Origin: Pantoea nemavictus
GTDB lineage: Bacteria > Pseudomonadota > Gammaproteobacteria > Enterobacterales > Enterobacteriaceae
Length of the DNA stretch: 64,000 nucleotides
Assembly (NCBI RefSeq): GCF_037479095.1
Contig: NZ_JBBGZW010000002.1
Coordinates: 372,001 to 436,000, forward strand
Direction: 5' to 3'
The notes beneath the pieces are model-generated. The model was not told the origin of the DNA. It searched no databases and saw only the letters and a list, made by a program, of their open reading frames with translations. This document shows positions 1 through 64,000 of this stretch, piece after piece. Numbering within the stretch: position 1 is the stretch's first letter; every line of letters begins with the position of its first letter. The translations under genes were made by a program, and so were the position numbers.

Positions 1-878
1 CCGGACTGGGCTTGAGTATCTGTCGACGCTTAGCGGAGTTAATGGGCGGTGAACTGCAGGTTGAAAGCGAACCCGGCGAGGGCGCGAGTTTCCTGTTTTA
101 CTTCTCCGCTGAGGCCTGCGCCGCAGAAACCATCGCGCTAAGCGCCGACGATGACGAGCGCTCGATGCATGTGCTGATTGTTGACGATCATAGCCCCAAT
201 CGCCTGCTGCTAACCCAGCAGCTGGAGATGATGGGCCACCAGGTAATAGCCGCCGAGAGTGGCGAGCAGGCGCTTGAAATCCTGCATTCTGGCGTGGCGG
301 TCGATCTCATCACCACCGATGTCACAATGCCTGGCATGGATGGTTTTGAACTGACGCGCCATATTCGCCAGTTGGAGCTGCAGCACAATAAAGCGCCCAA
401 GCCAATTCTGGGACTGACTGCGCATGCGCAATCCAGCGTGGTGGATAAATGCCGCGAAGCCGGCATGAACGAATGTCTCTTTAAGCCCGTGCGCAGCGCA
501 CAATTACATGACGCGGTGAATCGATTAATGGGTCGCAGCGCATTCACCCCGGTCAAAGATATTATCTCCGACGATCAGAAACGTCTGCAGGCATTAAAGT
601 TTTTACACGAAGAAGTTATTCGCACCAATCGCAGCGATCTGCACAAATTGACAAAAATGGTGGAGAGCGGTGATCGTTTGCAAATAGCCAAAATGGCGCA
701 CCGATTACTCGGAGGTGCACGAATTATGCAGAGAAATGAACTGGAAGAAGCCTGTGCCCTGCTGGAAAATATCAGTCAGGACGAAAGTTGCACTATTAGT
801 GATTTTCGTGAAGCATTAATAGCGATCACAGAGAGAGTGGATGAACTTGAACGTCAGTTAACCGCTGACGGAGAGTAA
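1..878 (+). CDS. Hybrid sensor histidine kinase, EvgS/BvgS type (C-terminal part)
   Basis: The gene enters from the left edge. The reading frame is open from base 3 and begins in the kinase G2 box (GLGLSIC). Counting residues from the TTG at base 12, the end of the ATPase domain is followed by a receiver domain at about 52-175, with the acidic pair in LIVDDH, the phospho-acceptor Asp at 103 in TTDVTMPGMDG and the conserved Lys in LFKP. A C-terminal histidine phosphotransfer domain follows, with its active His at 230 (MAHRLLGGA). This kinase-REC-HPt order is that of the phosphorelay sensors EvgS and BvgS, and the local sequence resembles EvgS. All visible phosphorelay residues are intact. The likely partner is the EvgA-like regulator 98 bp downstream on the same strand. 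The sensor and membrane parts lie outside the window, so the signal cannot be judged. Confidence 0.9.
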   Translation, partial: GLGLSICRRLAELMGGELQVESEPGEGASFLFYFSAEACAAETIALSADDDERSMHVLIVDDHSPNRLLLTQQLEMMGHQVIAAESGEQALEILHSGVAVDLITTDVTMPGMDGFELTRHIRQLELQHNKAPKPILGLTAHAQSSVVDKCREAGMNECLFKPVRSAQLHDAVNRLMGRSAFTPVKDIISDDQKRLQALKFLHEEVIRTNRSDLHKLTKMVESGDRLQIAKMAHRLLGGARIMQRNELEEACALLENISQDESCTISDFREALIAITERVDELERQLTADGE

Positions 879-976
879 TTCTCCTGTGATATTTTTTAAA
901 AGACACGTCTTGGTCATTATCCGCTAAATGCTGTGTTACAGTATTTTACGGTTGTTTAAAGGAGGATTATTTCAGG

Positions 977-1594
977 ATGACCACTATTTCTGTAGTTGAA
1001 ACGAACCCGCTTATACGTCGCGGATTAAAACGTATTTTAACCGAACGCGGTTATAACATTGCTGTTATCGCCGAAACGTTAGATGAGATGCTGTTTAGCA
1101 ACATTAATCACAAACCGCAGATCCTTATCCTGGAGCCGTTATTTCAGGATCAGTTAGCCTATGAAAAACTGGAGCTGCTGCGCAGTTACAACCCAAAACT
1201 TAAAACATTAATTCTATCTATTTCAGAGAGTTACTATCATATTCAGCAAAGCCTGCAGATGGGCATTGAAGGCTATGTGTGTAAATCCTGGCCGTTAGAG
1301 ACGTTATTTGAGTCCATTGAGGAGATTGAAGAGGGTAAACACGCTTACTCTAAAGAGCAGTTCCAGCACAAAGATAAATATCCGAATGATGCCCGTATTT
1401 TATCCTCGCTTACCCGCCGCGAGTTTCAGGTGTTACGGATGTTTGGCGCTGGAAAGTCGATTAAGACTATCTCTCAGGAAATGAACCTGAGTAATAAAAC
1501 CATCAGTACCTATAAAGTGAAAATGATGCAAAAAATGGCGACCAATAACGTCATTGATATTGTTGACCTGGCACGTAGAAATTTTCTTTTTTAG
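977..1594 (+). CDS. EvgA/FimZ-like LuxR-family response regulator with Glu at the phospho-site
   Basis: A 205-residue regulator with an N-terminal receiver-like domain (about 1-120) and a C-terminal LuxR-type helix-turn-helix (about 141-205; LTRREFQVLRMF and NLSNKTISTYKVKMM). Length and DNA-binding domain match EvgA and FimZ. The receiver is atypical. The usual acidic pair is replaced by VETNP (Glu8, Thr9), and the phospho-acceptor Asp is replaced by Glu53 (LILEPL). The conserved Lys103 (GYVCKS) is kept. Such receivers often act without phosphorylation or are held in an active-like state; this is an inference. An AAGGAGG sequence lies about 11 bp before the ATG. It follows the hybrid kinase and precedes, in the opposite orientation, the adhesin locus, which makes it a candidate regulator of that locus. 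Confidence 0.9.
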   Translation: MTTISVVETNPLIRRGLKRILTERGYNIAVIAETLDEMLFSNINHKPQILILEPLFQDQLAYEKLELLRSYNPKLKTLILSISESYYHIQQSLQMGIEGYVCKSWPLETLFESIEEIEEGKHAYSKEQFQHKDKYPNDARILSSLTRREFQVLRMFGAGKSIKTISQEMNLSNKTISTYKVKMMQKMATNNVIDIVDLARRNFLF

Positions 1595-2028
1595 CTTCAA
1601 TTGGCAGTCTTCGGAAGCATTTGATATCTTGCTGTCGCTACGGTGACAATAAAATAGATACAAATTTGAATTATATTGATAGGCACACATCAACAAGATT
1701 CACGCTGTTTACTGAAACATCTCCTCTTCATTAAGTGAAGCTGGTGACGTTTATAAATACGCCAGGGAAACCTAACGGCAATGAGCCATAATAATTGCAA
1801 CCGATAATTATGGCTGCCCTTCCTGCAAACGCGGATGGGCGTAGTCTATTTCCCATTAAGGCTATTCAGTAACGCTTAAACCAGATGCATGCTTTAATCT
1901 GCGTAGTTGCACTGCCCACAGCAATACTCTTCAAACATCCCAAAGAGATGATGACGCTTTCTGCTATTCTACGGGTTTCAGACCTGATGATATTTAAGTG
2001 GAGAGCAGGTGCCAGGCACCTGCAGAGA
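1595..2028. other. Intergenic region without a recognisable gene
   Basis: No convincing ORF on either strand; a 65-codon frame at 1885-2082 has no family signature and overlaps the ASCH gene. The region holds two perfect or near-perfect hairpins without a T-run: one at about 1784-1815 with arms AGCCATAAT and ATTATGGCT, and one at 2005-2023 (GCAGGTGCC/GGCACCTGC), just past the stop of the minus-strand ASCH gene. The second may protect or end that transcript. Confidence 0.5.
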
Positions 2029-2400
2029 TCAGATATAGCGGAAGGATTGTGGCGGTACCGCCCCCGGCACCATTTCAGATAAGGTTAACGGCTCGGTGTA
2101 GCGCTTGGGATTTTTGATTTCAATTGCAAAACCCGTCGCTCTTTTCATGAAGTAAGCATCAAAGAACGCGCGCGTAATGCCCGCATACTTTTTAGTTTCC
2201 TGCCATAACTCACCCGGTTCACGCGCCAGAATAGTGCCGATGTCAAACTCACCAATCACCTTACCTACCGGCATGGTGGCATAAATGACTACGGTCTTAA
2301 CCTCTTTGTTTCTGAAGATCGATTTCCTGAATTCAAAGCGTTTCTCACCAGCAAGAATCGACTCAGCAAACTCAGGTTTAATTGACAATAAGACTCGCAT
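2029..2400 (-). CDS. ASCH-domain protein
   Basis: A 123-residue protein of the ASCH family, small domains with a PUA-like RNA-binding fold. The start of the domain is plain (LLSIKPEFAESILAGEKRFEFRK), followed by a beta-rich core (VVIYATMPVGKVIGEF). ASCH proteins are generally predicted to bind RNA or act as transcription co-regulators; no specific role can be read from this one. A start four codons upstream (ATG ending at 2412) is possible, but GGAG lies six bases before the ATG at 2400, so the shorter form is preferred. It is on the same strand as the OmpA-family gene but separated from it by a strong terminator, so it is probably transcribed on its own. Confidence 0.8.
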   Translation of the reverse strand: MRVLLSIKPEFAESILAGEKRFEFRKSIFRNKEVKTVVIYATMPVGKVIGEFDIGTILAREPGELWQETKKYAGITRAFFDAYFMKRATGFAIEIKNPKRYTEPLTLSEMVPGAVPPQSFRYI

Positions 2401-2558
2401 TGACTTCTCCATTCATCCGCTATTTTCTCGTGAGCGTCATTCAACTGCATTGCCACTTTAATCGCATTGATTTGCATTGGTAATGGCGCATAAAGCGCTG
2501 CTGTCGAGATATCGCCATTGCCGGGGCTTAAAGATTTAAGCAACCTAGTGACAGGCAT

Positions 2559-2583
2559 AAAAAAAGGCCGGTATTAACCGGCC
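2559..2583 (-). terminator. Intrinsic terminator after the OmpA-family gene
   Basis: A GC-rich stem (GGCCGG / CCGGCC with a 6-nt loop) at 2566-2583 is followed on the minus strand by a run of seven T (plus-strand A at 2559-2565). It lies 56 bp past the stop of the OmpA-family gene. Confidence 0.9.
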
Positions 2584-2638
2584 CTGAGAACTTTGCTGCA
2601 TTACTGCGCGGGGGATATCGCCCCACCGCGCAGCCTGC

Positions 2639-3547
2639 TTACTCCTGCACTTCGCTGCTGCCGTCTACGCGGATGGCCACGCGGCGGTTAGGTGCGTAGC
2701 AGGCGATCTGCTCGGCTTTGCTGCCGTAGCAGTCGTGCACCAGCGGCTCGCTCATGCCGGCGCTGGCGGCGGTGATGTCACGCGCCGGAATGCCGGCCTG
2801 CACCATCAGCAGACGAATGGTTTCCGCACGGCGCTGACCCAGCGCTTCGTTGGCGGCGGCGGAACCGATCTGGTCGGTGTGGCCGATCACCTGCACGTTG
2901 CGAAGCGTGGTGTTTTCACGGCGGATCTGCTGCACCAGCTCACGAATCGCGGTGTGGCCGTTGCGGGTGATATCCGCACGGCCAGATTTACCGAAAGCAA
3001 ACAGCACGTCACTGGAGAGCGAGTAATCCTTATACTGCTTCTCCGCCACGCCGATGTACTGGCAGGCTTCGACGGTAGAGGCACGAGACAGCGTGTGCGC
3101 CTGCTGGCGCATGGCTTTCATGGCGCGCTCGGCGTCGCTGCGCGTCACCGACTGCGGCATACCGCTCAGGCCGTCACCCACTTTGACGAAGTAAGTTTCG
3201 CCGCCCGACAGGTTAGCGCGGAACGGCTGACTGCGCTTACCGGCGTACATCGGTGCGTCTTTAACGAACGCGCCGAGGCTGTGGGTGCCCGGTGCCACGC
3301 AGAAGGTGGTGAAGCCCTGGGGCAGCAGCGCCGCCTGGAATTCGCCGTCAACGTAAACGTTGGCGCTGCCGGCGTGCTGGTCGGCTTCACGGTAGAAGAC
3401 GATCTGCGCCTGCGATGCCGCCACTTTGGCCACCGGCTGATAGTTGCCGGCAAACGCGGTGGCTGCTGGCGCGGCCGTGCCTGGTGCTGCAGCAAACAGC
3501 GCGCCGCTTAGTGCCAGAACAAGGGCTGAAGATTTAAAAATAGTCAT
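2639..3547 (-). CDS. OmpA-family periplasmic protein of the adhesin locus
   Basis: A 302-residue exported protein. An N-terminal signal peptide (about 1-26, hydrophobic stretch ALVLALSGALFAAAP, likely cleavage after TAA or APA) is followed by a beta-rich domain (about 45-150; IVFYREAD, ANVYVDGEF, TYFVKVGDG) resembling the DUF2846 type. A C-terminal OmpA-like peptidoglycan-binding domain spans about 180-298, with the diagnostic VQVIGHTDQIGS and NEALGQRRAETIR segments and NRRVAIRV near the end. It probably links the outer membrane or a surface structure to peptidoglycan. It lies 66 bp downstream of the first giant Ig-repeat gene on the same strand with no terminator between, so cotranscription is likely. 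A role in displaying or anchoring that adhesin is inferred from the neighbourhood only. GGAGG precedes the ATG. Confidence 0.88.
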   Translation of the reverse strand: MTIFKSSALVLALSGALFAAAPGTAAPAATAFAGNYQPVAKVAASQAQIVFYREADQHAGSANVYVDGEFQAALLPQGFTTFCVAPGTHSLGAFVKDAPMYAGKRSQPFRANLSGGETYFVKVGDGLSGMPQSVTRSDAERAMKAMRQQAHTLSRASTVEACQYIGVAEKQYKDYSLSSDVLFAFGKSGRADITRNGHTAIRELVQQIRRENTTLRNVQVIGHTDQIGSAAANEALGQRRAETIRLLMVQAGIPARDITAASAGMSEPLVHDCYGSKAEQIACYAPNRRVAIRVDGSSEVQE

Positions 3548-3557
3548 GACTCCTCCA

Positions 3558-3580
3558 CGGCTCCCTGGTTCAGGGAGCCG
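3558..3580 (-). promoter_or_regulatory. Stem-loop directly upstream of the OmpA-family ribosome binding site
   Basis: A perfect 10-bp stem (CGGCTCCCTG / CAGGGAGCCG) with a three-base loop lies between the adhesin stop and the GGAGGAG of the OmpA-family gene. There is no T-run, so it is not a standard terminator. It may mark an mRNA processing or stability point that uncouples the two genes. Confidence 0.5.
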
Positions 3581-3613
3581 GAATTAAATAATGGTTAATA
3601 AGGTTAAGGGTTA

Positions 3614-6600
3614 TCAGTTATTCAACAGGTTGGTCTGGATCCCCTCCTGCACTAATAACTCTGCTTCCAGCGAGCTGTGCTTATAAACCTCATAGCGGAC
3701 GCCGGAAACCTGCACCGTGCCTTCCACTTTCGCCCAGTCACCCGAATCGGCGCCTTCAACTAAATCGCTGAGGTTTAATACGTCGCCTTCATTGCCTTTC
3801 ACCATCATTTGTGTGGTGTCGTCATTAATAAACAGGTTAGTGCCGCCCTGCGCCAGAATATCGCCGAGGCTGATATTCAGCGTATTATTACCGGTTCCGG
3901 TCAGGTCGATCACTTCCACCGATTTCACCATCTCACCGAGACGGGTCAGATCGATCAGCTGATCTTCGCCCTGTACGGTTAAGACATCGAGTTTACCGTC
4001 GGTACCAATAATGGCTTGTTGTGGTTCGCCTTTTTCAATATAAGCTAGTTCAATCAACTCCTCATTTAACAGCAGACTGTCTTCTTCAGTAAATTTATTG
4101 GAAAACATAACTGGAGGTATTTCAGCCATATCTCCCCAAGCAATATTATCCAGGTAGAATGTTTTGTCTCCAACAACCTCTATACGACCGATCATTGTAC
4201 CAGATGGTGCTTCATACGCATTTTTAATAAAGCCCCAAGTTTCATTAAAATCGATGTTTTTAGTTGTTATTAAGTTGCCACTTATATCGTAAATACGCAT
4301 GTATCCAACAGTATTTTGATCAGCAGCCATAAAATCAAAGGAAATACGATTAGTGGCTCCAAAGTCTATTTTAAGCAATACTTCATTATTAAGTGTAGAT
4401 CCATTCCTTTGAGCCGCAATATATTGCTCAGATGTTCTCGTGGAAATCCAAGCATTGTTCACGCCAGCTGATATTTTTAAACCTTTAACTGTAGTAAATG
4501 GCTGGCCATTTTCAGGCAAGTTTACAGTCCACCGAGTGGCACCGTTTTCGAAAGCCTCATGCCCCGTGAAATCTTCAATTGCTGGCGACGGAGCAGGTGG
4601 CAACCCAGAAACAATATCCAAATCCACCCCATTGGCCATCTCGGTTTTATTACCGGCTTTATCGATAATCACCGCTTTGATGTTGTAGCTTTCACCCACG
4701 GTCAGCTGTGGCGTGACCAGCACTTCCCAGCGTCCGCCAGCCTGCACGAAGCCGGTACCCAGCAGATTATCGTTGGCATCACGCAGCTCAATCTTCGATC
4801 CCACTTCCGAGGCATCGGCGGTGCCGATAAACAGCGGATCGCGGTCCGAGGTGCTGCCGCTAATGGCGCCGCCGTCGTCATCCTCAACGCGAGTAATCAC
4901 CGGTACGTTCGGACGGGTGATATCCACCGTCAGGCTTACCGCTGCGCTCGCCGGGCCTTCGTTACCCACGCTGTTAGTGGCTTTGGCCGTCAGCGAGTAA
5001 ACCGCTTCTGCCAGCGCCGGCTGTGGAATCACTTCCCAAACGCCGCCCTCAACACGCGCCGTACCAATGATAGTGGTGCCGTTATAGACGGTCACAATGG
5101 TGCCGTTTACGCCGGTGCCGCGAATCGCTGGCGTGGTGTCGTTGGTGAAGCCGTTGGTGATCGCCACATCCGTTGGGCCATCATTGTTAAACATACCGGA
5201 GATCGCCGGTGCCGCCGGAACGCCCAGGGCGTTGTTGATCTCGAAGTTCAACGCGTCGCTGCGCTCACTCTCGTTCTTCGCTTTATCACGAATCGCGATG
5301 CTGATTTCATAGCTGGCGTTAGGCAGATCCGTCGGTGGCGTCCAGGTCCAGGTGCCGCCTGGCTGAATGGTCACGGTCATCAGCTCGGTGTCGCCGTTGT
5401 AAATCACCACGAAGTCACCCACGAACTCGTCCAGCCCGGCACCTTTGAACTCCGGACGGGCGTCATCGGTGATCGAGGTTTCCGCAATCCAGCCGGTCTG
5501 GTCGCCCTGGTCATCCCAGGCGCCTTCGAACGCGTTGCCCGGTCCAATCTCACTTTCTGGAAGCACCGGCGCGGTGGTGTCGATGGTCAGATTGATGGTG
5601 TCACGCATCGGCGTTTCGTTGTTGGCACGGTCAATCAGCACTGCAACCAGGTTATAGGTCCCTTCGTCCAGCGCCGGATCGATCGGTGCACGCCAGGTGC
5701 CATCTTCCATTACGATGCCAGTACCCAACACGTTGCCATCCGGGTCGCGGATTTCAATGCGCCCACCGGCTTCACTTTCCGGCGCGGTACCATAAACTAT
5801 CGGTGCCGGATTGTTGGTGATCATCTCAATAACGTCGAACAGTGTGACGCCCTCGCCAGGCGTGGCGCTCTCAATGCCGATAACTTCCGGAGCTTCTGGC
5901 GGTGTAACGTCCACTTCCAGCTGAATCGGTGGACGAACCATCGGTGTTTCGTTGCCAGCTGGATCCACAATCACCGCTATCAGCTCGTATTCACGCTCTT
6001 CCAGTTCCGGGGCGAGCGGTGCCGTCCAGCTGCCGTCTGGCTGCACGATGCCTGTTCCCACCACGGTGCCATCCGGTTCGCGAATTTGCACGACCAGACC
6101 CTGGTCGGCCGGAGTCGCCGTCCCGACAACCACCGGATCAGTGATATTAATTACGTCGCCCAGCGTATTGCCATCTTCGTCTTCGATACCAATTACTTCC
6201 GGTTCGCCCGGAGGCGTGATATCGATTTCCAGATCAATCGGTGCACCGGTCTTCGGCGTTTCGTTACCGGCCGGGTCTTTGATCACTGGCGTCAGCGCAT
6301 ATTCACCTTCCTCCAGTTCCGGATCGATAATCGCTTTCCATTCACCGTTCTCGTCAACCACGCCGGTCCCTACTACGCTGCCGTCTGGTTTGCGAATTTC
6401 GACAATCAGACCTTCATCGGCTGGATCTGCGGTACCGACAATCACTGGCTTGGTGACATTGGTTATGTTGCCGAGCGGATTACCGTCAGCGTCTTCAATG
6501 CCGACAAACTCCGGTTCGCCTGGTGGCACGGTGTCCACTTCCAGCTCAATCGGTCCACCCACCATTGGGGTTTCGTTACCAGCCGGGTCGACAATGACTA

Positions 6601-9600
6601 CAATCAAGCGGTATTCGTCGTCTTCCAATTCAGGATCGAACTCTGCACGCCACTCGCCGTTTTCATCGACCACGCCGGTACCCAGCACATCGCCGTCTTC
6701 ATTACGAATTTCAACAGTTGAACCCTCGTCAGCCGGATCGCCGGTGCCGATAATCAACGGGTTCTTGTCGTTGGTCGCGCCGCCAGTAATCGGGTTACCG
6801 CTACTGTCTTCAATACCGCCCACTTCCGGTGCGGCCGGAGGAACGCTATCGATAATGAACACGAACTCATCGCTCAGTTCGCTTTCGTTGTTGGCCGGAT
6901 CACGCACCTTAATGGCAACTTTACGCTCGCCCTGGCCCATATCGGCCGTTGGCTCCATGCGCCATGTTCCGTCGATACCCACTATCTGGGTGCCCAGCAG
7001 CACCGGTGGCGTGACCGTCACGTCATAAACGTAAACGGTATGACCAGGTTCCAGACCCGCGCCGTGGAACTCAGGACGCACGTCATTGGTGTAATCGTCG
7101 ACGTTAATCGGCCCGATACGCGGTGCAATGTTATCCCACGCGCCTTCCAGCACGCTGCCTGGCACACCCACTTCGCCTTCGCCCGGCAGTACCGGTGCGG
7201 TCAGGTCCACGTCGAGGTTGATCGGCGTAGGCACCGTTGCGGTGTTGCCCGCCGGGTCCTTGATGCTGATCGAGATTTGATACTCTTTCTCTTCCAGCGC
7301 CGGTGATACCGCCACTTCCCAGTTGCCGTCGCCGTCTACCACGCCGGTGCCGAGCAGCACGCCGTCCTGATCACGCAGCTCGATGGTCGAGCCCACGTCG
7401 GCCGGGTCTGCGGTGCCTTTAAACACCGGTGACGCATCGTTGGTGGCGCCGCCGGTCACCGGGATCGGGTTGCCGTTGCTGTCCTCAATTTCGGTCAGCA
7501 CCGGTACGGCCGGGTCGGTCACGTCGACGATGATTTTCCACGCCGGGGTACTCGGCGAGGTTTTGTTGCCTACCGGATCCTCGAACACCACGCGCAGGTT
7601 GTACTCCTGCTCGTTCAGCGGGTTGGGGGTGATGCTCCAGCGGCCGTCGCGCGCAACCTGCGTACCAATCAGCCCCAGCACGTCGTCGTAGATGTAGACA
7701 ATCGTGCCGCTCGGCGCGGTGCCGGACATAATCGGCGCGCGGTCGTTGGTGTAGTCACCGTTGCCCAGCTCCACCGCCGGGGTTTCAATCGGGTTGCCGA
7801 CGTTGTCGACGATGCGGTCAAAGGTGCCGACCGGTGGCGTCACGTCCAGCTCCACCACGAAGTTGTTGCTCGGCGCGGCGCTGCCCGCCACGGTGGCGTG
7901 GATGACGTAAGACTTCTCACCGTCCGCCAGCGCTATCGGCGCTTCCCAGCGCCCGCTGGCGTCAGAGGTCGCGGTCGCGTAGAACTCGTTGTCGATGTAG
8001 ATGCTCACCACCGAGTTCGGCGTCGCGGTGCCCTTCAGGGTCGGCGTGGTGTCGTTAATCACGCCGTTATTGCCCACTTCCAACGGGCTGGCGTTAGCGT
8101 CGCCGACCAGCAGCGTCACGCTGACGCCGACGCCGGAGGTGTCAACGGTAAAGTCCAGCGCCGGTGAAGCCGGGCCGAGGTTACCCGCCAGGTCTTCGAC
8201 CTGCGCCGTCAGGCTGTGGTTGCCGTCGCCCAGCTCAGGAACCGTGTACTCCCAGGTGCCGTCAGACTTCACGTCGGTGGAGCCGATGGTCTGGCCCAGG
8301 CCGTTCTTGATGTAGACCACTCCGCCGATTTCCGGCGAGGTGCCGCGCAGCGTCGGGGTGCTGTCATCGGTGGTGTCGCCGCTGCGGATTTCGCCGGTCA
8401 CGCCGACGTCATCCCACAGCGTTACGCCGCCCGGCGCTGCCGGATCGGTGGTGTCAACGATGATCTGATAGTCACCGGTCTGGCCGCTTTCGTTCATCGC
8501 CGCATCGCGCGCCGCCACGTTGAAGTTATAGGTGTCATCGGCCAGCGGTGCGGTCGGTTTCCAGCTCCATACGCCACCGGTAACCCGCTCGGAGCCGATG
8601 ATGTTACCCGGGCCCGGGCCGTTACGGATGATGATGAGGGTGCCGTCGGTGCCGGTACCGGTTATCAGCGGCGTGCTGTCGTTGGTGTGGTAGCCGTTGT
8701 CGATACGGACCAGCGTATCGCCGTCATCGTTAAAGATGCCGTCCACGCCCGGCAGTGACGGACGTCCGCCCGCGCCGATGGTGAAGTCCAGCGAGTCAGT
8801 TTTCGCCGATTCGTTGCCCGCGACGTCGCGGATGGCAATCGCCACGCTATAGTCCGCGTTCATCAGCGGTGCGTCCGGCGTCCAGCTCCAGCTGCCGTCG
8901 TCACGCACCACCACGCTGTGCATCACGGTGTCGCCGTTGTAGATCACCACGATGTCGCCCGGGATCAGGCCCACGCCCTTGAACTCCGGACGCGCGTCGT
9001 CGGTCACGCTGTTGTCGGCAATCCAGCCGGTGTAGTCGCCCTGGTCATCCCATGCGCCTTCGAACGGCTGACCATCGCCAATGCCCGGGCTCGGATCGGC
9101 CGGTGCTTCGGTGTCGACGATAAAGACGAACTCGTCGCTGAAGTCACTTTCGTTGTTTGCGGGGTCCTTAACCTTGATCGCCACGCGCTGCTCGCCGTCA
9201 CCCATGTCAGAAGTCAACTCAAAGGACCAGGTACCGTCCTCTTCGACCACTTTTGAACCCAGCACGACCGGCGGTGTGCTGCGCATGTCGTAGATAAACA
9301 CGATGTCGCCCGGTTCGAGGTTGGCACCGCGGAACTCCGGACGCGCATCGTTGGTTGGTACCGTCGGGTCGATCCAGCCCGTGTGCGGATCGACGTTATC
9401 CCACGCGCCTTCCAGCGCATTGCCTGGCTCGCCCACGCCGCCCTCTTCCGGCAGCTCCGGTGCGGTCAGGTCCACGTCGAGGTTGATCGGCGTAGGCACC
9501 GTTGCGGTGTTGCCCGCCGGATCCTTGATGCCGATCGAGATTTGATACTCTTTCTCTTCCAGCGCCGGTGATACCGCCACTTCCCAGTTGCCGTCGCCGT

Positions 9601-12600
9601 CTACCACGCCGGTGCCGAGCAGCACGCCGTCCTGGTCACGCAGCTCGATGGTCGAGTTTACGTCGGCCGGATCTGCGGTGCCTCTGAATACCGGTGACGC
9701 ATCGTTGGTGGCGCCGCCGGTCACCGGGATCGGGTTGCCGTTGCTGTCCTCAATTTCGGTCAGCACCGGTACGGCCGGGTCGGTCACGTCGACGATGATT
9801 TTCCACGCCGGATCGCTCAGCGCGGTTTTGTTGCCAACCGGATCCTCGAACACCACGCGCAGGTTGTACTCCTGCTCATTCAGCGGGTTGGGGGTGATGC
9901 TCCAGCGGCCATCACGCGCAACCTGCGTACCAATCAGCCCCAGCACGTCGTCGTAGATGTAGACAATCGTGCCGCTCGGCGCGGTACCGGACATGATCGG
10001 CGCGCGGTCGTTGGTGTAGTCACCGTTGCGCAGATCCACCGCCGGGGTTTCAATCGGGTTGCCGACGTTGTCGACGATGCGGTCAAAGGTACCGACCGGC
10101 GGCGTCGTGTCCAGCTCCACTACGAAGTTGCTGCTCGGCGCGGCGCTGCCCGCCACGGTGGCGTGAATGACGTAAGACTTCTCGCCGTCCAGCAGCTCAA
10201 TCGGGTACTCCCAGCGCCCGCTGGCGTCAGAGGTCGTGGTCGCGTAGAACTCGTTGTCGATGTAGATGCTCACCACCGAGTTCGGCGTCGCGGTGCCCTT
10301 CAGGGTCGGCGTGGTGTCGTTAATTACGCCGTTATTGCCCACTTCCAGCGGGCTGGCGTTAGCGTCGCCGACCAGCAGCGTCACGCTGACGCCGACGCCG
10401 GAGGTGTCAACGGTAAAGTCCAGCGCCGGTGAAGCCGGGCCGAGGTTACCCGCCAGGTCTTCGACCTGCGCCGTCAGGCTGTGGGTGCCGTCGCGCAGCT
10501 CAGGAACCGTGTACTCCCAGGTGCCGTCAGACTTCACGTCGGTGGAGCCGATGGTCTGGCCCAGGCCGTTCTTGATGTAGACCACTCCGCCAATTTCCGG
10601 TGAGGTGCCGCGCAGCGTCGGGGTGCTGTCGTCGGTGGTGTCGCCGCTGCGGATTTCGCCGGTCACGCCGACGTCATCCCACAGCGTTACGCCGCCCGGC
10701 GCTGCCGGATCGGTGGTGTCAACGATGATCTGATAGTCACCGGTCTGGCCGCTTTCGTTCATCGCCGCATCGCGCGCCGCCACGTTGAAGTTATAGGTGT
10801 CATCGGCCAGCGGTGCGGTCGGTTTCCAGCTCCATACGCCACCGGTAACCCGCTCGGAGCCGATGATGTTACCCGGGCCCGGGCCGTTACGGATGATGAT
10901 GAGGGTGCCGTCGGTGCCGGTACCGGTTATCAGCGGCGTGCTGTCGTTGGTGTGGTAGCCGTTGTCGATACGAACCAGCGTATCGCCGTCATCGTTAAAG
11001 ATGCCGTCCACGCCCGGCAGTGACGGACGTCCGCCCGCGCCGATGGTGAAGTCCAGCGAGTCGGTTTTCGCCGATTCGTTGCCCGCAACGTCGCGGATGG
11101 CAATCGCCACGCTATAGTCCGCGTTCATCAGCGGTGCGTCCGGCGTCCAGCTCCAGCTGCCGTCGTCACGCACCACCACGCTGTGCATCACGGTGTCGCC
11201 GTTGTAGATCACCACGATGTCGCCCGGGATCAGGCCCACGCCCTTGAACTCCGGACGCGCGTCGTCGGTCACGCTGTTGTCGGCAATCCAGCCGGTGTAG
11301 TCGCCCTGGTCATCCCATGCGCCTTCGAACGGCTGACCATCGCCAATGCCCGGGCTCGGATCGGCCGGTGCTTCGGTGTCGACAATAAAGACGAACTCGT
11401 CGCTGAAGTCACTTTCGTTATTCGCGGCGTCCTTAACCTTGATCGCCACGCGCTGCTCGCCGTCACCCATGTCAGAAGTCAACTCAAAGGACCAGGTACC
11501 GTCCTCTTCGACCACTTTTGAACCCAGCACGACCGGCGGTGTGCTGCGCATGTCGTAGATAAACACGATGTCGCCCGGTTCGAGGTTGGCACCGCGGAAC
11601 TCCGGACGCGCATCGTTGGTTGGGGTTGTCGGGTCGATCCAGCCCGTGTGCGGATCGACGTTATCCCACGCGCCTTCCAGCGCATTGCCTGGCTCGCCCA
11701 CGCCGCCCTCTTCCGGCAGCTCCGGTGCGGTCTGGTCAATCTCCAGGTGCACCGGGTTAGTCATTTCGGTTTTGTTGCCGGCTTTATCGGTGATAACCGC
11801 GATAATTTCGTACTGTGCCTCGGCCAGCGCCGGAGAGATACGGACAACCCAGGTGCCGTCATCGCCGACGATGGCGGTGCCCAGCAGGTTGTCGTTCTGA
11901 TCGCGCAGCTCAATTTTACCGCCCGCTTCGGATGGTTCTGCGGTGCCTTTAATCACCGGTTCAGCATCCGCGGTACTGCCGCTGGTGACTGGCTGACCCG
12001 CCGAATCTTCGATGACGGTGATCACCGGCTCGGCCGGTGCCTGAGTGTCAATGATGATGCTCAGCGTCGGTGAAGGGCGACCGGTGTTGCCAGCTTTATC
12101 GCGGTTCACTACGTGGAAGCTGTAACGGTTATCCGCCAGCTCATTGGTGAATTCAAAACGCCAGCGGCCATCGGCACCGACGTCGGCTTCGCCAACCTTG
12201 ACGTTATTCAGATAAATATCAACAAAAGTGTTGCGCTCACCGGAACCGATCAGCGTCGGCTTGTTTTTATTGGTGTAGTACTCGCCTGCATTGAAGGTGC
12301 TGGCAATTTCGAAAGAAGGCGGGTTGATGATTGACGCGCCGTCTTCATCGTGCAGATCATCGATGATGGCCTGGCCTGGTGCCACGGTGTCGACCACCAG
12401 TTCAAAGCCTGGCAACGGCAGGCTTGGCTTATCGGTGATAGGATCGCGCTCAACCAGAACGATGTCGTACTCACCATCTTCCAGCGGCGGTCTTGGTGTC
12501 CAGGTCCATTTGCCATCGCCGCCGATAGTCACTGTATCAATGACTTTACCGTCATCGGTTATCTCAATTTTGTTACCCGGCTTACCGGTACCGACAAAGA

Positions 12601-13294
12601 TCGGTGATTTCTCAGAGCTGTGATCGCCTGGATTAATCACGTTACCCTGCTGATCGCTCACGCTGCCAATTACGATGGAAGTCGGGATGTTCGGGCCGCC
12701 GTTGCTGCCGTCGTCGTGATCACCACCGCCGTTGTCACCACCGTTGTCGCCGCCGTTACCGTTGTCGCTATCTTTCTTGCCAAAATGTTTACCGGCCAAA
12801 AAGCCCAGACCGGTCGCTGCTGCCAGTGCCGCCAGTGCGCCCAGCGCAATCAGCGCCGGAGACATCGCAAAGCCTGCCATGGTGAGGTTGTTAAGACCCG
12901 CTGCGCCCGGGAACTCTACTGCGCCCAGCGCTACTGCGCTGCTTTCGCCATCCTGCAGGAAAGCCGCTTGATCGTCGTCTTCACCGCTGGTTGCGGTGTA
13001 TTCATGCCAGTGGCCGTCTTCGCCTTTACCGACCAGTTCACCGGCGTTGTCATAGTAGCCGGTGATAATCAGTGCCGGGTGCTCAAGGTCTGCACCTTCC
13101 AGCACCACGTGCAGATCTTTACCTACGCGTTTTAATGTGATGTTTTCCGGTGCATAGCCATTCTCACCTTCTGAAAGAATATATTTGCCGCCCGGAATCG
13201 CTTTAACCTTGACCGCTTTCGCGCTGGTTAATACATCCGCTTTGACAATCGTGTTGTTCTCAACGACTGCCACATTTACCTGAACTGCACTCAT
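3614..13294 (-). CDS. Giant BapA-like Ig-repeat surface protein (first of four)
   Basis: A 3226-residue protein. The N-terminus (about 1-130) is a BapA-prefix-like domain of short beta strands. A hydrophobic segment follows at about 140-170 (SPALIALGALAALAAATGLG), then a Lys-rich turn and a Gly/Asn/Asp linker at about 178-200. The rest is a long series of bacterial Ig-like domains of about 90-110 residues, with recurring signatures such as GxGxPADxGxTIELRD, DGxWxxxxxPxL and DxAGNET. Near residues 2880-3040 an unlike beta-domain interrupts the series, and the C-terminus (about 3140-3226) is a module shared with the next two genes (LFINDD, LNLSDL, VSGVRYEVYKHSS). There is no classical signal peptide; BapA-like proteins leave by type I secretion, so the C-terminal module is a candidate secretion signal. 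Residues about 526-1280 and 1281-2035 are a near-identical duplication. AAGGGA precedes the ATG. Adhesion or biofilm function is inferred from the family. Confidence 0.9.
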   Translation of the reverse strand: MSAVQVNVAVVENNTIVKADVLTSAKAVKVKAIPGGKYILSEGENGYAPENITLKRVGKDLHVVLEGADLEHPALIITGYYDNAGELVGKGEDGHWHEYTATSGEDDDQAAFLQDGESSAVALGAVEFPGAAGLNNLTMAGFAMSPALIALGALAALAAATGLGFLAGKHFGKKDSDNGNGGDNGGDNGGGDHDDGSNGGPNIPTSIVIGSVSDQQGNVINPGDHSSEKSPIFVGTGKPGNKIEITDDGKVIDTVTIGGDGKWTWTPRPPLEDGEYDIVLVERDPITDKPSLPLPGFELVVDTVAPGQAIIDDLHDEDGASIINPPSFEIASTFNAGEYYTNKNKPTLIGSGERNTFVDIYLNNVKVGEADVGADGRWRFEFTNELADNRYSFHVVNRDKAGNTGRPSPTLSIIIDTQAPAEPVITVIEDSAGQPVTSGSTADAEPVIKGTAEPSEAGGKIELRDQNDNLLGTAIVGDDGTWVVRISPALAEAQYEIIAVITDKAGNKTEMTNPVHLEIDQTAPELPEEGGVGEPGNALEGAWDNVDPHTGWIDPTTPTNDARPEFRGANLEPGDIVFIYDMRSTPPVVLGSKVVEEDGTWSFELTSDMGDGEQRVAIKVKDAANNESDFSDEFVFIVDTEAPADPSPGIGDGQPFEGAWDDQGDYTGWIADNSVTDDARPEFKGVGLIPGDIVVIYNGDTVMHSVVVRDDGSWSWTPDAPLMNADYSVAIAIRDVAGNESAKTDSLDFTIGAGGRPSLPGVDGIFNDDGDTLVRIDNGYHTNDSTPLITGTGTDGTLIIIRNGPGPGNIIGSERVTGGVWSWKPTAPLADDTYNFNVAARDAAMNESGQTGDYQIIVDTTDPAAPGGVTLWDDVGVTGEIRSGDTTDDSTPTLRGTSPEIGGVVYIKNGLGQTIGSTDVKSDGTWEYTVPELRDGTHSLTAQVEDLAGNLGPASPALDFTVDTSGVGVSVTLLVGDANASPLEVGNNGVINDTTPTLKGTATPNSVVSIYIDNEFYATTTSDASGRWEYPIELLDGEKSYVIHATVAGSAAPSSNFVVELDTTPPVGTFDRIVDNVGNPIETPAVDLRNGDYTNDRAPIMSGTAPSGTIVYIYDDVLGLIGTQVARDGRWSITPNPLNEQEYNLRVVFEDPVGNKTALSDPAWKIIVDVTDPAVPVLTEIEDSNGNPIPVTGGATNDASPVFRGTADPADVNSTIELRDQDGVLLGTGVVDGDGNWEVAVSPALEEKEYQISIGIKDPAGNTATVPTPINLDVDLTAPELPEEGGVGEPGNALEGAWDNVDPHTGWIDPTVPTNDARPEFRGANLEPGDIVFIYDMRSTPPVVLGSKVVEEDGTWSFELTSDMGDGEQRVAIKVKDPANNESDFSDEFVFIVDTEAPADPSPGIGDGQPFEGAWDDQGDYTGWIADNSVTDDARPEFKGVGLIPGDIVVIYNGDTVMHSVVVRDDGSWSWTPDAPLMNADYSVAIAIRDVAGNESAKTDSLDFTIGAGGRPSLPGVDGIFNDDGDTLVRIDNGYHTNDSTPLITGTGTDGTLIIIRNGPGPGNIIGSERVTGGVWSWKPTAPLADDTYNFNVAARDAAMNESGQTGDYQIIVDTTDPAAPGGVTLWDDVGVTGEIRSGDTTDDSTPTLRGTSPEIGGVVYIKNGLGQTIGSTDVKSDGTWEYTVPELGDGNHSLTAQVEDLAGNLGPASPALDFTVDTSGVGVSVTLLVGDANASPLEVGNNGVINDTTPTLKGTATPNSVVSIYIDNEFYATATSDASGRWEAPIALADGEKSYVIHATVAGSAAPSNNFVVELDVTPPVGTFDRIVDNVGNPIETPAVELGNGDYTNDRAPIMSGTAPSGTIVYIYDDVLGLIGTQVARDGRWSITPNPLNEQEYNLRVVFEDPVGNKTSPSTPAWKIIVDVTDPAVPVLTEIEDSNGNPIPVTGGATNDASPVFKGTADPADVGSTIELRDQDGVLLGTGVVDGDGNWEVAVSPALEEKEYQISISIKDPAGNTATVPTPINLDVDLTAPVLPGEGEVGVPGSVLEGAWDNIAPRIGPINVDDYTNDVRPEFHGAGLEPGHTVYVYDVTVTPPVLLGTQIVGIDGTWRMEPTADMGQGERKVAIKVRDPANNESELSDEFVFIIDSVPPAAPEVGGIEDSSGNPITGGATNDKNPLIIGTGDPADEGSTVEIRNEDGDVLGTGVVDENGEWRAEFDPELEDDEYRLIVVIVDPAGNETPMVGGPIELEVDTVPPGEPEFVGIEDADGNPLGNITNVTKPVIVGTADPADEGLIVEIRKPDGSVVGTGVVDENGEWKAIIDPELEEGEYALTPVIKDPAGNETPKTGAPIDLEIDITPPGEPEVIGIEDEDGNTLGDVINITDPVVVGTATPADQGLVVQIREPDGTVVGTGIVQPDGSWTAPLAPELEEREYELIAVIVDPAGNETPMVRPPIQLEVDVTPPEAPEVIGIESATPGEGVTLFDVIEMITNNPAPIVYGTAPESEAGGRIEIRDPDGNVLGTGIVMEDGTWRAPIDPALDEGTYNLVAVLIDRANNETPMRDTINLTIDTTAPVLPESEIGPGNAFEGAWDDQGDQTGWIAETSITDDARPEFKGAGLDEFVGDFVVIYNGDTELMTVTIQPGGTWTWTPPTDLPNASYEISIAIRDKAKNESERSDALNFEINNALGVPAAPAISGMFNNDGPTDVAITNGFTNDTTPAIRGTGVNGTIVTVYNGTTIIGTARVEGGVWEVIPQPALAEAVYSLTAKATNSVGNEGPASAAVSLTVDITRPNVPVITRVEDDDGGAISGSTSDRDPLFIGTADASEVGSKIELRDANDNLLGTGFVQAGGRWEVLVTPQLTVGESYNIKAVIIDKAGNKTEMANGVDLDIVSGLPPAPSPAIEDFTGHEAFENGATRWTVNLPENGQPFTTVKGLKISAGVNNAWISTRTSEQYIAAQRNGSTLNNEVLLKIDFGATNRISFDFMAADQNTVGYMRIYDISGNLITTKNIDFNETWGFIKNAYEAPSGTMIGRIEVVGDKTFYLDNIAWGDMAEIPPVMFSNKFTEEDSLLLNEELIELAYIEKGEPQQAIIGTDGKLDVLTVQGEDQLIDLTRLGEMVKSVEVIDLTGTGNNTLNISLGDILAQGGTNLFINDDTTQMMVKGNEGDVLNLSDLVEGADSGDWAKVEGTVQVSGVRYEVYKHSSLEAELLVQEGIQTNLLNN
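7190..11719. repeat. 2265-bp tandem duplication inside the first giant gene
   Basis: Bases about 7190-9454 and 9455-11719 are two copies of a 2265-bp unit (755 codons, in frame), at about 97-99% identity by eye. Matching stretches are offset by exactly 2265 bp throughout, e.g. 7898/10163 and 9081/11346. The differences are scattered single bases plus a few short clusters (e.g. around 8216 against 10481). The unit holds roughly seven to eight Ig-like domains, so the duplication lengthens the stalk without breaking the frame. Confidence 0.93.
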
Positions 13295-13607
13295 GGATGA
13301 TCCCTTAAGTGTGAATTGATTTTGACGTCAACCTTCCGGGCGACGCTGAGTGAGCCTGAGAGAGTCTTTTCGAGTTGAGACATTCCCCAGATGTTAGGAT
13401 CCTACCAACTATAAGAATCGTCTGAATCAAGCCGGGTCTTGGAATGTAGGAATGCGGAGGATTTAGCTGTAGGAAAGAGGGTTTTTCTACGTTATTTCAA
13501 AGAAATACGGTGAAGACAAGCCTGTGAGTTTACGTGTGCGTTACAGCGGTTAAATAACAAAACCGCTGCTTTCAGGGCAGCGGTTTAATTTACAGACTGA
13601 AATAAAG
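13295..13607. promoter_or_regulatory. Upstream region of the first giant gene
   Basis: No gene is seen in these 313 bp. Close to the start codon is the AAGGGA ribosome site. Further up are a perfect palindrome TAGGATCCTA (13395-13404), a sequence TAAGAATCGTCTGA (13412-13425) that matches the enterobacterial RcsAB box at 10 of 14 positions, and the 13-mer CAAGCCGGGTCTT (13428-13440), which recurs upstream of the fourth giant gene. These are candidate regulator sites; no clear -35/-10 pair was identified. Confidence 0.45.
13560..13586 (-). terminator. Intrinsic terminator after the second giant gene
   Basis: Nine-base-pair stem AACCGCTGC / GCAGCGGTT at 13561-13585 followed on the minus strand by TTTGTTATTT. 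It lies 22 bp past the stop of the second giant gene and would separate it from the first. Confidence 0.8.
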
Positions 13608-16600
13608 TTAGTGATTATCTAACGTGGTATGAATGCCCATCTGCACCAGCAGTTCCGCCGATTGGTTACTGTGCTGGAACACCTGATACTCCACGCCCGC
13701 CACTTTTACGTTACCGACGCTGTTCCATTCACCGCTGTCCGAGCCATCCGGCATTAAGTCACTTAGCGTCAACTCGCGTCCCGCTTCACCGGTGACTTTA
13801 AACTGAATCTTGCCGTCATTGATAAACAGGTCACTTTCGCCGCCACTGAGCACATCCTGCAGATTCAGGCTCAGCGTGGAGAGGTTTTGCTCGTTCATAT
13901 CGATTTGATGTGCAGCGTCGCTGGACGCAATGGCCGGTGCATCTGCCAGGCTAGAAACCGCTGGCGAGGGTTCGGCCTCTTTGTGCAGCGCAATGGCAAT
14001 ATCATCGATCCAGAAGTCATTACCATGGCCGGAAGCAGTGCGGTTGTTGATGGCCAACGTAACGGTACCGGTAGTGGTTGCCACCCACGACCCTTCCACT
14101 TTTTGTGGGGTATCTGCCACCGTGTAATAGGCACTTACCGGTACCCCATCCACCGTTAACGCCAGAACGGCTTGATTCACCAATGTGTACGAAGTGATAC
14201 GACTGAGAATAAAGTTGAAGTCATAGGTTTCGCCTGCCTGAACATTGATCTGCAGGCTCATGATGTCACCGCTGTAGTCAACCGTAGTACTGCGCGTAAT
14301 GAACTCCAATTGGTAACCCCCACCTGCAGTGGCTCTGACGAACGTGTCATCAGGGCGCGCGTGATGGCCGAGGATAGTCCAGCCGTTAAAGGTGCCGTCA
14401 TTGAAATCCCACACCGTGCCGAGTTTGAAATCATACGGCTCGGAGATCGCAGATTTGTTCCCCGCCGCATCACGGCTATAGGCGGTGAGATTGTGCAGGC
14501 CAGGCATCAGTTCGGGCAGCGTCCAGTTCCACGCGCCCGTGCCGTCGGCCCGGAACGAACCGAGGAAGTTATCGTTATCGTACAAATACACCACCGAGTT
14601 CGGCTCGGCCGTACCGCTGAAGGTCGGCGTGGTGTCATCCGTAATGCGCCCTTTAAAGATCGCTTCGGTGAGTGCTCCGACATTGTCACTGCCGATGGTA
14701 ATGACCGGTGCGACCGGCTCCGAGGTGTCCACGTTGATGGTGAACGGATCGGACAGCGCCGAGATATTACCGGCCTTGTCCACCGCTTGTACCCGCAGCA
14801 CGTGCTCGCTGTCGCTGAAGCGCTCGGTTGCCGGGTACTGCCACGTCCAGTCTGAGGTGGTGGAGACAAAGCTGTGGATTGCCGTCGCGCCGTCGTAAAT
14901 GGTGATCAGGCTGCCCGCTTCTGTCGTGCCGCGAAGCACCGGGCGCGCATCGTTGGTGAGACCGGTGCCATCGTTCGGCAGCGCGCCGGTGACGCCGCCC
15001 GCTACCGTGTCGGTCACGCTGGTGATGGTGGGCTGCGCGATTTCTGTGTCGACGTTGATGGTGAACGGATCGGACAGCACCGAGGTGTTGCCGGCTTTGT
15101 CCACCGCCTGCACACGTATCACGTGCTCGCCGTCAATGAAGCGCCCGGTCGTCGGATACTGCCACGTCCAGTCTGAGGTGGTCGACACGAAACTGTGGAT
15201 CGGCGTAGTGCCGTCATAGATGGTGATCAGACTGCCCGGCTCGACCGTGCCGCTGAGTACCGGGCGGTTGTCGTTGGTGAGGCCGGTGCCATCGTTAGTA
15301 ATCGCGCCAGTCACGCCGCCCGCTACCGCATCAACGAGGCTGGAAATAGTAGGCTGCGCAATTTCCGTGTCGACGTTGATGGTGAACGGATCGGATAACG
15401 TCGAAGTGTTGCCGGCTTTGTCCACAGCCTGCACCCGCAAAACGTGCTCGCCGTCGCTGAAGCGACCGGTCGTCGGATACTGCCACGTCCAGTCTGAGGT
15501 GGTGGAGACAAAGCTGTGGATCGCGGTGCTGCCGTCGTAGATGGTGATCAGGCTGCCCGGCTCGACCGTGCCACTGAGTAGCGGGCGGTTGTCGTTGGTC
15601 AGCCCGGTGCCGTCGTTGGCGATCGCGCCGGTCACGCCGCCTGCCACCGCATCAATGATGCTGGAAATCGTTGGCTGTGCGATTTCTGTGTCGACGTTGA
15701 TGGTGAATGGATCGGACAGCACCGAGGTGTTGCCCGCTTTGTCCACCGCCTGCACCCGCAAGACGTGCTCGCCGTCGCTGAAGCGTGCGGTGGTTGGATA
15801 CTGCCACGTCCAGTCTGAGGTGGTCGACACGAAACTGTGGATCGCAGTGCTGCCGTCGTAGATGGTGATCAGGCTACCCGGCTCGACCGTACCGCTGAGT
15901 ACCGGGCGGTTGTCGTTGGTCAGGCCGGTGCCGTCATTGGTAATTGCGCCGGTCACGCCGCCCGCTACCGCATCGACCACGCTGGTGATAGTTGGCTGCG
16001 CAATTTCCGTGTCGACGTTGATGGTGAACGGATCGGACAGCACCGAGGTGTTGCCGGCTTTGTCCACCGCCTGCACGCGTAACACATGCTCGCCGTCAAT
16101 GAAGCGCCCGGTCGTCGGGTACTGCCACGTCCAGTCTGAGGTGGAGGAGACAAAGCTGTGGATCGCCGTCGTGCCGTCGTAGATGGTGATCAGGCTGCCC
16201 GGCTCGACCGTGCCGCTCAGCACCGGGCGGTTGTCGTTGGTCAGGCCGGTGCCGTCGTTGGCGATCGCGCCGGTCACGCCGCCCGCCACGGCATCAACGA
16301 TGCTGGAGATCGTTGGCTGTGCAACCTGGGTATCGACGTTGATGGTGAACGGGTCCGATAGCACCGAGGTGTTGCCGGCTTTATCCACCGCCTGCACGCG
16401 CAAAACGTGCTCGCCGTCGCTGAAGCGCCCGGTCGTCGGGTACTGCCACGTCCAGGTCGATCCGGACACAACAAAACTGTGAATCGGCGTATTACCGTCG
16501 TAAATAGTGATAGTGCTGCCCGGCTCAACCGTGCCATTGAGTACCGGACGGTTGTCGTTGGTCAGGCCGGTGCCGTCGTTGGTAATCGCGCCGGTCACGC

Positions 16601-19600
16601 CGCCCGCTACCGCATCAACGATGCTGGAAATCGTTGGCTGTGCGATTTGCGTATCAACGTTGATGGTGAACGGATCGGACAGCACCGAGGTGTTGCCCGC
16701 TTTGTCTATTGCCTGCACCCGCAAGACGTGCTCGCCGTCGCTGAAGCGACCGGTCGTCGGGTACTGCCACGTCCAGTCTGAGGTGGTCGACACGAAACTG
16801 TGGATCGCGGTGCTGCCGTCGTAGATGGTGATCAGGCTGCCCGGCTCGACCGTACCGCTAAGTACCGGGCGGTTATCGTTGGTCAGCCCGGTGCCGTCGT
16901 TGGTAATCGCGCCGGTGACGCCGCCCGCTACCGCATCAACGATGCTGGAAATCGTTGGCTGTGCAATTTCCGTGTCGACGTTGATGATGAACGGATCGGA
17001 CAGCAGCGAAGTATTGCCGGCTTTGTCCACCGCCTGCACGCGCAACACATGCTCACCGTCAATGAAGCGCCCGGTCGTCGGATACTGCCATGTCCAGTCT
17101 GAGGTGGTAGAGACGAAACTGTGGATCGCGGTGCTGCCGTCGTAGATGGTGATCAGGCTACCCGGCTCGACCGTGCCGCTCAGTACCGGGCGGTTGTCGT
17201 TGGTCAGCCCGGTGCCGTCGTTGGCGATCGCACCGGTCACTCCGCCCGCAACCGCGTCGGTCACGCTGGCAATGGTTGGCTGTGCGATTTGCGTGTCGAC
17301 GTTGATGGTGAACGGATCGGACAGCACCGAGGTGTTGCCGGCTTTGTCTATTGCCTGCACGCGCAGCACGTGCTCGCCGTCGCCGAAGCGCCCGGTCGTC
17401 GGGTACTGCCACGTCCAGTCTGAGGTGGTGGAGACAAAGCTGTGGATCGCGGTGCTGCCGTCGTAGATGGTGATCAGGCTGCCCGGCTCGACCGTGCCGC
17501 TCAGTACCGGGCGGTTGTCGTTGGTGAGGCCAGTGCCGTCGTTTGTAATCGCGCCGGTGACGCCGCCCGCTACCGCATCAACGATGCTGGAAATCGTTGG
17601 CTGTGCGATTTGCGTGTCGACGTTGATGGTGAACGGATCGGACAGCACCGAGGTGTTGCCGGCTTTGTCCACCGCCTGCACCCGCAGCACGTGTTCGCCG
17701 TCAATGAAGCGCCCGGTCGTCGGGTACTGCCACGTCCAGGTCGATCCGGTCACAACGAAACTGTGAATCGGCGTATTACCGTCGTAAATAGTGATAGTGC
17801 TGCCCGGCTCAACCGTGCCATTGAGTACCGGACGGTTGTCATTGGTCAGCCCGGTGCCGTCGTTAGTAATCGCGCCGGTGACGCCACCCGCCACCGTATC
17901 AACGATGCTGGAAATAGTAGGCTGCGCGATTTCCGTGTCGACGTTGATGGTGAACGGATCCGACAGCACCGAGGTGTTGCCCGCTTTGTCCACCGCCTGC
18001 ACGCGTAACACGTGCTCGCCGTCGCTGAAGCGTGCGGTGGTCGGATACTGCCACGTCCAGTCTGAGGTTGTTGAAACGAAGCTGTGGATCGCGGTGCTGC
18101 CGTCGTAAATGGTGATCAGGCTGCCCGCTTCTGCCGTGCCGCGAAGCACCGGGCGGTTGTCGTTGGTGAGGCCGGTGCCGTCGTTACTAATCGCGCCGGT
18201 CACGCCGCCCGCCACGCCATCAACGATGCTGGAAATCACCGGCTGCGCAACCTGCGTGTCGACGTTAATGGTAAACGGATCCGACAGCACCGAGGTGTTG
18301 CCCGCTTTATCCACCGCCTTCACGCGTAAAACGTGCTCACCATCGCTGAACTGCCCGGTCGTCGGGAATTGCCACGTCCACGTTGAGGTGGTGGATACAA
18401 AACTGTGTATTGCCGTGCTGCCGTCGTAGATGGTGATCAGGCTGCCCGCTTCGACCTTGCCGCTCAGTACCGGGCGAGCATCGTTGGTCAGCCCGGTGCC
18501 GTCGTTGGCAATCGCGCCGGTCACGCCGCCTTCAACCGCGTCTGTAATACTGCTGATGGTCGGTTTCGCAATCTGCGTATCCACTTCAACACGGTAATCC
18601 GCGGTCGGCTTGCTGGTGTTGCCCACTGCGTCCATGGCGGTGACGCTGATACGCTGCGCGCCCTCTTCCAGCACCGGCGTGCGGAAACGCCAGTTGCCGT
18701 CGGCGTCGGTTATTGCCGTGCCAACTACCGCGCCGTTAATGGTGATTTCAATTTTTGCACCGGGCTCTGAGCGTCCGCTCAGCCACGGCTGCGTGTCGTT
18801 GGTCAGCCCACCGGAGGGAATATCGCCGGTCAGGCTGCCGACGTTATCCGCCAGATTATCCAGCGATACCGCCGGCGGCGTGAGGTCAATGTGCAGCTCA
18901 AAGTGAACCGACGCCGCACTGATTTTGCCCTGTGGCGTGCTCTCTACCGCCGTCAGCTGATGTCGCCCTTCCGCCATAGCCAGCGGCTTAATTTTCCAGC
19001 TGCCATCTTCCGCCACCACCCCGGAGCCCAGACATTCGCCGTTGCTGTAGATATGAATCAGGTTGCCCGGCGCGCTGCCCTGGCCGCTGATATCCGGCTG
19101 CGCATTGCCGGTGACCGCGCCATGCTGCAGGCTGGCGGATTCGTCGCCGCGCTCATCATGCCCCTGCACAATGGTTGGTGCCGGAATCGGGCTCTCTTTA
19201 CCGCTGTGCTGGTTCTGCAGCGCCAGCACGCCGCCGCCCAGCGCCAGCAGACCGGCAAAGGCCGCCATGGCTTTTAAAAAGCCGTTGTCGCCCAGCGGTG
19301 AATAGGCGGAGACCGGCCCCTGCGAGCTGCGGCTCATGATCATCACCGCGCTTTGATCGTCAGTAAATGCATCAGCATCAATGCTGGCATCGGCGGCATG
19401 AATGTACTCGTGCAGCGCGCCGCTGGCATCCAGCCCCATCACATCGCCGGGCAGATCGTAGTAATCCACAATGATCAGCTGCGGTTCATCCTCCCCGGGC
19501 TGGCGGATCTCGAGGTTTTTGCCCTTACGTTTAAGCAACAGATGTTCAGGACCCGCCGCCGTTTTCTCCGCGCCCTGGGTGATCACATAGCGGTTGCCCG

Positions 19601-19691
19601 CCACGGCCTGAAGCCTGAATGCTTTGCCTTGCGGCAACGTGAGCCGCTGCGAAGCAACGCCATCGTTTAACAACGTAAGATTTAATGTCAT
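13608..19691 (-). CDS. BapA-like Ig-repeat surface protein (second of four)
   Basis: About 2027 residues from the ATG at 19691. An open frame continues upstream to 19823, but the paralogue at 20038-25188 begins at the equivalent Met (MTLNLTLLNDGVASQR) and the upstream DNA is homologous non-coding sequence, so the shorter start is chosen. A BapA-prefix-like domain (about 1-150) ends in a hydrophobic segment (FLKAMAAFAGLLALGGGVLAL). Two divergent Ig-like domains follow, then twelve repeats of 107 residues with the motif GGVTGAI(T/A)NDGTGLTND, then another Ig-like domain, a jelly-roll-like beta domain (about 1790-1920) and the shared C-terminal module (DLFINDG, LTLSDLMPDG, AGVEYQVFQHSN). The architecture is that of a long secreted adhesin. 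No signal peptide is seen; type I export is inferred from the BapA family. The repeat number is likely to vary between strains. Confidence 0.88.
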   Translation of the reverse strand: MTLNLTLLNDGVASQRLTLPQGKAFRLQAVAGNRYVITQGAEKTAAGPEHLLLKRKGKNLEIRQPGEDEPQLIIVDYYDLPGDVMGLDASGALHEYIHAADASIDADAFTDDQSAVMIMSRSSQGPVSAYSPLGDNGFLKAMAAFAGLLALGGGVLALQNQHSGKESPIPAPTIVQGHDERGDESASLQHGAVTGNAQPDISGQGSAPGNLIHIYSNGECLGSGVVAEDGSWKIKPLAMAEGRHQLTAVESTPQGKISAASVHFELHIDLTPPAVSLDNLADNVGSLTGDIPSGGLTNDTQPWLSGRSEPGAKIEITINGAVVGTAITDADGNWRFRTPVLEEGAQRISVTAMDAVGNTSKPTADYRVEVDTQIAKPTISSITDAVEGGVTGAIANDGTGLTNDARPVLSGKVEAGSLITIYDGSTAIHSFVSTTSTWTWQFPTTGQFSDGEHVLRVKAVDKAGNTSVLSDPFTINVDTQVAQPVISSIVDGVAGGVTGAISNDGTGLTNDNRPVLRGTAEAGSLITIYDGSTAIHSFVSTTSDWTWQYPTTARFSDGEHVLRVQAVDKAGNTSVLSDPFTINVDTEIAQPTISSIVDTVAGGVTGAITNDGTGLTNDNRPVLNGTVEPGSTITIYDGNTPIHSFVVTGSTWTWQYPTTGRFIDGEHVLRVQAVDKAGNTSVLSDPFTINVDTQIAQPTISSIVDAVAGGVTGAITNDGTGLTNDNRPVLSGTVEPGSLITIYDGSTAIHSFVSTTSDWTWQYPTTGRFGDGEHVLRVQAIDKAGNTSVLSDPFTINVDTQIAQPTIASVTDAVAGGVTGAIANDGTGLTNDNRPVLSGTVEPGSLITIYDGSTAIHSFVSTTSDWTWQYPTTGRFIDGEHVLRVQAVDKAGNTSLLSDPFIINVDTEIAQPTISSIVDAVAGGVTGAITNDGTGLTNDNRPVLSGTVEPGSLITIYDGSTAIHSFVSTTSDWTWQYPTTGRFSDGEHVLRVQAIDKAGNTSVLSDPFTINVDTQIAQPTISSIVDAVAGGVTGAITNDGTGLTNDNRPVLNGTVEPGSTITIYDGNTPIHSFVVSGSTWTWQYPTTGRFSDGEHVLRVQAVDKAGNTSVLSDPFTINVDTQVAQPTISSIVDAVAGGVTGAIANDGTGLTNDNRPVLSGTVEPGSLITIYDGTTAIHSFVSSTSDWTWQYPTTGRFIDGEHVLRVQAVDKAGNTSVLSDPFTINVDTEIAQPTITSVVDAVAGGVTGAITNDGTGLTNDNRPVLSGTVEPGSLITIYDGSTAIHSFVSTTSDWTWQYPTTARFSDGEHVLRVQAVDKAGNTSVLSDPFTINVDTEIAQPTISSIIDAVAGGVTGAIANDGTGLTNDNRPLLSGTVEPGSLITIYDGSTAIHSFVSTTSDWTWQYPTTGRFSDGEHVLRVQAVDKAGNTSTLSDPFTINVDTEIAQPTISSLVDAVAGGVTGAITNDGTGLTNDNRPVLSGTVEPGSLITIYDGTTPIHSFVSTTSDWTWQYPTTGRFIDGEHVIRVQAVDKAGNTSVLSDPFTINVDTEIAQPTITSVTDTVAGGVTGALPNDGTGLTNDARPVLRGTTEAGSLITIYDGATAIHSFVSTTSDWTWQYPATERFSDSEHVLRVQAVDKAGNISALSDPFTINVDTSEPVAPVITIGSDNVGALTEAIFKGRITDDTTPTFSGTAEPNSVVYLYDNDNFLGSFRADGTGAWNWTLPELMPGLHNLTAYSRDAAGNKSAISEPYDFKLGTVWDFNDGTFNGWTILGHHARPDDTFVRATAGGGYQLEFITRSTTVDYSGDIMSLQINVQAGETYDFNFILSRITSYTLVNQAVLALTVDGVPVSAYYTVADTPQKVEGSWVATTTGTVTLAINNRTASGHGNDFWIDDIAIALHKEAEPSPAVSSLADAPAIASSDAAHQIDMNEQNLSTLSLNLQDVLSGGESDLFINDGKIQFKVTGEAGRELTLSDLMPDGSDSGEWNSVGNVKVAGVEYQVFQHSNQSAELLVQMGIHTTLDNH
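14730..18580. repeat. Twelve-copy 321-bp (107-residue) in-frame repeat array
   Basis: Twelve copies of a 321-bp unit (two units of 318 bp) encode Ig-like domains that each begin near an IAQPTISSI(V/T)D segment and end at SDPFTINVDT. Copies differ at a small set of recurring positions (SSIVDA/TSVTDT, TTSDWTWQ/TGSTWTWQ, GSLITIYDG/GSTITIYDG). Those variants are shuffled between copies, which points to repeated recombination or gene conversion. Confidence 0.93.
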
Positions 19692-19801
19692 GTCTGAATC
19701 CGCCTGAGTGTTGTACAGAACCAGCCCTGTAGGAAGATGGGTGGTGTTATATGGGAATTGTCTCAAATGAACAGTGGAGGTAATACGAGACGCGGCTTGG
19801 A
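18255..19801. repeat. Segmental duplication, copy A (5' part of the second giant gene)
   Basis: Nearly identical to 23752-25298 at a constant offset of 5497 bp. It covers the first Ig repeat, the two divergent Ig-like domains, the prefix domain and about 110 bp upstream of the start codon, where identity falls a little. In the coding part only about three residues differ in roughly 480. Confidence 0.92.
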
Positions 19802-20037
19802 TTTTTAACCGCAGGATTGACATTAGAAGTAATTAAATAACGACATCAGCTCGTTACTGTAAGAATGAATGTCATAAACAGATACCGTTAAACGGTCACT
19901 TGAAGTGCGGTTAATACTCGCAGGGACAACATAAAAATAAGTAGATAAACAATCAAGGCTAGAAATAATCCGGCCTTGATTTTTAATTTAAACTTTATAT
20001 TGCTGCTTACGTTGGGCGCTTAAACTGTAAATAGAAA
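19692..20037. promoter_or_regulatory. Region between the second and third giant genes
   Basis: No gene is supported. Bases 19692-19801 are a diverged copy of the 110 bp upstream of the third giant gene (25189-25298). On the minus strand both copies keep a CATATAAC sequence that could serve as a -10 element, although no good -35 was seen. The rest is AT-rich and holds the hairpin listed separately. Confidence 0.45.
19952..19985. terminator. Putative terminator between the second and third giant genes
   Basis: Eight-base-pair stem ATCAAGGC / GCCTTGAT (19952-19959 and 19973-19980). The T-rich side is TTTTT on the plus strand and TTGTTTA on the minus strand, so it could end the third giant gene's transcript only weakly. 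Confidence 0.45.
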
Positions 20038-23000
20038 TTAATGCCCGTGTAGATTAATAATTACATCCTGCTGGATCAAAAACTCAGCGTCGACTTCAGA
20101 ATGTTGCAGGACCTGATAATTCACACCTGCATGCGTCACATTACCGGCTTGATTCCAGCCATTCATTTCCGCTCCTGCTGGCAGTAAATCTGACAGGTTA
20201 ACAACGTCTCCTGCATCACCGTTGATCATCACCTGTTTGATCCCCTCATCGAGGAATAGGTCATCATTACTTATCACCAGCAGGTCAGACGCTGTGACCG
20301 TCAATTGCGGCTGCCCATCGACCCGCTCTGTGGTTTCCAGCGCGGAAGGTTCAACTGCACTTGCCAGATTGATGGCGGAATCCTCATAAGCTTCACTATG
20401 CAAACCAAAAGCACTAAAGCTTACGGGGCCAGAATCCGCGCTAGTAGCTGCTGACAGATCGTAGTTAGTTTTGCCCATGACGATATTATCAATCCAGACA
20501 CCTGAAGTGTTCAGTTCAAGAGTAACCTTGGAAAACGTCTTACCAAACGGCAGCGTTGCCCTTATTTCCTGAATAAGTCCAGAACCCGGCGTGAGTATTT
20601 GACGATCAACTTCAACACCCATGTTGTCATAAAACACCACGGTAAACCGTTCTGTATTATTAAAATCCCCTGCGGTAAACGAAATATAGTCACTGTCTGC
20701 GTTAGGCAATACCAGTTCAACTTTGGTCGTTCCCCAGAAGGTCAACGCCATGGTAGGAGACGGTGATTCCCAGCCGGCAATACCGCGGAAAAATCCTCCT
20801 GATGCGGCTCTAATTACATTGACGTCGAAACCCGCAAAATTAAAAGTTTGCCCGTTGGTAAAGGATACTGAAGCCTGCCGTTCAAAATTTTCCTGATGTA
20901 AAATTGAACTGTTGCTCTCCAGCGTACGGCCTTCAGATATATTTCCGGCCAGGTCTATCACCTTAACCAGCAGTTCATCAAAGTTACCGCGTGCGGCTGA
21001 AGACCATGGCACGCTCGCGCTTCCAGCGGCCAGATGGGCACTATCCAGCGGAAGTCTGACTTCAGTCCCGTCAATCAACAATATTAACGTATCGCCCACT
21101 TGATATTCGCTGCTATCAAATCCAATCGTCAGCGTTTCGCCATCCCATGAGACATCAGCAACTGCAGGAGGAAGCGTGGTATCAACGGTAATGATGAAGC
21201 TATCAGACGGTGCAGAGACATTCCCCGCGATGTCGGACGCTCTCACGGTCAGCTCGTGAGATCCATCGGCAAACATCGCGCTACCCCTGTATTGCCAGCT
21301 CCATGCGCCAGTCACGGCGTCGGCACGCTCGCTGCCAATCGGCAGTCCATCACGATAAATCGTGACCAGGCTACCAGGATCTGCCGTGCCGCTCAGTACC
21401 GGACGCGCGTCGTTAGTTAGCCCGGTGCCGTCATTGGTTATAGCCCCAGTCACGCCACCCGCCACCGCATCAACGATGCTGGCGATGGTGGGCTGAGCAA
21501 TTTCGGTGTCCACGTTGATGGTGAACGGATCGGATATCGTCGAAGTGTTGCCGGCTTTGTCCACCGCCTGCACGCGTAACACGTGCTCACCGTCGCTGAA
21601 GCGTCCGGTCGTCGGGTACTGCCACGTCCAGTCTGAGGTGGTGGAGACAAAGCTGTGGATTGCCGTCGCGCCGTCGTAGATGGTGATCAGGCTGCCCGCT
21701 TCTGTCGTGCCGCGAAGCACCGGGCGCGCATCGTTGGTCAGCCCGGTGCCATCGTTCGGCAGCGCGCCGGTGACGCCGCCGGCTACCGTGTCGGTCACGC
21801 TGGTGATGGTGGGCTGAGCGATTTGCGTGTCGACGTTGATGGTGAACGGATCCGACAGTGCCGAGGTGTTGCCCGCTTTGTCTATTGCCTGCACGCGCAG
21901 CACGTGCTCGCCGTCGCCGAAGCGCGTGGTGGTTGGATACTGCCATGTCCAGTCAGATGTTGTTGAAACGAAGCTGTGGATCGCCGTCGTGCCGTCGTAG
22001 ATGGTGATCAGGCTGCCCGGCTCGACCGTGCCGCTGAGTACCGGACGGTTGTCATTGGTCAGCCCGGTGCCGTTGTTGGTAATTGCGCCGGTGACGCCGC
22101 CCGCTACCGCATCGACCACGCTGGTGATGGTGGGTTGCGCAATTTCTGTGTCGACGTTGATGGTGAACGAATCCGACAGCACCGAGGTGTTGCCGGCTTT
22201 GTCCACCGCCTGCACGCGTAACACGTGCTCGCCGTCGCTGAAGCGACCGGTCGTCGGGTACTGCCACGTCCAGTCTGAGGTGGTAGAGACAAAGCTGTGG
22301 ATCGCCGTTGTGCCGTCGTAGATGGTGATCAGGCTGCCCGGCTCGACCGTGCCGCTCAGCACCGGGCGGTTGTCGTTGGTCAGGCCGGTGCCGTCGTTGG
22401 CGATCGCGCCGGTGACGCCGCCCGCCACGGCATCAACGATGCTGGAGATCGTTGGCTGTGCAACCTGGGTATCGACGTTGATGGTGAACGGATCCGACAG
22501 CACCGAGGTGTTGCCGGCTTTGTCCACCGCCTGCACCCGCAAGACGTGCTCGCCGTCGCTGAAGCGCCCGGTCGTCGGGTACTGCCACGTCCAGGTCGAT
22601 CCGGTCACAACGAAACTGTGAATCGGCGTATTACCGTCGTAAATAGTGATAGTGCTGCCCGGCTCAACCGTGCCATTGAGTACCGGACGGTTATCGTTGG
22701 TCAGCCCGGTGCCGTCGTTAGTAATCGCGCCGGTGACGCCGCCCGCCACCGCATCAATGATGCTGGAAATAGTAGGCTGCGCGATTTCCGTGTCGACGTT
22801 GATGGTGAACGGATCGGACAGCACCGAGGTGTTGCCGGCTTTGTCCACCGCCTGCACGCGCAAAACGTGCTCGCCGTCGCTGAAGCGTCCGGTGGTCGGG
22901 TACTGCCACGTCCAGTCTGAGGTTGTGGAGACGAAACTGTGGATCGCCGTCGTGCCGTCGTAGATGGTGATCAGGCTGCCCGGCTCAACCGTACCGCTGA

Positions 23001-25188
23001 GTAGCGGGCGGTTATCGTTGGTCAGCCCGGTGCCGTCGTTGGCGATCGCGCCGGTGACGCCGCCCGCCACGCCATCAACGATGCTGGAAATCGTTGGCTG
23101 TGCAACCTGGGTATCGACGTTGATGGTGAACGGGTCCGACAGCACCGAGGTGTTGCCGGCTTTGTCCACCGCCTGCACGCGCAAAACGTGCTCCCCGTCG
23201 CTAAAGCGCCCGGTGGTCGGGTACTGCCACGTCCAGTCTGAGGTGGTGGACACGAAACTGTGGATCGCGGTGCTGCCGTCGTAGATGGTGATCAGGCTAC
23301 CCGGCTCGACCGTACCGCTGAGTAGCGGGCGGTTATCGTTGGTCAGCCCGGTGCCGTCGTTAGTAATCGCGCCGGTGACGCCGCCCGCTACCGCATCAAC
23401 GATGCTGGAAATAGTAGGCTGTGCAATTTCCGTGTCGACGTTGATGGTGAACGGATCCGACAGCACCGAGGTGTTGCCGGCTTTGTCCACCGCCTGCACG
23501 CGTAACACGTGCTCGCCGTCGCTGAAGCGTGCGGTGGTTGGATACTGCCACGTCCAGTCTGAGGTGGTGGACACAAAGCTGTGGATCGCGGTGCTGCCGT
23601 CGTAAATGGTGATCAGGCTGCCCGGCTCAACCGTGCCGCTCAGTACCGGGCGGTTGTCGTTGGTGAGGCCGGTACCGTCGTTAGTAATCGCGCCGGTGAC
23701 GCCGCCCGCCACTGCATCAACGATGCTGGAAATAGTAGGCCGCGCGATTTGCGTGTCGACGTTAATGGTAAACGGATCCGACAGCACCGAGGTGTTGCCC
23801 GCTTTATCCACCGCCTTTACGCGTAAAACGTGTTCGCCGTCGCTGAACTGCCCGGTCGTCGGGAATTGCCACGTCCACGTTGAGGTGGTGGATACAAAAC
23901 TGTGTATTGCCGTGCTGCCGTCGTAGATGGTGATCAGGCTGCCCGCTTCGACCTTGCCGCTCAGTACCGGGCGAGCATCGTTGGTCAGCCCGGTGCCGTC
24001 GTTAGTAATCGCGCCGGTCACGCCGCCTTCAACCGCGTCTGTAATACTGCTGATGGTCGGTTTCGCAATCTGCGTATCCACTTCAACACGGTAATCCGCG
24101 GTCGGCTTGCTGGTGTTGCCCACTGCGTCCATGGCGGTGACGCTGATACGCTGCGCGCCCTCTTCCAGCACCGGCGTGCGGAAACGCCAGTTGCCGTCGG
24201 CGTCGGTTATTGCCGTGCCAACTACCGCGCCGTTAATGGTGATTTCAATTTTTGCACCGGGCTCTGAGCGTCCGCTCAGCCACGGCTGCGTGTCGTTGGT
24301 CAGCCCACCGGAGGGAATATCGCCGGTCAGGCTGCCGACGTTATCCGCCAGATTATCCAGCGATACCGCCGGCGGCGTGAGGTCAATGTGCAGCTCAAAG
24401 TGAACCGACGCCGCACTGATTTTGCCCTGCGGCGTGCTCTCTACCGCCGTCAGCTGATGTCGCCCTTCCGCCATAGCCAGCGGCTTAATTTTCCAGCTGC
24501 CATCTTCCGCCACCACCCCGGAGCCCAGGCATTCACCGTTGCTGTAGATATGAATCAGGTTGCCCGGCGCGCTGCCCTGGCCGCTGATATCCGGCTGCGC
24601 ATTGCCGGTGACCGCGCCATGCTGCAGGCTGGCGGATTCGCCGCCGCGCTCATCATGCCCCTGCACGATGGTCGGTGCCGGAATCGGGCTCTCTTTACCG
24701 CTGTGCTGGTTCTGCAGCGCCAGCACGCCGCCGCCCAGCGCCAGCAGACCGGCAAAGGCCGCCATGGCTTTTAAAAAGCCGTTGTCGCCCAGCGGTGAAT
24801 AGGCGGAGACCGGCCCCTGTGAGCTGCGGCTCATGATCATCACCGCGCTTTGATCGTCGGTGAACGCATCAGCATCAATGCTGGCATCGGCGGCATGAAT
24901 GTACTCGTGCAGCGCGCCGCTGGCATCCAGCCCCATCACATCGCCGGGCAGATCGTAGTAATCCACAATGATCAGCTGCGGTTCATCCTCGCCGGGCTGG
25001 CGGATCTCGAGGTTTTTGCCCTTACGTTTAAGCAACAGATGTTCAGGACCCGCCGCCGTTTTCTCCGCGCCCTGGGTGATCACATAGCGGTTGCCCGCCA
25101 CGGCCTGAAGCCTGAATGCTTTGCCTTGCGGCAGCGTGACCCGCTGCGAAGCAACGCCATCGTTTAACAACGTAAGATTTAATGTCAT
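20038..25188 (-). CDS. BapA-like Ig-repeat surface protein (third of four)
   Basis: A 1716-residue paralogue of the second giant protein. The prefix domain, hydrophobic segment (AAFAGLLALGGGVLAL) and first Ig-like domains are almost identical to it. Eight 107-residue repeats follow, then a divergent ninth ending in a different Ig domain (GSLVTIYRDGLPIGSE), another Ig-like domain, a beta-rich domain unlike that of the neighbour (about 1440-1590) and the shared C-terminal module (DLFLDEG, VNLSDLLPAG, AGVNYQVLQHSE). The N-terminal halves are thus the same while the distal domains differ, as expected if the tip of the adhesin determines the ligand. The distal domain as the ligand-binding part is inferred. 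The start is preceded by GGCGGA. No signal peptide; likely type I export. Confidence 0.88.
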   Translation of the reverse strand: MTLNLTLLNDGVASQRVTLPQGKAFRLQAVAGNRYVITQGAEKTAAGPEHLLLKRKGKNLEIRQPGEDEPQLIIVDYYDLPGDVMGLDASGALHEYIHAADASIDADAFTDDQSAVMIMSRSSQGPVSAYSPLGDNGFLKAMAAFAGLLALGGGVLALQNQHSGKESPIPAPTIVQGHDERGGESASLQHGAVTGNAQPDISGQGSAPGNLIHIYSNGECLGSGVVAEDGSWKIKPLAMAEGRHQLTAVESTPQGKISAASVHFELHIDLTPPAVSLDNLADNVGSLTGDIPSGGLTNDTQPWLSGRSEPGAKIEITINGAVVGTAITDADGNWRFRTPVLEEGAQRISVTAMDAVGNTSKPTADYRVEVDTQIAKPTISSITDAVEGGVTGAITNDGTGLTNDARPVLSGKVEAGSLITIYDGSTAIHSFVSTTSTWTWQFPTTGQFSDGEHVLRVKAVDKAGNTSVLSDPFTINVDTQIARPTISSIVDAVAGGVTGAITNDGTGLTNDNRPVLSGTVEPGSLITIYDGSTAIHSFVSTTSDWTWQYPTTARFSDGEHVLRVQAVDKAGNTSVLSDPFTINVDTEIAQPTISSIVDAVAGGVTGAITNDGTGLTNDNRPLLSGTVEPGSLITIYDGSTAIHSFVSTTSDWTWQYPTTGRFSDGEHVLRVQAVDKAGNTSVLSDPFTINVDTQVAQPTISSIVDGVAGGVTGAIANDGTGLTNDNRPLLSGTVEPGSLITIYDGTTAIHSFVSTTSDWTWQYPTTGRFSDGEHVLRVQAVDKAGNTSVLSDPFTINVDTEIAQPTISSIIDAVAGGVTGAITNDGTGLTNDNRPVLNGTVEPGSTITIYDGNTPIHSFVVTGSTWTWQYPTTGRFSDGEHVLRVQAVDKAGNTSVLSDPFTINVDTQVAQPTISSIVDAVAGGVTGAIANDGTGLTNDNRPVLSGTVEPGSLITIYDGTTAIHSFVSTTSDWTWQYPTTGRFSDGEHVLRVQAVDKAGNTSVLSDSFTINVDTEIAQPTITSVVDAVAGGVTGAITNNGTGLTNDNRPVLSGTVEPGSLITIYDGTTAIHSFVSTTSDWTWQYPTTTRFGDGEHVLRVQAIDKAGNTSALSDPFTINVDTQIAQPTITSVTDTVAGGVTGALPNDGTGLTNDARPVLRGTTEAGSLITIYDGATAIHSFVSTTSDWTWQYPTTGRFSDGEHVLRVQAVDKAGNTSTISDPFTINVDTEIAQPTIASIVDAVAGGVTGAITNDGTGLTNDARPVLSGTADPGSLVTIYRDGLPIGSERADAVTGAWSWQYRGSAMFADGSHELTVRASDIAGNVSAPSDSFIITVDTTLPPAVADVSWDGETLTIGFDSSEYQVGDTLILLIDGTEVRLPLDSAHLAAGSASVPWSSAARGNFDELLVKVIDLAGNISEGRTLESNSSILHQENFERQASVSFTNGQTFNFAGFDVNVIRAASGGFFRGIAGWESPSPTMALTFWGTTKVELVLPNADSDYISFTAGDFNNTERFTVVFYDNMGVEVDRQILTPGSGLIQEIRATLPFGKTFSKVTLELNTSGVWIDNIVMGKTNYDLSAATSADSGPVSFSAFGLHSEAYEDSAINLASAVEPSALETTERVDGQPQLTVTASDLLVISNDDLFLDEGIKQVMINGDAGDVVNLSDLLPAGAEMNGWNQAGNVTHAGVNYQVLQHSEVDAEFLIQQDVIINLHGH
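21185..24077. repeat. Eight-copy 321-bp repeat array plus one divergent copy
   Basis: Same repeat unit as in the neighbouring gene (14730-18580). Copies 1-8 occupy about 21509-24077 and copy 9 (about 21185-21509) keeps only the first half of the unit. The copies mix the same variant blocks as the other array, so the two arrays have probably exchanged sequence. Confidence 0.9.
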
Positions 25189-25298
25189 GTCTCAATCCGC
25201 CAGAGTGTTTACTGAACCAGCCCGGCAGGAAGACGGGTGGGGTTATATGGGAATTGTCTCAAACGAACAGCAGAGGTAATACGAGACGCGGCCTGGAT
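23752..25298. repeat. Segmental duplication, copy B (5' part of the third giant gene)
   Basis: Counterpart of 18255-19801 at +5497 bp. It includes the upstream 110 bp, so the duplication carried probable control sequences as well as coding sequence. Confidence 0.92.
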
Positions 25299-25386
25299 TG
25301 GTGAAATTCAGGTTTTAGTTATTGATTTGTCGTTGTTTTCGCAATGCAGATTGCAATGAAAGGCGTTTGCATAACGCCAACATTTC

Positions 25387-25420
25387 AAAAAAAAAGCCGC
25401 TATCTTAAGCGATAGCGGCT
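25387..25420 (-). terminator. Intrinsic terminator after the fourth giant gene
   Basis: Ten-base-pair stem AGCCGCTATC / GATAGCGGCT (25395-25420) followed on the minus strand by a run of nine T (plus-strand A at 25387-25395). It lies 55 bp past the stop of the fourth giant gene. Confidence 0.93.
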
Positions 25421-25475
25421 TGGTCAAGACCGTGGGCGATAGGGATTTCAAGCGACGCCCACGACGGGTAACTGA

Positions 25476-28400
25476 TTATGCTTGCAGCAGATCCTGCATC
25501 TGTTCAGCTGACAGCGCGTCACTGCTCATCAAGGTGTTAACCCCGTCTAAGCCGGTTTCAACCTGCATATCCGCGTCACTGATGACCAACTCCATCTCTG
25601 GCTGTGCAGCTGAGGTGCTAAACGCCTGGAACAGTTGTGGCGCTTCATCTGCCAGTAATGCGTTGTAGCTAAACGTCTCTGCCATCGACTGCGCTTCCTG
25701 CTCTGCGGCTTGCTCTGCGATGTATTGGCGCAGGCTGTGGGCGTTCACCTTAATCTGCACCGGCTCGCTGCTCAACGAACCTACTTTGACCTGCAGAGTA
25801 TGCTCGGTGCTGATGAAGTAACGGCTGGCGCTCCAGTTACCGTCAGCATCGGCATATTCCGTCAGCGATAAACGTCCATTCACCCACAACTCTACTTTTG
25901 CGTGCGGTGGCGCGAATCCGGTAATGCGCGGCTCGTTATCGGTCAGGCCGTTACTCTGTTGCACCGCATCCACGTTGCCTGCCGAGGAGATAACGGAGGA
26001 AATGGCCAGTTTTGGCGCAGGTGCTGGCTCTGGCGCAGGTTCAGTTACGATTGGGGTCAGATTTTCCTGCTCGTTCGCCTCTTGTGCGGCAATGAATTTA
26101 CGCAGGTTATAGGCTGAAACGGTAATTTTCACCGCTTCGCTGGTAAGAGAACCGACCTTGATTTGCAGGGTATGTTCCGCATCAATAAACCAGCGACTCG
26201 CGCTCCACTTGCCGTTCGCATCGGCACGTTCAGTGAGCGAGAGGCGTCCATTCACCCAGATCTCAACCGTTGAATGCGGCGGTGCGTAGCCAGCGATCAG
26301 CGGCTCTTTATCAGTCAGGCCGTTGCTCTGTTTCAGCGCATCAATGTTGCCTTCCGAGGAGATCACTGACGTGATGGCCAGTTTTGGCAGCGGCTCAGGT
26401 TCTGGCTGCGGTGCCGGTTCGGTTACCAGGGCTTCAACATGGACTCCCCACTGGAAATCCAGTCGTTGACCATTGATGGCGATTTCCAGTTGATGCTGAC
26501 CTGCGGTGAGCGTGGTCTGGGCAACCCATTTACCTTCAGCATCAGCCCTGGCGCTGCCAACAACATTTTTGCCTGAATAGATGAGCACCAGTTCGCCTGC
26601 AGGTGCCGTACCGGTGACAAACAGGTCGTTTGACTGCGTTTTTGCGCCTGAATCGATGATCTGAGACTGCGCCTCATCCTCCCAGACACCGGTGATCCAC
26701 AGTGGAGTGGGTTCCGGGGTGGGTTCCGGGGTGGGTTCCGGAGTTGGCTCTGGCGTTGGCTCTGGCGTTGGCTCTGGCGTTGGCTCTGGCGTTGGTTCCG
26801 GAGTTGGCTCTGGCGTCGGTTCCGGTTTCGGTTCTGGAATAGGTTCTGGAACTGGCTCAGGAATAGGTTCCGGCGTTGGCTCAACCTCTTCAACGGCAAT
26901 AACGTTCAGGTTAAAGCTCTGACTCGCGATACCGTTGGCTTTCACCACAATCTGGTTAGCACCGGTTGCCAAAGCAGATTCAGGTTCAAAACTCCATGCG
27001 CCCAGCGCATCCGCTTTGGTGCTGCCGATAAACTGATTATTGGCGTAGATTTCAACCACCGCGTTACGCGTGCTGGTGCCGAACATTTTAGGCTGTGCAT
27101 CATCAGTGGTGCCGTTATGGCGGATAATGCCGCCTTCACCCACATCATCCAGCATGCTGGTGAGCGTTGGGCTTGGGAAGCGGCTGGCATCGACGTTGAC
27201 CTGATATTCAGCGCTTTGCTGATCGCCGGAAACCACATAGAAGCCATGATTACCACCGCGGCTCACAATCACTCTCTCATCCCAGTGACCGCTGGCCTGG
27301 CTCATGGTGCTACCGATTTCTTTGCCATCAACATAAATACGCACCAGCGTATTCGGTTCGGCAAAGCCCATCAGCAGTACAGATGCCGCATTCACCGCGC
27401 TGCCCTGAATAGCCGCATCGATAAACAGAGTTGGCTCTGGCGTTGGCTCAACTTCTTCAACCGCGATAACGTTCAGGAAGAAACTCTGGCTGGTGACACC
27501 GTTGGCTTTCACTTCGATTTGGTGCGGGCCGGTCACCAGAGGCAAAGTCGGTTCAAAACTCCATACACCCTGCTCATTGGCTTTTGCGCTGCCAATAAAT
27601 AGGTTGTTGGCGTAGATATCAACTATCGCATTACGCGTGCTGGTGCCGGACATTTTTGGCTGTGCGTCGTCGGTGGTGCCGTTGTTGCGGATGATGCCGC
27701 CTTCGCCCACATCATCCAGCATGCTGGTGAGCGTTGGGCGCGGGAATCGGCTGGCATCGACGTTGACCTGATATTCAGCACTTTGCTGATCGCCGGAAAC
27801 CACATAGAAGCCATGATTACCGCCGCTGCTCACAATGACTCTTTCATCCCAGTGACCGCTGGCCTGGCTCATGGTGCTACCGATTTCTTTGCCATCAACA
27901 TAAATACGCACCAGCGTATTCGGTTCAGCAAAGCCCATCAGCAGTACGGATGCAGCCGTGACGGCGCTGCCCTGAATGGCCCCGTCGATAAACAGAGTCG
28001 GCTCTGGCGTAGGCTCAACTTCAACGGGGATGACGTTCAGGAAGAAACTCTGGCTGGTGATACCGTTGGCTTTCACTTCGATTTGGTGCGGACCGGTGGC
28101 CAGAGGCGAAGTTGGTTCAAAACTCCATACGCCCTGCTCATTGGCTTTTGCGCTACCGATGAAAATGTTGTTGGAGTAGATATCAACTATCGCATTACGC
28201 GTGCTGGTGCCGGACATTTTCGGCTGTGCGTCGTCGGTGGTGCCGTTATTGCGGATGATGCCGCCTTCGCCCACATCATCCAGCATGCTGTTGAGGGTTG
28301 GGCGTGGGAACTTGCTGGCATTGACGTTGAAGCTAAAATCGGCGCTGCGCTGATCGCCCGCCACGACATGGAAGTCATAATTCCCGCCGCTGTTAACCTC

Positions 28401-29510
28401 GACTCTTTCATTCCAGTCGCCGCCGGCGTTACTCATCGTGCTGCCAATCTCTTTGCCATCAACAAAAATACGCACCAGCGTATTCGGTTCGGCAACCCCC
28501 ACCAGCAACACCGATGCAGCTGTTACAAAACTGCCCTGAATGGCGAAGTCAATTAGTAATGGTGAACTGAACTCCTGCGCGACCTCTTCCTCAACCACCA
28601 CCGGCGAGTAATTAACCACGAAAATATCGCTGCTACCGCCCTCTTCAGTCACCAGTCTGATTTCATTGCGACCTTCCTGGAGCTGGGCTTCGAAGTGCCA
28701 CTCACCTTTATAGTCGGAATAGTCGCGATAAACGCGCTCACCATTGAGGTAAATCTCTACCGTGGTGTATTGCGAGGTCACTTTGCCGCCTAGCTGCAGC
28801 GTTGCGGAACCGACGGTTTCATCGTGGTTGACCGGCGCCCATTCGCCGTTCGGCAGTAACACCTCAACGTTATCAATCTGCGTTTGGCCAACAAAATCGA
28901 CGTATGAATCATGCACATCAATGCTGAAAGGCTGGCTGGATTCACCGCCAGCACTGATATGTAACTGCTGCGCGCCCGGCGACAATTTCTCTGCCAGCAT
29001 CCAGCTACCATCTTCACCTGCGCGCACGCTGCCCACTGCCTCATTATTGGCGTACAGCGTTACGATTTGGTTTGGCTGCGCGGTGCCGTAGATTTTCGGT
29101 GACTGGTCGTCAGTAGACTGTCCCGGGCGCAGATAACCTTCGCTGCCGATGTTGTCATAGATATGGCTGATTTGCGGTTCGCGTGGATGAATAGCGGCGA
29201 CATTAAAACTGTACTCGTCACTGCGCATGCCTTCTGCTGTCATGACACTTAAACGATGTTCGCCGTTGGCCAGAACGGGAGTAAAGCTCCAGTTTCCTTT
29301 TGCATCGGCTGTTACCACCTTAATCACATTATCGCCGTCCATGATGCGTAGCATGCTGAACGGGGCAGCACTGCCCGCCAGCGTTGGCGTGCGATCCAGC
29401 GTGGTTGCGCCGGGTAAGATTAAACCGGCATCCTGAGCATCGGATGTAATGGAAATAATAGCGGGACGGGAAAGGGGATTTGCTGAGTGTGATACATTTC
29501 CTGGTATCAT
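25476..29510 (-). CDS. Ig-like-repeat protein with a Pro-Glu linker (fourth of four)
   Basis: A 1344-residue protein made of bacterial Ig-like domains. It starts directly with such a domain ([15 protein letters not shown]) and has neither the BapA-like prefix and hydrophobic segment nor the C-terminal module of the three neighbours. Residues about 315-875 contain three copies of a 188-residue unit ([30 protein letters not shown]). Residues about 875-940 are a Pro-Glu-rich linker of repeating PTPEP. Two further similar domain pairs follow, and the last 45 residues are acidic ([14 protein letters not shown]). AAGGAG lies eight bases before the ATG. Its repeat style and position make it part of the same locus, but how it would be exported is unclear. 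It could be a partner or a structural component rather than an adhesin. Confidence 0.85.
26694..26885. repeat. Short tandem repeat encoding the Pro-Glu linker
   Basis: About 190 bp of imperfect 12-bp units (plus-strand GGCTCTGGCGTT and GGTTCCGGAGTT variants), encoding PTPEP/PIPEP/PKPEP on the minus strand. Such arrays commonly change length in multiples of 12 bp, which here would keep the frame. Confidence 0.9.
26885..28560. repeat. Three tandem 188-codon repeats in the fourth giant gene
   Basis: Equivalent points occur at 27154, 27721 and 28285, i.e. spacings of 567 and 564 bp. The two downstream copies (27154 and 27721 regions) are the most alike; the upstream copy is more diverged. Confidence 0.88.
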
Positions 29511-29598
29511 ATTTGTAACTCCTTGATAAACGAATTATATATTTTCTGACTACATTTATAACGTTCAGAAATTACCAATAATGCGTCGTCTCAGGCTA

Positions 29599-29611
29599 CA
29601 AGCCGGGTCTT
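29599..29611 (-). promoter_or_regulatory. 13-bp motif shared with the first giant gene's upstream region
   Basis: CAAGCCGGGTCTT lies 89-101 bp upstream of the fourth giant gene and also, in the same orientation relative to the gene, 134-146 bp upstream of the first (13428-13440). It is a candidate site for a common regulator of the locus. The rest of the 219-bp intergenic region has only a perfect hairpin (29679-29699, AGGTGCGC / GCGCACCT) without a T-run. Confidence 0.4.
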
Positions 29612-29729
29612 TCTTAGGTGCGCTTTTTGCTTCAGGGGTTGCGGCGGTAGAGCATGGAAGTGTATGGCGAGGTTTTTAAGGTGCGCAGAGTGCGCACCTG
29701 AATAATCAGCAATAATGGACAATAGTGGT

Positions 29730-30212
29730 TTACACCTTGAGCATTTTCACCGTGGCATCCACGTCAATCTCATCTGCCGAGAAAATGAGCGTGCTTCCCT
29801 GGAAGGTGGTGATCGCCAGCTTTTTCAGCGTGCGCATTTCATCAGGCTTAACATCTTTTTTCGGCTTAATGCTGTTCATCAATATACCCACCGACAACAC
29901 CGGATTCTCTTTATCGATACGGGTTTCGACCGGCACTTCTTCGCTATACACCACGTAATTTTTGATCGAGGTGAGTTTCAGGCGTTCGCCAGCAATATAG
30001 ATGTATTTGCTTTCGGGTGACACTTTCACCGCGTAGGCTGACAAGCCCTTGTTATTGGTGGTGGGTTCAAACGTGACCGCGGCATCTTTTTTAATCAGCT
30101 CAGGATTAGCGACCTTAATCACATGAAAATAGCGGTTATCGCCATTCTCATCTTTGATAAATCCAAAACCTTTATCCTGAAACCAGGTTGTGATCGTTCC
30201 GTTCATCGCCAT
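29730..30212 (-). CDS. Cold-shock-domain protein with C-terminal extension
   Basis: 160 residues. The N-terminus (about 3-65) is a cold-shock domain with both RNA-binding motifs in recognisable form (KGFGFIKDENG for RNP1 and RYFHVIKV for RNP2). The remaining 95 residues form a separate domain of unknown function containing a short hydrophobic and charged pattern (YIYIAGERLKLTSIKNY, STLIFSADEIDVDATV). Cold-shock domains bind single-stranded nucleic acid, so an RNA-related role is likely, but a specific one cannot be assigned. A second Met at codon 3 is equally possible as the start. It is divergent from the RluA-family gene. Confidence 0.8.
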   Translation of the reverse strand: MAMNGTITTWFQDKGFGFIKDENGDNRYFHVIKVANPELIKKDAAVTFEPTTNNKGLSAYAVKVSPESKYIYIAGERLKLTSIKNYVVYSEEVPVETRIDKENPVLSVGILMNSIKPKKDVKPDEMRTLKKLAITTFQGSTLIFSADEIDVDATVKMLKV

Positions 30213-30402
30213 TACCGCCTACCTAATCGTTATCTACTCAGTTTTTTCAGCGCGCAGTGTAATGCACAATGCCTGCGCAGACTACGTCTACCGGGTAAGT
30301 GTGGACGATAAATTTCCGCGCGGCGAATCTGCGGCGGGTCAGATTCGCCAGTCAGCGGAAAATTGGTTATTATCCGCCCCCACCTTCCAGCCGGGCAGCC
30401 TG

Positions 30403-31101
30403 ATGTCTTCCATTATCGATACCTTTATTGCCCCGCCCTGTACTGAAGAGATAGAGATTGTTTATCAGGACGAACACCTGCTGCTGATCAACAAGCCTGC
30501 TGGCTTGCTCAGCCTGTCCGGGAAAAATCCGCAAAATCTCGATTCAGTCCATCACCGGCTGGTAAAAACGTTTCCCGGCTGCACGCTGGTTCACCGCCTT
30601 GATTTTGGGACTTCAGGTTTGATGGTGATTGCCCGCAATAAAGCGATGAATGCCGCGCTGTGCCAGCAATTCAGTCAGCGCAGCGTGACCAAGGAGTACA
30701 ACGCACTGCTGTGTGGGCATCTGGAGCATGATCAGGGCGTGATAGACGCGGCGATAGCGAAAGATCCGGCGCTGTTCCCCAGGATGTCGATTTGCGCCAT
30801 CCTCGGTAAGCCCGCGCGTTCGCGCTATCAGGTGATTGAGCGTTTTTATCACGAGTGTGAAGATGGGACGTTACTGCCGTTAACGCGGGTGGCGCTAAGC
30901 CCGGAAACCGGGCGCACTCACCAGCTGCGTATTCACTGCCAGCAGCTGGGCCACCCGATTTGGGGCTGTGACCTGTATGGCGGCCGCCTGTTGCCGGGGA
31001 CCGAACCAATCTCACGGCTGATGCTGCACGCCAGCGCGCTGCATTTTGTTCATCCCATTACGGAAGAGTGGATAACTGCACGCAGCAACAGCCCGTTCTG
31101 A
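30403..31101 (+). CDS. RluA-family pseudouridine synthase
   Basis: 232 residues from the ATG at 30403; the frame is open further upstream (to 30190), but that stretch overlaps the divergent gene's 5' end and its upstream region, and encodes nothing family-like. The protein begins close to the conserved IVYQDEHLLLINKPAGLLS. The catalytic Asp lies in HRLDFGTSGL and the C-terminal substrate-fold motif is ETGRTHQLRIHC. These enzymes convert specific uridines of rRNA or tRNA to pseudouridine. Length and layout are those of RluA-type enzymes without an S4 domain. It resembles E. coli RluA in outline but is not close enough by eye to name the target. Confidence 0.88.
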   Translation: MSSIIDTFIAPPCTEEIEIVYQDEHLLLINKPAGLLSLSGKNPQNLDSVHHRLVKTFPGCTLVHRLDFGTSGLMVIARNKAMNAALCQQFSQRSVTKEYNALLCGHLEHDQGVIDAAIAKDPALFPRMSICAILGKPARSRYQVIERFYHECEDGTLLPLTRVALSPETGRTHQLRIHCQQLGHPIWGCDLYGGRLLPGTEPISRLMLHASALHFVHPITEEWITARSNSPF

Positions 31102-31117
31102 AGCAGAATTAACGGGA

Positions 31118-31657
31118 TTACCACATCAAATCATCAGGCACTTTGAAATCAGCGTACGGATCTTCTTCATCCTGCTCTTCCTGACTCAGGGCGCTGTTTA
31201 AGACAATGCTGTTCGCATCTCGCTGCGCAATTTTATCGGCTACGCTGGCGGGAATGATGGCGTATTGACTCTCACCATTGTTATCAACCACCAAACGCGC
31301 AATAGCCAGACGACCACTAATCAGCTGAGCCTGAGTGGTTTTATCCACCATTATTTTTTTAATTAAATTACCGTCGGTGAAGTTGAAACCAATATTGCCT
31401 TTCGAAATGTCGATGCGGTTCATTTCAATCAGTTGCTTCACCTGAGCCTTATACTCTTTGGATAAAGCCGCTTGCTTTTGTTGTTCGCTCAACTGCTTAT
31501 CGCGCTCAAGCTGCGCTTTTTTATTCTCTTCCACAGCCTCTCTTGCTTCACGCGCCTGAACGCGTGATTTTTTGGCCGTTCTTTGCACTTTATCCATCTT
31601 TTTGCTGGTGACTAAGCCAGCTTTAAGCATCTGCTCTTGTAAGGTGAGTTTTGTCAT
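31118..31657 (-). CDS. yaiL: DUF2058 nucleoprotein YaiL
   Basis: 179 residues matching the YaiL/DUF2058 family. It opens with LTLQEQMLKAGLV, followed by a long charged helical stretch (about 20-75, rich in Lys, Arg and Glu, probably coiled coil) and a C-terminal domain (SKGNIGFNFTDGNLIKKI, LARLVVD-like, YAIIPASVADKIAQRD). The family is annotated as polynucleotide-associated, but its biochemical role is not settled. It is convergent with the RluA-family gene, 16 bp apart, and is not obviously in an operon. Confidence 0.9.
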   Translation of the reverse strand: MTKLTLQEQMLKAGLVTSKKMDKVQRTAKKSRVQAREAREAVEENKKAQLERDKQLSEQQKQAALSKEYKAQVKQLIEMNRIDISKGNIGFNFTDGNLIKKIMVDKTTQAQLISGRLAIARLVVDNNGESQYAIIPASVADKIAQRDANSIVLNSALSQEEQDEEDPYADFKVPDDLMW

Positions 31658-31790
31658 TGTTAGGTCTGAACCGGTTGAAGAATTTGGGGGATTATAGCTG
31701 GAATGTCCGCGGCTGTGCCAGCCTGGTGACCGTAAGAGGGGAAGCGATGATAGCCACTTTCGCCTCAGTCACGCTATGCAGCAATAACCC

Positions 31791-33449
31791 CTATTCCGTA
31801 TGGGCGCACCAGTTTCTCGCCGGATTAATACCACCATCAGGAGAAGTAAAGCCAGAACAGCCTAAAATAGTGTCGAATAGCTTCTCGTGAAACACCGGCG
31901 TTTTATTATTTTGCAGCTGCTCTAATTGTGCGAACGAGGCTTTGTGATCCTTATTACTCAGGAATTTATCCGAGGCCCAGACCATAATTGGAATAGTGCG
32001 CTGCGCCATAGGTGCATGGTCACGCGGCGTGCCGTGGAAATGCAGGTTATCGGAAATCGATTCACCATGATCGGAGGCATAAAAGACAATGGCATTTTTA
32101 TCTTTCAGGCTATCAAACGTCTGCTTAAGAAAGTAATCGGTATACAAAATGCTATTGTCATACGAATTAATCATCTCCTGCGTACTGCATGCATCATCAA
32201 TGCCCTGGCACTCCGGTTGATAACGCGCAAATGAACGAGGATAACGTTCCGTATAAAGATAGTGCGAACCTTTAGTATGCAGAATAACGATATGCTTGCC
32301 CTGAGGATGGCGCTGAATGGAATCCTGGAGTTCCGTGACTAACGCCATATCATCCACCGGTTGCCCTACATGGCGTTTTTCCGCCTGAATAGATTCCCGT
32401 AATGCATAGCTGTCTGCCATAACTTTGTTATAGAACCAGGCTTCACTCTGCATAGAATAGAGCTCTTCAGAAAAGCCCTGTTTCTTCATTACCGTGAATA
32501 CGTTCATCTCTTTCAGCGTTCGCTGCGGGGCTTCTGACGCCCCGCCTTCGCGCACAAACATGCAGCGCAGCGAGAGTTTAGTTGAGGTATCACAAGAATA
32601 ACCCTGCAGGTGAACCAGATTTTTTTCATGGTCGAGATAAGGCGTGTTGTCACGGTCATAACCGTAAAGTCCCATATGATCGCGGCGTGCGCTCTCGCCA
32701 ATCACAAACACGATATAGAGGTTGTCAGCATCCTTGGGCGGGTTATAGCGATAATGATCCGTTGGGTCGTAAAGATTACGATTATCTTCCGCCTGGCTGT
32801 AGGAACTGTAAGCCAGTAATCCCACGCCTGATAACCAATTCGAAGGAGAATAGGTCCCGGCCACGATACCGCCGTAGCTGGCCATCATGCGATTGTTGTG
32901 TTTGTCTTGCTCATCTTGCATTTTACCCATCAGGTTGAGCGGTAACCAACAACCCATTGCAGCAACCAGAATGGCCACGGTTTTATAAGACCAGTAGCGT
33001 TTTTTATTAATTGTGGCAGCTGAGCTGGTGCGTAACCCACGCCAAATCAGCCATAGCGGAATAATATTGACTGCCACCAGCCATAGCATGAAATGCCAGC
33101 CAATGGATTCCTTTGAGAGATCAATTGAATCCGTCGCCAGCACCGCAGCAATAATTCCATAGCCAATATCAATATTGAAAAAGATCATGTAGTAGCTGGC
33201 GGCGCTAGAAAATATCACCAGCAGCGTCATCAATAGCCGAGAAATCATCTTGCCGGTTAATGACATTAATAGGGTTAAAAACATCACCAAACAAAATGCG
33301 GCGACGACTTCAATGATGACCGACAGAACATTGTCAAATTGCAGTTGATGATAGCGACGAATGAAAATAGGAATATTAAGTAAAATGCCGACATACAACG
33401 ATACCCATCCCGGTACGTAAAATTGCTCAAGCCAACCCCGTTTAAACAT
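31791..33449 (-). CDS. eptB: Kdo2-lipid A phosphoethanolamine transferase EptB
   Basis: 552 residues, very similar to E. coli EptB (563 residues). About five membrane helices occupy roughly 10-185. A periplasmic alkaline-phosphatase-fold catalytic domain follows. It contains FVIGESARRDHMGLYGY, whose neighbouring Thr in DTSTKLSLRCMF is the expected phosphoenzyme residue, then ILHTKGSH and the metal-site ASDHGES. The end (TSPDGGINPARNWC) is typical of EptB. It adds phosphoethanolamine to the outer Kdo of lipopolysaccharide, lowering negative charge. GAGG lies before the ATG. In E. coli the gene is regulated by sigma E and a small RNA; no such site was identified here. Confidence 0.95.
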   Translation of the reverse strand: MFKRGWLEQFYVPGWVSLYVGILLNIPIFIRRYHQLQFDNVLSVIIEVVAAFCLVMFLTLLMSLTGKMISRLLMTLLVIFSSAASYYMIFFNIDIGYGIIAAVLATDSIDLSKESIGWHFMLWLVAVNIIPLWLIWRGLRTSSAATINKKRYWSYKTVAILVAAMGCWLPLNLMGKMQDEQDKHNNRMMASYGGIVAGTYSPSNWLSGVGLLAYSSYSQAEDNRNLYDPTDHYRYNPPKDADNLYIVFVIGESARRDHMGLYGYDRDNTPYLDHEKNLVHLQGYSCDTSTKLSLRCMFVREGGASEAPQRTLKEMNVFTVMKKQGFSEELYSMQSEAWFYNKVMADSYALRESIQAEKRHVGQPVDDMALVTELQDSIQRHPQGKHIVILHTKGSHYLYTERYPRSFARYQPECQGIDDACSTQEMINSYDNSILYTDYFLKQTFDSLKDKNAIVFYASDHGESISDNLHFHGTPRDHAPMAQRTIPIMVWASDKFLSNKDHKASFAQLEQLQNNKTPVFHEKLFDTILGCSGFTSPDGGINPARNWCAHTE

Positions 33450-33729
33450 CTTTGCCTCATTATTAGTGTAACTAGATTAATTCGTTCCCTGTAAAAAACG
33501 TGCCATTGCTGAGACGACGAGGTTGAGAATGGGTTCAATCTAGCGAGAAGAATGAGCATGTTATAATGTAACAATATGTTGTAGATGGTGGATGGCGCCA
33601 AGGCTTCCTAAGTCATCAACCTCTGCCAGCGCTGGGCAAACACCTTTGCCATCCCGCAGTGTCGCTAGCCATAAACTGGGATTTTGGCTCCTACTGCATC
33701 TGCTCCATGCCTCATCCTGCACGCCATCA
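33450..33729. other. Intergenic region between eptB and mesX (distal part)
   Basis: No gene is supported. A 79-codon minus-strand frame at 33561-33800 lacks family features and a ribosome binding site. The region should hold the eptB promoter, but no clear -35/-10 pair was found. The proximal part, with the MetR-type sites and structured leader, is listed separately. Confidence 0.4.
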
Positions 33730-33762
33730 TGAAATTCGTTCATGTTCGTTGAAATTAAATCA
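33730..33762 (+). promoter_or_regulatory. MetR-type binding sites upstream of mesX-mesD
   Basis: TGAAATTCGTTCA (33730-33742) is a full match to the enterobacterial MetR pattern TGAA-N2-(T/A)-N2-TTCA. A second, 11/13-like site, TGAAATTAAATCA (33750-33762), starts exactly 20 bp later, two helical turns on, as MetR sites often come in pairs. MetR activates methionine-synthesis genes with homocysteine as coactivator. The location upstream of a methionine synthase pair makes this a credible operator, although binding is inferred. Confidence 0.6.
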
Positions 33763-33817
33763 CTTTTTTTCACCCAGAGACTGAGGCATAAAAGATGCAT
33801 TGTTAATAACTTAAAAT

Positions 33818-33893
33818 AATATCAAGCCTACTCCCTGAGAGTACCAGCGAAGAAAAACCTGGGAAATCCTGCAAGTTAATCGGGCTTGATATT
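33818..33893 (+). promoter_or_regulatory. Structured leader upstream of mesX
   Basis: Arms AATATCAAGCC (33818-33828) and GGCTTGATATT (33883-33893) form a perfect 11-bp closing helix. Inside it, TACTC/GAGTA (33829-33843, loop CCTGA) and CCAG/CTGG (33844-33862) form two hairpins stacked one after another, leaving a 20-nt unpaired tail before the closing strand. A TAAAAT at 33812-33817 could be a -10 element that would start the transcript just upstream. It looks like a small junction-type regulatory RNA. A CTGAGA resembling one conserved piece of TPP riboswitches is present, but the rest of that motif is not. Confidence 0.4.
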
Positions 33894-33916
33894 CGACATT
33901 AGGGTGCCAGATTGCG

Positions 33917-34900
33917 ATGACTAACCATTTTGACTTTGCTGTGAAGACGCTGCGTTTCGACGAAAATTACAATCCTTCCGAGAACACGCGTATCACCACC
34001 AACTTTGCGAATTTAGCGCGGGGCGAAAAACGCCAGGATAATTTACGCAACGCTTTAGTGATGATTGATAACCGCTTCAATTCTCTGGCGCATTGGGATA
34101 ACCCGAAAGCGGATCGTTACGCTGTTGAACTCGAAATCGTCTCCGTTGAGTTAAAGATCGCCACAGCAGGCAATGACAATACCTTCCCGGTGATTGAGAT
34201 ATTAAAAACCAATATCGTTGATAAAAAAACCAATGAACGTATTGAAGGCATTGTTGGCAATAACTTCTCATCTTACGTGCGCGACTATGACTTCAGCGTA
34301 TTGCTGTCCGAGCATAATAAAAATCATCCAGAGTTCCGCACCCCGGATAACTTTGGTGAACTGCATGGCAACGTCTTCAAATATTTTGTTAACTCGGAGG
34401 CGTATAAAAATAACTTCAAAAAAGCGCCGGTTATCTGCCTCAGCGTTTCAAGCAAAAACACCTATTATCGTACCGGCAATGAACATCCGGTGCTCGGCGT
34501 AGAGTATCAGCAGGATGAACTCTCCCTGACGGATGAATATTTCGGCAAAATGGGATTACGTGCGCGTTATTTCATGCCTGCTAACAGCGTTGCGCCTTTA
34601 GCATTTTATTTCCATGGCGATTTACTCAGTGATTACACCAATCTTGAGCTGATCAGTACCATCAGCACGATGGAGACTTTCCAAAAGATCTATCGTCCTG
34701 AGATCTACAACGCTAACTCTGCAGCCGGAAAATACTATCAGCCAAGCCTGAACCACCTCGATTTTTCGTTAACTCAGATTGTTTATGATCGAGAAGAACG
34801 TAGCCAGTTGGCTATTGAACAAGGAAAGTTCACTGAAGAGAACTTCATCAAACCATATCAAACTATTCTTGAGCAATGGTTTGCCAATTCCGTTCTTTGA
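33917..34900 (+). CDS. mesX: MesX (DUF1852), oxygenase-like partner of MesD
   Basis: 327 residues matching the DUF1852 family, named MesX. Recognisable stretches include DFAVKTLRFDENYNPSENTR, ITTNFANLARG, IDNRFNSLAHWDNP and VLGVEYQQDELSLTDEYFGKMGL. Work on folate-independent methionine synthases showed that MesX is required together with MesD for methionine formation in an oxygen-dependent way; its chemistry is not settled. It is followed 26 bp later by mesD on the same strand, forming a two-gene operon behind MetR-type sites and a structured leader. The ribosome site is weak (AGGGTGCC about nine bases upstream). Confidence 0.88.
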   Translation: MTNHFDFAVKTLRFDENYNPSENTRITTNFANLARGEKRQDNLRNALVMIDNRFNSLAHWDNPKADRYAVELEIVSVELKIATAGNDNTFPVIEILKTNIVDKKTNERIEGIVGNNFSSYVRDYDFSVLLSEHNKNHPEFRTPDNFGELHGNVFKYFVNSEAYKNNFKKAPVICLSVSSKNTYYRTGNEHPVLGVEYQQDELSLTDEYFGKMGLRARYFMPANSVAPLAFYFHGDLLSDYTNLELISTISTMETFQKIYRPEIYNANSAAGKYYQPSLNHLDFSLTQIVYDREERSQLAIEQGKFTEENFIKPYQTILEQWFANSVL

Positions 34901-34926
34901 TTGATAAAAAAATAAGGTCACCTGCG

Positions 34927-35958
34927 ATGAAAAAATTATTACCGACGTCCACTGCGGGCAGTTTGCCTAAACCTTCCTGGCTTGCTCAGCCGGAGACGCT
35001 GTGGTCACCGTGGAAATTGCAAGATCAGGAATTAATCGACGGCAAACAAGATGCGCTTCGTTTGTGTCTGGAAGATCAACAACAGGCGGGTATCGATATT
35101 GTTAGTGATGGTGAGCAAACGCGCCAACACTTTGTCACTACCTTTATTGAACACCTCAACGGCGTTGATTTTGAGAAGCGTGAAATTGTTAAAATCCGTA
35201 ATCGCTATGAAGCGAGTGTTCCAACCGTGGTTGGTCCGGTAAGCCGCCAAAAATCGGTGTTTGTTGAGGATGCTAAATTCTTACGCTCCCAAACTGACCA
35301 ACCGATTAAATGGGCGCTGCCTGGTCCCATGACCATGATTGATACGCTGTATGATAATCACTATAAAAGCCGTGAAAAGCTGGCGTGGGAATTCGCTAAA
35401 ATCCTCAATGAAGAAGCCAAAGAATTAGAAGCGGTGGGTGTCGATATTATTCAGTTCGATGAACCCGCATTTAACGTTTTCTTTGATGAAGTGAATGAGT
35501 GGGGCATTGCCACGCTGGAAAGAGCCATCGAAGGCCTCAAGTGTGAAACCGCTGTGCACATTTGCTACGGTTATGGCATCAAAGCCAATACCGACTGGAA
35601 AAAGACGCTGGGTACAGAGTGGCGTCAGTATGAAGAGATCTTCCCTAAACTGCAGAAATCCAACATCGATATCATTTCACTGGAGTGTCAAAACTCGCAT
35701 GTGCCAATGGAGCTGATGGAGTTGGTTCGCGGTAAAAAGGTGATGGTTGGTGCGATTGATGTGGCGACCAACACCATCGAGACGCCTGAGGAAGTTGCTG
35801 CTACGCTGCGAAAAGCGCTGCAGTATGTCGATGCCGACAAGCTCTATCCGTGCACCAACTGTGGCATGATCCCGTTACCGCGTGGTGTCGCGCGCGGCAA
35901 GCTGGATGCGTTAAGTGCCGGCGCAGAGATCGTGCGCAAAGAGCTGCAGGCGAAATAA
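34927..35958 (+). CDS. mesD: MesD-type folate-independent methionine synthase (core MetE)
   Basis: 343 residues, half the size of MetE. It corresponds to the catalytic C-terminal barrel alone. The start at 34927 (MKKLLPTSTAGSLPKPSWL) is preferred over an upstream frame start at 34876 because AAGG precedes it and the barrel begins there. The zinc-site residues of the MetE core are visible: His and Cys in VHICYGYG, Glu in DIISLECQNS and Cys in CTNCGMIPLPRG. A conserved DEPAFN segment binds the amino acid. MesD transfers a methyl group to homocysteine from a donor that is not folate, together with MesX. It may provide methionine synthesis beside the usual metE/metH, which lie outside the window. 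Confidence 0.9.
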   Translation: MKKLLPTSTAGSLPKPSWLAQPETLWSPWKLQDQELIDGKQDALRLCLEDQQQAGIDIVSDGEQTRQHFVTTFIEHLNGVDFEKREIVKIRNRYEASVPTVVGPVSRQKSVFVEDAKFLRSQTDQPIKWALPGPMTMIDTLYDNHYKSREKLAWEFAKILNEEAKELEAVGVDIIQFDEPAFNVFFDEVNEWGIATLERAIEGLKCETAVHICYGYGIKANTDWKKTLGTEWRQYEEIFPKLQKSNIDIISLECQNSHVPMELMELVRGKKVMVGAIDVATNTIETPEEVAATLRKALQYVDADKLYPCTNCGMIPLPRGVARGKLDALSAGAEIVRKELQAK

Positions 35959-35988
35959 TCGCGCCGAAGAGTTGAGCAATTGAAGTTA

Positions 35989-36046
35989 ACTCAGTCCGGA
36001 TTGCGCGGTCAGGTTTCCCGCTCCTGAACCCGCAACCGGACTGAGT
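35989..36046. other. Extended imperfect stem-loop after mesD
   Basis: ACTCAGTCCGG (35989-35999) pairs with CCGGACTGAGT (36036-36046), and the pairing continues inward with TTGCG/CGCAA and TCAGG/CCTGA around a loop of about nine bases, with one bulge and a few mismatches. There is no T-run, so it is not a clear terminator. It could protect the 3' end of the mesXD transcript or be a mobile repeat of the host genome. Confidence 0.55.
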
Positions 36047-36191
36047 GCTAGCCACGCTGTAATCGCCACGATTTCCCCTTCCCGTTTTAAGGGCCAATAG
36101 CTGAATCTGCCCGCCACTTGCAGTACCCTGCTGTCTGGATTAGTTTGCTGCAATCAAAATAAATCACTCTCTTTTAACAGGTACCTCGGCA

Positions 36192-36539
36192 ATGGCTTTG
36201 ATTCCCAAAAACTACACCCGGTTGGAAAGCGGCTACCGTGAGAAAGCATTAAAAATTTATCCGTGGGTGTGTGGACGCTGCTCGCGAGAATTTGTTTACT
36301 CCAACCTACGTGAATTGACGGTGCACCATATCGATCACGACCACACCAATAATCCGGAAGATGGCAGCAACTGGGAGTTATTGTGTCTCTATTGCCATGA
36401 CCATGAGCACTCTAAATACACGGAAGCCGATCAATACGGCACTAGCGTGGTAGCGGGGGAAGATGCGCAAAAGGATGTCGGTGAAGCCACCTATAATCCT
36501 TTTGCGGATTTAAAAGCGATGCTTAATAAAAAGAAATAA
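36192..36539 (+). CDS. yajD: HNH nuclease-family protein YajD
   Basis: 115 residues, nearly identical to E. coli YajD. The zinc-binding CGRC and CLYC pairs and the HNH core VHHIDHDHTNNPEDGSNW are all present. The HNH fold is that of endonucleases, but the physiological substrate of YajD is not known. It stands alone, with an AGGT just before the ATG. Confidence 0.95.
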   Translation: MALIPKNYTRLESGYREKALKIYPWVCGRCSREFVYSNLRELTVHHIDHDHTNNPEDGSNWELLCLYCHDHEHSKYTEADQYGTSVVAGEDAQKDVGEATYNPFADLKAMLNKKK

Positions 36540-36583
36540 TTAAGGTCGACTAAACCCTAATCGCGCCGGGTTAATCGTCCAGA

Positions 36584-37601
<1,018 letters not shown>

Positions 37602-37604
37602 ACA

Positions 37605-37629
37605 GGGTGCGCATCAATGCGCATCCTAC
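37605..37629. repeat. REP-like palindrome between the convergent bgl genes
   Basis: GGGTGCGCATCAATGCGCATCC folds into a stem with one bulge. Its style is the same as GGATCGCCATTCATGGCGACC at 44082-44102, which suggests a family of short interspersed palindromes in this genome. Confidence 0.5.
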
Positions 37630-37648
37630 GAAAACCTCGCCACCTACG

Positions 37649-41077
<3,429 letters not shown>

Positions 41078-41136
41078 CTATCTTGCTTACAGCGTGGGGA
41101 AAGTGGCAAGCAATTTTCCGCAGCGGCGTAACAAAG

Positions 41137-41152
41137 CGTGAAGCACATCACT
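41137..41152 (-). promoter_or_regulatory. CRP-like site upstream of the bglF operon
   Basis: CGTGAAGCACATCACT on the plus strand reads AGTGATGTGCTTCACG on the minus strand, with both half-sites matching TGTGA-N6-TCACA at four of five positions. It lies about 75 bp upstream of the first base of the antiterminator. No convincing -35/-10 pair was identified between them. Confidence 0.5.
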
Positions 41153-41154
41153 GT

Positions 41155-41871
41155 TTACTGCGACGATGCGCTCCGTTTAAGCGCGGTTAACGCGAGCACG
41201 CTCAGCAGCGCACCAATCACGATTAACAGTAGATAGCTCATCACCTGCAGCAGCCAAATCCCCAAAACGCCGCCGCCAAGAAAGGCCAGTACGGTGTAGC
41301 AATGCAGTTTCAACCGCTCGATATACAGTGGCGCATCTTTGGGGGATTCTTTGCGGCGCAGCACATCAAACAGCATCGCTAACTCAATGCCGATGTCGGT
41401 GGCGGTCCCCGAAACATGCGTGGTACGGACGCGCGCGTTGGAGATGCGCGTCACTACCGCGTTCTGCAAGCCCATCAGAAAACTCAGACTAAGCACTAAC
41501 AGCACGCCAGAGCCGCTGAATCGAAACGCGCTTTCCATCACGCCCAGCGCCAGCAGCGCAATGCCTTCAATCAGGATATTGATCGCGTAGATGCCGCGGA
41601 TTTGGCGTCTTCTGCCAGAGTTAATAATCAACGTTGAGACCGATGAACCGGCGATAAACAGCAAGACGATGAGGAGAAAAAACAGGCCGACGTGCAGATT
41701 GGCTTTCGCCAAATGATCGGAAAGCGAGGAGACATTGCCAGTCATGTTTGCCGAAAAGAAACCGACGGTCTCGAACGCGGCGGTGTTGAGCGCGCCGGCT
41801 ACCGCAGCCAGCGTGCAGGCCAGGCGAATGTCGGTATTAAAGGTGCGGGTGTTCTCGGCGGTGATCAGCAT
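41155..41871 (-). CDS. DUF1275 (YoaK-type) membrane protein
   Basis: 238 residues, hydrophobic, with about six membrane helices (e.g. GLFFLLIVLLFIAGSSVS, VLLVLSLSFLMGLQNA, YLLLIVIGALLSVLALTAL). The family signature GFFSANMTGNVSSL and GLQNAVV-ISNARVRTTHVSGTATDIG are present. The function of DUF1275 proteins is not known. AGGA lies seven bases before the ATG. It ends a few bases from the CRP-like site of the bgl operon and may share a terminator-free boundary with it. Confidence 0.85.
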   Translation of the reverse strand: MLITAENTRTFNTDIRLACTLAAVAGALNTAAFETVGFFSANMTGNVSSLSDHLAKANLHVGLFFLLIVLLFIAGSSVSTLIINSGRRRQIRGIYAINILIEGIALLALGVMESAFRFSGSGVLLVLSLSFLMGLQNAVVTRISNARVRTTHVSGTATDIGIELAMLFDVLRRKESPKDAPLYIERLKLHCYTVLAFLGGGVLGIWLLQVMSYLLLIVIGALLSVLALTALKRSASSQ

Positions 41872-41935
41872 GGCAATTCCTGGCCCGGTGAAAGATGCGT
41901 ATCTTCCCCCCGCAGCCAGGAATTCTCAAGCGCGG

Positions 41936-43390
41936 TTAAGCGACGCCGTCTGCTGCTTCCTGATCCTGCTCGCTAAAACGATCGCGCATCTCATTTTCGA
42001 TCTGCTCAAGCGATTTGCCTTTGGTTTCCGGCAACATCGTAATAACGAAGATCAGCGATGCGACGTTAATGGCGGCAAAGATAAAGAAGGCAGCGTTACC
42101 GGTAGCGGCCAGCAACGGTGGGAAAGCAAAGGCCACCGCCGCGTTGCAAATCCACTGGAACGACACCGCCGCACCGGTTAGCACGCCGCGCAATTTCATC
42201 GGGAACAGCTCGGACATCAGCAGCCAGTAAACCGGTGAAATACACATCTGCATAAAGAACAGGAACACCAGAATGGCCGCCAGCGCGAACATACTTTGCG
42301 TCATGCTTTGTGGCATCAACAGCAGCACACAACCCAGCGCCAGCTGCATGGCAATGACTACCGTCAGCCCGGTCATCAGCATGGTACGACGTCCAAAACG
42401 CCCCACCGCTTTGATACCGACTATGGTTGCAATGACTGATACCACACCGTTTCCGATGGTCGCGGCAATCGAGGCGTTGGTGCCCATGCCGGTGGTTTTC
42501 AAAATCACCGGCGTGTAATACATAAAGGCATTCACGCCGGTGAACTGGATAACAATACCCAACCCCGCACCCACCAATAGCAGCCTCATCACCCACTTCT
42601 GCTGCAACAGTTCACGAGCGGACGGTCCCTGTCGCGAAGCTTTGGCATGCTGACGCATCTCCGCCATCTCTTTTCGCACTTCGCGCGGCGTTTCACGCAG
42701 CTTGTGCAGAATACGGCTTGCTTCTTTGATGCGCCCTTCTGCCACCATCCAGTGCGGCGAAGCCGGTACAAAGAAGGTACCGATAAACAGTAACGCACCC
42801 GGAATCATCGCCAGCGCTAACATGTAACGCCACATATGCGAATCATTGAGCAAATAGCTCATTAGCGCACTGACCACATACGCCAGCAGCTGGCCGGAAA
42901 CGATCATCAGCTCGTTGCGACTCACCAACGGTGCGCGACGTTTAGGCCCGGCGATTTCTGCAATAAATACCGGCACGGTTGACGATCCGCCACCCACCGC
43001 GATACCCAACAGGAAACGCATCGCCACCATCACATGCAGATTAGGCGCCAATGCGGTACCAATGGCGCCGGCGACGAAGATCAGCGCCAGGCTGCGCAGC
43101 GTAATGCGGCGACCAAAGCGGTCGGAGAAGTAACCGCTAAGAAAAGCGCCAAGTGCGGCGCCGAAGATCAGTGATGACGTCACTAAACCTTCGGTGAAGG
43201 GGGTGAGATCGAGGCCGCCCTGATCGGGCGGTAAGGTCATATACGGTAATGCGCCGGAAATAATCCCGGTGTCATAACCAAACGCCAGCGCTCCCATGGT
43301 GGCCACCAGCACCACAAAAAACAGGCGCTGTTTCACGGTAAGGTTGCTTAGTGCTGAGTCGTCTTCATTGTTTTGCTGCGATGTTTCCAT
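41936..43390 (-). CDS. Sugar porter family MFS transporter
   Basis: 484 residues from the ATG at 43390, chosen because AGGG and AGGA precede it while the upstream Mets at 43405 and 43450 lack a ribosome site. Twelve membrane helices are expected. Sugar porter signatures are present: GYDTGIISGALPYM in helix 1, GYFSDRFGRR between helices 2 and 3, QFTGVNAFMYYTPVIL in helix 7, KAVGRFGRR between helices 8 and 9, and ISPVYWLLMSELFPMKLRG in helix 10, with the closing LPETKGKSLE. These features are those of proton-coupled sugar or inositol symporters such as GalP and IolT. The substrate is not evident. Confidence 0.9.
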   Translation of the reverse strand: METSQQNNEDDSALSNLTVKQRLFFVVLVATMGALAFGYDTGIISGALPYMTLPPDQGGLDLTPFTEGLVTSSLIFGAALGAFLSGYFSDRFGRRITLRSLALIFVAGAIGTALAPNLHVMVAMRFLLGIAVGGGSSTVPVFIAEIAGPKRRAPLVSRNELMIVSGQLLAYVVSALMSYLLNDSHMWRYMLALAMIPGALLFIGTFFVPASPHWMVAEGRIKEASRILHKLRETPREVRKEMAEMRQHAKASRQGPSARELLQQKWVMRLLLVGAGLGIVIQFTGVNAFMYYTPVILKTTGMGTNASIAATIGNGVVSVIATIVGIKAVGRFGRRTMLMTGLTVVIAMQLALGCVLLLMPQSMTQSMFALAAILVFLFFMQMCISPVYWLLMSELFPMKLRGVLTGAAVSFQWICNAAVAFAFPPLLAATGNAAFFIFAAINVASLIFVITMLPETKGKSLEQIENEMRDRFSEQDQEAADGVA

Positions 43391-43690
43391 TCCTGTTCCC
43401 TGCATATTGAACGCGCCGCGCGGGCGCAAAGGCGTAATCCCAAAAGGCAAAAGTATAGACAGGATTTTTAAAATGTGACGAAGGTCACTGTTAATCGGTT
43501 AGAAAACGCACTGTGAAGGGTGTGATCGACGTCATTGCTTATTGGAACAACGCGATAGCCAATAAAACTTCTTTTGATCTGTTTCAAATGATCATGCTTT
43601 TCGCCCTGGCTTTACCAAAACCACCGACTAGAATTTCAGCGTGACTAGCTAGTCCTTAAATCTAATGGAACATTGATAAGAGGTCTTCCT

Positions 43691-43876
43691 ATGAACAAAC
43701 AGAGCTACAGAGGCGGCGCAGGGAATTTTGCTAACAATCCGGAACGTGCAAAAGAAGCTGGCAGTGCGGGAGGCAAAGCCAGCGGTGGCAACTTCAGAAA
43801 CGACCCTGAAAGAGCCGTTGAAGCGGGCCGGAAAGGAGGCAAAATAAGCCGTCGTCCTCCAACGAAGTCTGAGTAA
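43691..43876 (+). CDS. KGG-repeat stress protein (YciG-like)
   Basis: 61 residues from the ATG at 43691, preceded by AGAGG. It is made of repeated short hydrophilic units: GGAGNFANNPERAKEAG, SAGGKASGGNFRNDPERAVEAG and RKGGKISRRP, i.e. the KGG motif of YciG. Such proteins are induced on entry to stationary phase or under stress in enterobacteria. A second copy lies at 48223-48426. The promoter has a perfect palindrome GACTAGCTAGTC (43643-43654). Confidence 0.87.
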   Translation: MNKQSYRGGAGNFANNPERAKEAGSAGGKASGGNFRNDPERAVEAGRKGGKISRRPPTKSE

Positions 43877-43984
43877 GGCGCCTTAGGATGTTGTTCGCCA
43901 TGGATTGGCATCCCCTATTAACCGTCAAAGGGTTTTCCGCTAACCAACCCACTGCGTTTTTCAATCGCCGCACATGTCGTAGCG

Positions 43985-44000
43985 GCGCAAATCATTGCGC
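43985..44000. repeat. Short palindrome, REP-like
   Basis: GCGCAA / TTGCGC with a four-base loop, flanked by CGTAGCG and AAGCGGG, which together look like one of the short interspersed repeats of Pantoea-type genomes. The identification rests on style only. Confidence 0.4.
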
Positions 44001-44081
44001 AAGCGGGTTTAGATGTTGCCTCAACACCCGCGCTGCAGCATCAAATCATTTTTTTGATTCATCACCACTGTAACGCCTGTA

Positions 44082-44102
44082 GGATCGCCATTCATGGCGA
44101 CC
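44082..44102. repeat. Short palindrome, REP-like
   Basis: GGATCGCCATTCATGGCGACC folds into a nine-base stem with a bulge, preceded by GTA. It is close in layout to the palindrome at 37605-37629. Confidence 0.5.
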
Positions 44103-44145
44103 AGGTGCAAAAATACGTCTTTACATATCACGCGCCAAACAGGTA

Positions 44146-44181
44146 GCCTATATACATAACGCATATGTTTTATATATAGGC
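44146..44181 (+). promoter_or_regulatory. Inverted repeat at the ParD-like/aminopeptidase promoter
   Basis: GCCTATATA (44146-44154) and TATATAGGC (44173-44181) are perfect 9-bp arms separated by 18 bp containing CATATG. The repeat ends six bases before the ParD-like start codon, and its right arm could overlap a -10 element. Antitoxins commonly bind such palindromes to repress their own operon, so autoregulation is a reasonable guess. Confidence 0.5.
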
Positions 44182-44187
44182 CACATC

Positions 44188-44433
44188 ATGGGTATCGTAA
44201 AAATCTCCGACTTAATGCATGAGAACTTGCGCATTGCCAGCACGGCCATGAGCCGTTCCATCAACGCACAGGCAGAACACTGGATGAAGATCGGCATGCT
44301 GGCCGAGATTTATCCCACCCTCAATCATCAGGAATTGACGCGCTTACTGATGCGCGTCGAACGCGACAGCGGCGCTGATTTAGCGCAACTGCTCGACCAT
44401 CCTTTATTCACATCGCAGGGAATCGCGTCATGA
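44188..44433 (+). CDS. ParD-like antitoxin family protein
   Basis: 81 residues of the ParD-like family, related to ribbon-helix-helix antitoxins (GIVKISDLMHENLRIAS, MSRSINAQAEHWMKIGMLAE). In normal ParDE systems the next gene is a ParE toxin. Here the next frame, overlapping by four bases (ATGA), is a methionine aminopeptidase. The overlap implies translational coupling. The 5' inverted repeat suggests autoregulation. A DNA-binding role is likely; whether it restrains the enzyme is unknown. Confidence 0.82.
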   Translation: MGIVKISDLMHENLRIASTAMSRSINAQAEHWMKIGMLAEIYPTLNHQELTRLLMRVERDSGADLAQLLDHPLFTSQGIAS

Positions 44434-45212
44434 GCATCAAACTGCACACCGCTGAAGAGATCGAACTGGCGCGCGCCGCCGGGCACGCCGCCGCCAAAGT
44501 GCTGGAGATCATCACGCCGTACGTCAAACCTGGCGTCACCACTGATGAACTGGACGCGATTTGCCACGACTATATCGTCAACGAGCTCAACGTGGTGCCC
44601 GCCAATATCGGCTATCAGGGCTATACGCGCACCACCTGTACCTCGGTCAATCACGTGGTGTGTCACGGCATTCCAGGTGAGAAAAAGCTCAAGGATGGCG
44701 ACATCGTGAATATCGACGTCGCCATCATTAAAGATGGCTGGTACGGCGATACCAGCCGCATGTATTACGTTGGCCAACCGTCGGTACGGGCGAAAAGACT
44801 GGTGGAGATCACCTACGAATCGATGGTGGCGGGCATTAACGTGGTGAAGCCGGGCGCGACGCTGGGCGATATTGGCGCAGCCATTCAGCAGGTCGCAGAA
44901 AAAGCTGGCTTCTCGGTGGTGCGGGAATATTGTGGTCACGGCGTCGGCGAGGTGTATCACGGCGATCCGCAAATCCTGCATTACGGCACGCCGGGTGCGG
45001 GATTAGCGCTGCAGGCCGGGATGATCTTCACTATCGAGCCGATGATCAACGCCGGCAAAGCGGGCACCAGCGTGTTGTCAGATGGCTGGACGGTGGTGAC
45101 CAAAGACCGCTCGCTGTCAGCGCAGTGGGAACACACCATCGCCGTGACGGAAACCGGTTTTGATTTGCTGACGCCGTGGCCAGAAGGCACTGGCGACTAT
45201 GCGCCGATTTAG
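44430..45212 (+). CDS. map: Type I methionine aminopeptidase
   Basis: 260 residues, the usual size of type I enzymes. All five metal ligands are present at Asp96, Asp107, His170, Glu203 and Glu234, and His79 and His177 (CHGIPGEK, VYHGDP) are kept, so it should be active in removing N-terminal Met from new proteins. It is probably not the main rpsB-linked map gene, since its neighbours here are different; this gene is coupled to a ParD-like antitoxin gene by a four-base overlap and is a likely second copy of the enzyme. The C-terminal end (TPWPEGTGDYAPI) is longer than usual by only a few residues. Confidence 0.93.
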   Translation: MSIKLHTAEEIELARAAGHAAAKVLEIITPYVKPGVTTDELDAICHDYIVNELNVVPANIGYQGYTRTTCTSVNHVVCHGIPGEKKLKDGDIVNIDVAIIKDGWYGDTSRMYYVGQPSVRAKRLVEITYESMVAGINVVKPGATLGDIGAAIQQVAEKAGFSVVREYCGHGVGEVYHGDPQILHYGTPGAGLALQAGMIFTIEPMINAGKAGTSVLSDGWTVVTKDRSLSAQWEHTIAVTETGFDLLTPWPEGTGDYAPI

Positions 45213-45251
45213 CGCAAGCTTATAACCGCTCTCGCTAGTTTCTCTTAGAGG

Positions 45252-45291
45252 AAAAAATAGGGGAATACAGAATCCGCAGGGGATTCTGTAT
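45252..45291 (-). terminator. Terminator between the aminopeptidase and chemoreceptor genes
   Basis: Perfect 11-bp stem ATACAGAATCC / GGATTCTGTAT (45265-45291) with a five-base loop, eight bases past the chemoreceptor stop on the minus strand. The T-run (six T, plus-strand A at 45252-45257) is separated from the stem by seven bases, so it is somewhat irregular. Confidence 0.6.
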
Positions 45292-45298
45292 CCGCAAC

Positions 45299-46864
45299 TT
45301 ATGCCGTTCTGCGCAGCGTAAACACGCTAACGCTGTTCACCATATTGTTTGCCTGCTCGTTCAGCATCGCCGAGGCCGCCAGCGACTGTTCTACCAGCGA
45401 TGCATTTTGCTGCGTGGTGATATCAATCTGGCTGATGGCGGTATTGATCTGGCTGATGCCATCCGCCTGCTCGCTGCTGGCCTGGTTTATCTGCACCAGT
45501 AATTCTTTCATGCTGGCAACGTTGGACATCATGTCGGACATCAAGGTATTGGCGTCGGTGACCATATCGCGACCATCCGCAATACGCGTCGAAGACTCTT
45601 CAATCAAGTGACGAATCTCATGCGAAGAGGTAGCGGTTTTCTGAGCCAGAGCTCGCACCTCCTGCGCCACCACGGCAAAACCACGGCCATGTTCGCCGGC
45701 GCGTGCGGCCTCGACAGCGGCATTGAGCGCCAGAATATTGGTCTGGAAAGCGATAGAATCGATCAGGTTAATAATGTCCGCCATGCGGCTAGCGGAATCA
45801 TGAATCTCGGCCATTTTGGTCGCGACATTGTCCATCATGCTGGCATTCTGCCCCACGGCGCTTTCCGCTTTGGTTGAAAGATCCGCCGCTACATGGGTAT
45901 TGTTGCGGGTGTTACTGATAGTGGCGCTGAACTCCTCAACCGAAGCCGCGGTTTGTTCCACCGAACTGGCCTGCTCTTCCGTACGGGCAGCGAGATCGTG
46001 GGTGCCCGACATTATTTCGCTGGCCCCACCGGATATCTGTTCTGCGCTAATACGAATATGGCTAACAATCCCCGACATTTTCTCCTGCATTTGCTGAATG
46101 GCATTAATTAGCTGCCCCATTTCATCTTTACGCTGCTCATGAAAATCAGAGCTGAGATCGCCATCAGCCACCCGACCAAGAAACGCAATGACTTTTCTTA
46201 GTGGCACAGTAATCGAACGGATAATAATCCAGCCAATAAACGCCGACAGCAAAATAGCCACAATAAAAATAATGATCATGGAGATTTTAGTGTTGCTGTA
46301 GGACGCCATAAAGCTATCGTAAGAACCATTCATCTGCTGCTCTTGCAGCGTAATAAAACCCTCCACTTCCGCAATATAACTCTTTTGCGCTGAAGTCAGC
46401 GCGGTAAAATAGAAATCTACCGCTTTACTCACATCACTATTTATCAATTCGAAGAAGGCCATTCTCTCTTTAAGAAAATCTGCCCGCTTGGCCTGAACTC
46501 GGGCAAGAAACGTTTTTGACTCCTCATCCGTCGCCAGTAGCGCCAATTGCTTGTAAGTCTCCGTGATTTTATTCGAGGCATCCTGGAGATTGGTTTGAAT
46601 CGCGGCCCGACGCTGCGCATCGATAGGGCTCAGCAGCAGCGCCTGCTGCTGTATCGTCACGTTTATTTCATCAATCAGTTGGTTGCCGAGCGCGATGGTT
46701 GGGTAGTCATCTTTCATCATGCCATTAACGCCGGTTTCCGCTAACAACAGCGAATTTAAGCCAAGCGTCGCCACTAATAGCAGCATGGAGATATTGAGCA
46801 CAGAAGATATTGTTAATTTAGTCCGCAACTTTACATTACGCGAAAATCTTTGAACTACGTCCAT
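45299..46864 (-). CDS. Methyl-accepting chemotaxis protein
   Basis: 521 residues. A first membrane helix at about 20-42 ([18 protein letters not shown]), a four-helix periplasmic sensor domain (4HB type, about 43-190), a second membrane helix at about 195-215 ([19 protein letters not shown]), a HAMP domain (about 216-270) and a signalling domain with the hairpin tip [37 protein letters not shown]. There is no CheR/CheB-tethering NWETF-type pentapeptide at the C-terminus (ends TLRRTA). Ligand unknown. It stands alone and is convergent with the aminopeptidase gene. Confidence 0.95.
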
Positions 46865-47266
46865 TTAGAAACCTCAATGATTTTGATTGAAAAGTAGTGA
46901 AGAGAACAATGTAATTTTATCAATAGACGATGTTCCGCAACTTAAATTGCGGCATCTCTGCTGTTATCGTCAGCCAGTTGTTTAACATTAGAGGCAGGAA
47001 AGTAATTAATTTGAAATCGATTTCATTGATCAGTATTACTTCTTTATCAAAAATTAATACTCGAACCAACACCGATTTCTTTGCTTAATTTATAGAAAAG
47101 CACGCAATTGATCGCCATTTCTTTTAAATAATGATCTTTTTAATCGCATATACGTTAATTTGACTCAACATTAATAGATTGCATTTCTAAATATATTGAT
47201 TAGGCATTTTCTGCCAGCAAACGAACGCGGTCAGCAACGTCAAACGGCTGACCGATTTTTCAGCGA
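46865..47266. other. Intergenic region upstream of the chemoreceptor
   Basis: AT-rich, no gene supported. It contains the chemoreceptor promoter region and, at 47228-47260, a plus-strand stem CGGTCAG/CTGACCG followed by five T, although no plus-strand gene precedes it. A small RNA of about 100-300 nt ending at this terminator is possible but there is no further support. Confidence 0.35.
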
Positions 47267-47773
47267 TTAAACCAGGCCGGGCATATCCACTTCCGTGCGC
47301 CGTAAAATCGCCTCATTTGCCACCTCCGGCAGCTGTAAAAGCAACCAGTCGGCCATCTGTGTTTCATGTTGCAAAATACGCTGGAAGGTTTTCACGCCCT
47401 CAGCGTCTTCCGCCTGCTGCGCGGCGGCCAGCAGTGCGGTGTAAGTCGCCACTTTATAGTTGCAGAACACATAGCTGCTCACCGCGATGCGCACGCCCTC
47501 TTCATCGCGCAGCATATCGCTGGCCGCTTGTCCCACTGCCGACATACGGCCAAGCGCCTCTTTCAATGCCGACCAGCTGCTGTCGTATCGCTTCAGTGCC
47601 TCTTTCACCTGCTTCTGCTGTTCACAGGTTTGTTGCATGTACTGTTTGATACGCGCCTGCAGTAGCGGGAATGCGTCCAGACGCAGCGCTGCGGCCTGCA
47701 GCAAAGACTCGGCATGTTTTTCCATGGCATGCGCATCGCGCAACCAATCCAGGTAAACAATTTCTTTGGTCAT
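47267..47773 (-). CDS. Ferritin-like DUF892 family protein (YciE/YciF type)
   Basis: 168 residues, mostly long helices with Glu/His metal-ligand-like positions (e.g. LRDAHAMEKHAESLL, YKVATYTALLAAAQQAED, ILQHETQMADWLL). The DUF892 family includes YciE and YciF, which with the KGG protein YciG make a stress operon in E. coli. Here the KGG genes are nearby but not in the same operon. The ATG at 47773 has GGAG seven bases upstream; a TTG just before is rejected. Confidence 0.85.
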   Translation of the reverse strand: MTKEIVYLDWLRDAHAMEKHAESLLQAAALRLDAFPLLQARIKQYMQQTCEQQKQVKEALKRYDSSWSALKEALGRMSAVGQAASDMLRDEEGVRIAVSSYVFCNYKVATYTALLAAAQQAEDAEGVKTFQRILQHETQMADWLLLQLPEVANEAILRRTEVDMPGLV

Positions 47774-48222
47774 CAATTCGCTCCGAAAGTGGAAAGCAGG
47801 GTTACAGAACGGTTTGCTGGTGGAACACCGTCGATAGCGACCCGTGGGGATTACATCGGCTCATTACGTTAATAAACTGGAAATAAGCGAAGCGTTAATT
47901 AAAACCAAACGAGCAGATTAATTAAACGTAGCAAGCAAGTGCCGCTACGCAAGTAATGAATCGAAGAAATGCGAGAGCGGTTAAATGTAACAACCCCACC
48001 GCTTCGCTTATTATTCTTGCAATGAAAGCTTCCCTCTTTACGTTAAAAAAATAATAATCAGCATTCATGGAATTTGCATGACGACAGGAATGAAAAACTG
48101 ACCGATAGTCAGACAATCAAGATTCTTAAATTAAGCCTTAAGATTAATCCTGGCTTGAATCTGGTAAAAATGGCACTACATTTATTTTGCATCATGTTGG
48201 TATTGAACAGAGAGGAGAACCA
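47774..48222. other. Intergenic region between the DUF892 and KGG genes
   Basis: No gene is supported in these 449 bp. It must hold the divergent promoters of both genes, but no clear -35/-10 pair was found. The sequence CCGCTTCGCTTATT (about 47999-48012) recurs at about 48594-48607. Confidence 0.4.
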
Positions 48223-48426
48223 ATGACGGACGCTAAGAAGCTACCCGATGAGGAAGAAAAAAAGCCGCAACGTCGTGGTGGCGCGGGCAACTTCGCAGAG
48301 AATAAGGAACGCGCAGCCGAGGCTGGGCGCAAGGGCGGTCAGGCTAGTGGCGGCAATTTCAAAAACGATCCAGACCGCGCCATTGAAGCGGGAAGGAAAG
48401 GAGGAAAAATTAGCCGACGCAAATAA
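48223..48426 (+). CDS. KGG-repeat stress protein (YciG-like), second copy
   Basis: 67 residues from the ATG at 48223, where AGAGGAGA lies just upstream. The N-terminus is charged (MTDAKKLPDEEEKKPQRR); then GGAGNFAENKERAAEAGRKG, GQASGGNFKNDPDRAIEAG and RKGGKISRRK follow the pattern of the copy at 43691-43876. It sits downstream of the DUF892 gene, divergently. Confidence 0.88.
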   Translation: MTDAKKLPDEEEKKPQRRGGAGNFAENKERAAEAGRKGGQASGGNFKNDPDRAIEAGRKGGKISRRK

Positions 48427-48748
48427 CATTAGCCTAACAACAATACATTTTTAACCGCGTTTTACTTCTGCACAACACTCTCCTGACTCTGTATTTACGC
48501 TTCGCTTAAATACAGCTTTCTTCATGTCAGGAGAGTTATTTCACGCAAGAAACCATTAGGTTGATTAATTATTGATCAATCTAATCTTATTTGCCGCTTC
48601 GCTTATTCATGATCAAATAACATTTGCAGCCTAATAATCAGGTATGGGCTGACAGCTATATTATTTAGTGCGAATTATGAACTTTCTGTTCACGCCCAGC
48701 ATATTCTTAATTACCTTTTGGATTAATCACTCAGGTTAGCAAAAAGAT
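48427..48748. other. Intergenic region with a nested stem-loop
   Basis: No gene is supported. Just after the KGG gene, 48477-48487 (ACTCTCCTGAC) pairs with 48526-48536 (GTCAGGAGAGT), and inside them CTGTATTTA/TAAATACAG forms a second 9-bp stem (48489-48515). The two nested helices without a T-run look like a structured 3' region rather than a terminator. Confidence 0.5.
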
Positions 48749-48770
48749 AAAAAAGGGAGCCGAAGCTCCC
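48749..48770 (-). terminator. Strong minus-strand terminator with TTCG tetraloop
   Basis: GGGAGC-TTCG-GCTCCC on the minus strand followed by six T (plus-strand A at 48749-48754). It lies 18 bp past the stop of the small ORF at 48789-48974, showing that a minus-strand transcript ends here. Confidence 0.9.
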
Positions 48771-48788
48771 CATTAACTTAATGCGCCG

Positions 48789-48974
48789 CTATTTGTGGTG
48801 GCAGTTTTTACGGCGCACGCGCTTTTGCAACTTCAGCCGCAATGGGAAACCAGCGGATACTACCTGGTTAAGACCCATAGCATTAGCTTTAAGATCATCA
48901 TCGGTTAGGTTTTGCGCCCAGCTGAAACGTGTGACTGCGGGAAATGTGGAGCAATAATAAACATTACTGTTCAT
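48789..48974 (-). CDS. Small hypothetical protein
   Basis: A 61-residue frame with no recognised family. It has a mixed N-terminal half (NVYYCSTFPAVTRFSWAQN) and a basic C-terminal half (LRLKLQKRVRRKNCHHK). The evidence for it is the strong terminator right after its stop. The ribosome site is weak (CTGGAAT next to the ATG). The transcript could alternatively be a small RNA. Confidence 0.4.
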   Translation of the reverse strand: MNSNVYYCSTFPAVTRFSWAQNLTDDDLKANAMGLNQVVSAGFPLRLKLQKRVRRKNCHHK

Positions 48975-49104
48975 ATTCCAGGCGCATTGTCCTGGTACCG
49001 CTTCTCTAGATCGGAAATTTCACATTTAGTCTCATCAATTATTATTTTGTCGATTCTGATTCTACTCTTAGCGCTCATTTACCTGTAGAAAACGGATATT
49101 TTTT

Positions 49105-49527
49105 ATGAAAACTCACCTCTTCACGCTTAGCGCACTGCTGTTAACCACCAGCCTTTCAGCCGTTACTGCTCAGGCTGCGACCACAAAAAATCCGCTTAGC
49201 GTGCACGTATTAAATTTGCAAACCGGCTCACCCACTTCCGGTATTGAAGTGGAACTCGATCAAAAGCAAAATAATAACTGGGTGAAATTAGCAACCGGCA
49301 AAACGGACAGCAACGGCCGTATAAGTGCGCTGTTCCCTGAAGATAAAACGGCTAGCGCTGGCAGTTATCGCGTGGTGTTTAAAACCGGTGACTATTACAA
49401 AATGAGCAATCAGAAAACATTTTTCCCGGAAATTCCGGTTGAGTTCAATATGGAAAGCAACGGCGAACACTACCATATTCCTCTGCTGCTGAGTCCGTTT
49501 GGCTATTCAACCTATCGCGGTAACTAA
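49105..49527 (+). CDS. hiuH: Periplasmic 5-hydroxyisourate hydrolase (transthyretin-like)
   Basis: 140 residues: a signal peptide (about 1-24, ending TAQA-AT), then a transthyretin-like domain with the catalytic His in LSVHVLN, an Arg in DSNGRI, and His in [17 protein letters not shown]. The hydrolase converts 5-hydroxyisourate, a product of uric acid oxidation, to OHCU. Most family members end in YRGS; this one ends YRGN, the same size change in the last position of the C-terminal tetrapeptide that lines the active site. The family has cytoplasmic and exported members, and this one is clearly exported. It is followed by its own terminator. Confidence 0.9.
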
Positions 49528-49537
49528 ATTCATCGCT

Positions 49538-49567
49538 AAATAATGCGCAATCTGTTGCGCATTATTT
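49538..49567 (+). terminator. Intrinsic terminator after the hydroxyisourate hydrolase gene
   Basis: Perfect 13-bp stem AAATAATGCGCAA / TTGCGCATTATTT with a four-base loop, ending in TTATTTTAT. It begins 11 bp after the stop codon. Confidence 0.8.
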
Positions 49568-49677
49568 TATCTCTCTATCCGCCTCATCTCGTCCGCAGTA
49601 CCTTTCAACGCTAAAGTTTTTCTCACCTATGCCGATGCTGCCACTTATCAAGGACCAACCACTCTATGGATTAAAAA

Positions 49678-50409
49678 ATGCCACGCCAACTCATGCTCCC
49701 TCTGCTTACCCTGATTTCACTGCTGTCCGGTTGTGCCAACGATAAGCCCCTGCCACCCACCTCAAAAGTGGTGCAGACGCAGAAGATTATCTCCGCTAAC
49801 CAATCACAGATAGATCTCGAGGGCGTGCAGATGCTCGAAACGGATTTTAGTCGCCCATCGGACACCCAGTTGCGCTACGTCACGCAAGGCGATACGTCTA
49901 AAGTCGCGGCGCTTAAAACCCTGCAGTTTGTGTCGATGATGTTTGCTGGTGGCGGCAACGTGCCGGGTTTTACCAAAGACGAACTTAAAGGCACTGAAGT
50001 TGCCGGCTTTATGAACCCTTCTCTGCCCTATTTAATGCCGCGCATCACAGAGATACTCAAAACCGAGCTGGATAAACATCCCAGTAAGAAATATGACAAT
50101 GCGGTAACCATAACGCCAATCACCTGGAAACTGGTTTATAAAAATCTGGCGGGTGGCGATGATAATTATCAGCTGCTGTTTAGCACTATTATTCATCGTT
50201 CGGGCAAGGGCGTCGCGAATTCCTCTCTCTCGCAGGACGTTAATTGTGGGGATGATGTGAATGTACAGGAGTATACCCTGCAGCAATGGCAGGCCAATAG
50301 CTACGCCAAAGTCACCGAAGAAACGCAGAAAATGCTGGAGAGCTGCGTAGTGAAATTCTCCGGTGCCGCGCGACTATTCCTGTTTGATGCCACCACGCTA
50401 ACCCAATAA
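49678..50409 (+). CDS. Lipoprotein of unknown function
   Basis: 243 residues with a lipoprotein signal: LPLLTLISLLSGC, the lipobox Cys at about 19 followed by Ala-Asn, which suggests outer-membrane sorting. The mature part has no recognised domain. It has an even mixture of polar and hydrophobic residues and three Cys (about 19, 203 and 230). The 3' end overlaps the convergent AraC-type gene by 12 bp. No operon partner is visible. Confidence 0.75.
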   Translation: MPRQLMLPLLTLISLLSGCANDKPLPPTSKVVQTQKIISANQSQIDLEGVQMLETDFSRPSDTQLRYVTQGDTSKVAALKTLQFVSMMFAGGGNVPGFTKDELKGTEVAGFMNPSLPYLMPRITEILKTELDKHPSKKYDNAVTITPITWKLVYKNLAGGDDNYQLLFSTIIHRSGKGVANSSLSQDVNCGDDVNVQEYTLQQWQANSYAKVTEETQKMLESCVVKFSGAARLFLFDATTLTQ

Positions 50410-51402
50410 CGCACGTTGGCTGAATGCCTTGCGCCAGCGGGTCGGCGTGGTATTCAGCCGTTGTCTGAAGTGATGCCTTAAGGTCTCCGGTGAGCCAAAA
50501 CCGGCCAACTCGGCGACCTGATCGATGCTCAGCTTGCCGTTTTCCAGCAAGCCGCAGGCTTTCTCCAGCCGCACGCTCAGCATCCATTCGCCGGGCGTAG
50601 TGCCGGTCGCGTCATGAAAACGGCGCATAAAGGTGCGACGGCTCATGCCGGCTTGCCTGGCAAGCTGGTCAATCACCAGCGGCGTATTGAGATGATTGCG
50701 CAGATCGTCGAGCAGCGGAGCGAGACTTTTGGCTCGTCGTTGCGGCACCGGCTGCTGAATCAGCTGCGCCTGATTACCTTCGCGCAGCGGCGGCGTTACC
50801 ATGCGGCGCGCGGTACGGTTGGCAACGTCAATACCATAGTCCCGACGAATCAAATGTAGACACAAGTCAACGCCCGCCGCGCCACCCGCCGAGGTGATTA
50901 CGCTGCCTTCATCAACATAAATCATGCCATGCTCAACCTGCGCGTCTGGAAAGCGTTGCGCCAGAATGTCGGTGCTGTTCCAGTGTGCGGTCGCGCGTTT
51001 TCCGTTGAGCAATCCCGCCGCACCGAGCACAAAACTTCCCGCGCAGATCGAGACAATTCGCGTGCCGTTGCGGTGCGCTTTTTGCAGCGCCGCAAGAAGT
51101 GCTTCCGAGGCCGGTTCATGTACGCTGCGCCAGCCGGGAATCACGATGGTGCCGGCATCCTCCAGCAGTTCCAGCCCGCCATCAACCACTAAGCGCACGC
51201 CACCCTGCGCGGCAAAAATCCCCTCTTCAACCGATGCCACAGACAATTCATACAGCGGTGCGCCGAACACTTCATCTACGCGGCCAAATGCTTCGACAGC
51301 AATGCCGAACTCAAACGTACACAGGCATTCATAGGCCAGCAGCACCAGGCGACGATTTTTCGGTGCAGCATGTCTGACATCAAGCGGAGCGGTGATATGC
51401 AT
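50398..51402 (-). CDS. GlxA-family AraC-type transcriptional regulator
   Basis: 334 residues from the ATG at 51402; the open frame begins at 51483 but AGGT precedes this ATG. An N-terminal DJ-1/PfpI-like domain (about 15-195; SICAGSFVLGAAGLLNGKRATAHW with the nucleophile-elbow Cys, VIPGWR, VITSAGGAAGVDLCLHLI) precedes an AraC-type DNA-binding domain (about 230-330) with two helix-turn-helix motifs (QAGMSRRTFMRRFHDATGTTPGEWM and AELAGFGSPETLRHHFRQ). This layout is that of FtrA/GlxA-type regulators. It is divergent from the MFS transporter, 116 bp away, which is the probable target. Confidence 0.88.
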   Translation of the reverse strand: MHITAPLDVRHAAPKNRRLVLLAYECLCTFEFGIAVEAFGRVDEVFGAPLYELSVASVEEGIFAAQGGVRLVVDGGLELLEDAGTIVIPGWRSVHEPASEALLAALQKAHRNGTRIVSICAGSFVLGAAGLLNGKRATAHWNSTDILAQRFPDAQVEHGMIYVDEGSVITSAGGAAGVDLCLHLIRRDYGIDVANRTARRMVTPPLREGNQAQLIQQPVPQRRAKSLAPLLDDLRNHLNTPLVIDQLARQAGMSRRTFMRRFHDATGTTPGEWMLSVRLEKACGLLENGKLSIDQVAELAGFGSPETLRHHFRQRLNTTPTRWRKAFSQRALLG

Positions 51403-51518
51403 AACGGGATTACCTGTAATTTGGCACGATCTTGACGATATATGGCATGCGCACAGATTTCCACTGCCGCCGCAATCTTTCATGCTGGCACTCTCTTAAC
51501 GTTTCGCAGGGATTGACT

Positions 51519-53012
51519 ATGAAGAACATGTTGGCGCTGATGGCGGTTTGTTTGGCCGCGTTAATGTCAGGGCTGGAGATCTCCAGCGTACCGGTGATTT
51601 TGCCCGTGCTGGAAAAGCAGATGCACGCCAGTTTCCGCGAGCTGCAGTGGATCATGAACGCCTACACGCTGGCCTGCACCGCGGTGTTAATGGCCACCGG
51701 CACGCTGGCGGATACTTATGGACGTAAGCGCATCTTCATTATTAGCATTATCGCCTTCGGGCTGACTTCGGTGATGTGCGGGCTAGCGCAAAGCCCGCTG
51801 TGGCTGATTGTCGCGCGCTTACTGCAAGGGTTAAGCGGTGGCGCGATGTTAACCTGCCTGATTGCCATTCTGTCGTTCCAGTTTCCACAGGGAAAAGCGC
51901 GCAGCCGTGCTTTCGCCGCGTGGGGAATCACCTTTGGTTTTGGCCTGGGCTTCGGGCCGATCATCGGCGGTATGCTGGTGGCGTGGTTTAGCTGGCAGTG
52001 GGTATTTCTGGTACACGGTTTTATCGCGTTGCTCACGCTGATGCTGGCAATGAAAAACGTGGTGGAATCGCGTGATAGCGAAGCGAAAAAACTCGATCTT
52101 AGCGGGCTGATCACCTTATCGCTCACCGTGGTTGGTGCAACCTTTCTCATTACTCAGGGCGGCAGCCTCGGTTGGCGCAGCCTGAGCGCACAGCTTATTT
52201 TGCTGATCACCCTGCTCAGCGCGCTGTTATTTGTCTGGATTGAACGTCGTCATCCTCATCCGATGTTTGATTTCTCGGTGTTCCGCATTCGCGCCTTTTC
52301 CGGTGCGCTGATGGGCTCGATAGGTATGAACTTCAGCTTCTGGCCGCTGATGATCTATCTGCCGGTCTATTATCAGAGCGGCTTAGGCTACAGCAGCATG
52401 GCCACTGGGCTGGCGCTGCTGGCCTACACGTTGCCAACCTTATTGATGCCGCCGCTGGGAGAGAAGCTAGTGGTTCGCATTGGTGCGGCACGCATGATCC
52501 CGCTGGGTTTATTTACTCTTGGTGCGGGTTTTATGCTGATGAAATTCTCGGTATCACAGCAAATGAGTTTACTGCCGGGTGCGCTACTTTCGGGCATTGC
52601 GCTCGGGCTGACCAATACACCGGTGACCAACACCACCACCGGTTCAGTGCCGGGAAATCGTGTGGGCATGGCGTCGGGAATCGATATCAGCGCGCGACTG
52701 ATCACCTTGTCAATTAACATCGCGCTGATGGGCAGCCTGCTGGTGGCAGGCGTAGCGGCAAGTCTGCAACGCATCATGCCCGCCATCAATGATGCCCAGG
52801 ATATGGCCGAGCGCATTGCGGGTGGTAGCGAGGTTGCGCTGACCGGCAATGTTGCTGCGCGGGTGCTGGCAGACGGATTTTCCGGCGTGCTGTTATACGG
52901 CGCCGCAGGCGTGTGGGGATTGGCGCTGGCGAGTTATCTATTGTTCAACATCAAGTCTAAGCGGGCGATCGCGCGCACGGATGAGATGAATAAGAAACAG
53001 TGCGCGCCCTAG
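51519..53012 (+). CDS. MFS drug-type efflux transporter (DHA2-like)
   Basis: 497 residues from the ATG at 51519, chosen for the CAGGGA seven bases upstream (a longer frame starts at 51432). Fourteen membrane helices are expected. Motifs: LADTYGRKRIFI between helices 2 and 3 (motif A), RLLQGLSGGAMLTCLIA in helix 4, and GITFGFGLGFGPIIGGML in helix 5 (motif C of proton-drug antiporters). The family usually exports drugs or metabolites. Its divergent regulator is the likely controller of this gene. It ends one base before the convergent flavin-linked gene. Confidence 0.9.
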   Translation: MKNMLALMAVCLAALMSGLEISSVPVILPVLEKQMHASFRELQWIMNAYTLACTAVLMATGTLADTYGRKRIFIISIIAFGLTSVMCGLAQSPLWLIVARLLQGLSGGAMLTCLIAILSFQFPQGKARSRAFAAWGITFGFGLGFGPIIGGMLVAWFSWQWVFLVHGFIALLTLMLAMKNVVESRDSEAKKLDLSGLITLSLTVVGATFLITQGGSLGWRSLSAQLILLITLLSALLFVWIERRHPHPMFDFSVFRIRAFSGALMGSIGMNFSFWPLMIYLPVYYQSGLGYSSMATGLALLAYTLPTLLMPPLGEKLVVRIGAARMIPLGLFTLGAGFMLMKFSVSQQMSLLPGALLSGIALGLTNTPVTNTTTGSVPGNRVGMASGIDISARLITLSINIALMGSLLVAGVAASLQRIMPAINDAQDMAERIAGGSEVALTGNVAARVLADGFSGVLLYGAAGVWGLALASYLLFNIKSKRAIARTDEMNKKQCAP

Positions 53013-53567
53013 CTAAGGATTGATCCACTGAGCGCTGGCAAGGCTTCCCGAGGCGCTATAACGCAACAAGGCTCTTTGATTGTTTTCCCTGGCAAGCCTG
53101 CACCAATCCAGCAGGCTAGCCTGAAACAGCAATACACCGAAATTGCCCTTGCCGCCGCCAGCAGCGTTGTGTTCGTTATCAACATCGCTGCCCGGCGTGG
53201 GGCCGGCATAGGTTTGCTGCGTCCAGGGAGATAAACGCTGCCATGCCGCCTCAGCCCGTTCACTCTCCGCGCCATGCAGCGTAATCGTCCCCTGCAAGCG
53301 CAGCTGGGTTTTGTCGCAATACCCTAAAACCGTTACCTGCGGATTAAATGCCAGCGCCTGCCATTTGGGGCTGCGCATATCGGTGTGAAACTCCAGCGTA
53401 CGCCTGAGGCGATCAACCCGGCGCAGCACCAGCGTTCTGGCCTGCGGCTGGCCCAGCGCATCGACAGAGGCGAGGGTTAAAAAGTGAAAACCCGCATCGG
53501 GCGCATCCGCCCCGCTTGCCAGTTTATTCCAGCAATCCCGATCAAGCTCTTCTGGAGGCAGTGACAT
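53013..53567 (-). CDS. Pyridoxamine 5'-phosphate oxidase-like flavoprotein
   Basis: 184 residues, FMN-binding split-barrel family. The N-terminal part (FLTLASVDALGQPQARTLVLRRVD, LEFHTDMRSPKWQ) is like PdxH, and the C-terminal part (NFGVLLFQASLLDWCRLARENNQRALLRY) is the variant found in PNPOx-like proteins. It lacks the full C-terminal dimer segment of PdxH and is not the housekeeping PdxH. Substrate unknown. AAAGGA precedes the ATG. It lies 34 bp downstream of the TetR-type gene on the same strand and may share its transcript. Confidence 0.82.
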   Translation of the reverse strand: MSLPPEELDRDCWNKLASGADAPDAGFHFLTLASVDALGQPQARTLVLRRVDRLRRTLEFHTDMRSPKWQALAFNPQVTVLGYCDKTQLRLQGTITLHGAESERAEAAWQRLSPWTQQTYAGPTPGSDVDNEHNAAGGGKGNFGVLLFQASLLDWCRLARENNQRALLRYSASGSLASAQWINP

Positions 53568-53601
53568 CAGCGTTTCCTTTTGGGTTGAGTCGAAGTGTGA
53601 G

Positions 53602-54177
53602 TTAGCAGTAGCGATCCACCAGCGCCAGAATCAGCGCCTCAAGTTCAGCCAATCCTTGCTGCTGGCTGATGTCGCCGCATACCACCGCATTGGAAATCGC
53701 ATCGGCGGCACCAAGAATCCCCCACATACTGGCTTGCGGCAGCGTTGCCTCGGCAAACCAGCTGCGAAATTTTTCAATAAAATTGAGCTGGTATTTGCGT
53801 TTCACCTCAGCCAGCTCTGGCGTGCTATCAAGCGCCGACAGCACGTCCGGAATCTCGCGCCCCTGCGTTAATACGCAATCAACGTAGCTTGATGCCACCA
53901 CCTTAACCCTTTCGCCAAGGCTGCTGCCTGCCGCTACCATCGCCGCCTCAATAATCACGGTTTGCCGCTGATCAAAATCCTCGTACAGCGCAGCGAGCAA
54001 ACCGTGGCGGGTACCAAAATGATCGTACACCACCGGTTTGCTCACGCCCGCCTCTTCCGCTACTCGCCCTAAGGTCAGCGCATCGCTGCCCTGCTCGCGC
54101 ACCACATTCCACGCGACGCCGATCAACTGCTGGCGACGTGCTTGATGCGTCATGCGCTGGCGGATGGGGTGATTCAT
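53602..54177 (-). CDS. TetR-family transcriptional regulator
   Basis: 191 residues. The N-terminal helix-turn-helix (about 15-60; LTLGRVAEEAGVSKPVVYDHFGTRHGLLAALYEDF) is a standard TetR DNA-binding domain; the rest is a helical ligand-binding domain. It overlaps the stop of the upstream oxidoreductase gene by four bases (ATGA), so the two are translationally coupled. It most likely represses its own operon through the inverted repeat at 54805-54821. Confidence 0.9.
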   Translation of the reverse strand: MNHPIRQRMTHQARRQQLIGVAWNVVREQGSDALTLGRVAEEAGVSKPVVYDHFGTRHGLLAALYEDFDQRQTVIIEAAMVAAGSSLGERVKVVASSYVDCVLTQGREIPDVLSALDSTPELAEVKRKYQLNFIEKFRSWFAEATLPQASMWGILGAADAISNAVVCGDISQQQGLAELEALILALVDRYC

Positions 54178-54767
54178 GCCAGTTCCTTCAGCGGAAAAAG
54201 TCGCTGTCCAAGTTGCTGTGCCAGCCTGTAGTGAGACTCGGGATAATTGTCATCCGTGGGCAGCAGCAATTCGCTGGTCACCACCGGTGCGCCGCAATAA
54301 CCGAAAATCCCCTCATCGATCTGTGTGCGCATGCTGCTGAAATAGCCGCGACGTACATACGTCCGCTGGCTCGCTGCACCCAGCGCCAACAGATGCACCT
54401 GCAATTTTCCCAGCTTTTTCACCACGTTTAGGCCGTCATCTTCGTAGGCCCAGCCTTGGGTGAAGACGCGATCGATCCAACCTTTTAGCTGTGCCGGGAA
54501 CGACCACCAGTAAATAGGATAAACAATGATTAACGCGTCGGCGCGATCCACTCGCTGCTGCTCCGCCACGACATCGGCGGGTGACGGCGCACCGCTTTTG
54601 AACTGGTCAAAATCGGCCTGGTTAAAACGCGGATCAAACTGTTCTGCTGCCAGGTCAGCGATCTCATAACTGTGTCCCGCTGCGGCAATCCCTTGCGCGA
54701 CCTGCGAAACAATGTGGTGCGTGTGGGAAGCCGCGTCCGGATGTGCAGTAACGATCAGAGCGTGCAT
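54174..54767 (-). CDS. Flavodoxin-fold NAD(P)H oxidoreductase
   Basis: 197 residues of the NAD(P)H quinone reductase (flavodoxin_2) type. It begins with the FMN-binding ALIVTAHPD and contains VYPIYWWSFPAQLKGWIDRVF and LLALGAASQRTYVRRGY. Members reduce quinones or nitro/azo compounds and help detoxify electrophiles. It is first in an operon with the TetR gene (and possibly the PNPOx-like gene). The gene has a clear promoter with a TetR-type operator in the spacer. Confidence 0.88.
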   Translation of the reverse strand: MHALIVTAHPDAASHTHHIVSQVAQGIAAAGHSYEIADLAAEQFDPRFNQADFDQFKSGAPSPADVVAEQQRVDRADALIIVYPIYWWSFPAQLKGWIDRVFTQGWAYEDDGLNVVKKLGKLQVHLLALGAASQRTYVRRGYFSSMRTQIDEGIFGYCGAPVVTSELLLPTDDNYPESHYRLAQQLGQRLFPLKELA

Positions 54768-54798
54768 GGTGAAACCCTCGATTAAGCATAAGCTACTA

Positions 54799-54827
54799 GT
54801 AGTAACTTACCATCGGTAGGTTGTCAA
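54799..54827 (-). promoter_or_regulatory. Promoter with a TetR-type operator filling the spacer
   Basis: On the minus strand, TTGACA (54827-54822) and TACTAC (54804-54799) form a -35/-10 pair with exactly 17 bp between. That spacer (54805-54821) reads ACTTACC-ATC-GGTAGGT on the plus strand, an inverted repeat of the kind bound by TetR-family repressors. A perfect palindrome CTACTAGTAG (54793-54802) overlaps the -10. Repressor binding here would block polymerase directly. Confidence 0.7.
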
Positions 54828-55282
54828 ACTCTCCATACTTTGTGCAAGCAAACCGATTCCGCTCGACCGATATAAGGTCCGTAGTTTTCTATTTCCTGAT
54901 AGTCATAGCGTCGATAGAACGCAACTGCCCGTTGATTGACGACGCGTGTCGAAAGGCGGATTTCACTGTATCCCATACTTTTGGCGCGGCTTTCCAGATA
55001 GGCCAGCAACGCCGCGCCCACACCGGATACGCTACGGTCGGAGTACATGCGTTTAACTTCGGCCACGTAAGTGGATAGCGGCCTCAGCGCTGCGCAACCG
55101 ACGGCGTTGCCCGCGTCATCTCTGGCCAGCAGCCACAGCGATCGCTCACGGGTTATCTCCTCAGCGTTGAAGTGACTTTTCCCGTTATCACCGGTAATCA
55201 CCGCAAGTTCTGCAGACAATTTCTCCACCAACGCTTGGGATTCAGACGAAAACGGATCGGCTTGTGTGATGGTGATCTTCAT
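54824..55282 (-). CDS. GNAT-family N-acetyltransferase
   Basis: 152 residues with the acetyl-CoA-binding region in VKRMYSDRSVSGVGAALLAYLESRAKSMGY (motif A variant: SVSGVG) and a final beta strand (VAFYRRYDYQEIENYGPYIG). Substrate unknown. Its stop overlaps the -35 of the oxidoreductase promoter. It is divergent from a second GNAT gene. Confidence 0.88.
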   Translation of the reverse strand: MKITITQADPFSSESQALVEKLSAELAVITGDNGKSHFNAEEITRERSLWLLARDDAGNAVGCAALRPLSTYVAEVKRMYSDRSVSGVGAALLAYLESRAKSMGYSEIRLSTRVVNQRAVAFYRRYDYQEIENYGPYIGRAESVCLHKVWRV

Positions 55283-55335
55283 GACGACAATATGATTTCC
55301 TGATTCAATGATGAAAACATACCCAAGGATATTTA

Positions 55336-55776
55336 ATGATGATCAAAGTGCGCAACGCAGAAGCGAAAGATTTTGCGGCATGGTCAGTGCTGTGGAAGGG
55401 ATACCTGAATTTTTACGGCAGCGAATTGGACGAGAGCGTGACTTTAGCGACGTGGCAACGGGTGCTGACGCCTGGCTCAGGTATGCTGTGTCGGCTCGCG
55501 GAAAGCGATAATCACGTGGTTGGCTTCGCGGTTTGCGTTTTGCATCCAGGGACGTGGGTAACCGAGCCACTGTGCTACCTTGAGGATCTTTATGTTGATG
55601 AAAATCAGCGCGGCATAGGTGCAGGAAGAGCGTTGATCGAAGCGCTGCGTGATGAGGCCCAGCAGAAATCATGGTCGAAAGTGTACTGGGTTACCCGTGA
55701 AAGCAATCCAGCCCGGGCGCTTTACGACAAGCTGGCCCTGCTGGATGATTTTGTCCGTTACACCATCAAAATTTAG
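55336..55776 (+). CDS. GNAT-family N-acetyltransferase
   Basis: 146 residues with motif A in LEDLYVDENQRGIGAGRALIEAL and the later VYWVTRESNPARALYDKL. AAGGA lies upstream of two consecutive ATGs (55336 and 55339), either of which could be used. The substrate is unknown; the two divergent GNAT genes are not close paralogues. Confidence 0.88.
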   Translation: MMIKVRNAEAKDFAAWSVLWKGYLNFYGSELDESVTLATWQRVLTPGSGMLCRLAESDNHVVGFAVCVLHPGTWVTEPLCYLEDLYVDENQRGIGAGRALIEALRDEAQQKSWSKVYWVTRESNPARALYDKLALLDDFVRYTIKI

Positions 55777-55777
55777 T

Positions 55778-56656
55778 TTAGCAAGCAACATGCTCTCTCA
55801 AGGCGGCAAGTAAACGAGTAACCAGTGGTTTTGCTTCGTTCTTCCGCCAGACAGCATACAGGGTGACGTTCAGCCCAAGCCAGGGCAGTTCAGCGATGGT
55901 AACCGCCGGCGAAGCCAAACGAGCAAGACTTCGCTGGATTAACGTATATCCCAGGCCCGCTTCAACGCATGAAAGTGCAGCCAACGGCCCGCTGACTTCA
56001 AGCCGCACATCAGGTGCGAAACCCGCACGTTCACAAATATCCATCAGCCTGCTCGACGCTGTGGTATTTAAACTTTGCTTATCTGCAATCCAGCGCTTCT
56101 TATCGAGCTGCTCAGGGCGAGGATGTTCAATCGCCTGCTTGCCTGGCATCGCCAGTACCACCGGCTCACTCAAGACGCACTGAAAAGCAAAAAGGTCATT
56201 CGCCTCAGGCGGGGCATAAACCAATGCCAGATCCAGCGCGTGATTCGATAGCGCATCGATTTGCGGCTGTGAACGTAGGGCATGCAGTTGAATATCCACT
56301 TCCGACGAGCAGTCTAATCGGGCAAGGCTGTCAGGAAGCAAAAGTGAGTGGATAGCGGCTTCAACATAACCAATATCAAGCCGACCCGATTGACCCTTTC
56401 TCAGGCTCCTGCCTAACCCATTCAGGCGATCGTGATGGGCGAGCAGCGCTTTCACTTCTATCAGGAACTGCTTTCCCTCGGCGCTAAGATACAAACGTTT
56501 CTTTTCACGATGAAAAAGTGCAACCCCCAACTCATCTTCCAACTGCTGGATCTGTCGACTCAAAGGGGAGGCAGAAATATGCAATTTCTCGGCGGCCTGG
56601 CCAATATGCTGCAGCTCGGCGACAAGCGCGAAAGAGCGCAATAGCTTGATGTCCAT
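55778..56656 (-). CDS. LysR-family transcriptional regulator
   Basis: 292 residues. The N-terminal winged helix-turn-helix (about 1-60; MDIKLLRSFALVAELQHIGQ and LHISASPLSRQIQQLEDELG) and the C-terminal two-lobed effector domain (about 90-292) are typical. It is divergent from the metallo-hydrolase gene, 157 bp away, the usual position of a LysR target. Its effector is unknown. It ends one base after the convergent GNAT gene's stop. Confidence 0.93.
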   Translation of the reverse strand: MDIKLLRSFALVAELQHIGQAAEKLHISASPLSRQIQQLEDELGVALFHREKKRLYLSAEGKQFLIEVKALLAHHDRLNGLGRSLRKGQSGRLDIGYVEAAIHSLLLPDSLARLDCSSEVDIQLHALRSQPQIDALSNHALDLALVYAPPEANDLFAFQCVLSEPVVLAMPGKQAIEHPRPEQLDKKRWIADKQSLNTTASSRLMDICERAGFAPDVRLEVSGPLAALSCVEAGLGYTLIQRSLARLASPAVTIAELPWLGLNVTLYAVWRKNEAKPLVTRLLAALREHVAC

Positions 56657-56813
56657 AACTTATCCGGTCACAACTCAGTCGAGAATGATGATAGCCACAC
56701 AATAATCTATGCCGCAACATGTTACGCAATGCGGCAAGAGGCGTGATTTCGGCGTTAAGTAGCCCAAACGATTTTAATCGCAGTGTTAAAAACTGACATT
56801 TATCGAGGTATTC

Positions 56814-57650
56814 TTGAACACTTTATTTCACTCTTATGATATTGGCGATTATCACGTCACCGCAATAAGCGACGGCGAGATGACAGCCAGCCTGAATTTA
56901 TTATCAGGAATTGAAAATAGTGCAGCCGTAAATATTCAGCAGTGTAATGGCATCATTGCACCGGATAATATTCATATTTACTGTTATCTCATCCGCGGAC
57001 AGGGCCGGATTATATTGGTCGATGCAGGTATGGGAAAACTTAATCATGTGGGTGGAGAATTAAAACAGAACCTATTTTTATTGGGCGTCGCGCCTGAAGA
57101 TATAGATACCGTGCTGTTAACTCACGGGCATCCCGATCATATTGGTGGTCTACAGGATGAGAGAGGACGACCCACTTTCGGCAACGCTGAACTCTATCTA
57201 AGCCAGGCAGAAGCCGACTTCTGGCGGGATGAAGCGCAGCTAAGTCACCTGAATGAACGCGCGCAGATGAACGGAACGCGGGTTCGTCGCACGCTTGACG
57301 CATATCAGCCAAAGCTACGGTTTACGGAAAACGCCGTGATTGCTAAAGGGATCAGTGCGGTCTGCCTGCCGGGACATACGCCAGGCCACACAGGTTATCT
57401 GATTGAATCATGCCAGCAGAGACTGCTGATCTGGGGAGATATCGCGCATTATCCCCACATTCAAATAGCCCACCCGGAAATTTCCATCGCTTTTGATAAC
57501 GACCCTTTGCTGGCAGAAAATACCAGAAAGGAGCTACTGGCACGGGTAGCACGAGAAAATCTATTAATTGCCGGTATGCATTTTGGCGTAACGGGATTTG
57601 CCTATATTCGCTGCGCTGCAGAAGGGCAGTATGTACTCGAATATGTCTAA
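56814..57650 (+). CDS. Metallo-beta-lactamase-fold hydrolase
   Basis: 278 residues from a TTG start preceded by GAGG. The metal site is complete: THGHPDH (His104, His106, Asp108, His109), GHTPGHTGYL and the Asp in IWGDIAHYP. These motifs are those of lactonase-like and other MBL-fold hydrolases. A lactonase (e.g. acting on N-acyl-homoserine lactones) is one possibility, but the family is too broad to name a substrate. It is divergent from the LysR-type gene and ends 22 bp from the malT stop. Confidence 0.87.
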   Translation: MNTLFHSYDIGDYHVTAISDGEMTASLNLLSGIENSAAVNIQQCNGIIAPDNIHIYCYLIRGQGRIILVDAGMGKLNHVGGELKQNLFLLGVAPEDIDTVLLTHGHPDHIGGLQDERGRPTFGNAELYLSQAEADFWRDEAQLSHLNERAQMNGTRVRRTLDAYQPKLRFTENAVIAKGISAVCLPGHTPGHTGYLIESCQQRLLIWGDIAHYPHIQIAHPEISIAFDNDPLLAENTRKELLARVARENLLIAGMHFGVTGFAYIRCAAEGQYVLEYV

Positions 57651-57671
57651 TCTCTCTCCGGCGAATGCTGC

Positions 57672-60374
57672 CTACACATATCCCATCATCTGCAGCATTG
57701 ACTGCGCCTGATTCATCGCCTCTGCGCGATGCGTCACGCCCAGTTTCTGATACAGATTACGGATATGAGTTTTGATGGTGGTCGCGGCGACGTCCAGCTC
57801 GCCGGCAATTTGGTCATTACTGTAGCCCGAGTAGATCAACCCCAAAACCTGCCATTCGCGCTGGGTAAGCGGGCTGGTGCGGATCAGCTCGGGCACGTCA
57901 GGATGATTGAGCAGGCGACTGACAAAGCCTTCGTCGAAATGGGCAAATTTATGGCGATGATATTTATTGATCTCGCTAAGGATCCTGCGGGCGCGATGAT
58001 TATCCAGTTCATCCAACGTATTCAACTGGATAAGCTGACGCAGCTGCTGCGCCATGGCTTCGCCTTCAATCACGAAATGGCTGACGAAGCCGGTGCTGCG
58101 CGCCAGTTTCAGCGCTTCAATCAGAGCCTGCTGCGCTTCGGCTTTACGATCGGTTTGCCAATAGATCTGATTTAATAACAGCAGATTGCGGTTCATATCG
58201 CTCATCAGCTGCAGCGCGCGAGCATTGTCGTTCAGCTCATCCAGCACCACTTCCGCCTGACTCATATTGCCCAGCAATATTTGCGCCCGCGCCACGTTGC
58301 GCCACTGACCTTGCAAGAAATGATTATTGGCAAATTCAGGTTTCGCCGTCTGACGCATCCAACTGCTGGCACTTTGGCTATCGCCGGTCATCTGCCAAAA
58401 AATCACTCTGACTTTATCGGCATTAGCGATCCAGTCACTGTGCAAGCTGCCGTTATTCAGCAGGTTCTCAAGGCGACTGAGATGGCTGCGGGCGTTATCA
58501 AGATTGCCGCGCGCCAGCGAGCACTGCACCAGCAACCCCAGACACTGAATCTGCTGCTGTGGTTGATACCCTTTCAGTACTTTAATCCCGTCGCGCGCGG
58601 CCTGTTCGGCTTCATCCAGCCGGCCCCACGCCCACAACAGCTGCGCGCGGATGCGCAGCAGAAATTCATGCATCGGGAACTGCGCCAGATGCTGCTCATT
58701 AACCAGCGCAAACGCCCGCTCCTGCATCTCATAGGCGGACTGCAAAAAACCCTGCGCAAACAGAATTTCACTTTGCTGAATCAGACTCCACAGCGCGTAG
58801 TTCCAGGCCTCTTCGCGACGCGCCATCTGTTCCGTCTGCCGCATCAGCTTGAGCGAACTGCTCAGTTCACCTTTGCAATGCATCACTTCACCTAAGACCG
58901 ACGTGGCAACAATGCAGCTGTAAGGGCGACTTTTGGGCAGCACATCAAGCGCCAGCAAAGCCAGCCGTTCCGCTTCCTCGGCGTTGCCATCGTTCATCGA
59001 CACTTGCGCCAGCAGCGCATTGAATTCGCCACGCAGCACCTCATCAATCTCGTTGGGGCATGACTGCTCAAAGCGCGTCAGCAGCGTATTCACTTCGGAA
59101 AAGCGATGCTGACTTTGCATCAGCCACGCCTGCAGCAGCAGCAGCTTGGGGTTTTCCCGCAGGATCTCCCACGGCAGGGCTGTTAGCGAATTTTCTAACA
59201 GCGTGAGTTCGCTCTGATTAAACAGCGTCCAGGCGTACTGCAGCAGTACATCGCGTAGCATCAGCGCATCACCGGCGGCCAGCGCATGGTGAATCGCTTC
59301 TCCGGGAAAACCCAGCTTCATCCAGCTCTCAGCCGCAGCGCGATGCAGATCCGGCAGCTCAGCGGCGAGTTCCCACTGGCAGCGCTGGCGCAAAAAGTTG
59401 CCGAACAGCGGATGATAGCTAAACCATTCGCCGGAGTTATCCATGCGCTGTAAAAACAGCCCCTGACGTTCAATCTCTTCCAGCCGCATCTGGCCTTGCT
59501 CTTCGCCGGTCACGCAGGCGATCAGCGTATCGTTCATGGATCGCAGCAGCGCGCTTTTCAGCAAAAACTGGCGCGTGGCGCTATCCACGTTGTTCAGCAC
59601 TTCTTCAACCAGATAATCTGCCAGATGACTGGCGTTGATGCCGGACAGGCGGCGCGCCGAGTCCTGCGCTGAACTGGCGCCCTGGCGGGTGGAGAGCGCG
59701 ATCAGCTGCAATGCCGTTGCCCAGCCCGCCACATCGTCACACAAACGGCCGCTCTCTTCCGATTCCAGCGGCGTAGTCAGGCGGCAATCGAAAAATTGTT
59801 TCGCCTCGTGGTGGGTAAACGCCAGCTGCTGGCTGCCGAGCTCAATCAGCTGTTCACGCACGCGCAGGTTGGCAATGCCGAGCTGCGGCAAGTTACGCGA
59901 CAGCAAAATCAGCGTGACGTTTTCCGGCTGATTGCGCAAAAAGAAGCGCATGGCGTCATGAATAGCGGGATTGGTGATGTGATGGTAATCATCGATGATT
60001 AACCAGATCGGCTGCTGCCACGCCGCCAGTTCACTGAACAGCTGGGCGAACAGCGCATTGAGGTTAATATATTGCCGCTTCTGCGCCAGCGCTTCGCTGC
60101 GCGCGCAGCCGCCAAGCGTTGCCTGCTGCAGCGCCGCAATCAGGTAATCAACGAAGCGTTCCGGCTGATTGTCGCCCTCATCCAGTGAATACCAGCCCAG
60201 ATGCGGTTTCTCCGCCGCCCATTGGGAGATCAGAGTGGTTTTGCCATAACCCGCCGGACTGGTCACCAGCACCAGACGATAATTCCCTGCGGCGCTCAGT
60301 TTCTGGATCAAACGCTCACGCGTGACCGTGCTTTCGAGGCGGACAGGACGGCTGAGTTTTGCAGGTATTAACAT
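57672..60374 (-). CDS. malT: Maltose regulon activator MalT
   Basis: 900 residues, against 901 in E. coli. An N-terminal NTPase (about 1-240; P-loop [15 protein letters not shown], Walker [10 protein letters not shown]) is followed by a winged-helix region, TPR-like helical repeats (about 430-800) and a C-terminal LuxR-type helix-turn-helix (about 835-900; [36 protein letters not shown]). With ATP and maltotriose it forms oligomers that activate the maltose genes. It is divergent from malPQ, as in E. coli. Confidence 0.97.
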
Positions 60375-60541
60375 CGGCGAACGCTTCTCCCTTAACGTGG
60401 CGCATCATTATTTTACGCTTCGTAATTAATAGTCACATACGTTCAGACATTCGTTTACCTAATGCAAGCGAACCCATTAAGCAAACTTAACAAAAGCGAG
60501 GGTTATCACATTCTTGTCGCGCTTTCAGATTTCCCTCAGCC

Positions 60542-60564
60542 TCTCCACCCCGATCATCCTCCCC
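60542..60564 (-). promoter_or_regulatory. Putative MalT boxes in the malT-malP intergenic region
   Basis: CATCCTCCCC (60555-60564) is, on the minus strand, GGGGAGGATG, nine of ten bases of the MalT decamer GGGGA(T/G)GAGG. TCTCCACCCC (60542-60551) gives GGGGTGGAGA, eight of ten, in the same orientation, 13 bp apart. The distance to the malP start is shorter than expected for a site next to the -35 element, so the role is uncertain. Confidence 0.35.
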
Positions 60565-60595
60565 CCTGAATTTTGTGCAGGAGGAGGAGCGTCCC

Positions 60596-63046
60596 ATGCC
60601 CGTCGCGCAGAATGACCGCTACGCACCTCCGCCCTTACAGGACAACCCGGCTATGAAATTTGATCGCTCTCGTTTTACACAAGCGCTGACCCGACAGTGG
60701 CAGCGTTTTGGTCTGCACGACGCTAAAGAGATGACGCCTGATCAGTGGTGGCAAGCGCTGAGTGGCGCGCTGGCCGATATGCTGGCAGAGAGGTCCGCGC
60801 CGCCTGCGGCGACCACACAGCGTCACGTTAACTACATCTCGATGGAGTTTTTGATTGGCAGGCTGACCGGCAACAATCTGCTCAACCTTGGCTGGTATGA
60901 CGCGGTAAACGAGGCGCTGGCCGTATGGGATATTTCGCTGAGTGAGATTGAAGAGCGTGAGACCGATCCGGCGCTGGGTAATGGCGGGCTGGGTCGCCTC
61001 GCGGCCTGCTTCCTCGATTCGATGGCGACAGTGGGACAACCCGCTACCGGTTACGGACTCAACTATCAGTACGGCCTGTTTCGCCAGCATTTTGTCGATG
61101 GCGCCCAGCAAGAGCTGCCTGATGACTGGCAGCGCGACTGCTATCCGTGGTTCAGCCACAACGCGGCGCTCACGGTCGAGGTTAACCTGGGCGGCAAAGT
61201 CATGACGCAAAACGGTGTGCATCGCTGGCAACCGGCGGTGCAAATACGCGGTGAGGCCTGGGATCTGCCGGTGGTGGGTTACCAAAATGGTGTGACGCAA
61301 CCGCTGCGCCTGTGGCAAGCGAAACATGCTCAGCCTTTTGATCTGCAGCGTTTTAATAACGGCGATTTTTTGCGTGCTGAACAGCAAGGTATCGACGCAG
61401 AGAAACTCACCAAAGTGCTGTATCCCAACGACAATCATGACAACGGCAAAAAGCTGCGCCTGATGCAGCAATATTTTCAGTGTGCCTGTTCGCTGGCGGA
61501 CATCCTGCGTCGTCATCATCGCGCCGGGCGCAGCATTGAATCCCTGCCCGATTATGAGGTGATTCAGCTCAACGACACGCATCCAACCCTGGCGATCCCG
61601 GAGCTGATGCGTCTGCTGCTGGATGAGCATCAAATCAGCTGGGAAAACGCGTGGCAGATTACGCAGCGCACTTTTGCCTACACCAACCACACCTTGATGC
61701 CTGAGGCGCTGGAATGCTGGGATGTGCGCATGGTGCGCGCCCTGCTGCCGCGCCATCTGATGATCATCAACACCCTGAACGCCCAGCTGAAAAAGCAGGT
61801 TGAGGCGCGCTGGCCGGGTGATGACGCCACCTGGGCGAAGCTGGCGCTGGTACACAACAACCAGCTGCGCATGGCTAATCTCTGCGTCACCAGCGGCTTT
61901 GCGGTCAACGGTGTGGCGGCGCTGCACTCGCAGCTGGTGGTGAAAGATCTGTTCCCGGAATATCACGCGCTGTGGCCAGCAAAGTTTCATAACGTCACCA
62001 ACGGCATTACGCCGCGCCGCTGGATAAATCAGTGCAACCCGGCGCTGGCGGCATTGATCACTAAAACGCTCGATCGCCCGTGGCTGACCGATCTTGATCA
62101 GCTCAAAGGACTAGAAATTTACGCCGACCACGCGGCATTCCAGGCACAATACCGCGCGATTAAACAGCAAAACAAGCTGTCGCTGACGCGCTGGATCGCC
62201 GAACGCACCGGCATTAGGGTCAATCCCCAGGCGCTGTTTGATGTACAAATCAAGCGTCTGCATGAGTACAAGCGTCAACATCTGGCGCTGCTGCATACCA
62301 TTGCGCTATGGCAAACGCTGGTGAGCGATCCGCAGGCCAATCTGGCGCCGCGCGTGGTGCTGTTTGGTGCGAAAGCCGCGCCGGGTTATGTGCTGGCGAA
62401 AAATATTATCTACGCGATAAACAAAGTCGCAGCCACCATCAACAACGATCCGCGCATAGGCGATCGCCTTAAAGTGGTGTTTATTCCGGATTACAACGTA
62501 TCGGTTGCCGAGCGACTGATTCCGGCAGCGGACTTATCCGAGCAAATTTCCACAGCGGGTAAAGAGGCATCAGGCACCGGCAACATGAAGCTGGCGCTCA
62601 ACGGCGCCCTGACCATTGGCACGCTGGATGGCGCCAACGTAGAGATTGCCGAACAGGTAGGCAGCGAAAATATCTTTATCTTTGGCCATACCGTGGACGA
62701 GGTCAGCGCGTTAAAAGCCGCGGGTTACTCACCCGATGGGTGGCGCAAAAAAGATGCGCAGCTCGATCGCGCGCTCACAGCGTTAGAGGATGGCACCTTC
62801 AGCGACGGTGATGTCAGCGCCTTCGCGCCCCTGCTGCACAGCCTCAGCTCGGCAGGCGGCGATCCTTATCTGGTGCTGGCCGATTTCCGTCACTACCTGA
62901 ATGCCCAGGCGCAGGCAGAAACTTTATGGGCCGACCAGGATGGCTGGACGCGCGCCGCGATTCTTAATACTGCGCGCTGCGGGATGTTCAGCGCCGATCG
63001 CGCAGTTCGCGACTATCAGCAACGTATCTGGCAGGCCGCGCGATGA
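60596..63046 (+). CDS. malP: Maltodextrin phosphorylase MalP
   Basis: 816 residues from the ATG at 60596, with AGGAGGAG just before it; a GTG at 60575 overlaps that ribosome site and is rejected. It is a glycogen/maltodextrin phosphorylase: [55 protein letters not shown], and the pyridoxal-phosphate Lys in [18 protein letters not shown]. It degrades maltodextrins to glucose 1-phosphate. The N-terminus is about 20 residues longer than E. coli MalP (797 residues). It is followed directly by malQ with a four-base overlap. Confidence 0.96.
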
Positions 63047-64000
63047 GTAGCACCATGACACCAACATTCAATCCCGCACCGGAAATTGCCACCGATTACA
63101 TCGATGCGCATGGTCGTTTGCAGTCTGTCTCTCCAGTTACCCGCCAGCGTCTGCTGGCGGCGATGCACCCCGCCCGCCCAGCGGTATCGCCGTTGCCGCC
63201 GGTGCTGATCGTCCAGGGCGAGCAGGCTGAAATAGTGCTGCCCGCGCCTGGCGTCACCGCCGATTGGCAACTGGTCAGTGAACAGGGCGAGAGCTGGAAT
63301 GGCAGCTGCATCGCCAGCCAGCCGATCCGTTTGCCATCGCTACCGTATGGTTATCACCAGCTCAGCGTTAACGCGCATCCGCAGCCGTTGCACTGCCGGA
63401 TCATTGTCGCGCCTGTTCGTTGTTACGAGCCGCCCGCCATCGTTCAGGGCAACTCGCTGTGGGGCGCCTGCATTCAGCTTTATACCCTGCGCTCAGCGAC
63501 TAACTGGGGGATCGGCGACTTCAGCGATTTACAGCAGATGCTGGCAGAGGTCGCGCAGCGCGGCGGCGCCTGTATTGGCCTCAACCCGCTGCACGCGCTG
63601 TTCCCGGCAACACCGGAAAGCGCCAGCCCCTATAGCCCCTCTTCACGTCGCTGGCTCAATATGCTGTATATCGATGTCGCCGCCGTGCAAGATTTTCAAC
63701 ACAGTGAGGAAGCGCAGCGCTGGTGGCACTCGCCGACTACGCAGCAGGCGTTACAGGCGGCGCGTGACGCTGAGTGGGTTGATTACTCTGCCGTTACCGC
63801 GCTGAAGCTGGCGGCACTGCGTCTCGCATGGCAGCACTTCAGAAAGCGCGCGGCGGACGACCAACAGGTGGTCGCTTTTGACACCTTTATGGCGCAAGGC
63901 GGGGAAAGTTTGCTGCATCAGGGCGTTTTCGACGCGCTACACGCCGCGCAGATCGCCGAGGATGCGCAGCGCTACGACTGGACGACATGGCCTGCGGAAT
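63043..64000 (+). CDS. malQ: 4-alpha-glucanotransferase MalQ (N-terminal part)
   Basis: The open frame starts with the ATG at 63043, overlapping the malP stop (ATGA), and runs off the right edge after about 319 codons. Recognisable MalQ segments include [54 protein letters not shown] and [21 protein letters not shown] later Met (63055) is possible. MalQ shuffles glucose units between maltodextrins, making substrates for MalP. Translational coupling with malP is as in E. coli. Confidence 0.95.

Follow-up and report, generated by a model that had tools for sequence, protein, structure and literature searches.

Giant Ig-repeat proteins in a type I secretion island of a Pantoea megaplasmid

Giant adhesins secreted by type I systems are a known class, and one paper reportedly deals with an RTX-like adhesion protein from Pantoea stewartii. 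Outside the LapA/LapG scheme, it is in our reading of the field an open question how such fibres, once retained, withstand pulling forces. A stretch of 64,000 nucleotides from Pantoea nemavictus (hereafter the window), in which a sequence-only reading had proposed a cluster of surface fibres, raises this question and that of export: by what route would its giant proteins leave the cell, and what would keep them on it? Our reading, which we consider likely, is that the cluster forms the adhesin half of a megaplasmid type I secretion island, in which three giants would be exported by the island pump, retained by an N-terminal prefix, anchored to the wall by a DUF2846-OmpA protein, and fitted with alternative tips. 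Among titles and opening lines of abstracts in the open-access literature, nothing was recognisably concerned with this Pantoea island or with DUF2846 in type I secretion.

Architecture of the giants

All four giants (G1–G4) are housed in an island of ~47 kb on a Pantoea megaplasmid, together with a type I secretion operon, three DUF2846-like periplasmic proteins, LuxR-type regulators and kinases resembling BvgS/EvgS. At this site a related plasmid is without the island. The four tandem Ig-repeat proteins are real, being encoded by intact minus-strand ORFs of 3226, 2071, 1716 and 1344 aa (the G2 frame opens to position 19823, or gives 2027 aa if its start is matched to that of G3). The locus is neither disrupted nor confined to a single genome, as every gene is intact and several other genomes have the system too. 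Coordinates are reported in Table 1.

Table 1. Features of the window (positions within the 64,000-nucleotide stretch)
Feature	Position	Strand	Remarks
HK2, 3' end	3..878	+	BvgS/EvgS-like hybrid kinase, starting outside the window
RR3	977..1594	+	LuxR-type response regulator; Pfam GerE 62.4, Response_reg 42.9 bits
ASCH-domain ORF, small	2029..2400	-	between RR3 and OmpA gene; reading frame, coordinates by hand
Terminator-like hairpin	2564..2585	-	after OmpA gene
Periplasmic partner	2639..3547	-	302 aa; signal peptide (by eye), DUF2846-like and OmpA-type peptidoglycan-binding domains
G1	3614..13294	-	giant Ig-repeat adhesin, 3226 aa (339 kDa)
G1 C-terminal module	3617..3922	-	constant; 99% to two USHLN256 giants
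G1 tip segment	4103..4477	-	variable; 30–31% to two USHLN256 giants
G1 prefix region	12720..13294	-	as aligned (A3); includes hydrophobic stretch ~12797–12853
Terminator-like hairpin	13560..13586	-	after G2
G2	13608..19691	-	giant Ig-repeat adhesin, 12 units of 107 aa; 2027 aa from G3-matching start
G2 C-terminal module	13611..13880	-	
G2 tip	13881..14345	-	weak carbohydrate-binding match (CBM_4_9)
G3	20038..25188	-	1716-aa giant Ig-repeat adhesin with 9 units of 107 aa; near G2 except tip/module
G3 C-terminal module	20041..20310	-	
G3 tip	20311..20775	-	23% to G2 tip
Terminator-like hairpin	25394..25421	-	after G4
G4	25476..29510	-	1344-aa Ig-repeat protein; has neither the prefix nor the C-module

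Each of the giants has clear Ig repeats of the Ca2+ type, with Ca_tandemer (NF033510) scores of 592, 411, 301 and 149 bits for G1 to G4 against a cut-off of 50; Big_5 (PF13205) had no match in the genome. G1–G3 were said to have a prefix, a hydrophobic segment and a C-terminal module in common, and the similarities of their ends are indeed far beyond chance: the G1 and G3 prefixes are 31% identical over 123 aa (E = 2e-16), their modules 38% identical over 90 aa (E = 1e-19, single comparison), and a 19-residue scan places a hydrophobic stretch after the prefix in each of the three. Likening the prefix to that of BapA fared worse. The catalogued BapA prefix model (NF033677) does not match the prefix of G1–G3 and finds one protein in the whole genome, a chromosomal frame of 5059 aa; the prefix aligns with the N-terminus of the genome's own BapA at an hhalign probability of 2.6%. 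The N-termini of G1 and G3 matched zero families at E ≤ 10. On these grounds BapA membership of the giants was rejected.

That the middle and distal domains differ does not hold for G2 and G3. These two are 91% identical over 3.8 kb of DNA from the start (99% over the first 270 aa), so their middles do not differ, and clear differences are found only in the tip (23% identity) and the module (41%). G1 and two USHLN256 giants are 78–90% identical at the N end and 99% in the module, with tips at 30–31%. In this comparison the ends are constant and the tips variable. A surface-fibre architecture is supported. As to whether the fibres would be alternative or cooperating, the former fits better and the latter less well, since tips differ on constant ends and another strain of the species carries a different giant.

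One tip match is suggestive. Among nine tip or module-protein sequences searched against Pfam at E ≤ 1, the G2 tail matched CBM_4_9 (E = 4e-4, 21.2 bits, under the curated cut-off of 25.9); the G1 tail gave only CBM_6 (E = 0.3) and an OB-fold (0.16), the tails of G3, L069 and L072 gave chance-level rows (E 0.03–0.25), and those of L070 and L071 zero rows. Against solved-structure sequences, a profile of the G1 tip and module returned 30 chance-level rows at E ≤ 1, the lowest E being 0.009; G3 had no match.

Strain-variable Ig-repeat giants with a common N-terminal motif are also described in Acinetobacter (BAP, BLP1 and BLP2; PMC4647330, in part). The BLP2 model (NF040520) scores G1–G4 at 657, 697, 499 and 248, all below its equivalog cut-off of 750.

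Probable export by the island pump

The window was said to contain no type I secretion genes, leaving the export route outside it or shared, and a complete LssB-type operon (ABC, HlyD and TolC-family members) was found on the same island, 6.8–12.3 kb beyond the left edge. Its TolC-family member passes the Pfam OEP cut-off and falls under that of TIGR01844 (160 vs 225). The expected co-occurrence of the C-terminal module with type I secretion genes was borne out among 198 genomes: an LssB-type ABC is present in 23/23 module-positive genomes, compared with 67/175 others. This headline association relies in part on weak matches, as the module is matched strongly in eight of the 23 genomes, and the other 15 have only partial-profile matches, with E values from 1.6e-6 to 7e-4. 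With strong matches only, the ABC is found in 8/8 genomes vs 82/190, a weaker association (0.0015). Proximity is less regular, with an LssB-type ABC within 10 kb at 28 of 56 module places and absent at the other 28 (strong matches only, 11/37); the modules of G1–G3 lie 12.6–29 kb from the island ABC.

The pairing of substrate and pump is not unique, given that the genome has three LssB-type ABCs besides that of the island and that four module-bearing chromosomal proteins adjoin none of the four, lying at least 60 kb from any, which also implies pairing at a distance. G1–G3 might then be exported by another type I system, such as that of BapA or the paralogous set at C1:1.53 Mb, with the island pump serving something else. 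The paralogous ABC, HlyD and TolC are 70, 77 and 57% identical to those of the island, and the 19-kb stretch examined around them has no recognised adjoining substrate. We nevertheless consider such a route unlikely, because SOD02, RIT-PI-b and P. endophytica also have the island pump together with a giant and the OmpA gene. On export by the island pump, G1–G3 would leave the cell C-terminus first and the prefix would stop in the periplasm or the TolC channel, so that they would stay as tethered fibres with the tip outward.

G4, as had been noted, has Ig repeats yet matches neither the module profile nor the prefix profile, and we would treat it as an island protein without assigning it to the island pump. 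The lack of both end elements could mean that it lies outside the export system as a cytoplasmic or decaying protein. This too seems improbable, as G4 is intact, two strains have it at the edge of the island (87% identical over 502 aa), and its final 60 residues include 11 acidic ones and no Lys or Arg. Acidic, base-free C-terminal tails are compatible with a type I signal.

A candidate wall anchor

The OmpA-family gene does follow G1, but G1 is the last giant in transcription order rather than the first. The OmpA-type domain of its product shares the fold and, at a spacing of 15, the Asp/Arg pair of peptidoglycan-binding OmpA domains. Alignment rows for the protein cover mainly residues 163–300 and barely test the DUF2846 half. 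Against DUF2846 (PF11008, cut-off 34.3), the window protein scores 30.2, a 270-aa paralogue 42.0, a 168-aa paralogue 28.7, and a second DUF2846-like copy in SOD02 31.1, below the cut-off; the DUF2846-like proteins align with each other over the domain. Named relatives of the DUF2846-OmpA protein come from Pantoea, Enterobacter, Pseudomonas, Burkholderia and Variovorax.

The gene follows a prefix-bearing gene in 25 of 46 judgeable rows, and 13 of these 25 upstream genes lack the C-module; in 17 rows a DUF2846-type gene follows a gene with neither element, and in 4 a gene with the module only. Since the preceding gene often bears the prefix even where the C-module is missing, we propose that the protein anchors the retained end to peptidoglycan. 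Once exported to the periplasm, it would bind the prefix through its first domain and peptidoglycan through its OmpA domain, and such a bridge would let the cell wall hold the fibre. The other two DUF2846-like proteins, with the wall-binding part degenerate or missing, may be accessory. A partner so often encoded behind the retained-end gene offers a concrete and testable answer to how fibres are held.

Comparable arrangements differ in their details. In Salmonella SPI-4 (SiiABCDEF), the giant Ig-repeat adhesin SiiE likewise has a dedicated type I system and a peptidoglycan-binding accessory in its operon; SiiA, however, is paired with SiiB as a subunit of a proton channel in the inner membrane (PMC12607715, in part), unlike the Pantoea partner with its signal peptide (by eye), and the Pantoea island has several giants. 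Retained adhesins of the LapA/BpfA type also adjoin a type I system, with the OmpA-like SO4321 in the bpf cluster (PMC4523816, in part). The Pantoea giants differ from them in that no RTX repeat family is among their Pfam matches at E ≤ 1e-3 and in that LapG (Peptidase_C93) has zero matches in the genome, compared with one of 14 control genomes (Caulobacter); LapG-type release would thus not operate. TpgA is a periplasmic protein that reinforces the anchoring of a giant fibre, but that fibre, AtaA, is a trimeric autotransporter, unlike the Pantoea giants (PMC13082670, in part). The TpgA model (NF047726) scores the window protein at 76 bits over the OmpA-type C-terminal part only, against a cut-off of 350. 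The accessible parts of PMC9020721, PMC10587679, PMC7716237, PMC7730722, PMC12077191 and PMC12153261 held nothing bearing on the partner protein.

Instead of anchoring fibres, the DUF2846-OmpA protein could assist export, a role that SiiA may have in SPI-4, or it could serve general envelope stability. It is also encoded near type I secretion genes without an upstream prefix-bearing gene; SiiA binds peptidoglycan, and SiiE is released into the medium without it (PMC12607715, in part), and SO4321 affects biofilm in Shewanella by a role described as unknown (PMC4523816, in part). We regard these functions as rather unlikely given the 25 of 46 genes behind a prefix-bearing one, 13 without the C-module, and the divergence of the protein to 52% identity between two strains of one species, against 96% for HlyD.

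Strain differences, sensors and regulators

Two conspecific strains provide a natural comparison of the island: the giant, the anchors and a sensor domain differ between them, and most of the regulatory frame is constant. The second strain has nearly the same regulators beside its different giant and diverged OmpA protein, and the exchanged tract extends into the sensor kinase HK2. Fourfold-site differences of 30–71% are confined to one tract, from about codon 440 of tolC to about codon 560 of hk2, and are 4–16% outside it, except for the repeat part of G4 (32%). An exchange of unlike adhesins and partners only was rejected, as these sites place the ABC, HlyD and most of TolC in the same tract. 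At similar synonymous divergence the ABC and HlyD are 87–98% identical in protein, kept similar by protein-level constraint; Ig433, DUF168, the TolC extension and HK2 residues 101–200 are at 41–55% and so evolve faster.

The differences may be passive: a single recombination tract would have brought in a diverged allele, with which the unlike partners and the sensor domain hitchhiked. The confinement to one tract suits this explanation, as does Bordetella BvgS, where VFT1 also holds the most variable positions (PMC2737282, in part); the faster evolution of parts within the tract argues against it, though relaxed constraint could also account for that. We judge the odds to be even. An unlikely and speculative reading is that the island is an exchangeable matched set of tips, wall-anchoring partners, TolC periplasmic extension and outer HK2 sensor, in which HK2 would detect, via the periplasmic partners, its own adhesin's presence or export state and HK1 would read a common environmental signal. 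In our main reading, the differences in tips, giants and periplasmic partners under mostly constant regulators, between G1 and two giants from a related strain as well as between the two strains of one species, would give alternative binding specificities.

HK2 has two SBP_bac_3 stretches, which by analogy with BvgS would be Venus flytraps, and PAS, kinase, receiver and Hpt domains. These domains and its best NCBIfam match, EvgS, recall BvgAS/EvgAS, but the score of 448 bits is far below the EvgS cut-off of 1995, and here two kinases of this type share an adhesin island. The second, HK1, is 98–99% conserved between the two strains compared, and RR3 is 99% conserved in RIT-PI-b. The small ORF beside RR3 passes the Pfam ASCH cut-off (26.0 bits vs 21.2).

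Giant Ig-repeat proteins and the adjoining export genes

The window (C2:372001-436000) belongs to the 887 kb contig of a two-contig genome of 5.19 Mb, and the best matches of the stretch beside the cluster are Pantoea plasmids (56 records, headed by Pantoea sp. BRR-3P). Four intact Ig-repeat open reading frames on the minus strand encode G1 (3226 aa), G2 (2071 aa, or 2027 aa if counted from the start matching G3), G3 (1716 aa) and G4 (1344 aa), all of which pass the NF033510 model of Ca2+-stabilised repeats, with an OmpA-family gene (302 aa) following G1 after 66 bp. G1–G3 have in common an N-terminal prefix, a hydrophobic segment and a module at the C-terminus; profile searches found neither prefix nor module in G4. 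G2 and G3 resemble the products of a duplication (91% DNA identity across 3.8 kb), containing 12 and 9 units of 107 aa, respectively (mean pairwise identity 89% and 79%), with tips, the variable segments before the module, that are 23% identical and modules that are 41% identical. Terminator-like hairpins immediately 3' of G4, G2 and the OmpA gene suggest that these ends mark separate transcripts, although the total count of such sites is near the shuffle expectation.

The sequence-only reading had taken the export route to be outside the window or shared, and LssB-type ABC, HlyD-family adaptor and TolC-family genes were found on one strand, 6.8–12.3 kb left of the window edge. The ABC (866 bits, cut-off 693) and adaptor (331 bits, cut-off 209) exceed their model cut-offs, while the TolC-family protein satisfies Pfam OEP and falls below the cut-off of TIGR01844 (160 against 225). 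Residues 31–245 of this protein are Pro/Ala-rich (37% P+A), as is a similar region in a chromosomal paralogue. The pump genes are followed by two LuxR-type response regulators (RR1, RR2) and HK1, a hybrid kinase resembling BvgS/EvgS. Another kinase of this type (HK2) and a Pfam-confirmed regulator (RR3) are located between the pump genes and the gene for the OmpA protein. The island also encodes a 433 aa one-Ig protein (Ig433), part of which by eye resembles the first half of the C-module in truncated form, and two further DUF2846-like proteins, DUF270 (270 aa) and DUF168 (168 aa), paralogues of the window OmpA protein. The OmpA wall-binding motif is intact in the window protein and degenerate in DUF270, and the domain is absent from DUF168. 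Signal peptides were assigned by eye, and the Asp/Arg pair of the OmpA domain is presumed to act in wall binding.

In the proposed mechanism, the island pump would export the giants, the prefix would retain them at the cell and the OmpA protein would anchor the fibre; the tips would bind ligand, and the HK2 sensor would match its adhesin set. The sole family hint among the tips is CBM_4_9 in that of G2 (E=4e-4, below cut-off), so that a lectin function is presumptive. LapA-type release was set aside, since no LapG-type protease was found in the genome and Pfam returned no RTX repeat families in the giants, so that scheme is not applicable as such.

Coordinates of features (L numbers are sequence stretches, L010 being the left flank; C1 is the main contig)
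Feature	Location	Contig position
TolC-family protein, island	L010:4734-6677	
Ig433	L010:11014-12315	
HK2	L010:14252-17878	
RR3	window 977-1594	
Site lacking fliD	window 36539-36559	
malT and maltodextrin phosphorylase gene	window 57672-63046	
fliD, RIT-PI-b	L113:2770-4182	
Prefix-bearing island protein, P. endophytica	L072:3768-4925	
Second LssB-type pump	L011:7803-13311	C1:1532802-1538310
Three-gene cassette (one of nine loci)	L053:6346-12954	C1:1474345-1480953
BapA-like giant	L014:1-15170	C1:1255500-1270669

Co-occurrence of the C-terminal module with LssB-type pumps

Across 198 family-level genomes, the module (E<=0.001) was present in 23 and the LssB ABC (E<=1e-190) in 90. The expectation that the module co-occurs with type I secretion genes was borne out, with the ABC in 23/23 module genomes (the window's own counted) versus 67/175 others (Fisher 2e-9, kinship ignored). 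Strong module matches (E<1e-8) occur in only 8 of the 23 genomes, giving 8/8 versus 82/190 (Fisher 0.0015, kinship ignored). Half of the module places (28/56) have an ABC no more than 10 kb away, compared with ~1% expected at random, and the other 28 do not; for the 37 strong places, the counts are 11 at up to 10 kb and 21 at up to 30 kb, and four are on contigs without a listed ABC. G1, G2 and G3 are 12.6, 22.6 and 29 kb from the island ABC. Against a strict pairing, four chromosomal module proteins of the window genome (852, 835, 1067 and 613 aa) are at least 60 kb from any LssB ABC, so a substrate can be encoded apart from its pump.

Constant ends, variable tips and strain differences

Two giants named from Pantoea sp. 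USHLN256 (3529 and 2807 aa) are on a 951,322 bp contig, and an OmpA partner 99% identical to that of the window is on a contig of equal length. Identity of the two giants to G1 is 90% and 78% over the first 165 residues and 99% for both over the last 102, but drops to 30% and 31% in the tip.

In RIT-PI-b (the same species by genome-search label), the island is at the same site, with flank DNA 97–99% identical. G1–G3 are missing from their place, and a single 3258 aa giant (34% to G1 overall, 71% over the N-terminal 165 residues, 63% in the module) and its OmpA partner (52% to the window's) are instead on the opposite side of HK2; this giant provides the only module place found on this contig of the genome. 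The frame proteins are well conserved (HK1 98.5% over 1082 aa compared, RR1 98%, RR2 99%, RR3 99%, HlyD 96%, ABC 92%, HK2 89%), with lower identities for DUF270 (64%), a 147 aa lipoprotein-like protein (67%), DUF168 (63% over 125 aa) and Ig433 (44%), which changes faster than the pump.

Fourfold-site differences are 4–16% in HK1, RR1, RR2, the last 200 TolC codons, RR3, HK2 561–1208, the cold-shock gene and the first 300 G4 codons, and 30–71% between codon ~440 of tolC and codon ~560 of hk2, which we read as an exchanged tract with both ends inside genes. The rest of G4, outside this tract, differs at 32%. Within the tract, protein sequence is conserved in the pump but not in the partners, the TolC extension rich in Pro/Ala (41–55% identity) or the outer sensor domain of HK2 (47–77% at residues 1–300, in 100-residue blocks); HK2 residues 301–560 are 92–96% identical. 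Strong strain difference in HK2 is confined to its outer periplasmic part, and HK1 is uniform at 98–99%. Hitchhiking explains the tract itself. A possible matched set of adhesin partners and HK2 sensor is worth testing because the protein parts that change faster mostly face the periplasm. All strain-difference inferences here come from a single pair of strains. RIT-PI-b also has fliD (Pfam FliD_N, FliD_C), which is absent from the window and annotated at the equivalent place on other Pantoea plasmids; malT and a maltodextrin phosphorylase gene are on the window's 887 kb replicon.

Spread in Pantoea and related chromosomal loci

Chemotaxis-receptor and cold-shock genes bracket the cluster, 70 bp apart in BRR-3P and ~47 kb apart in the window genome. 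A DUF2846-OmpA profile match (E<=1e-20) was found in 13 of 61 genus genomes, and four of those 13 have the island: G000, RIT-PI-b (G233), P. endophytica (G228), one of whose island proteins carries the prefix, and Pantoea sp. SOD02 (G260), the last three being named by agreement of coordinates between searches. The SOD02 island is simpler and occupies a different place on its plasmid. Its one giant matches G1 at 55% across 2082 aa and its OmpA and ABC are at 70% and 71%; it also encodes a second DUF2846-like protein, HlyD, TolC, regulators, a pair of kinases and a one-Ig protein of 400 aa. Cardiobacterium (L090, L091) has a distant DUF2846-OmpA protein (30%), with neighbours unlike the island proteins.

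On the chromosome, a second LssB-type pump at C1:1.53 Mb is 70/77/57% identical (ABC/HlyD/TolC) to the island pump, and no adhesin gene was recognised beside it. Nine chromosomal loci (L053, L074–L081) hold a three-gene cassette of a prefix-bearing Ig protein without C-module (699–768 aa), a DUF2846-OmpA gene and a C-module Ig protein (914–1068 aa), an arrangement resembling a giant with its two ends split between separate proteins; the module was undetected in L076, and no LssB pump was recognised in these stretches. A BapA-like giant of 5056 aa, with a true BapA prefix, is encoded elsewhere on the chromosome with an adjoining LssB-type pump.
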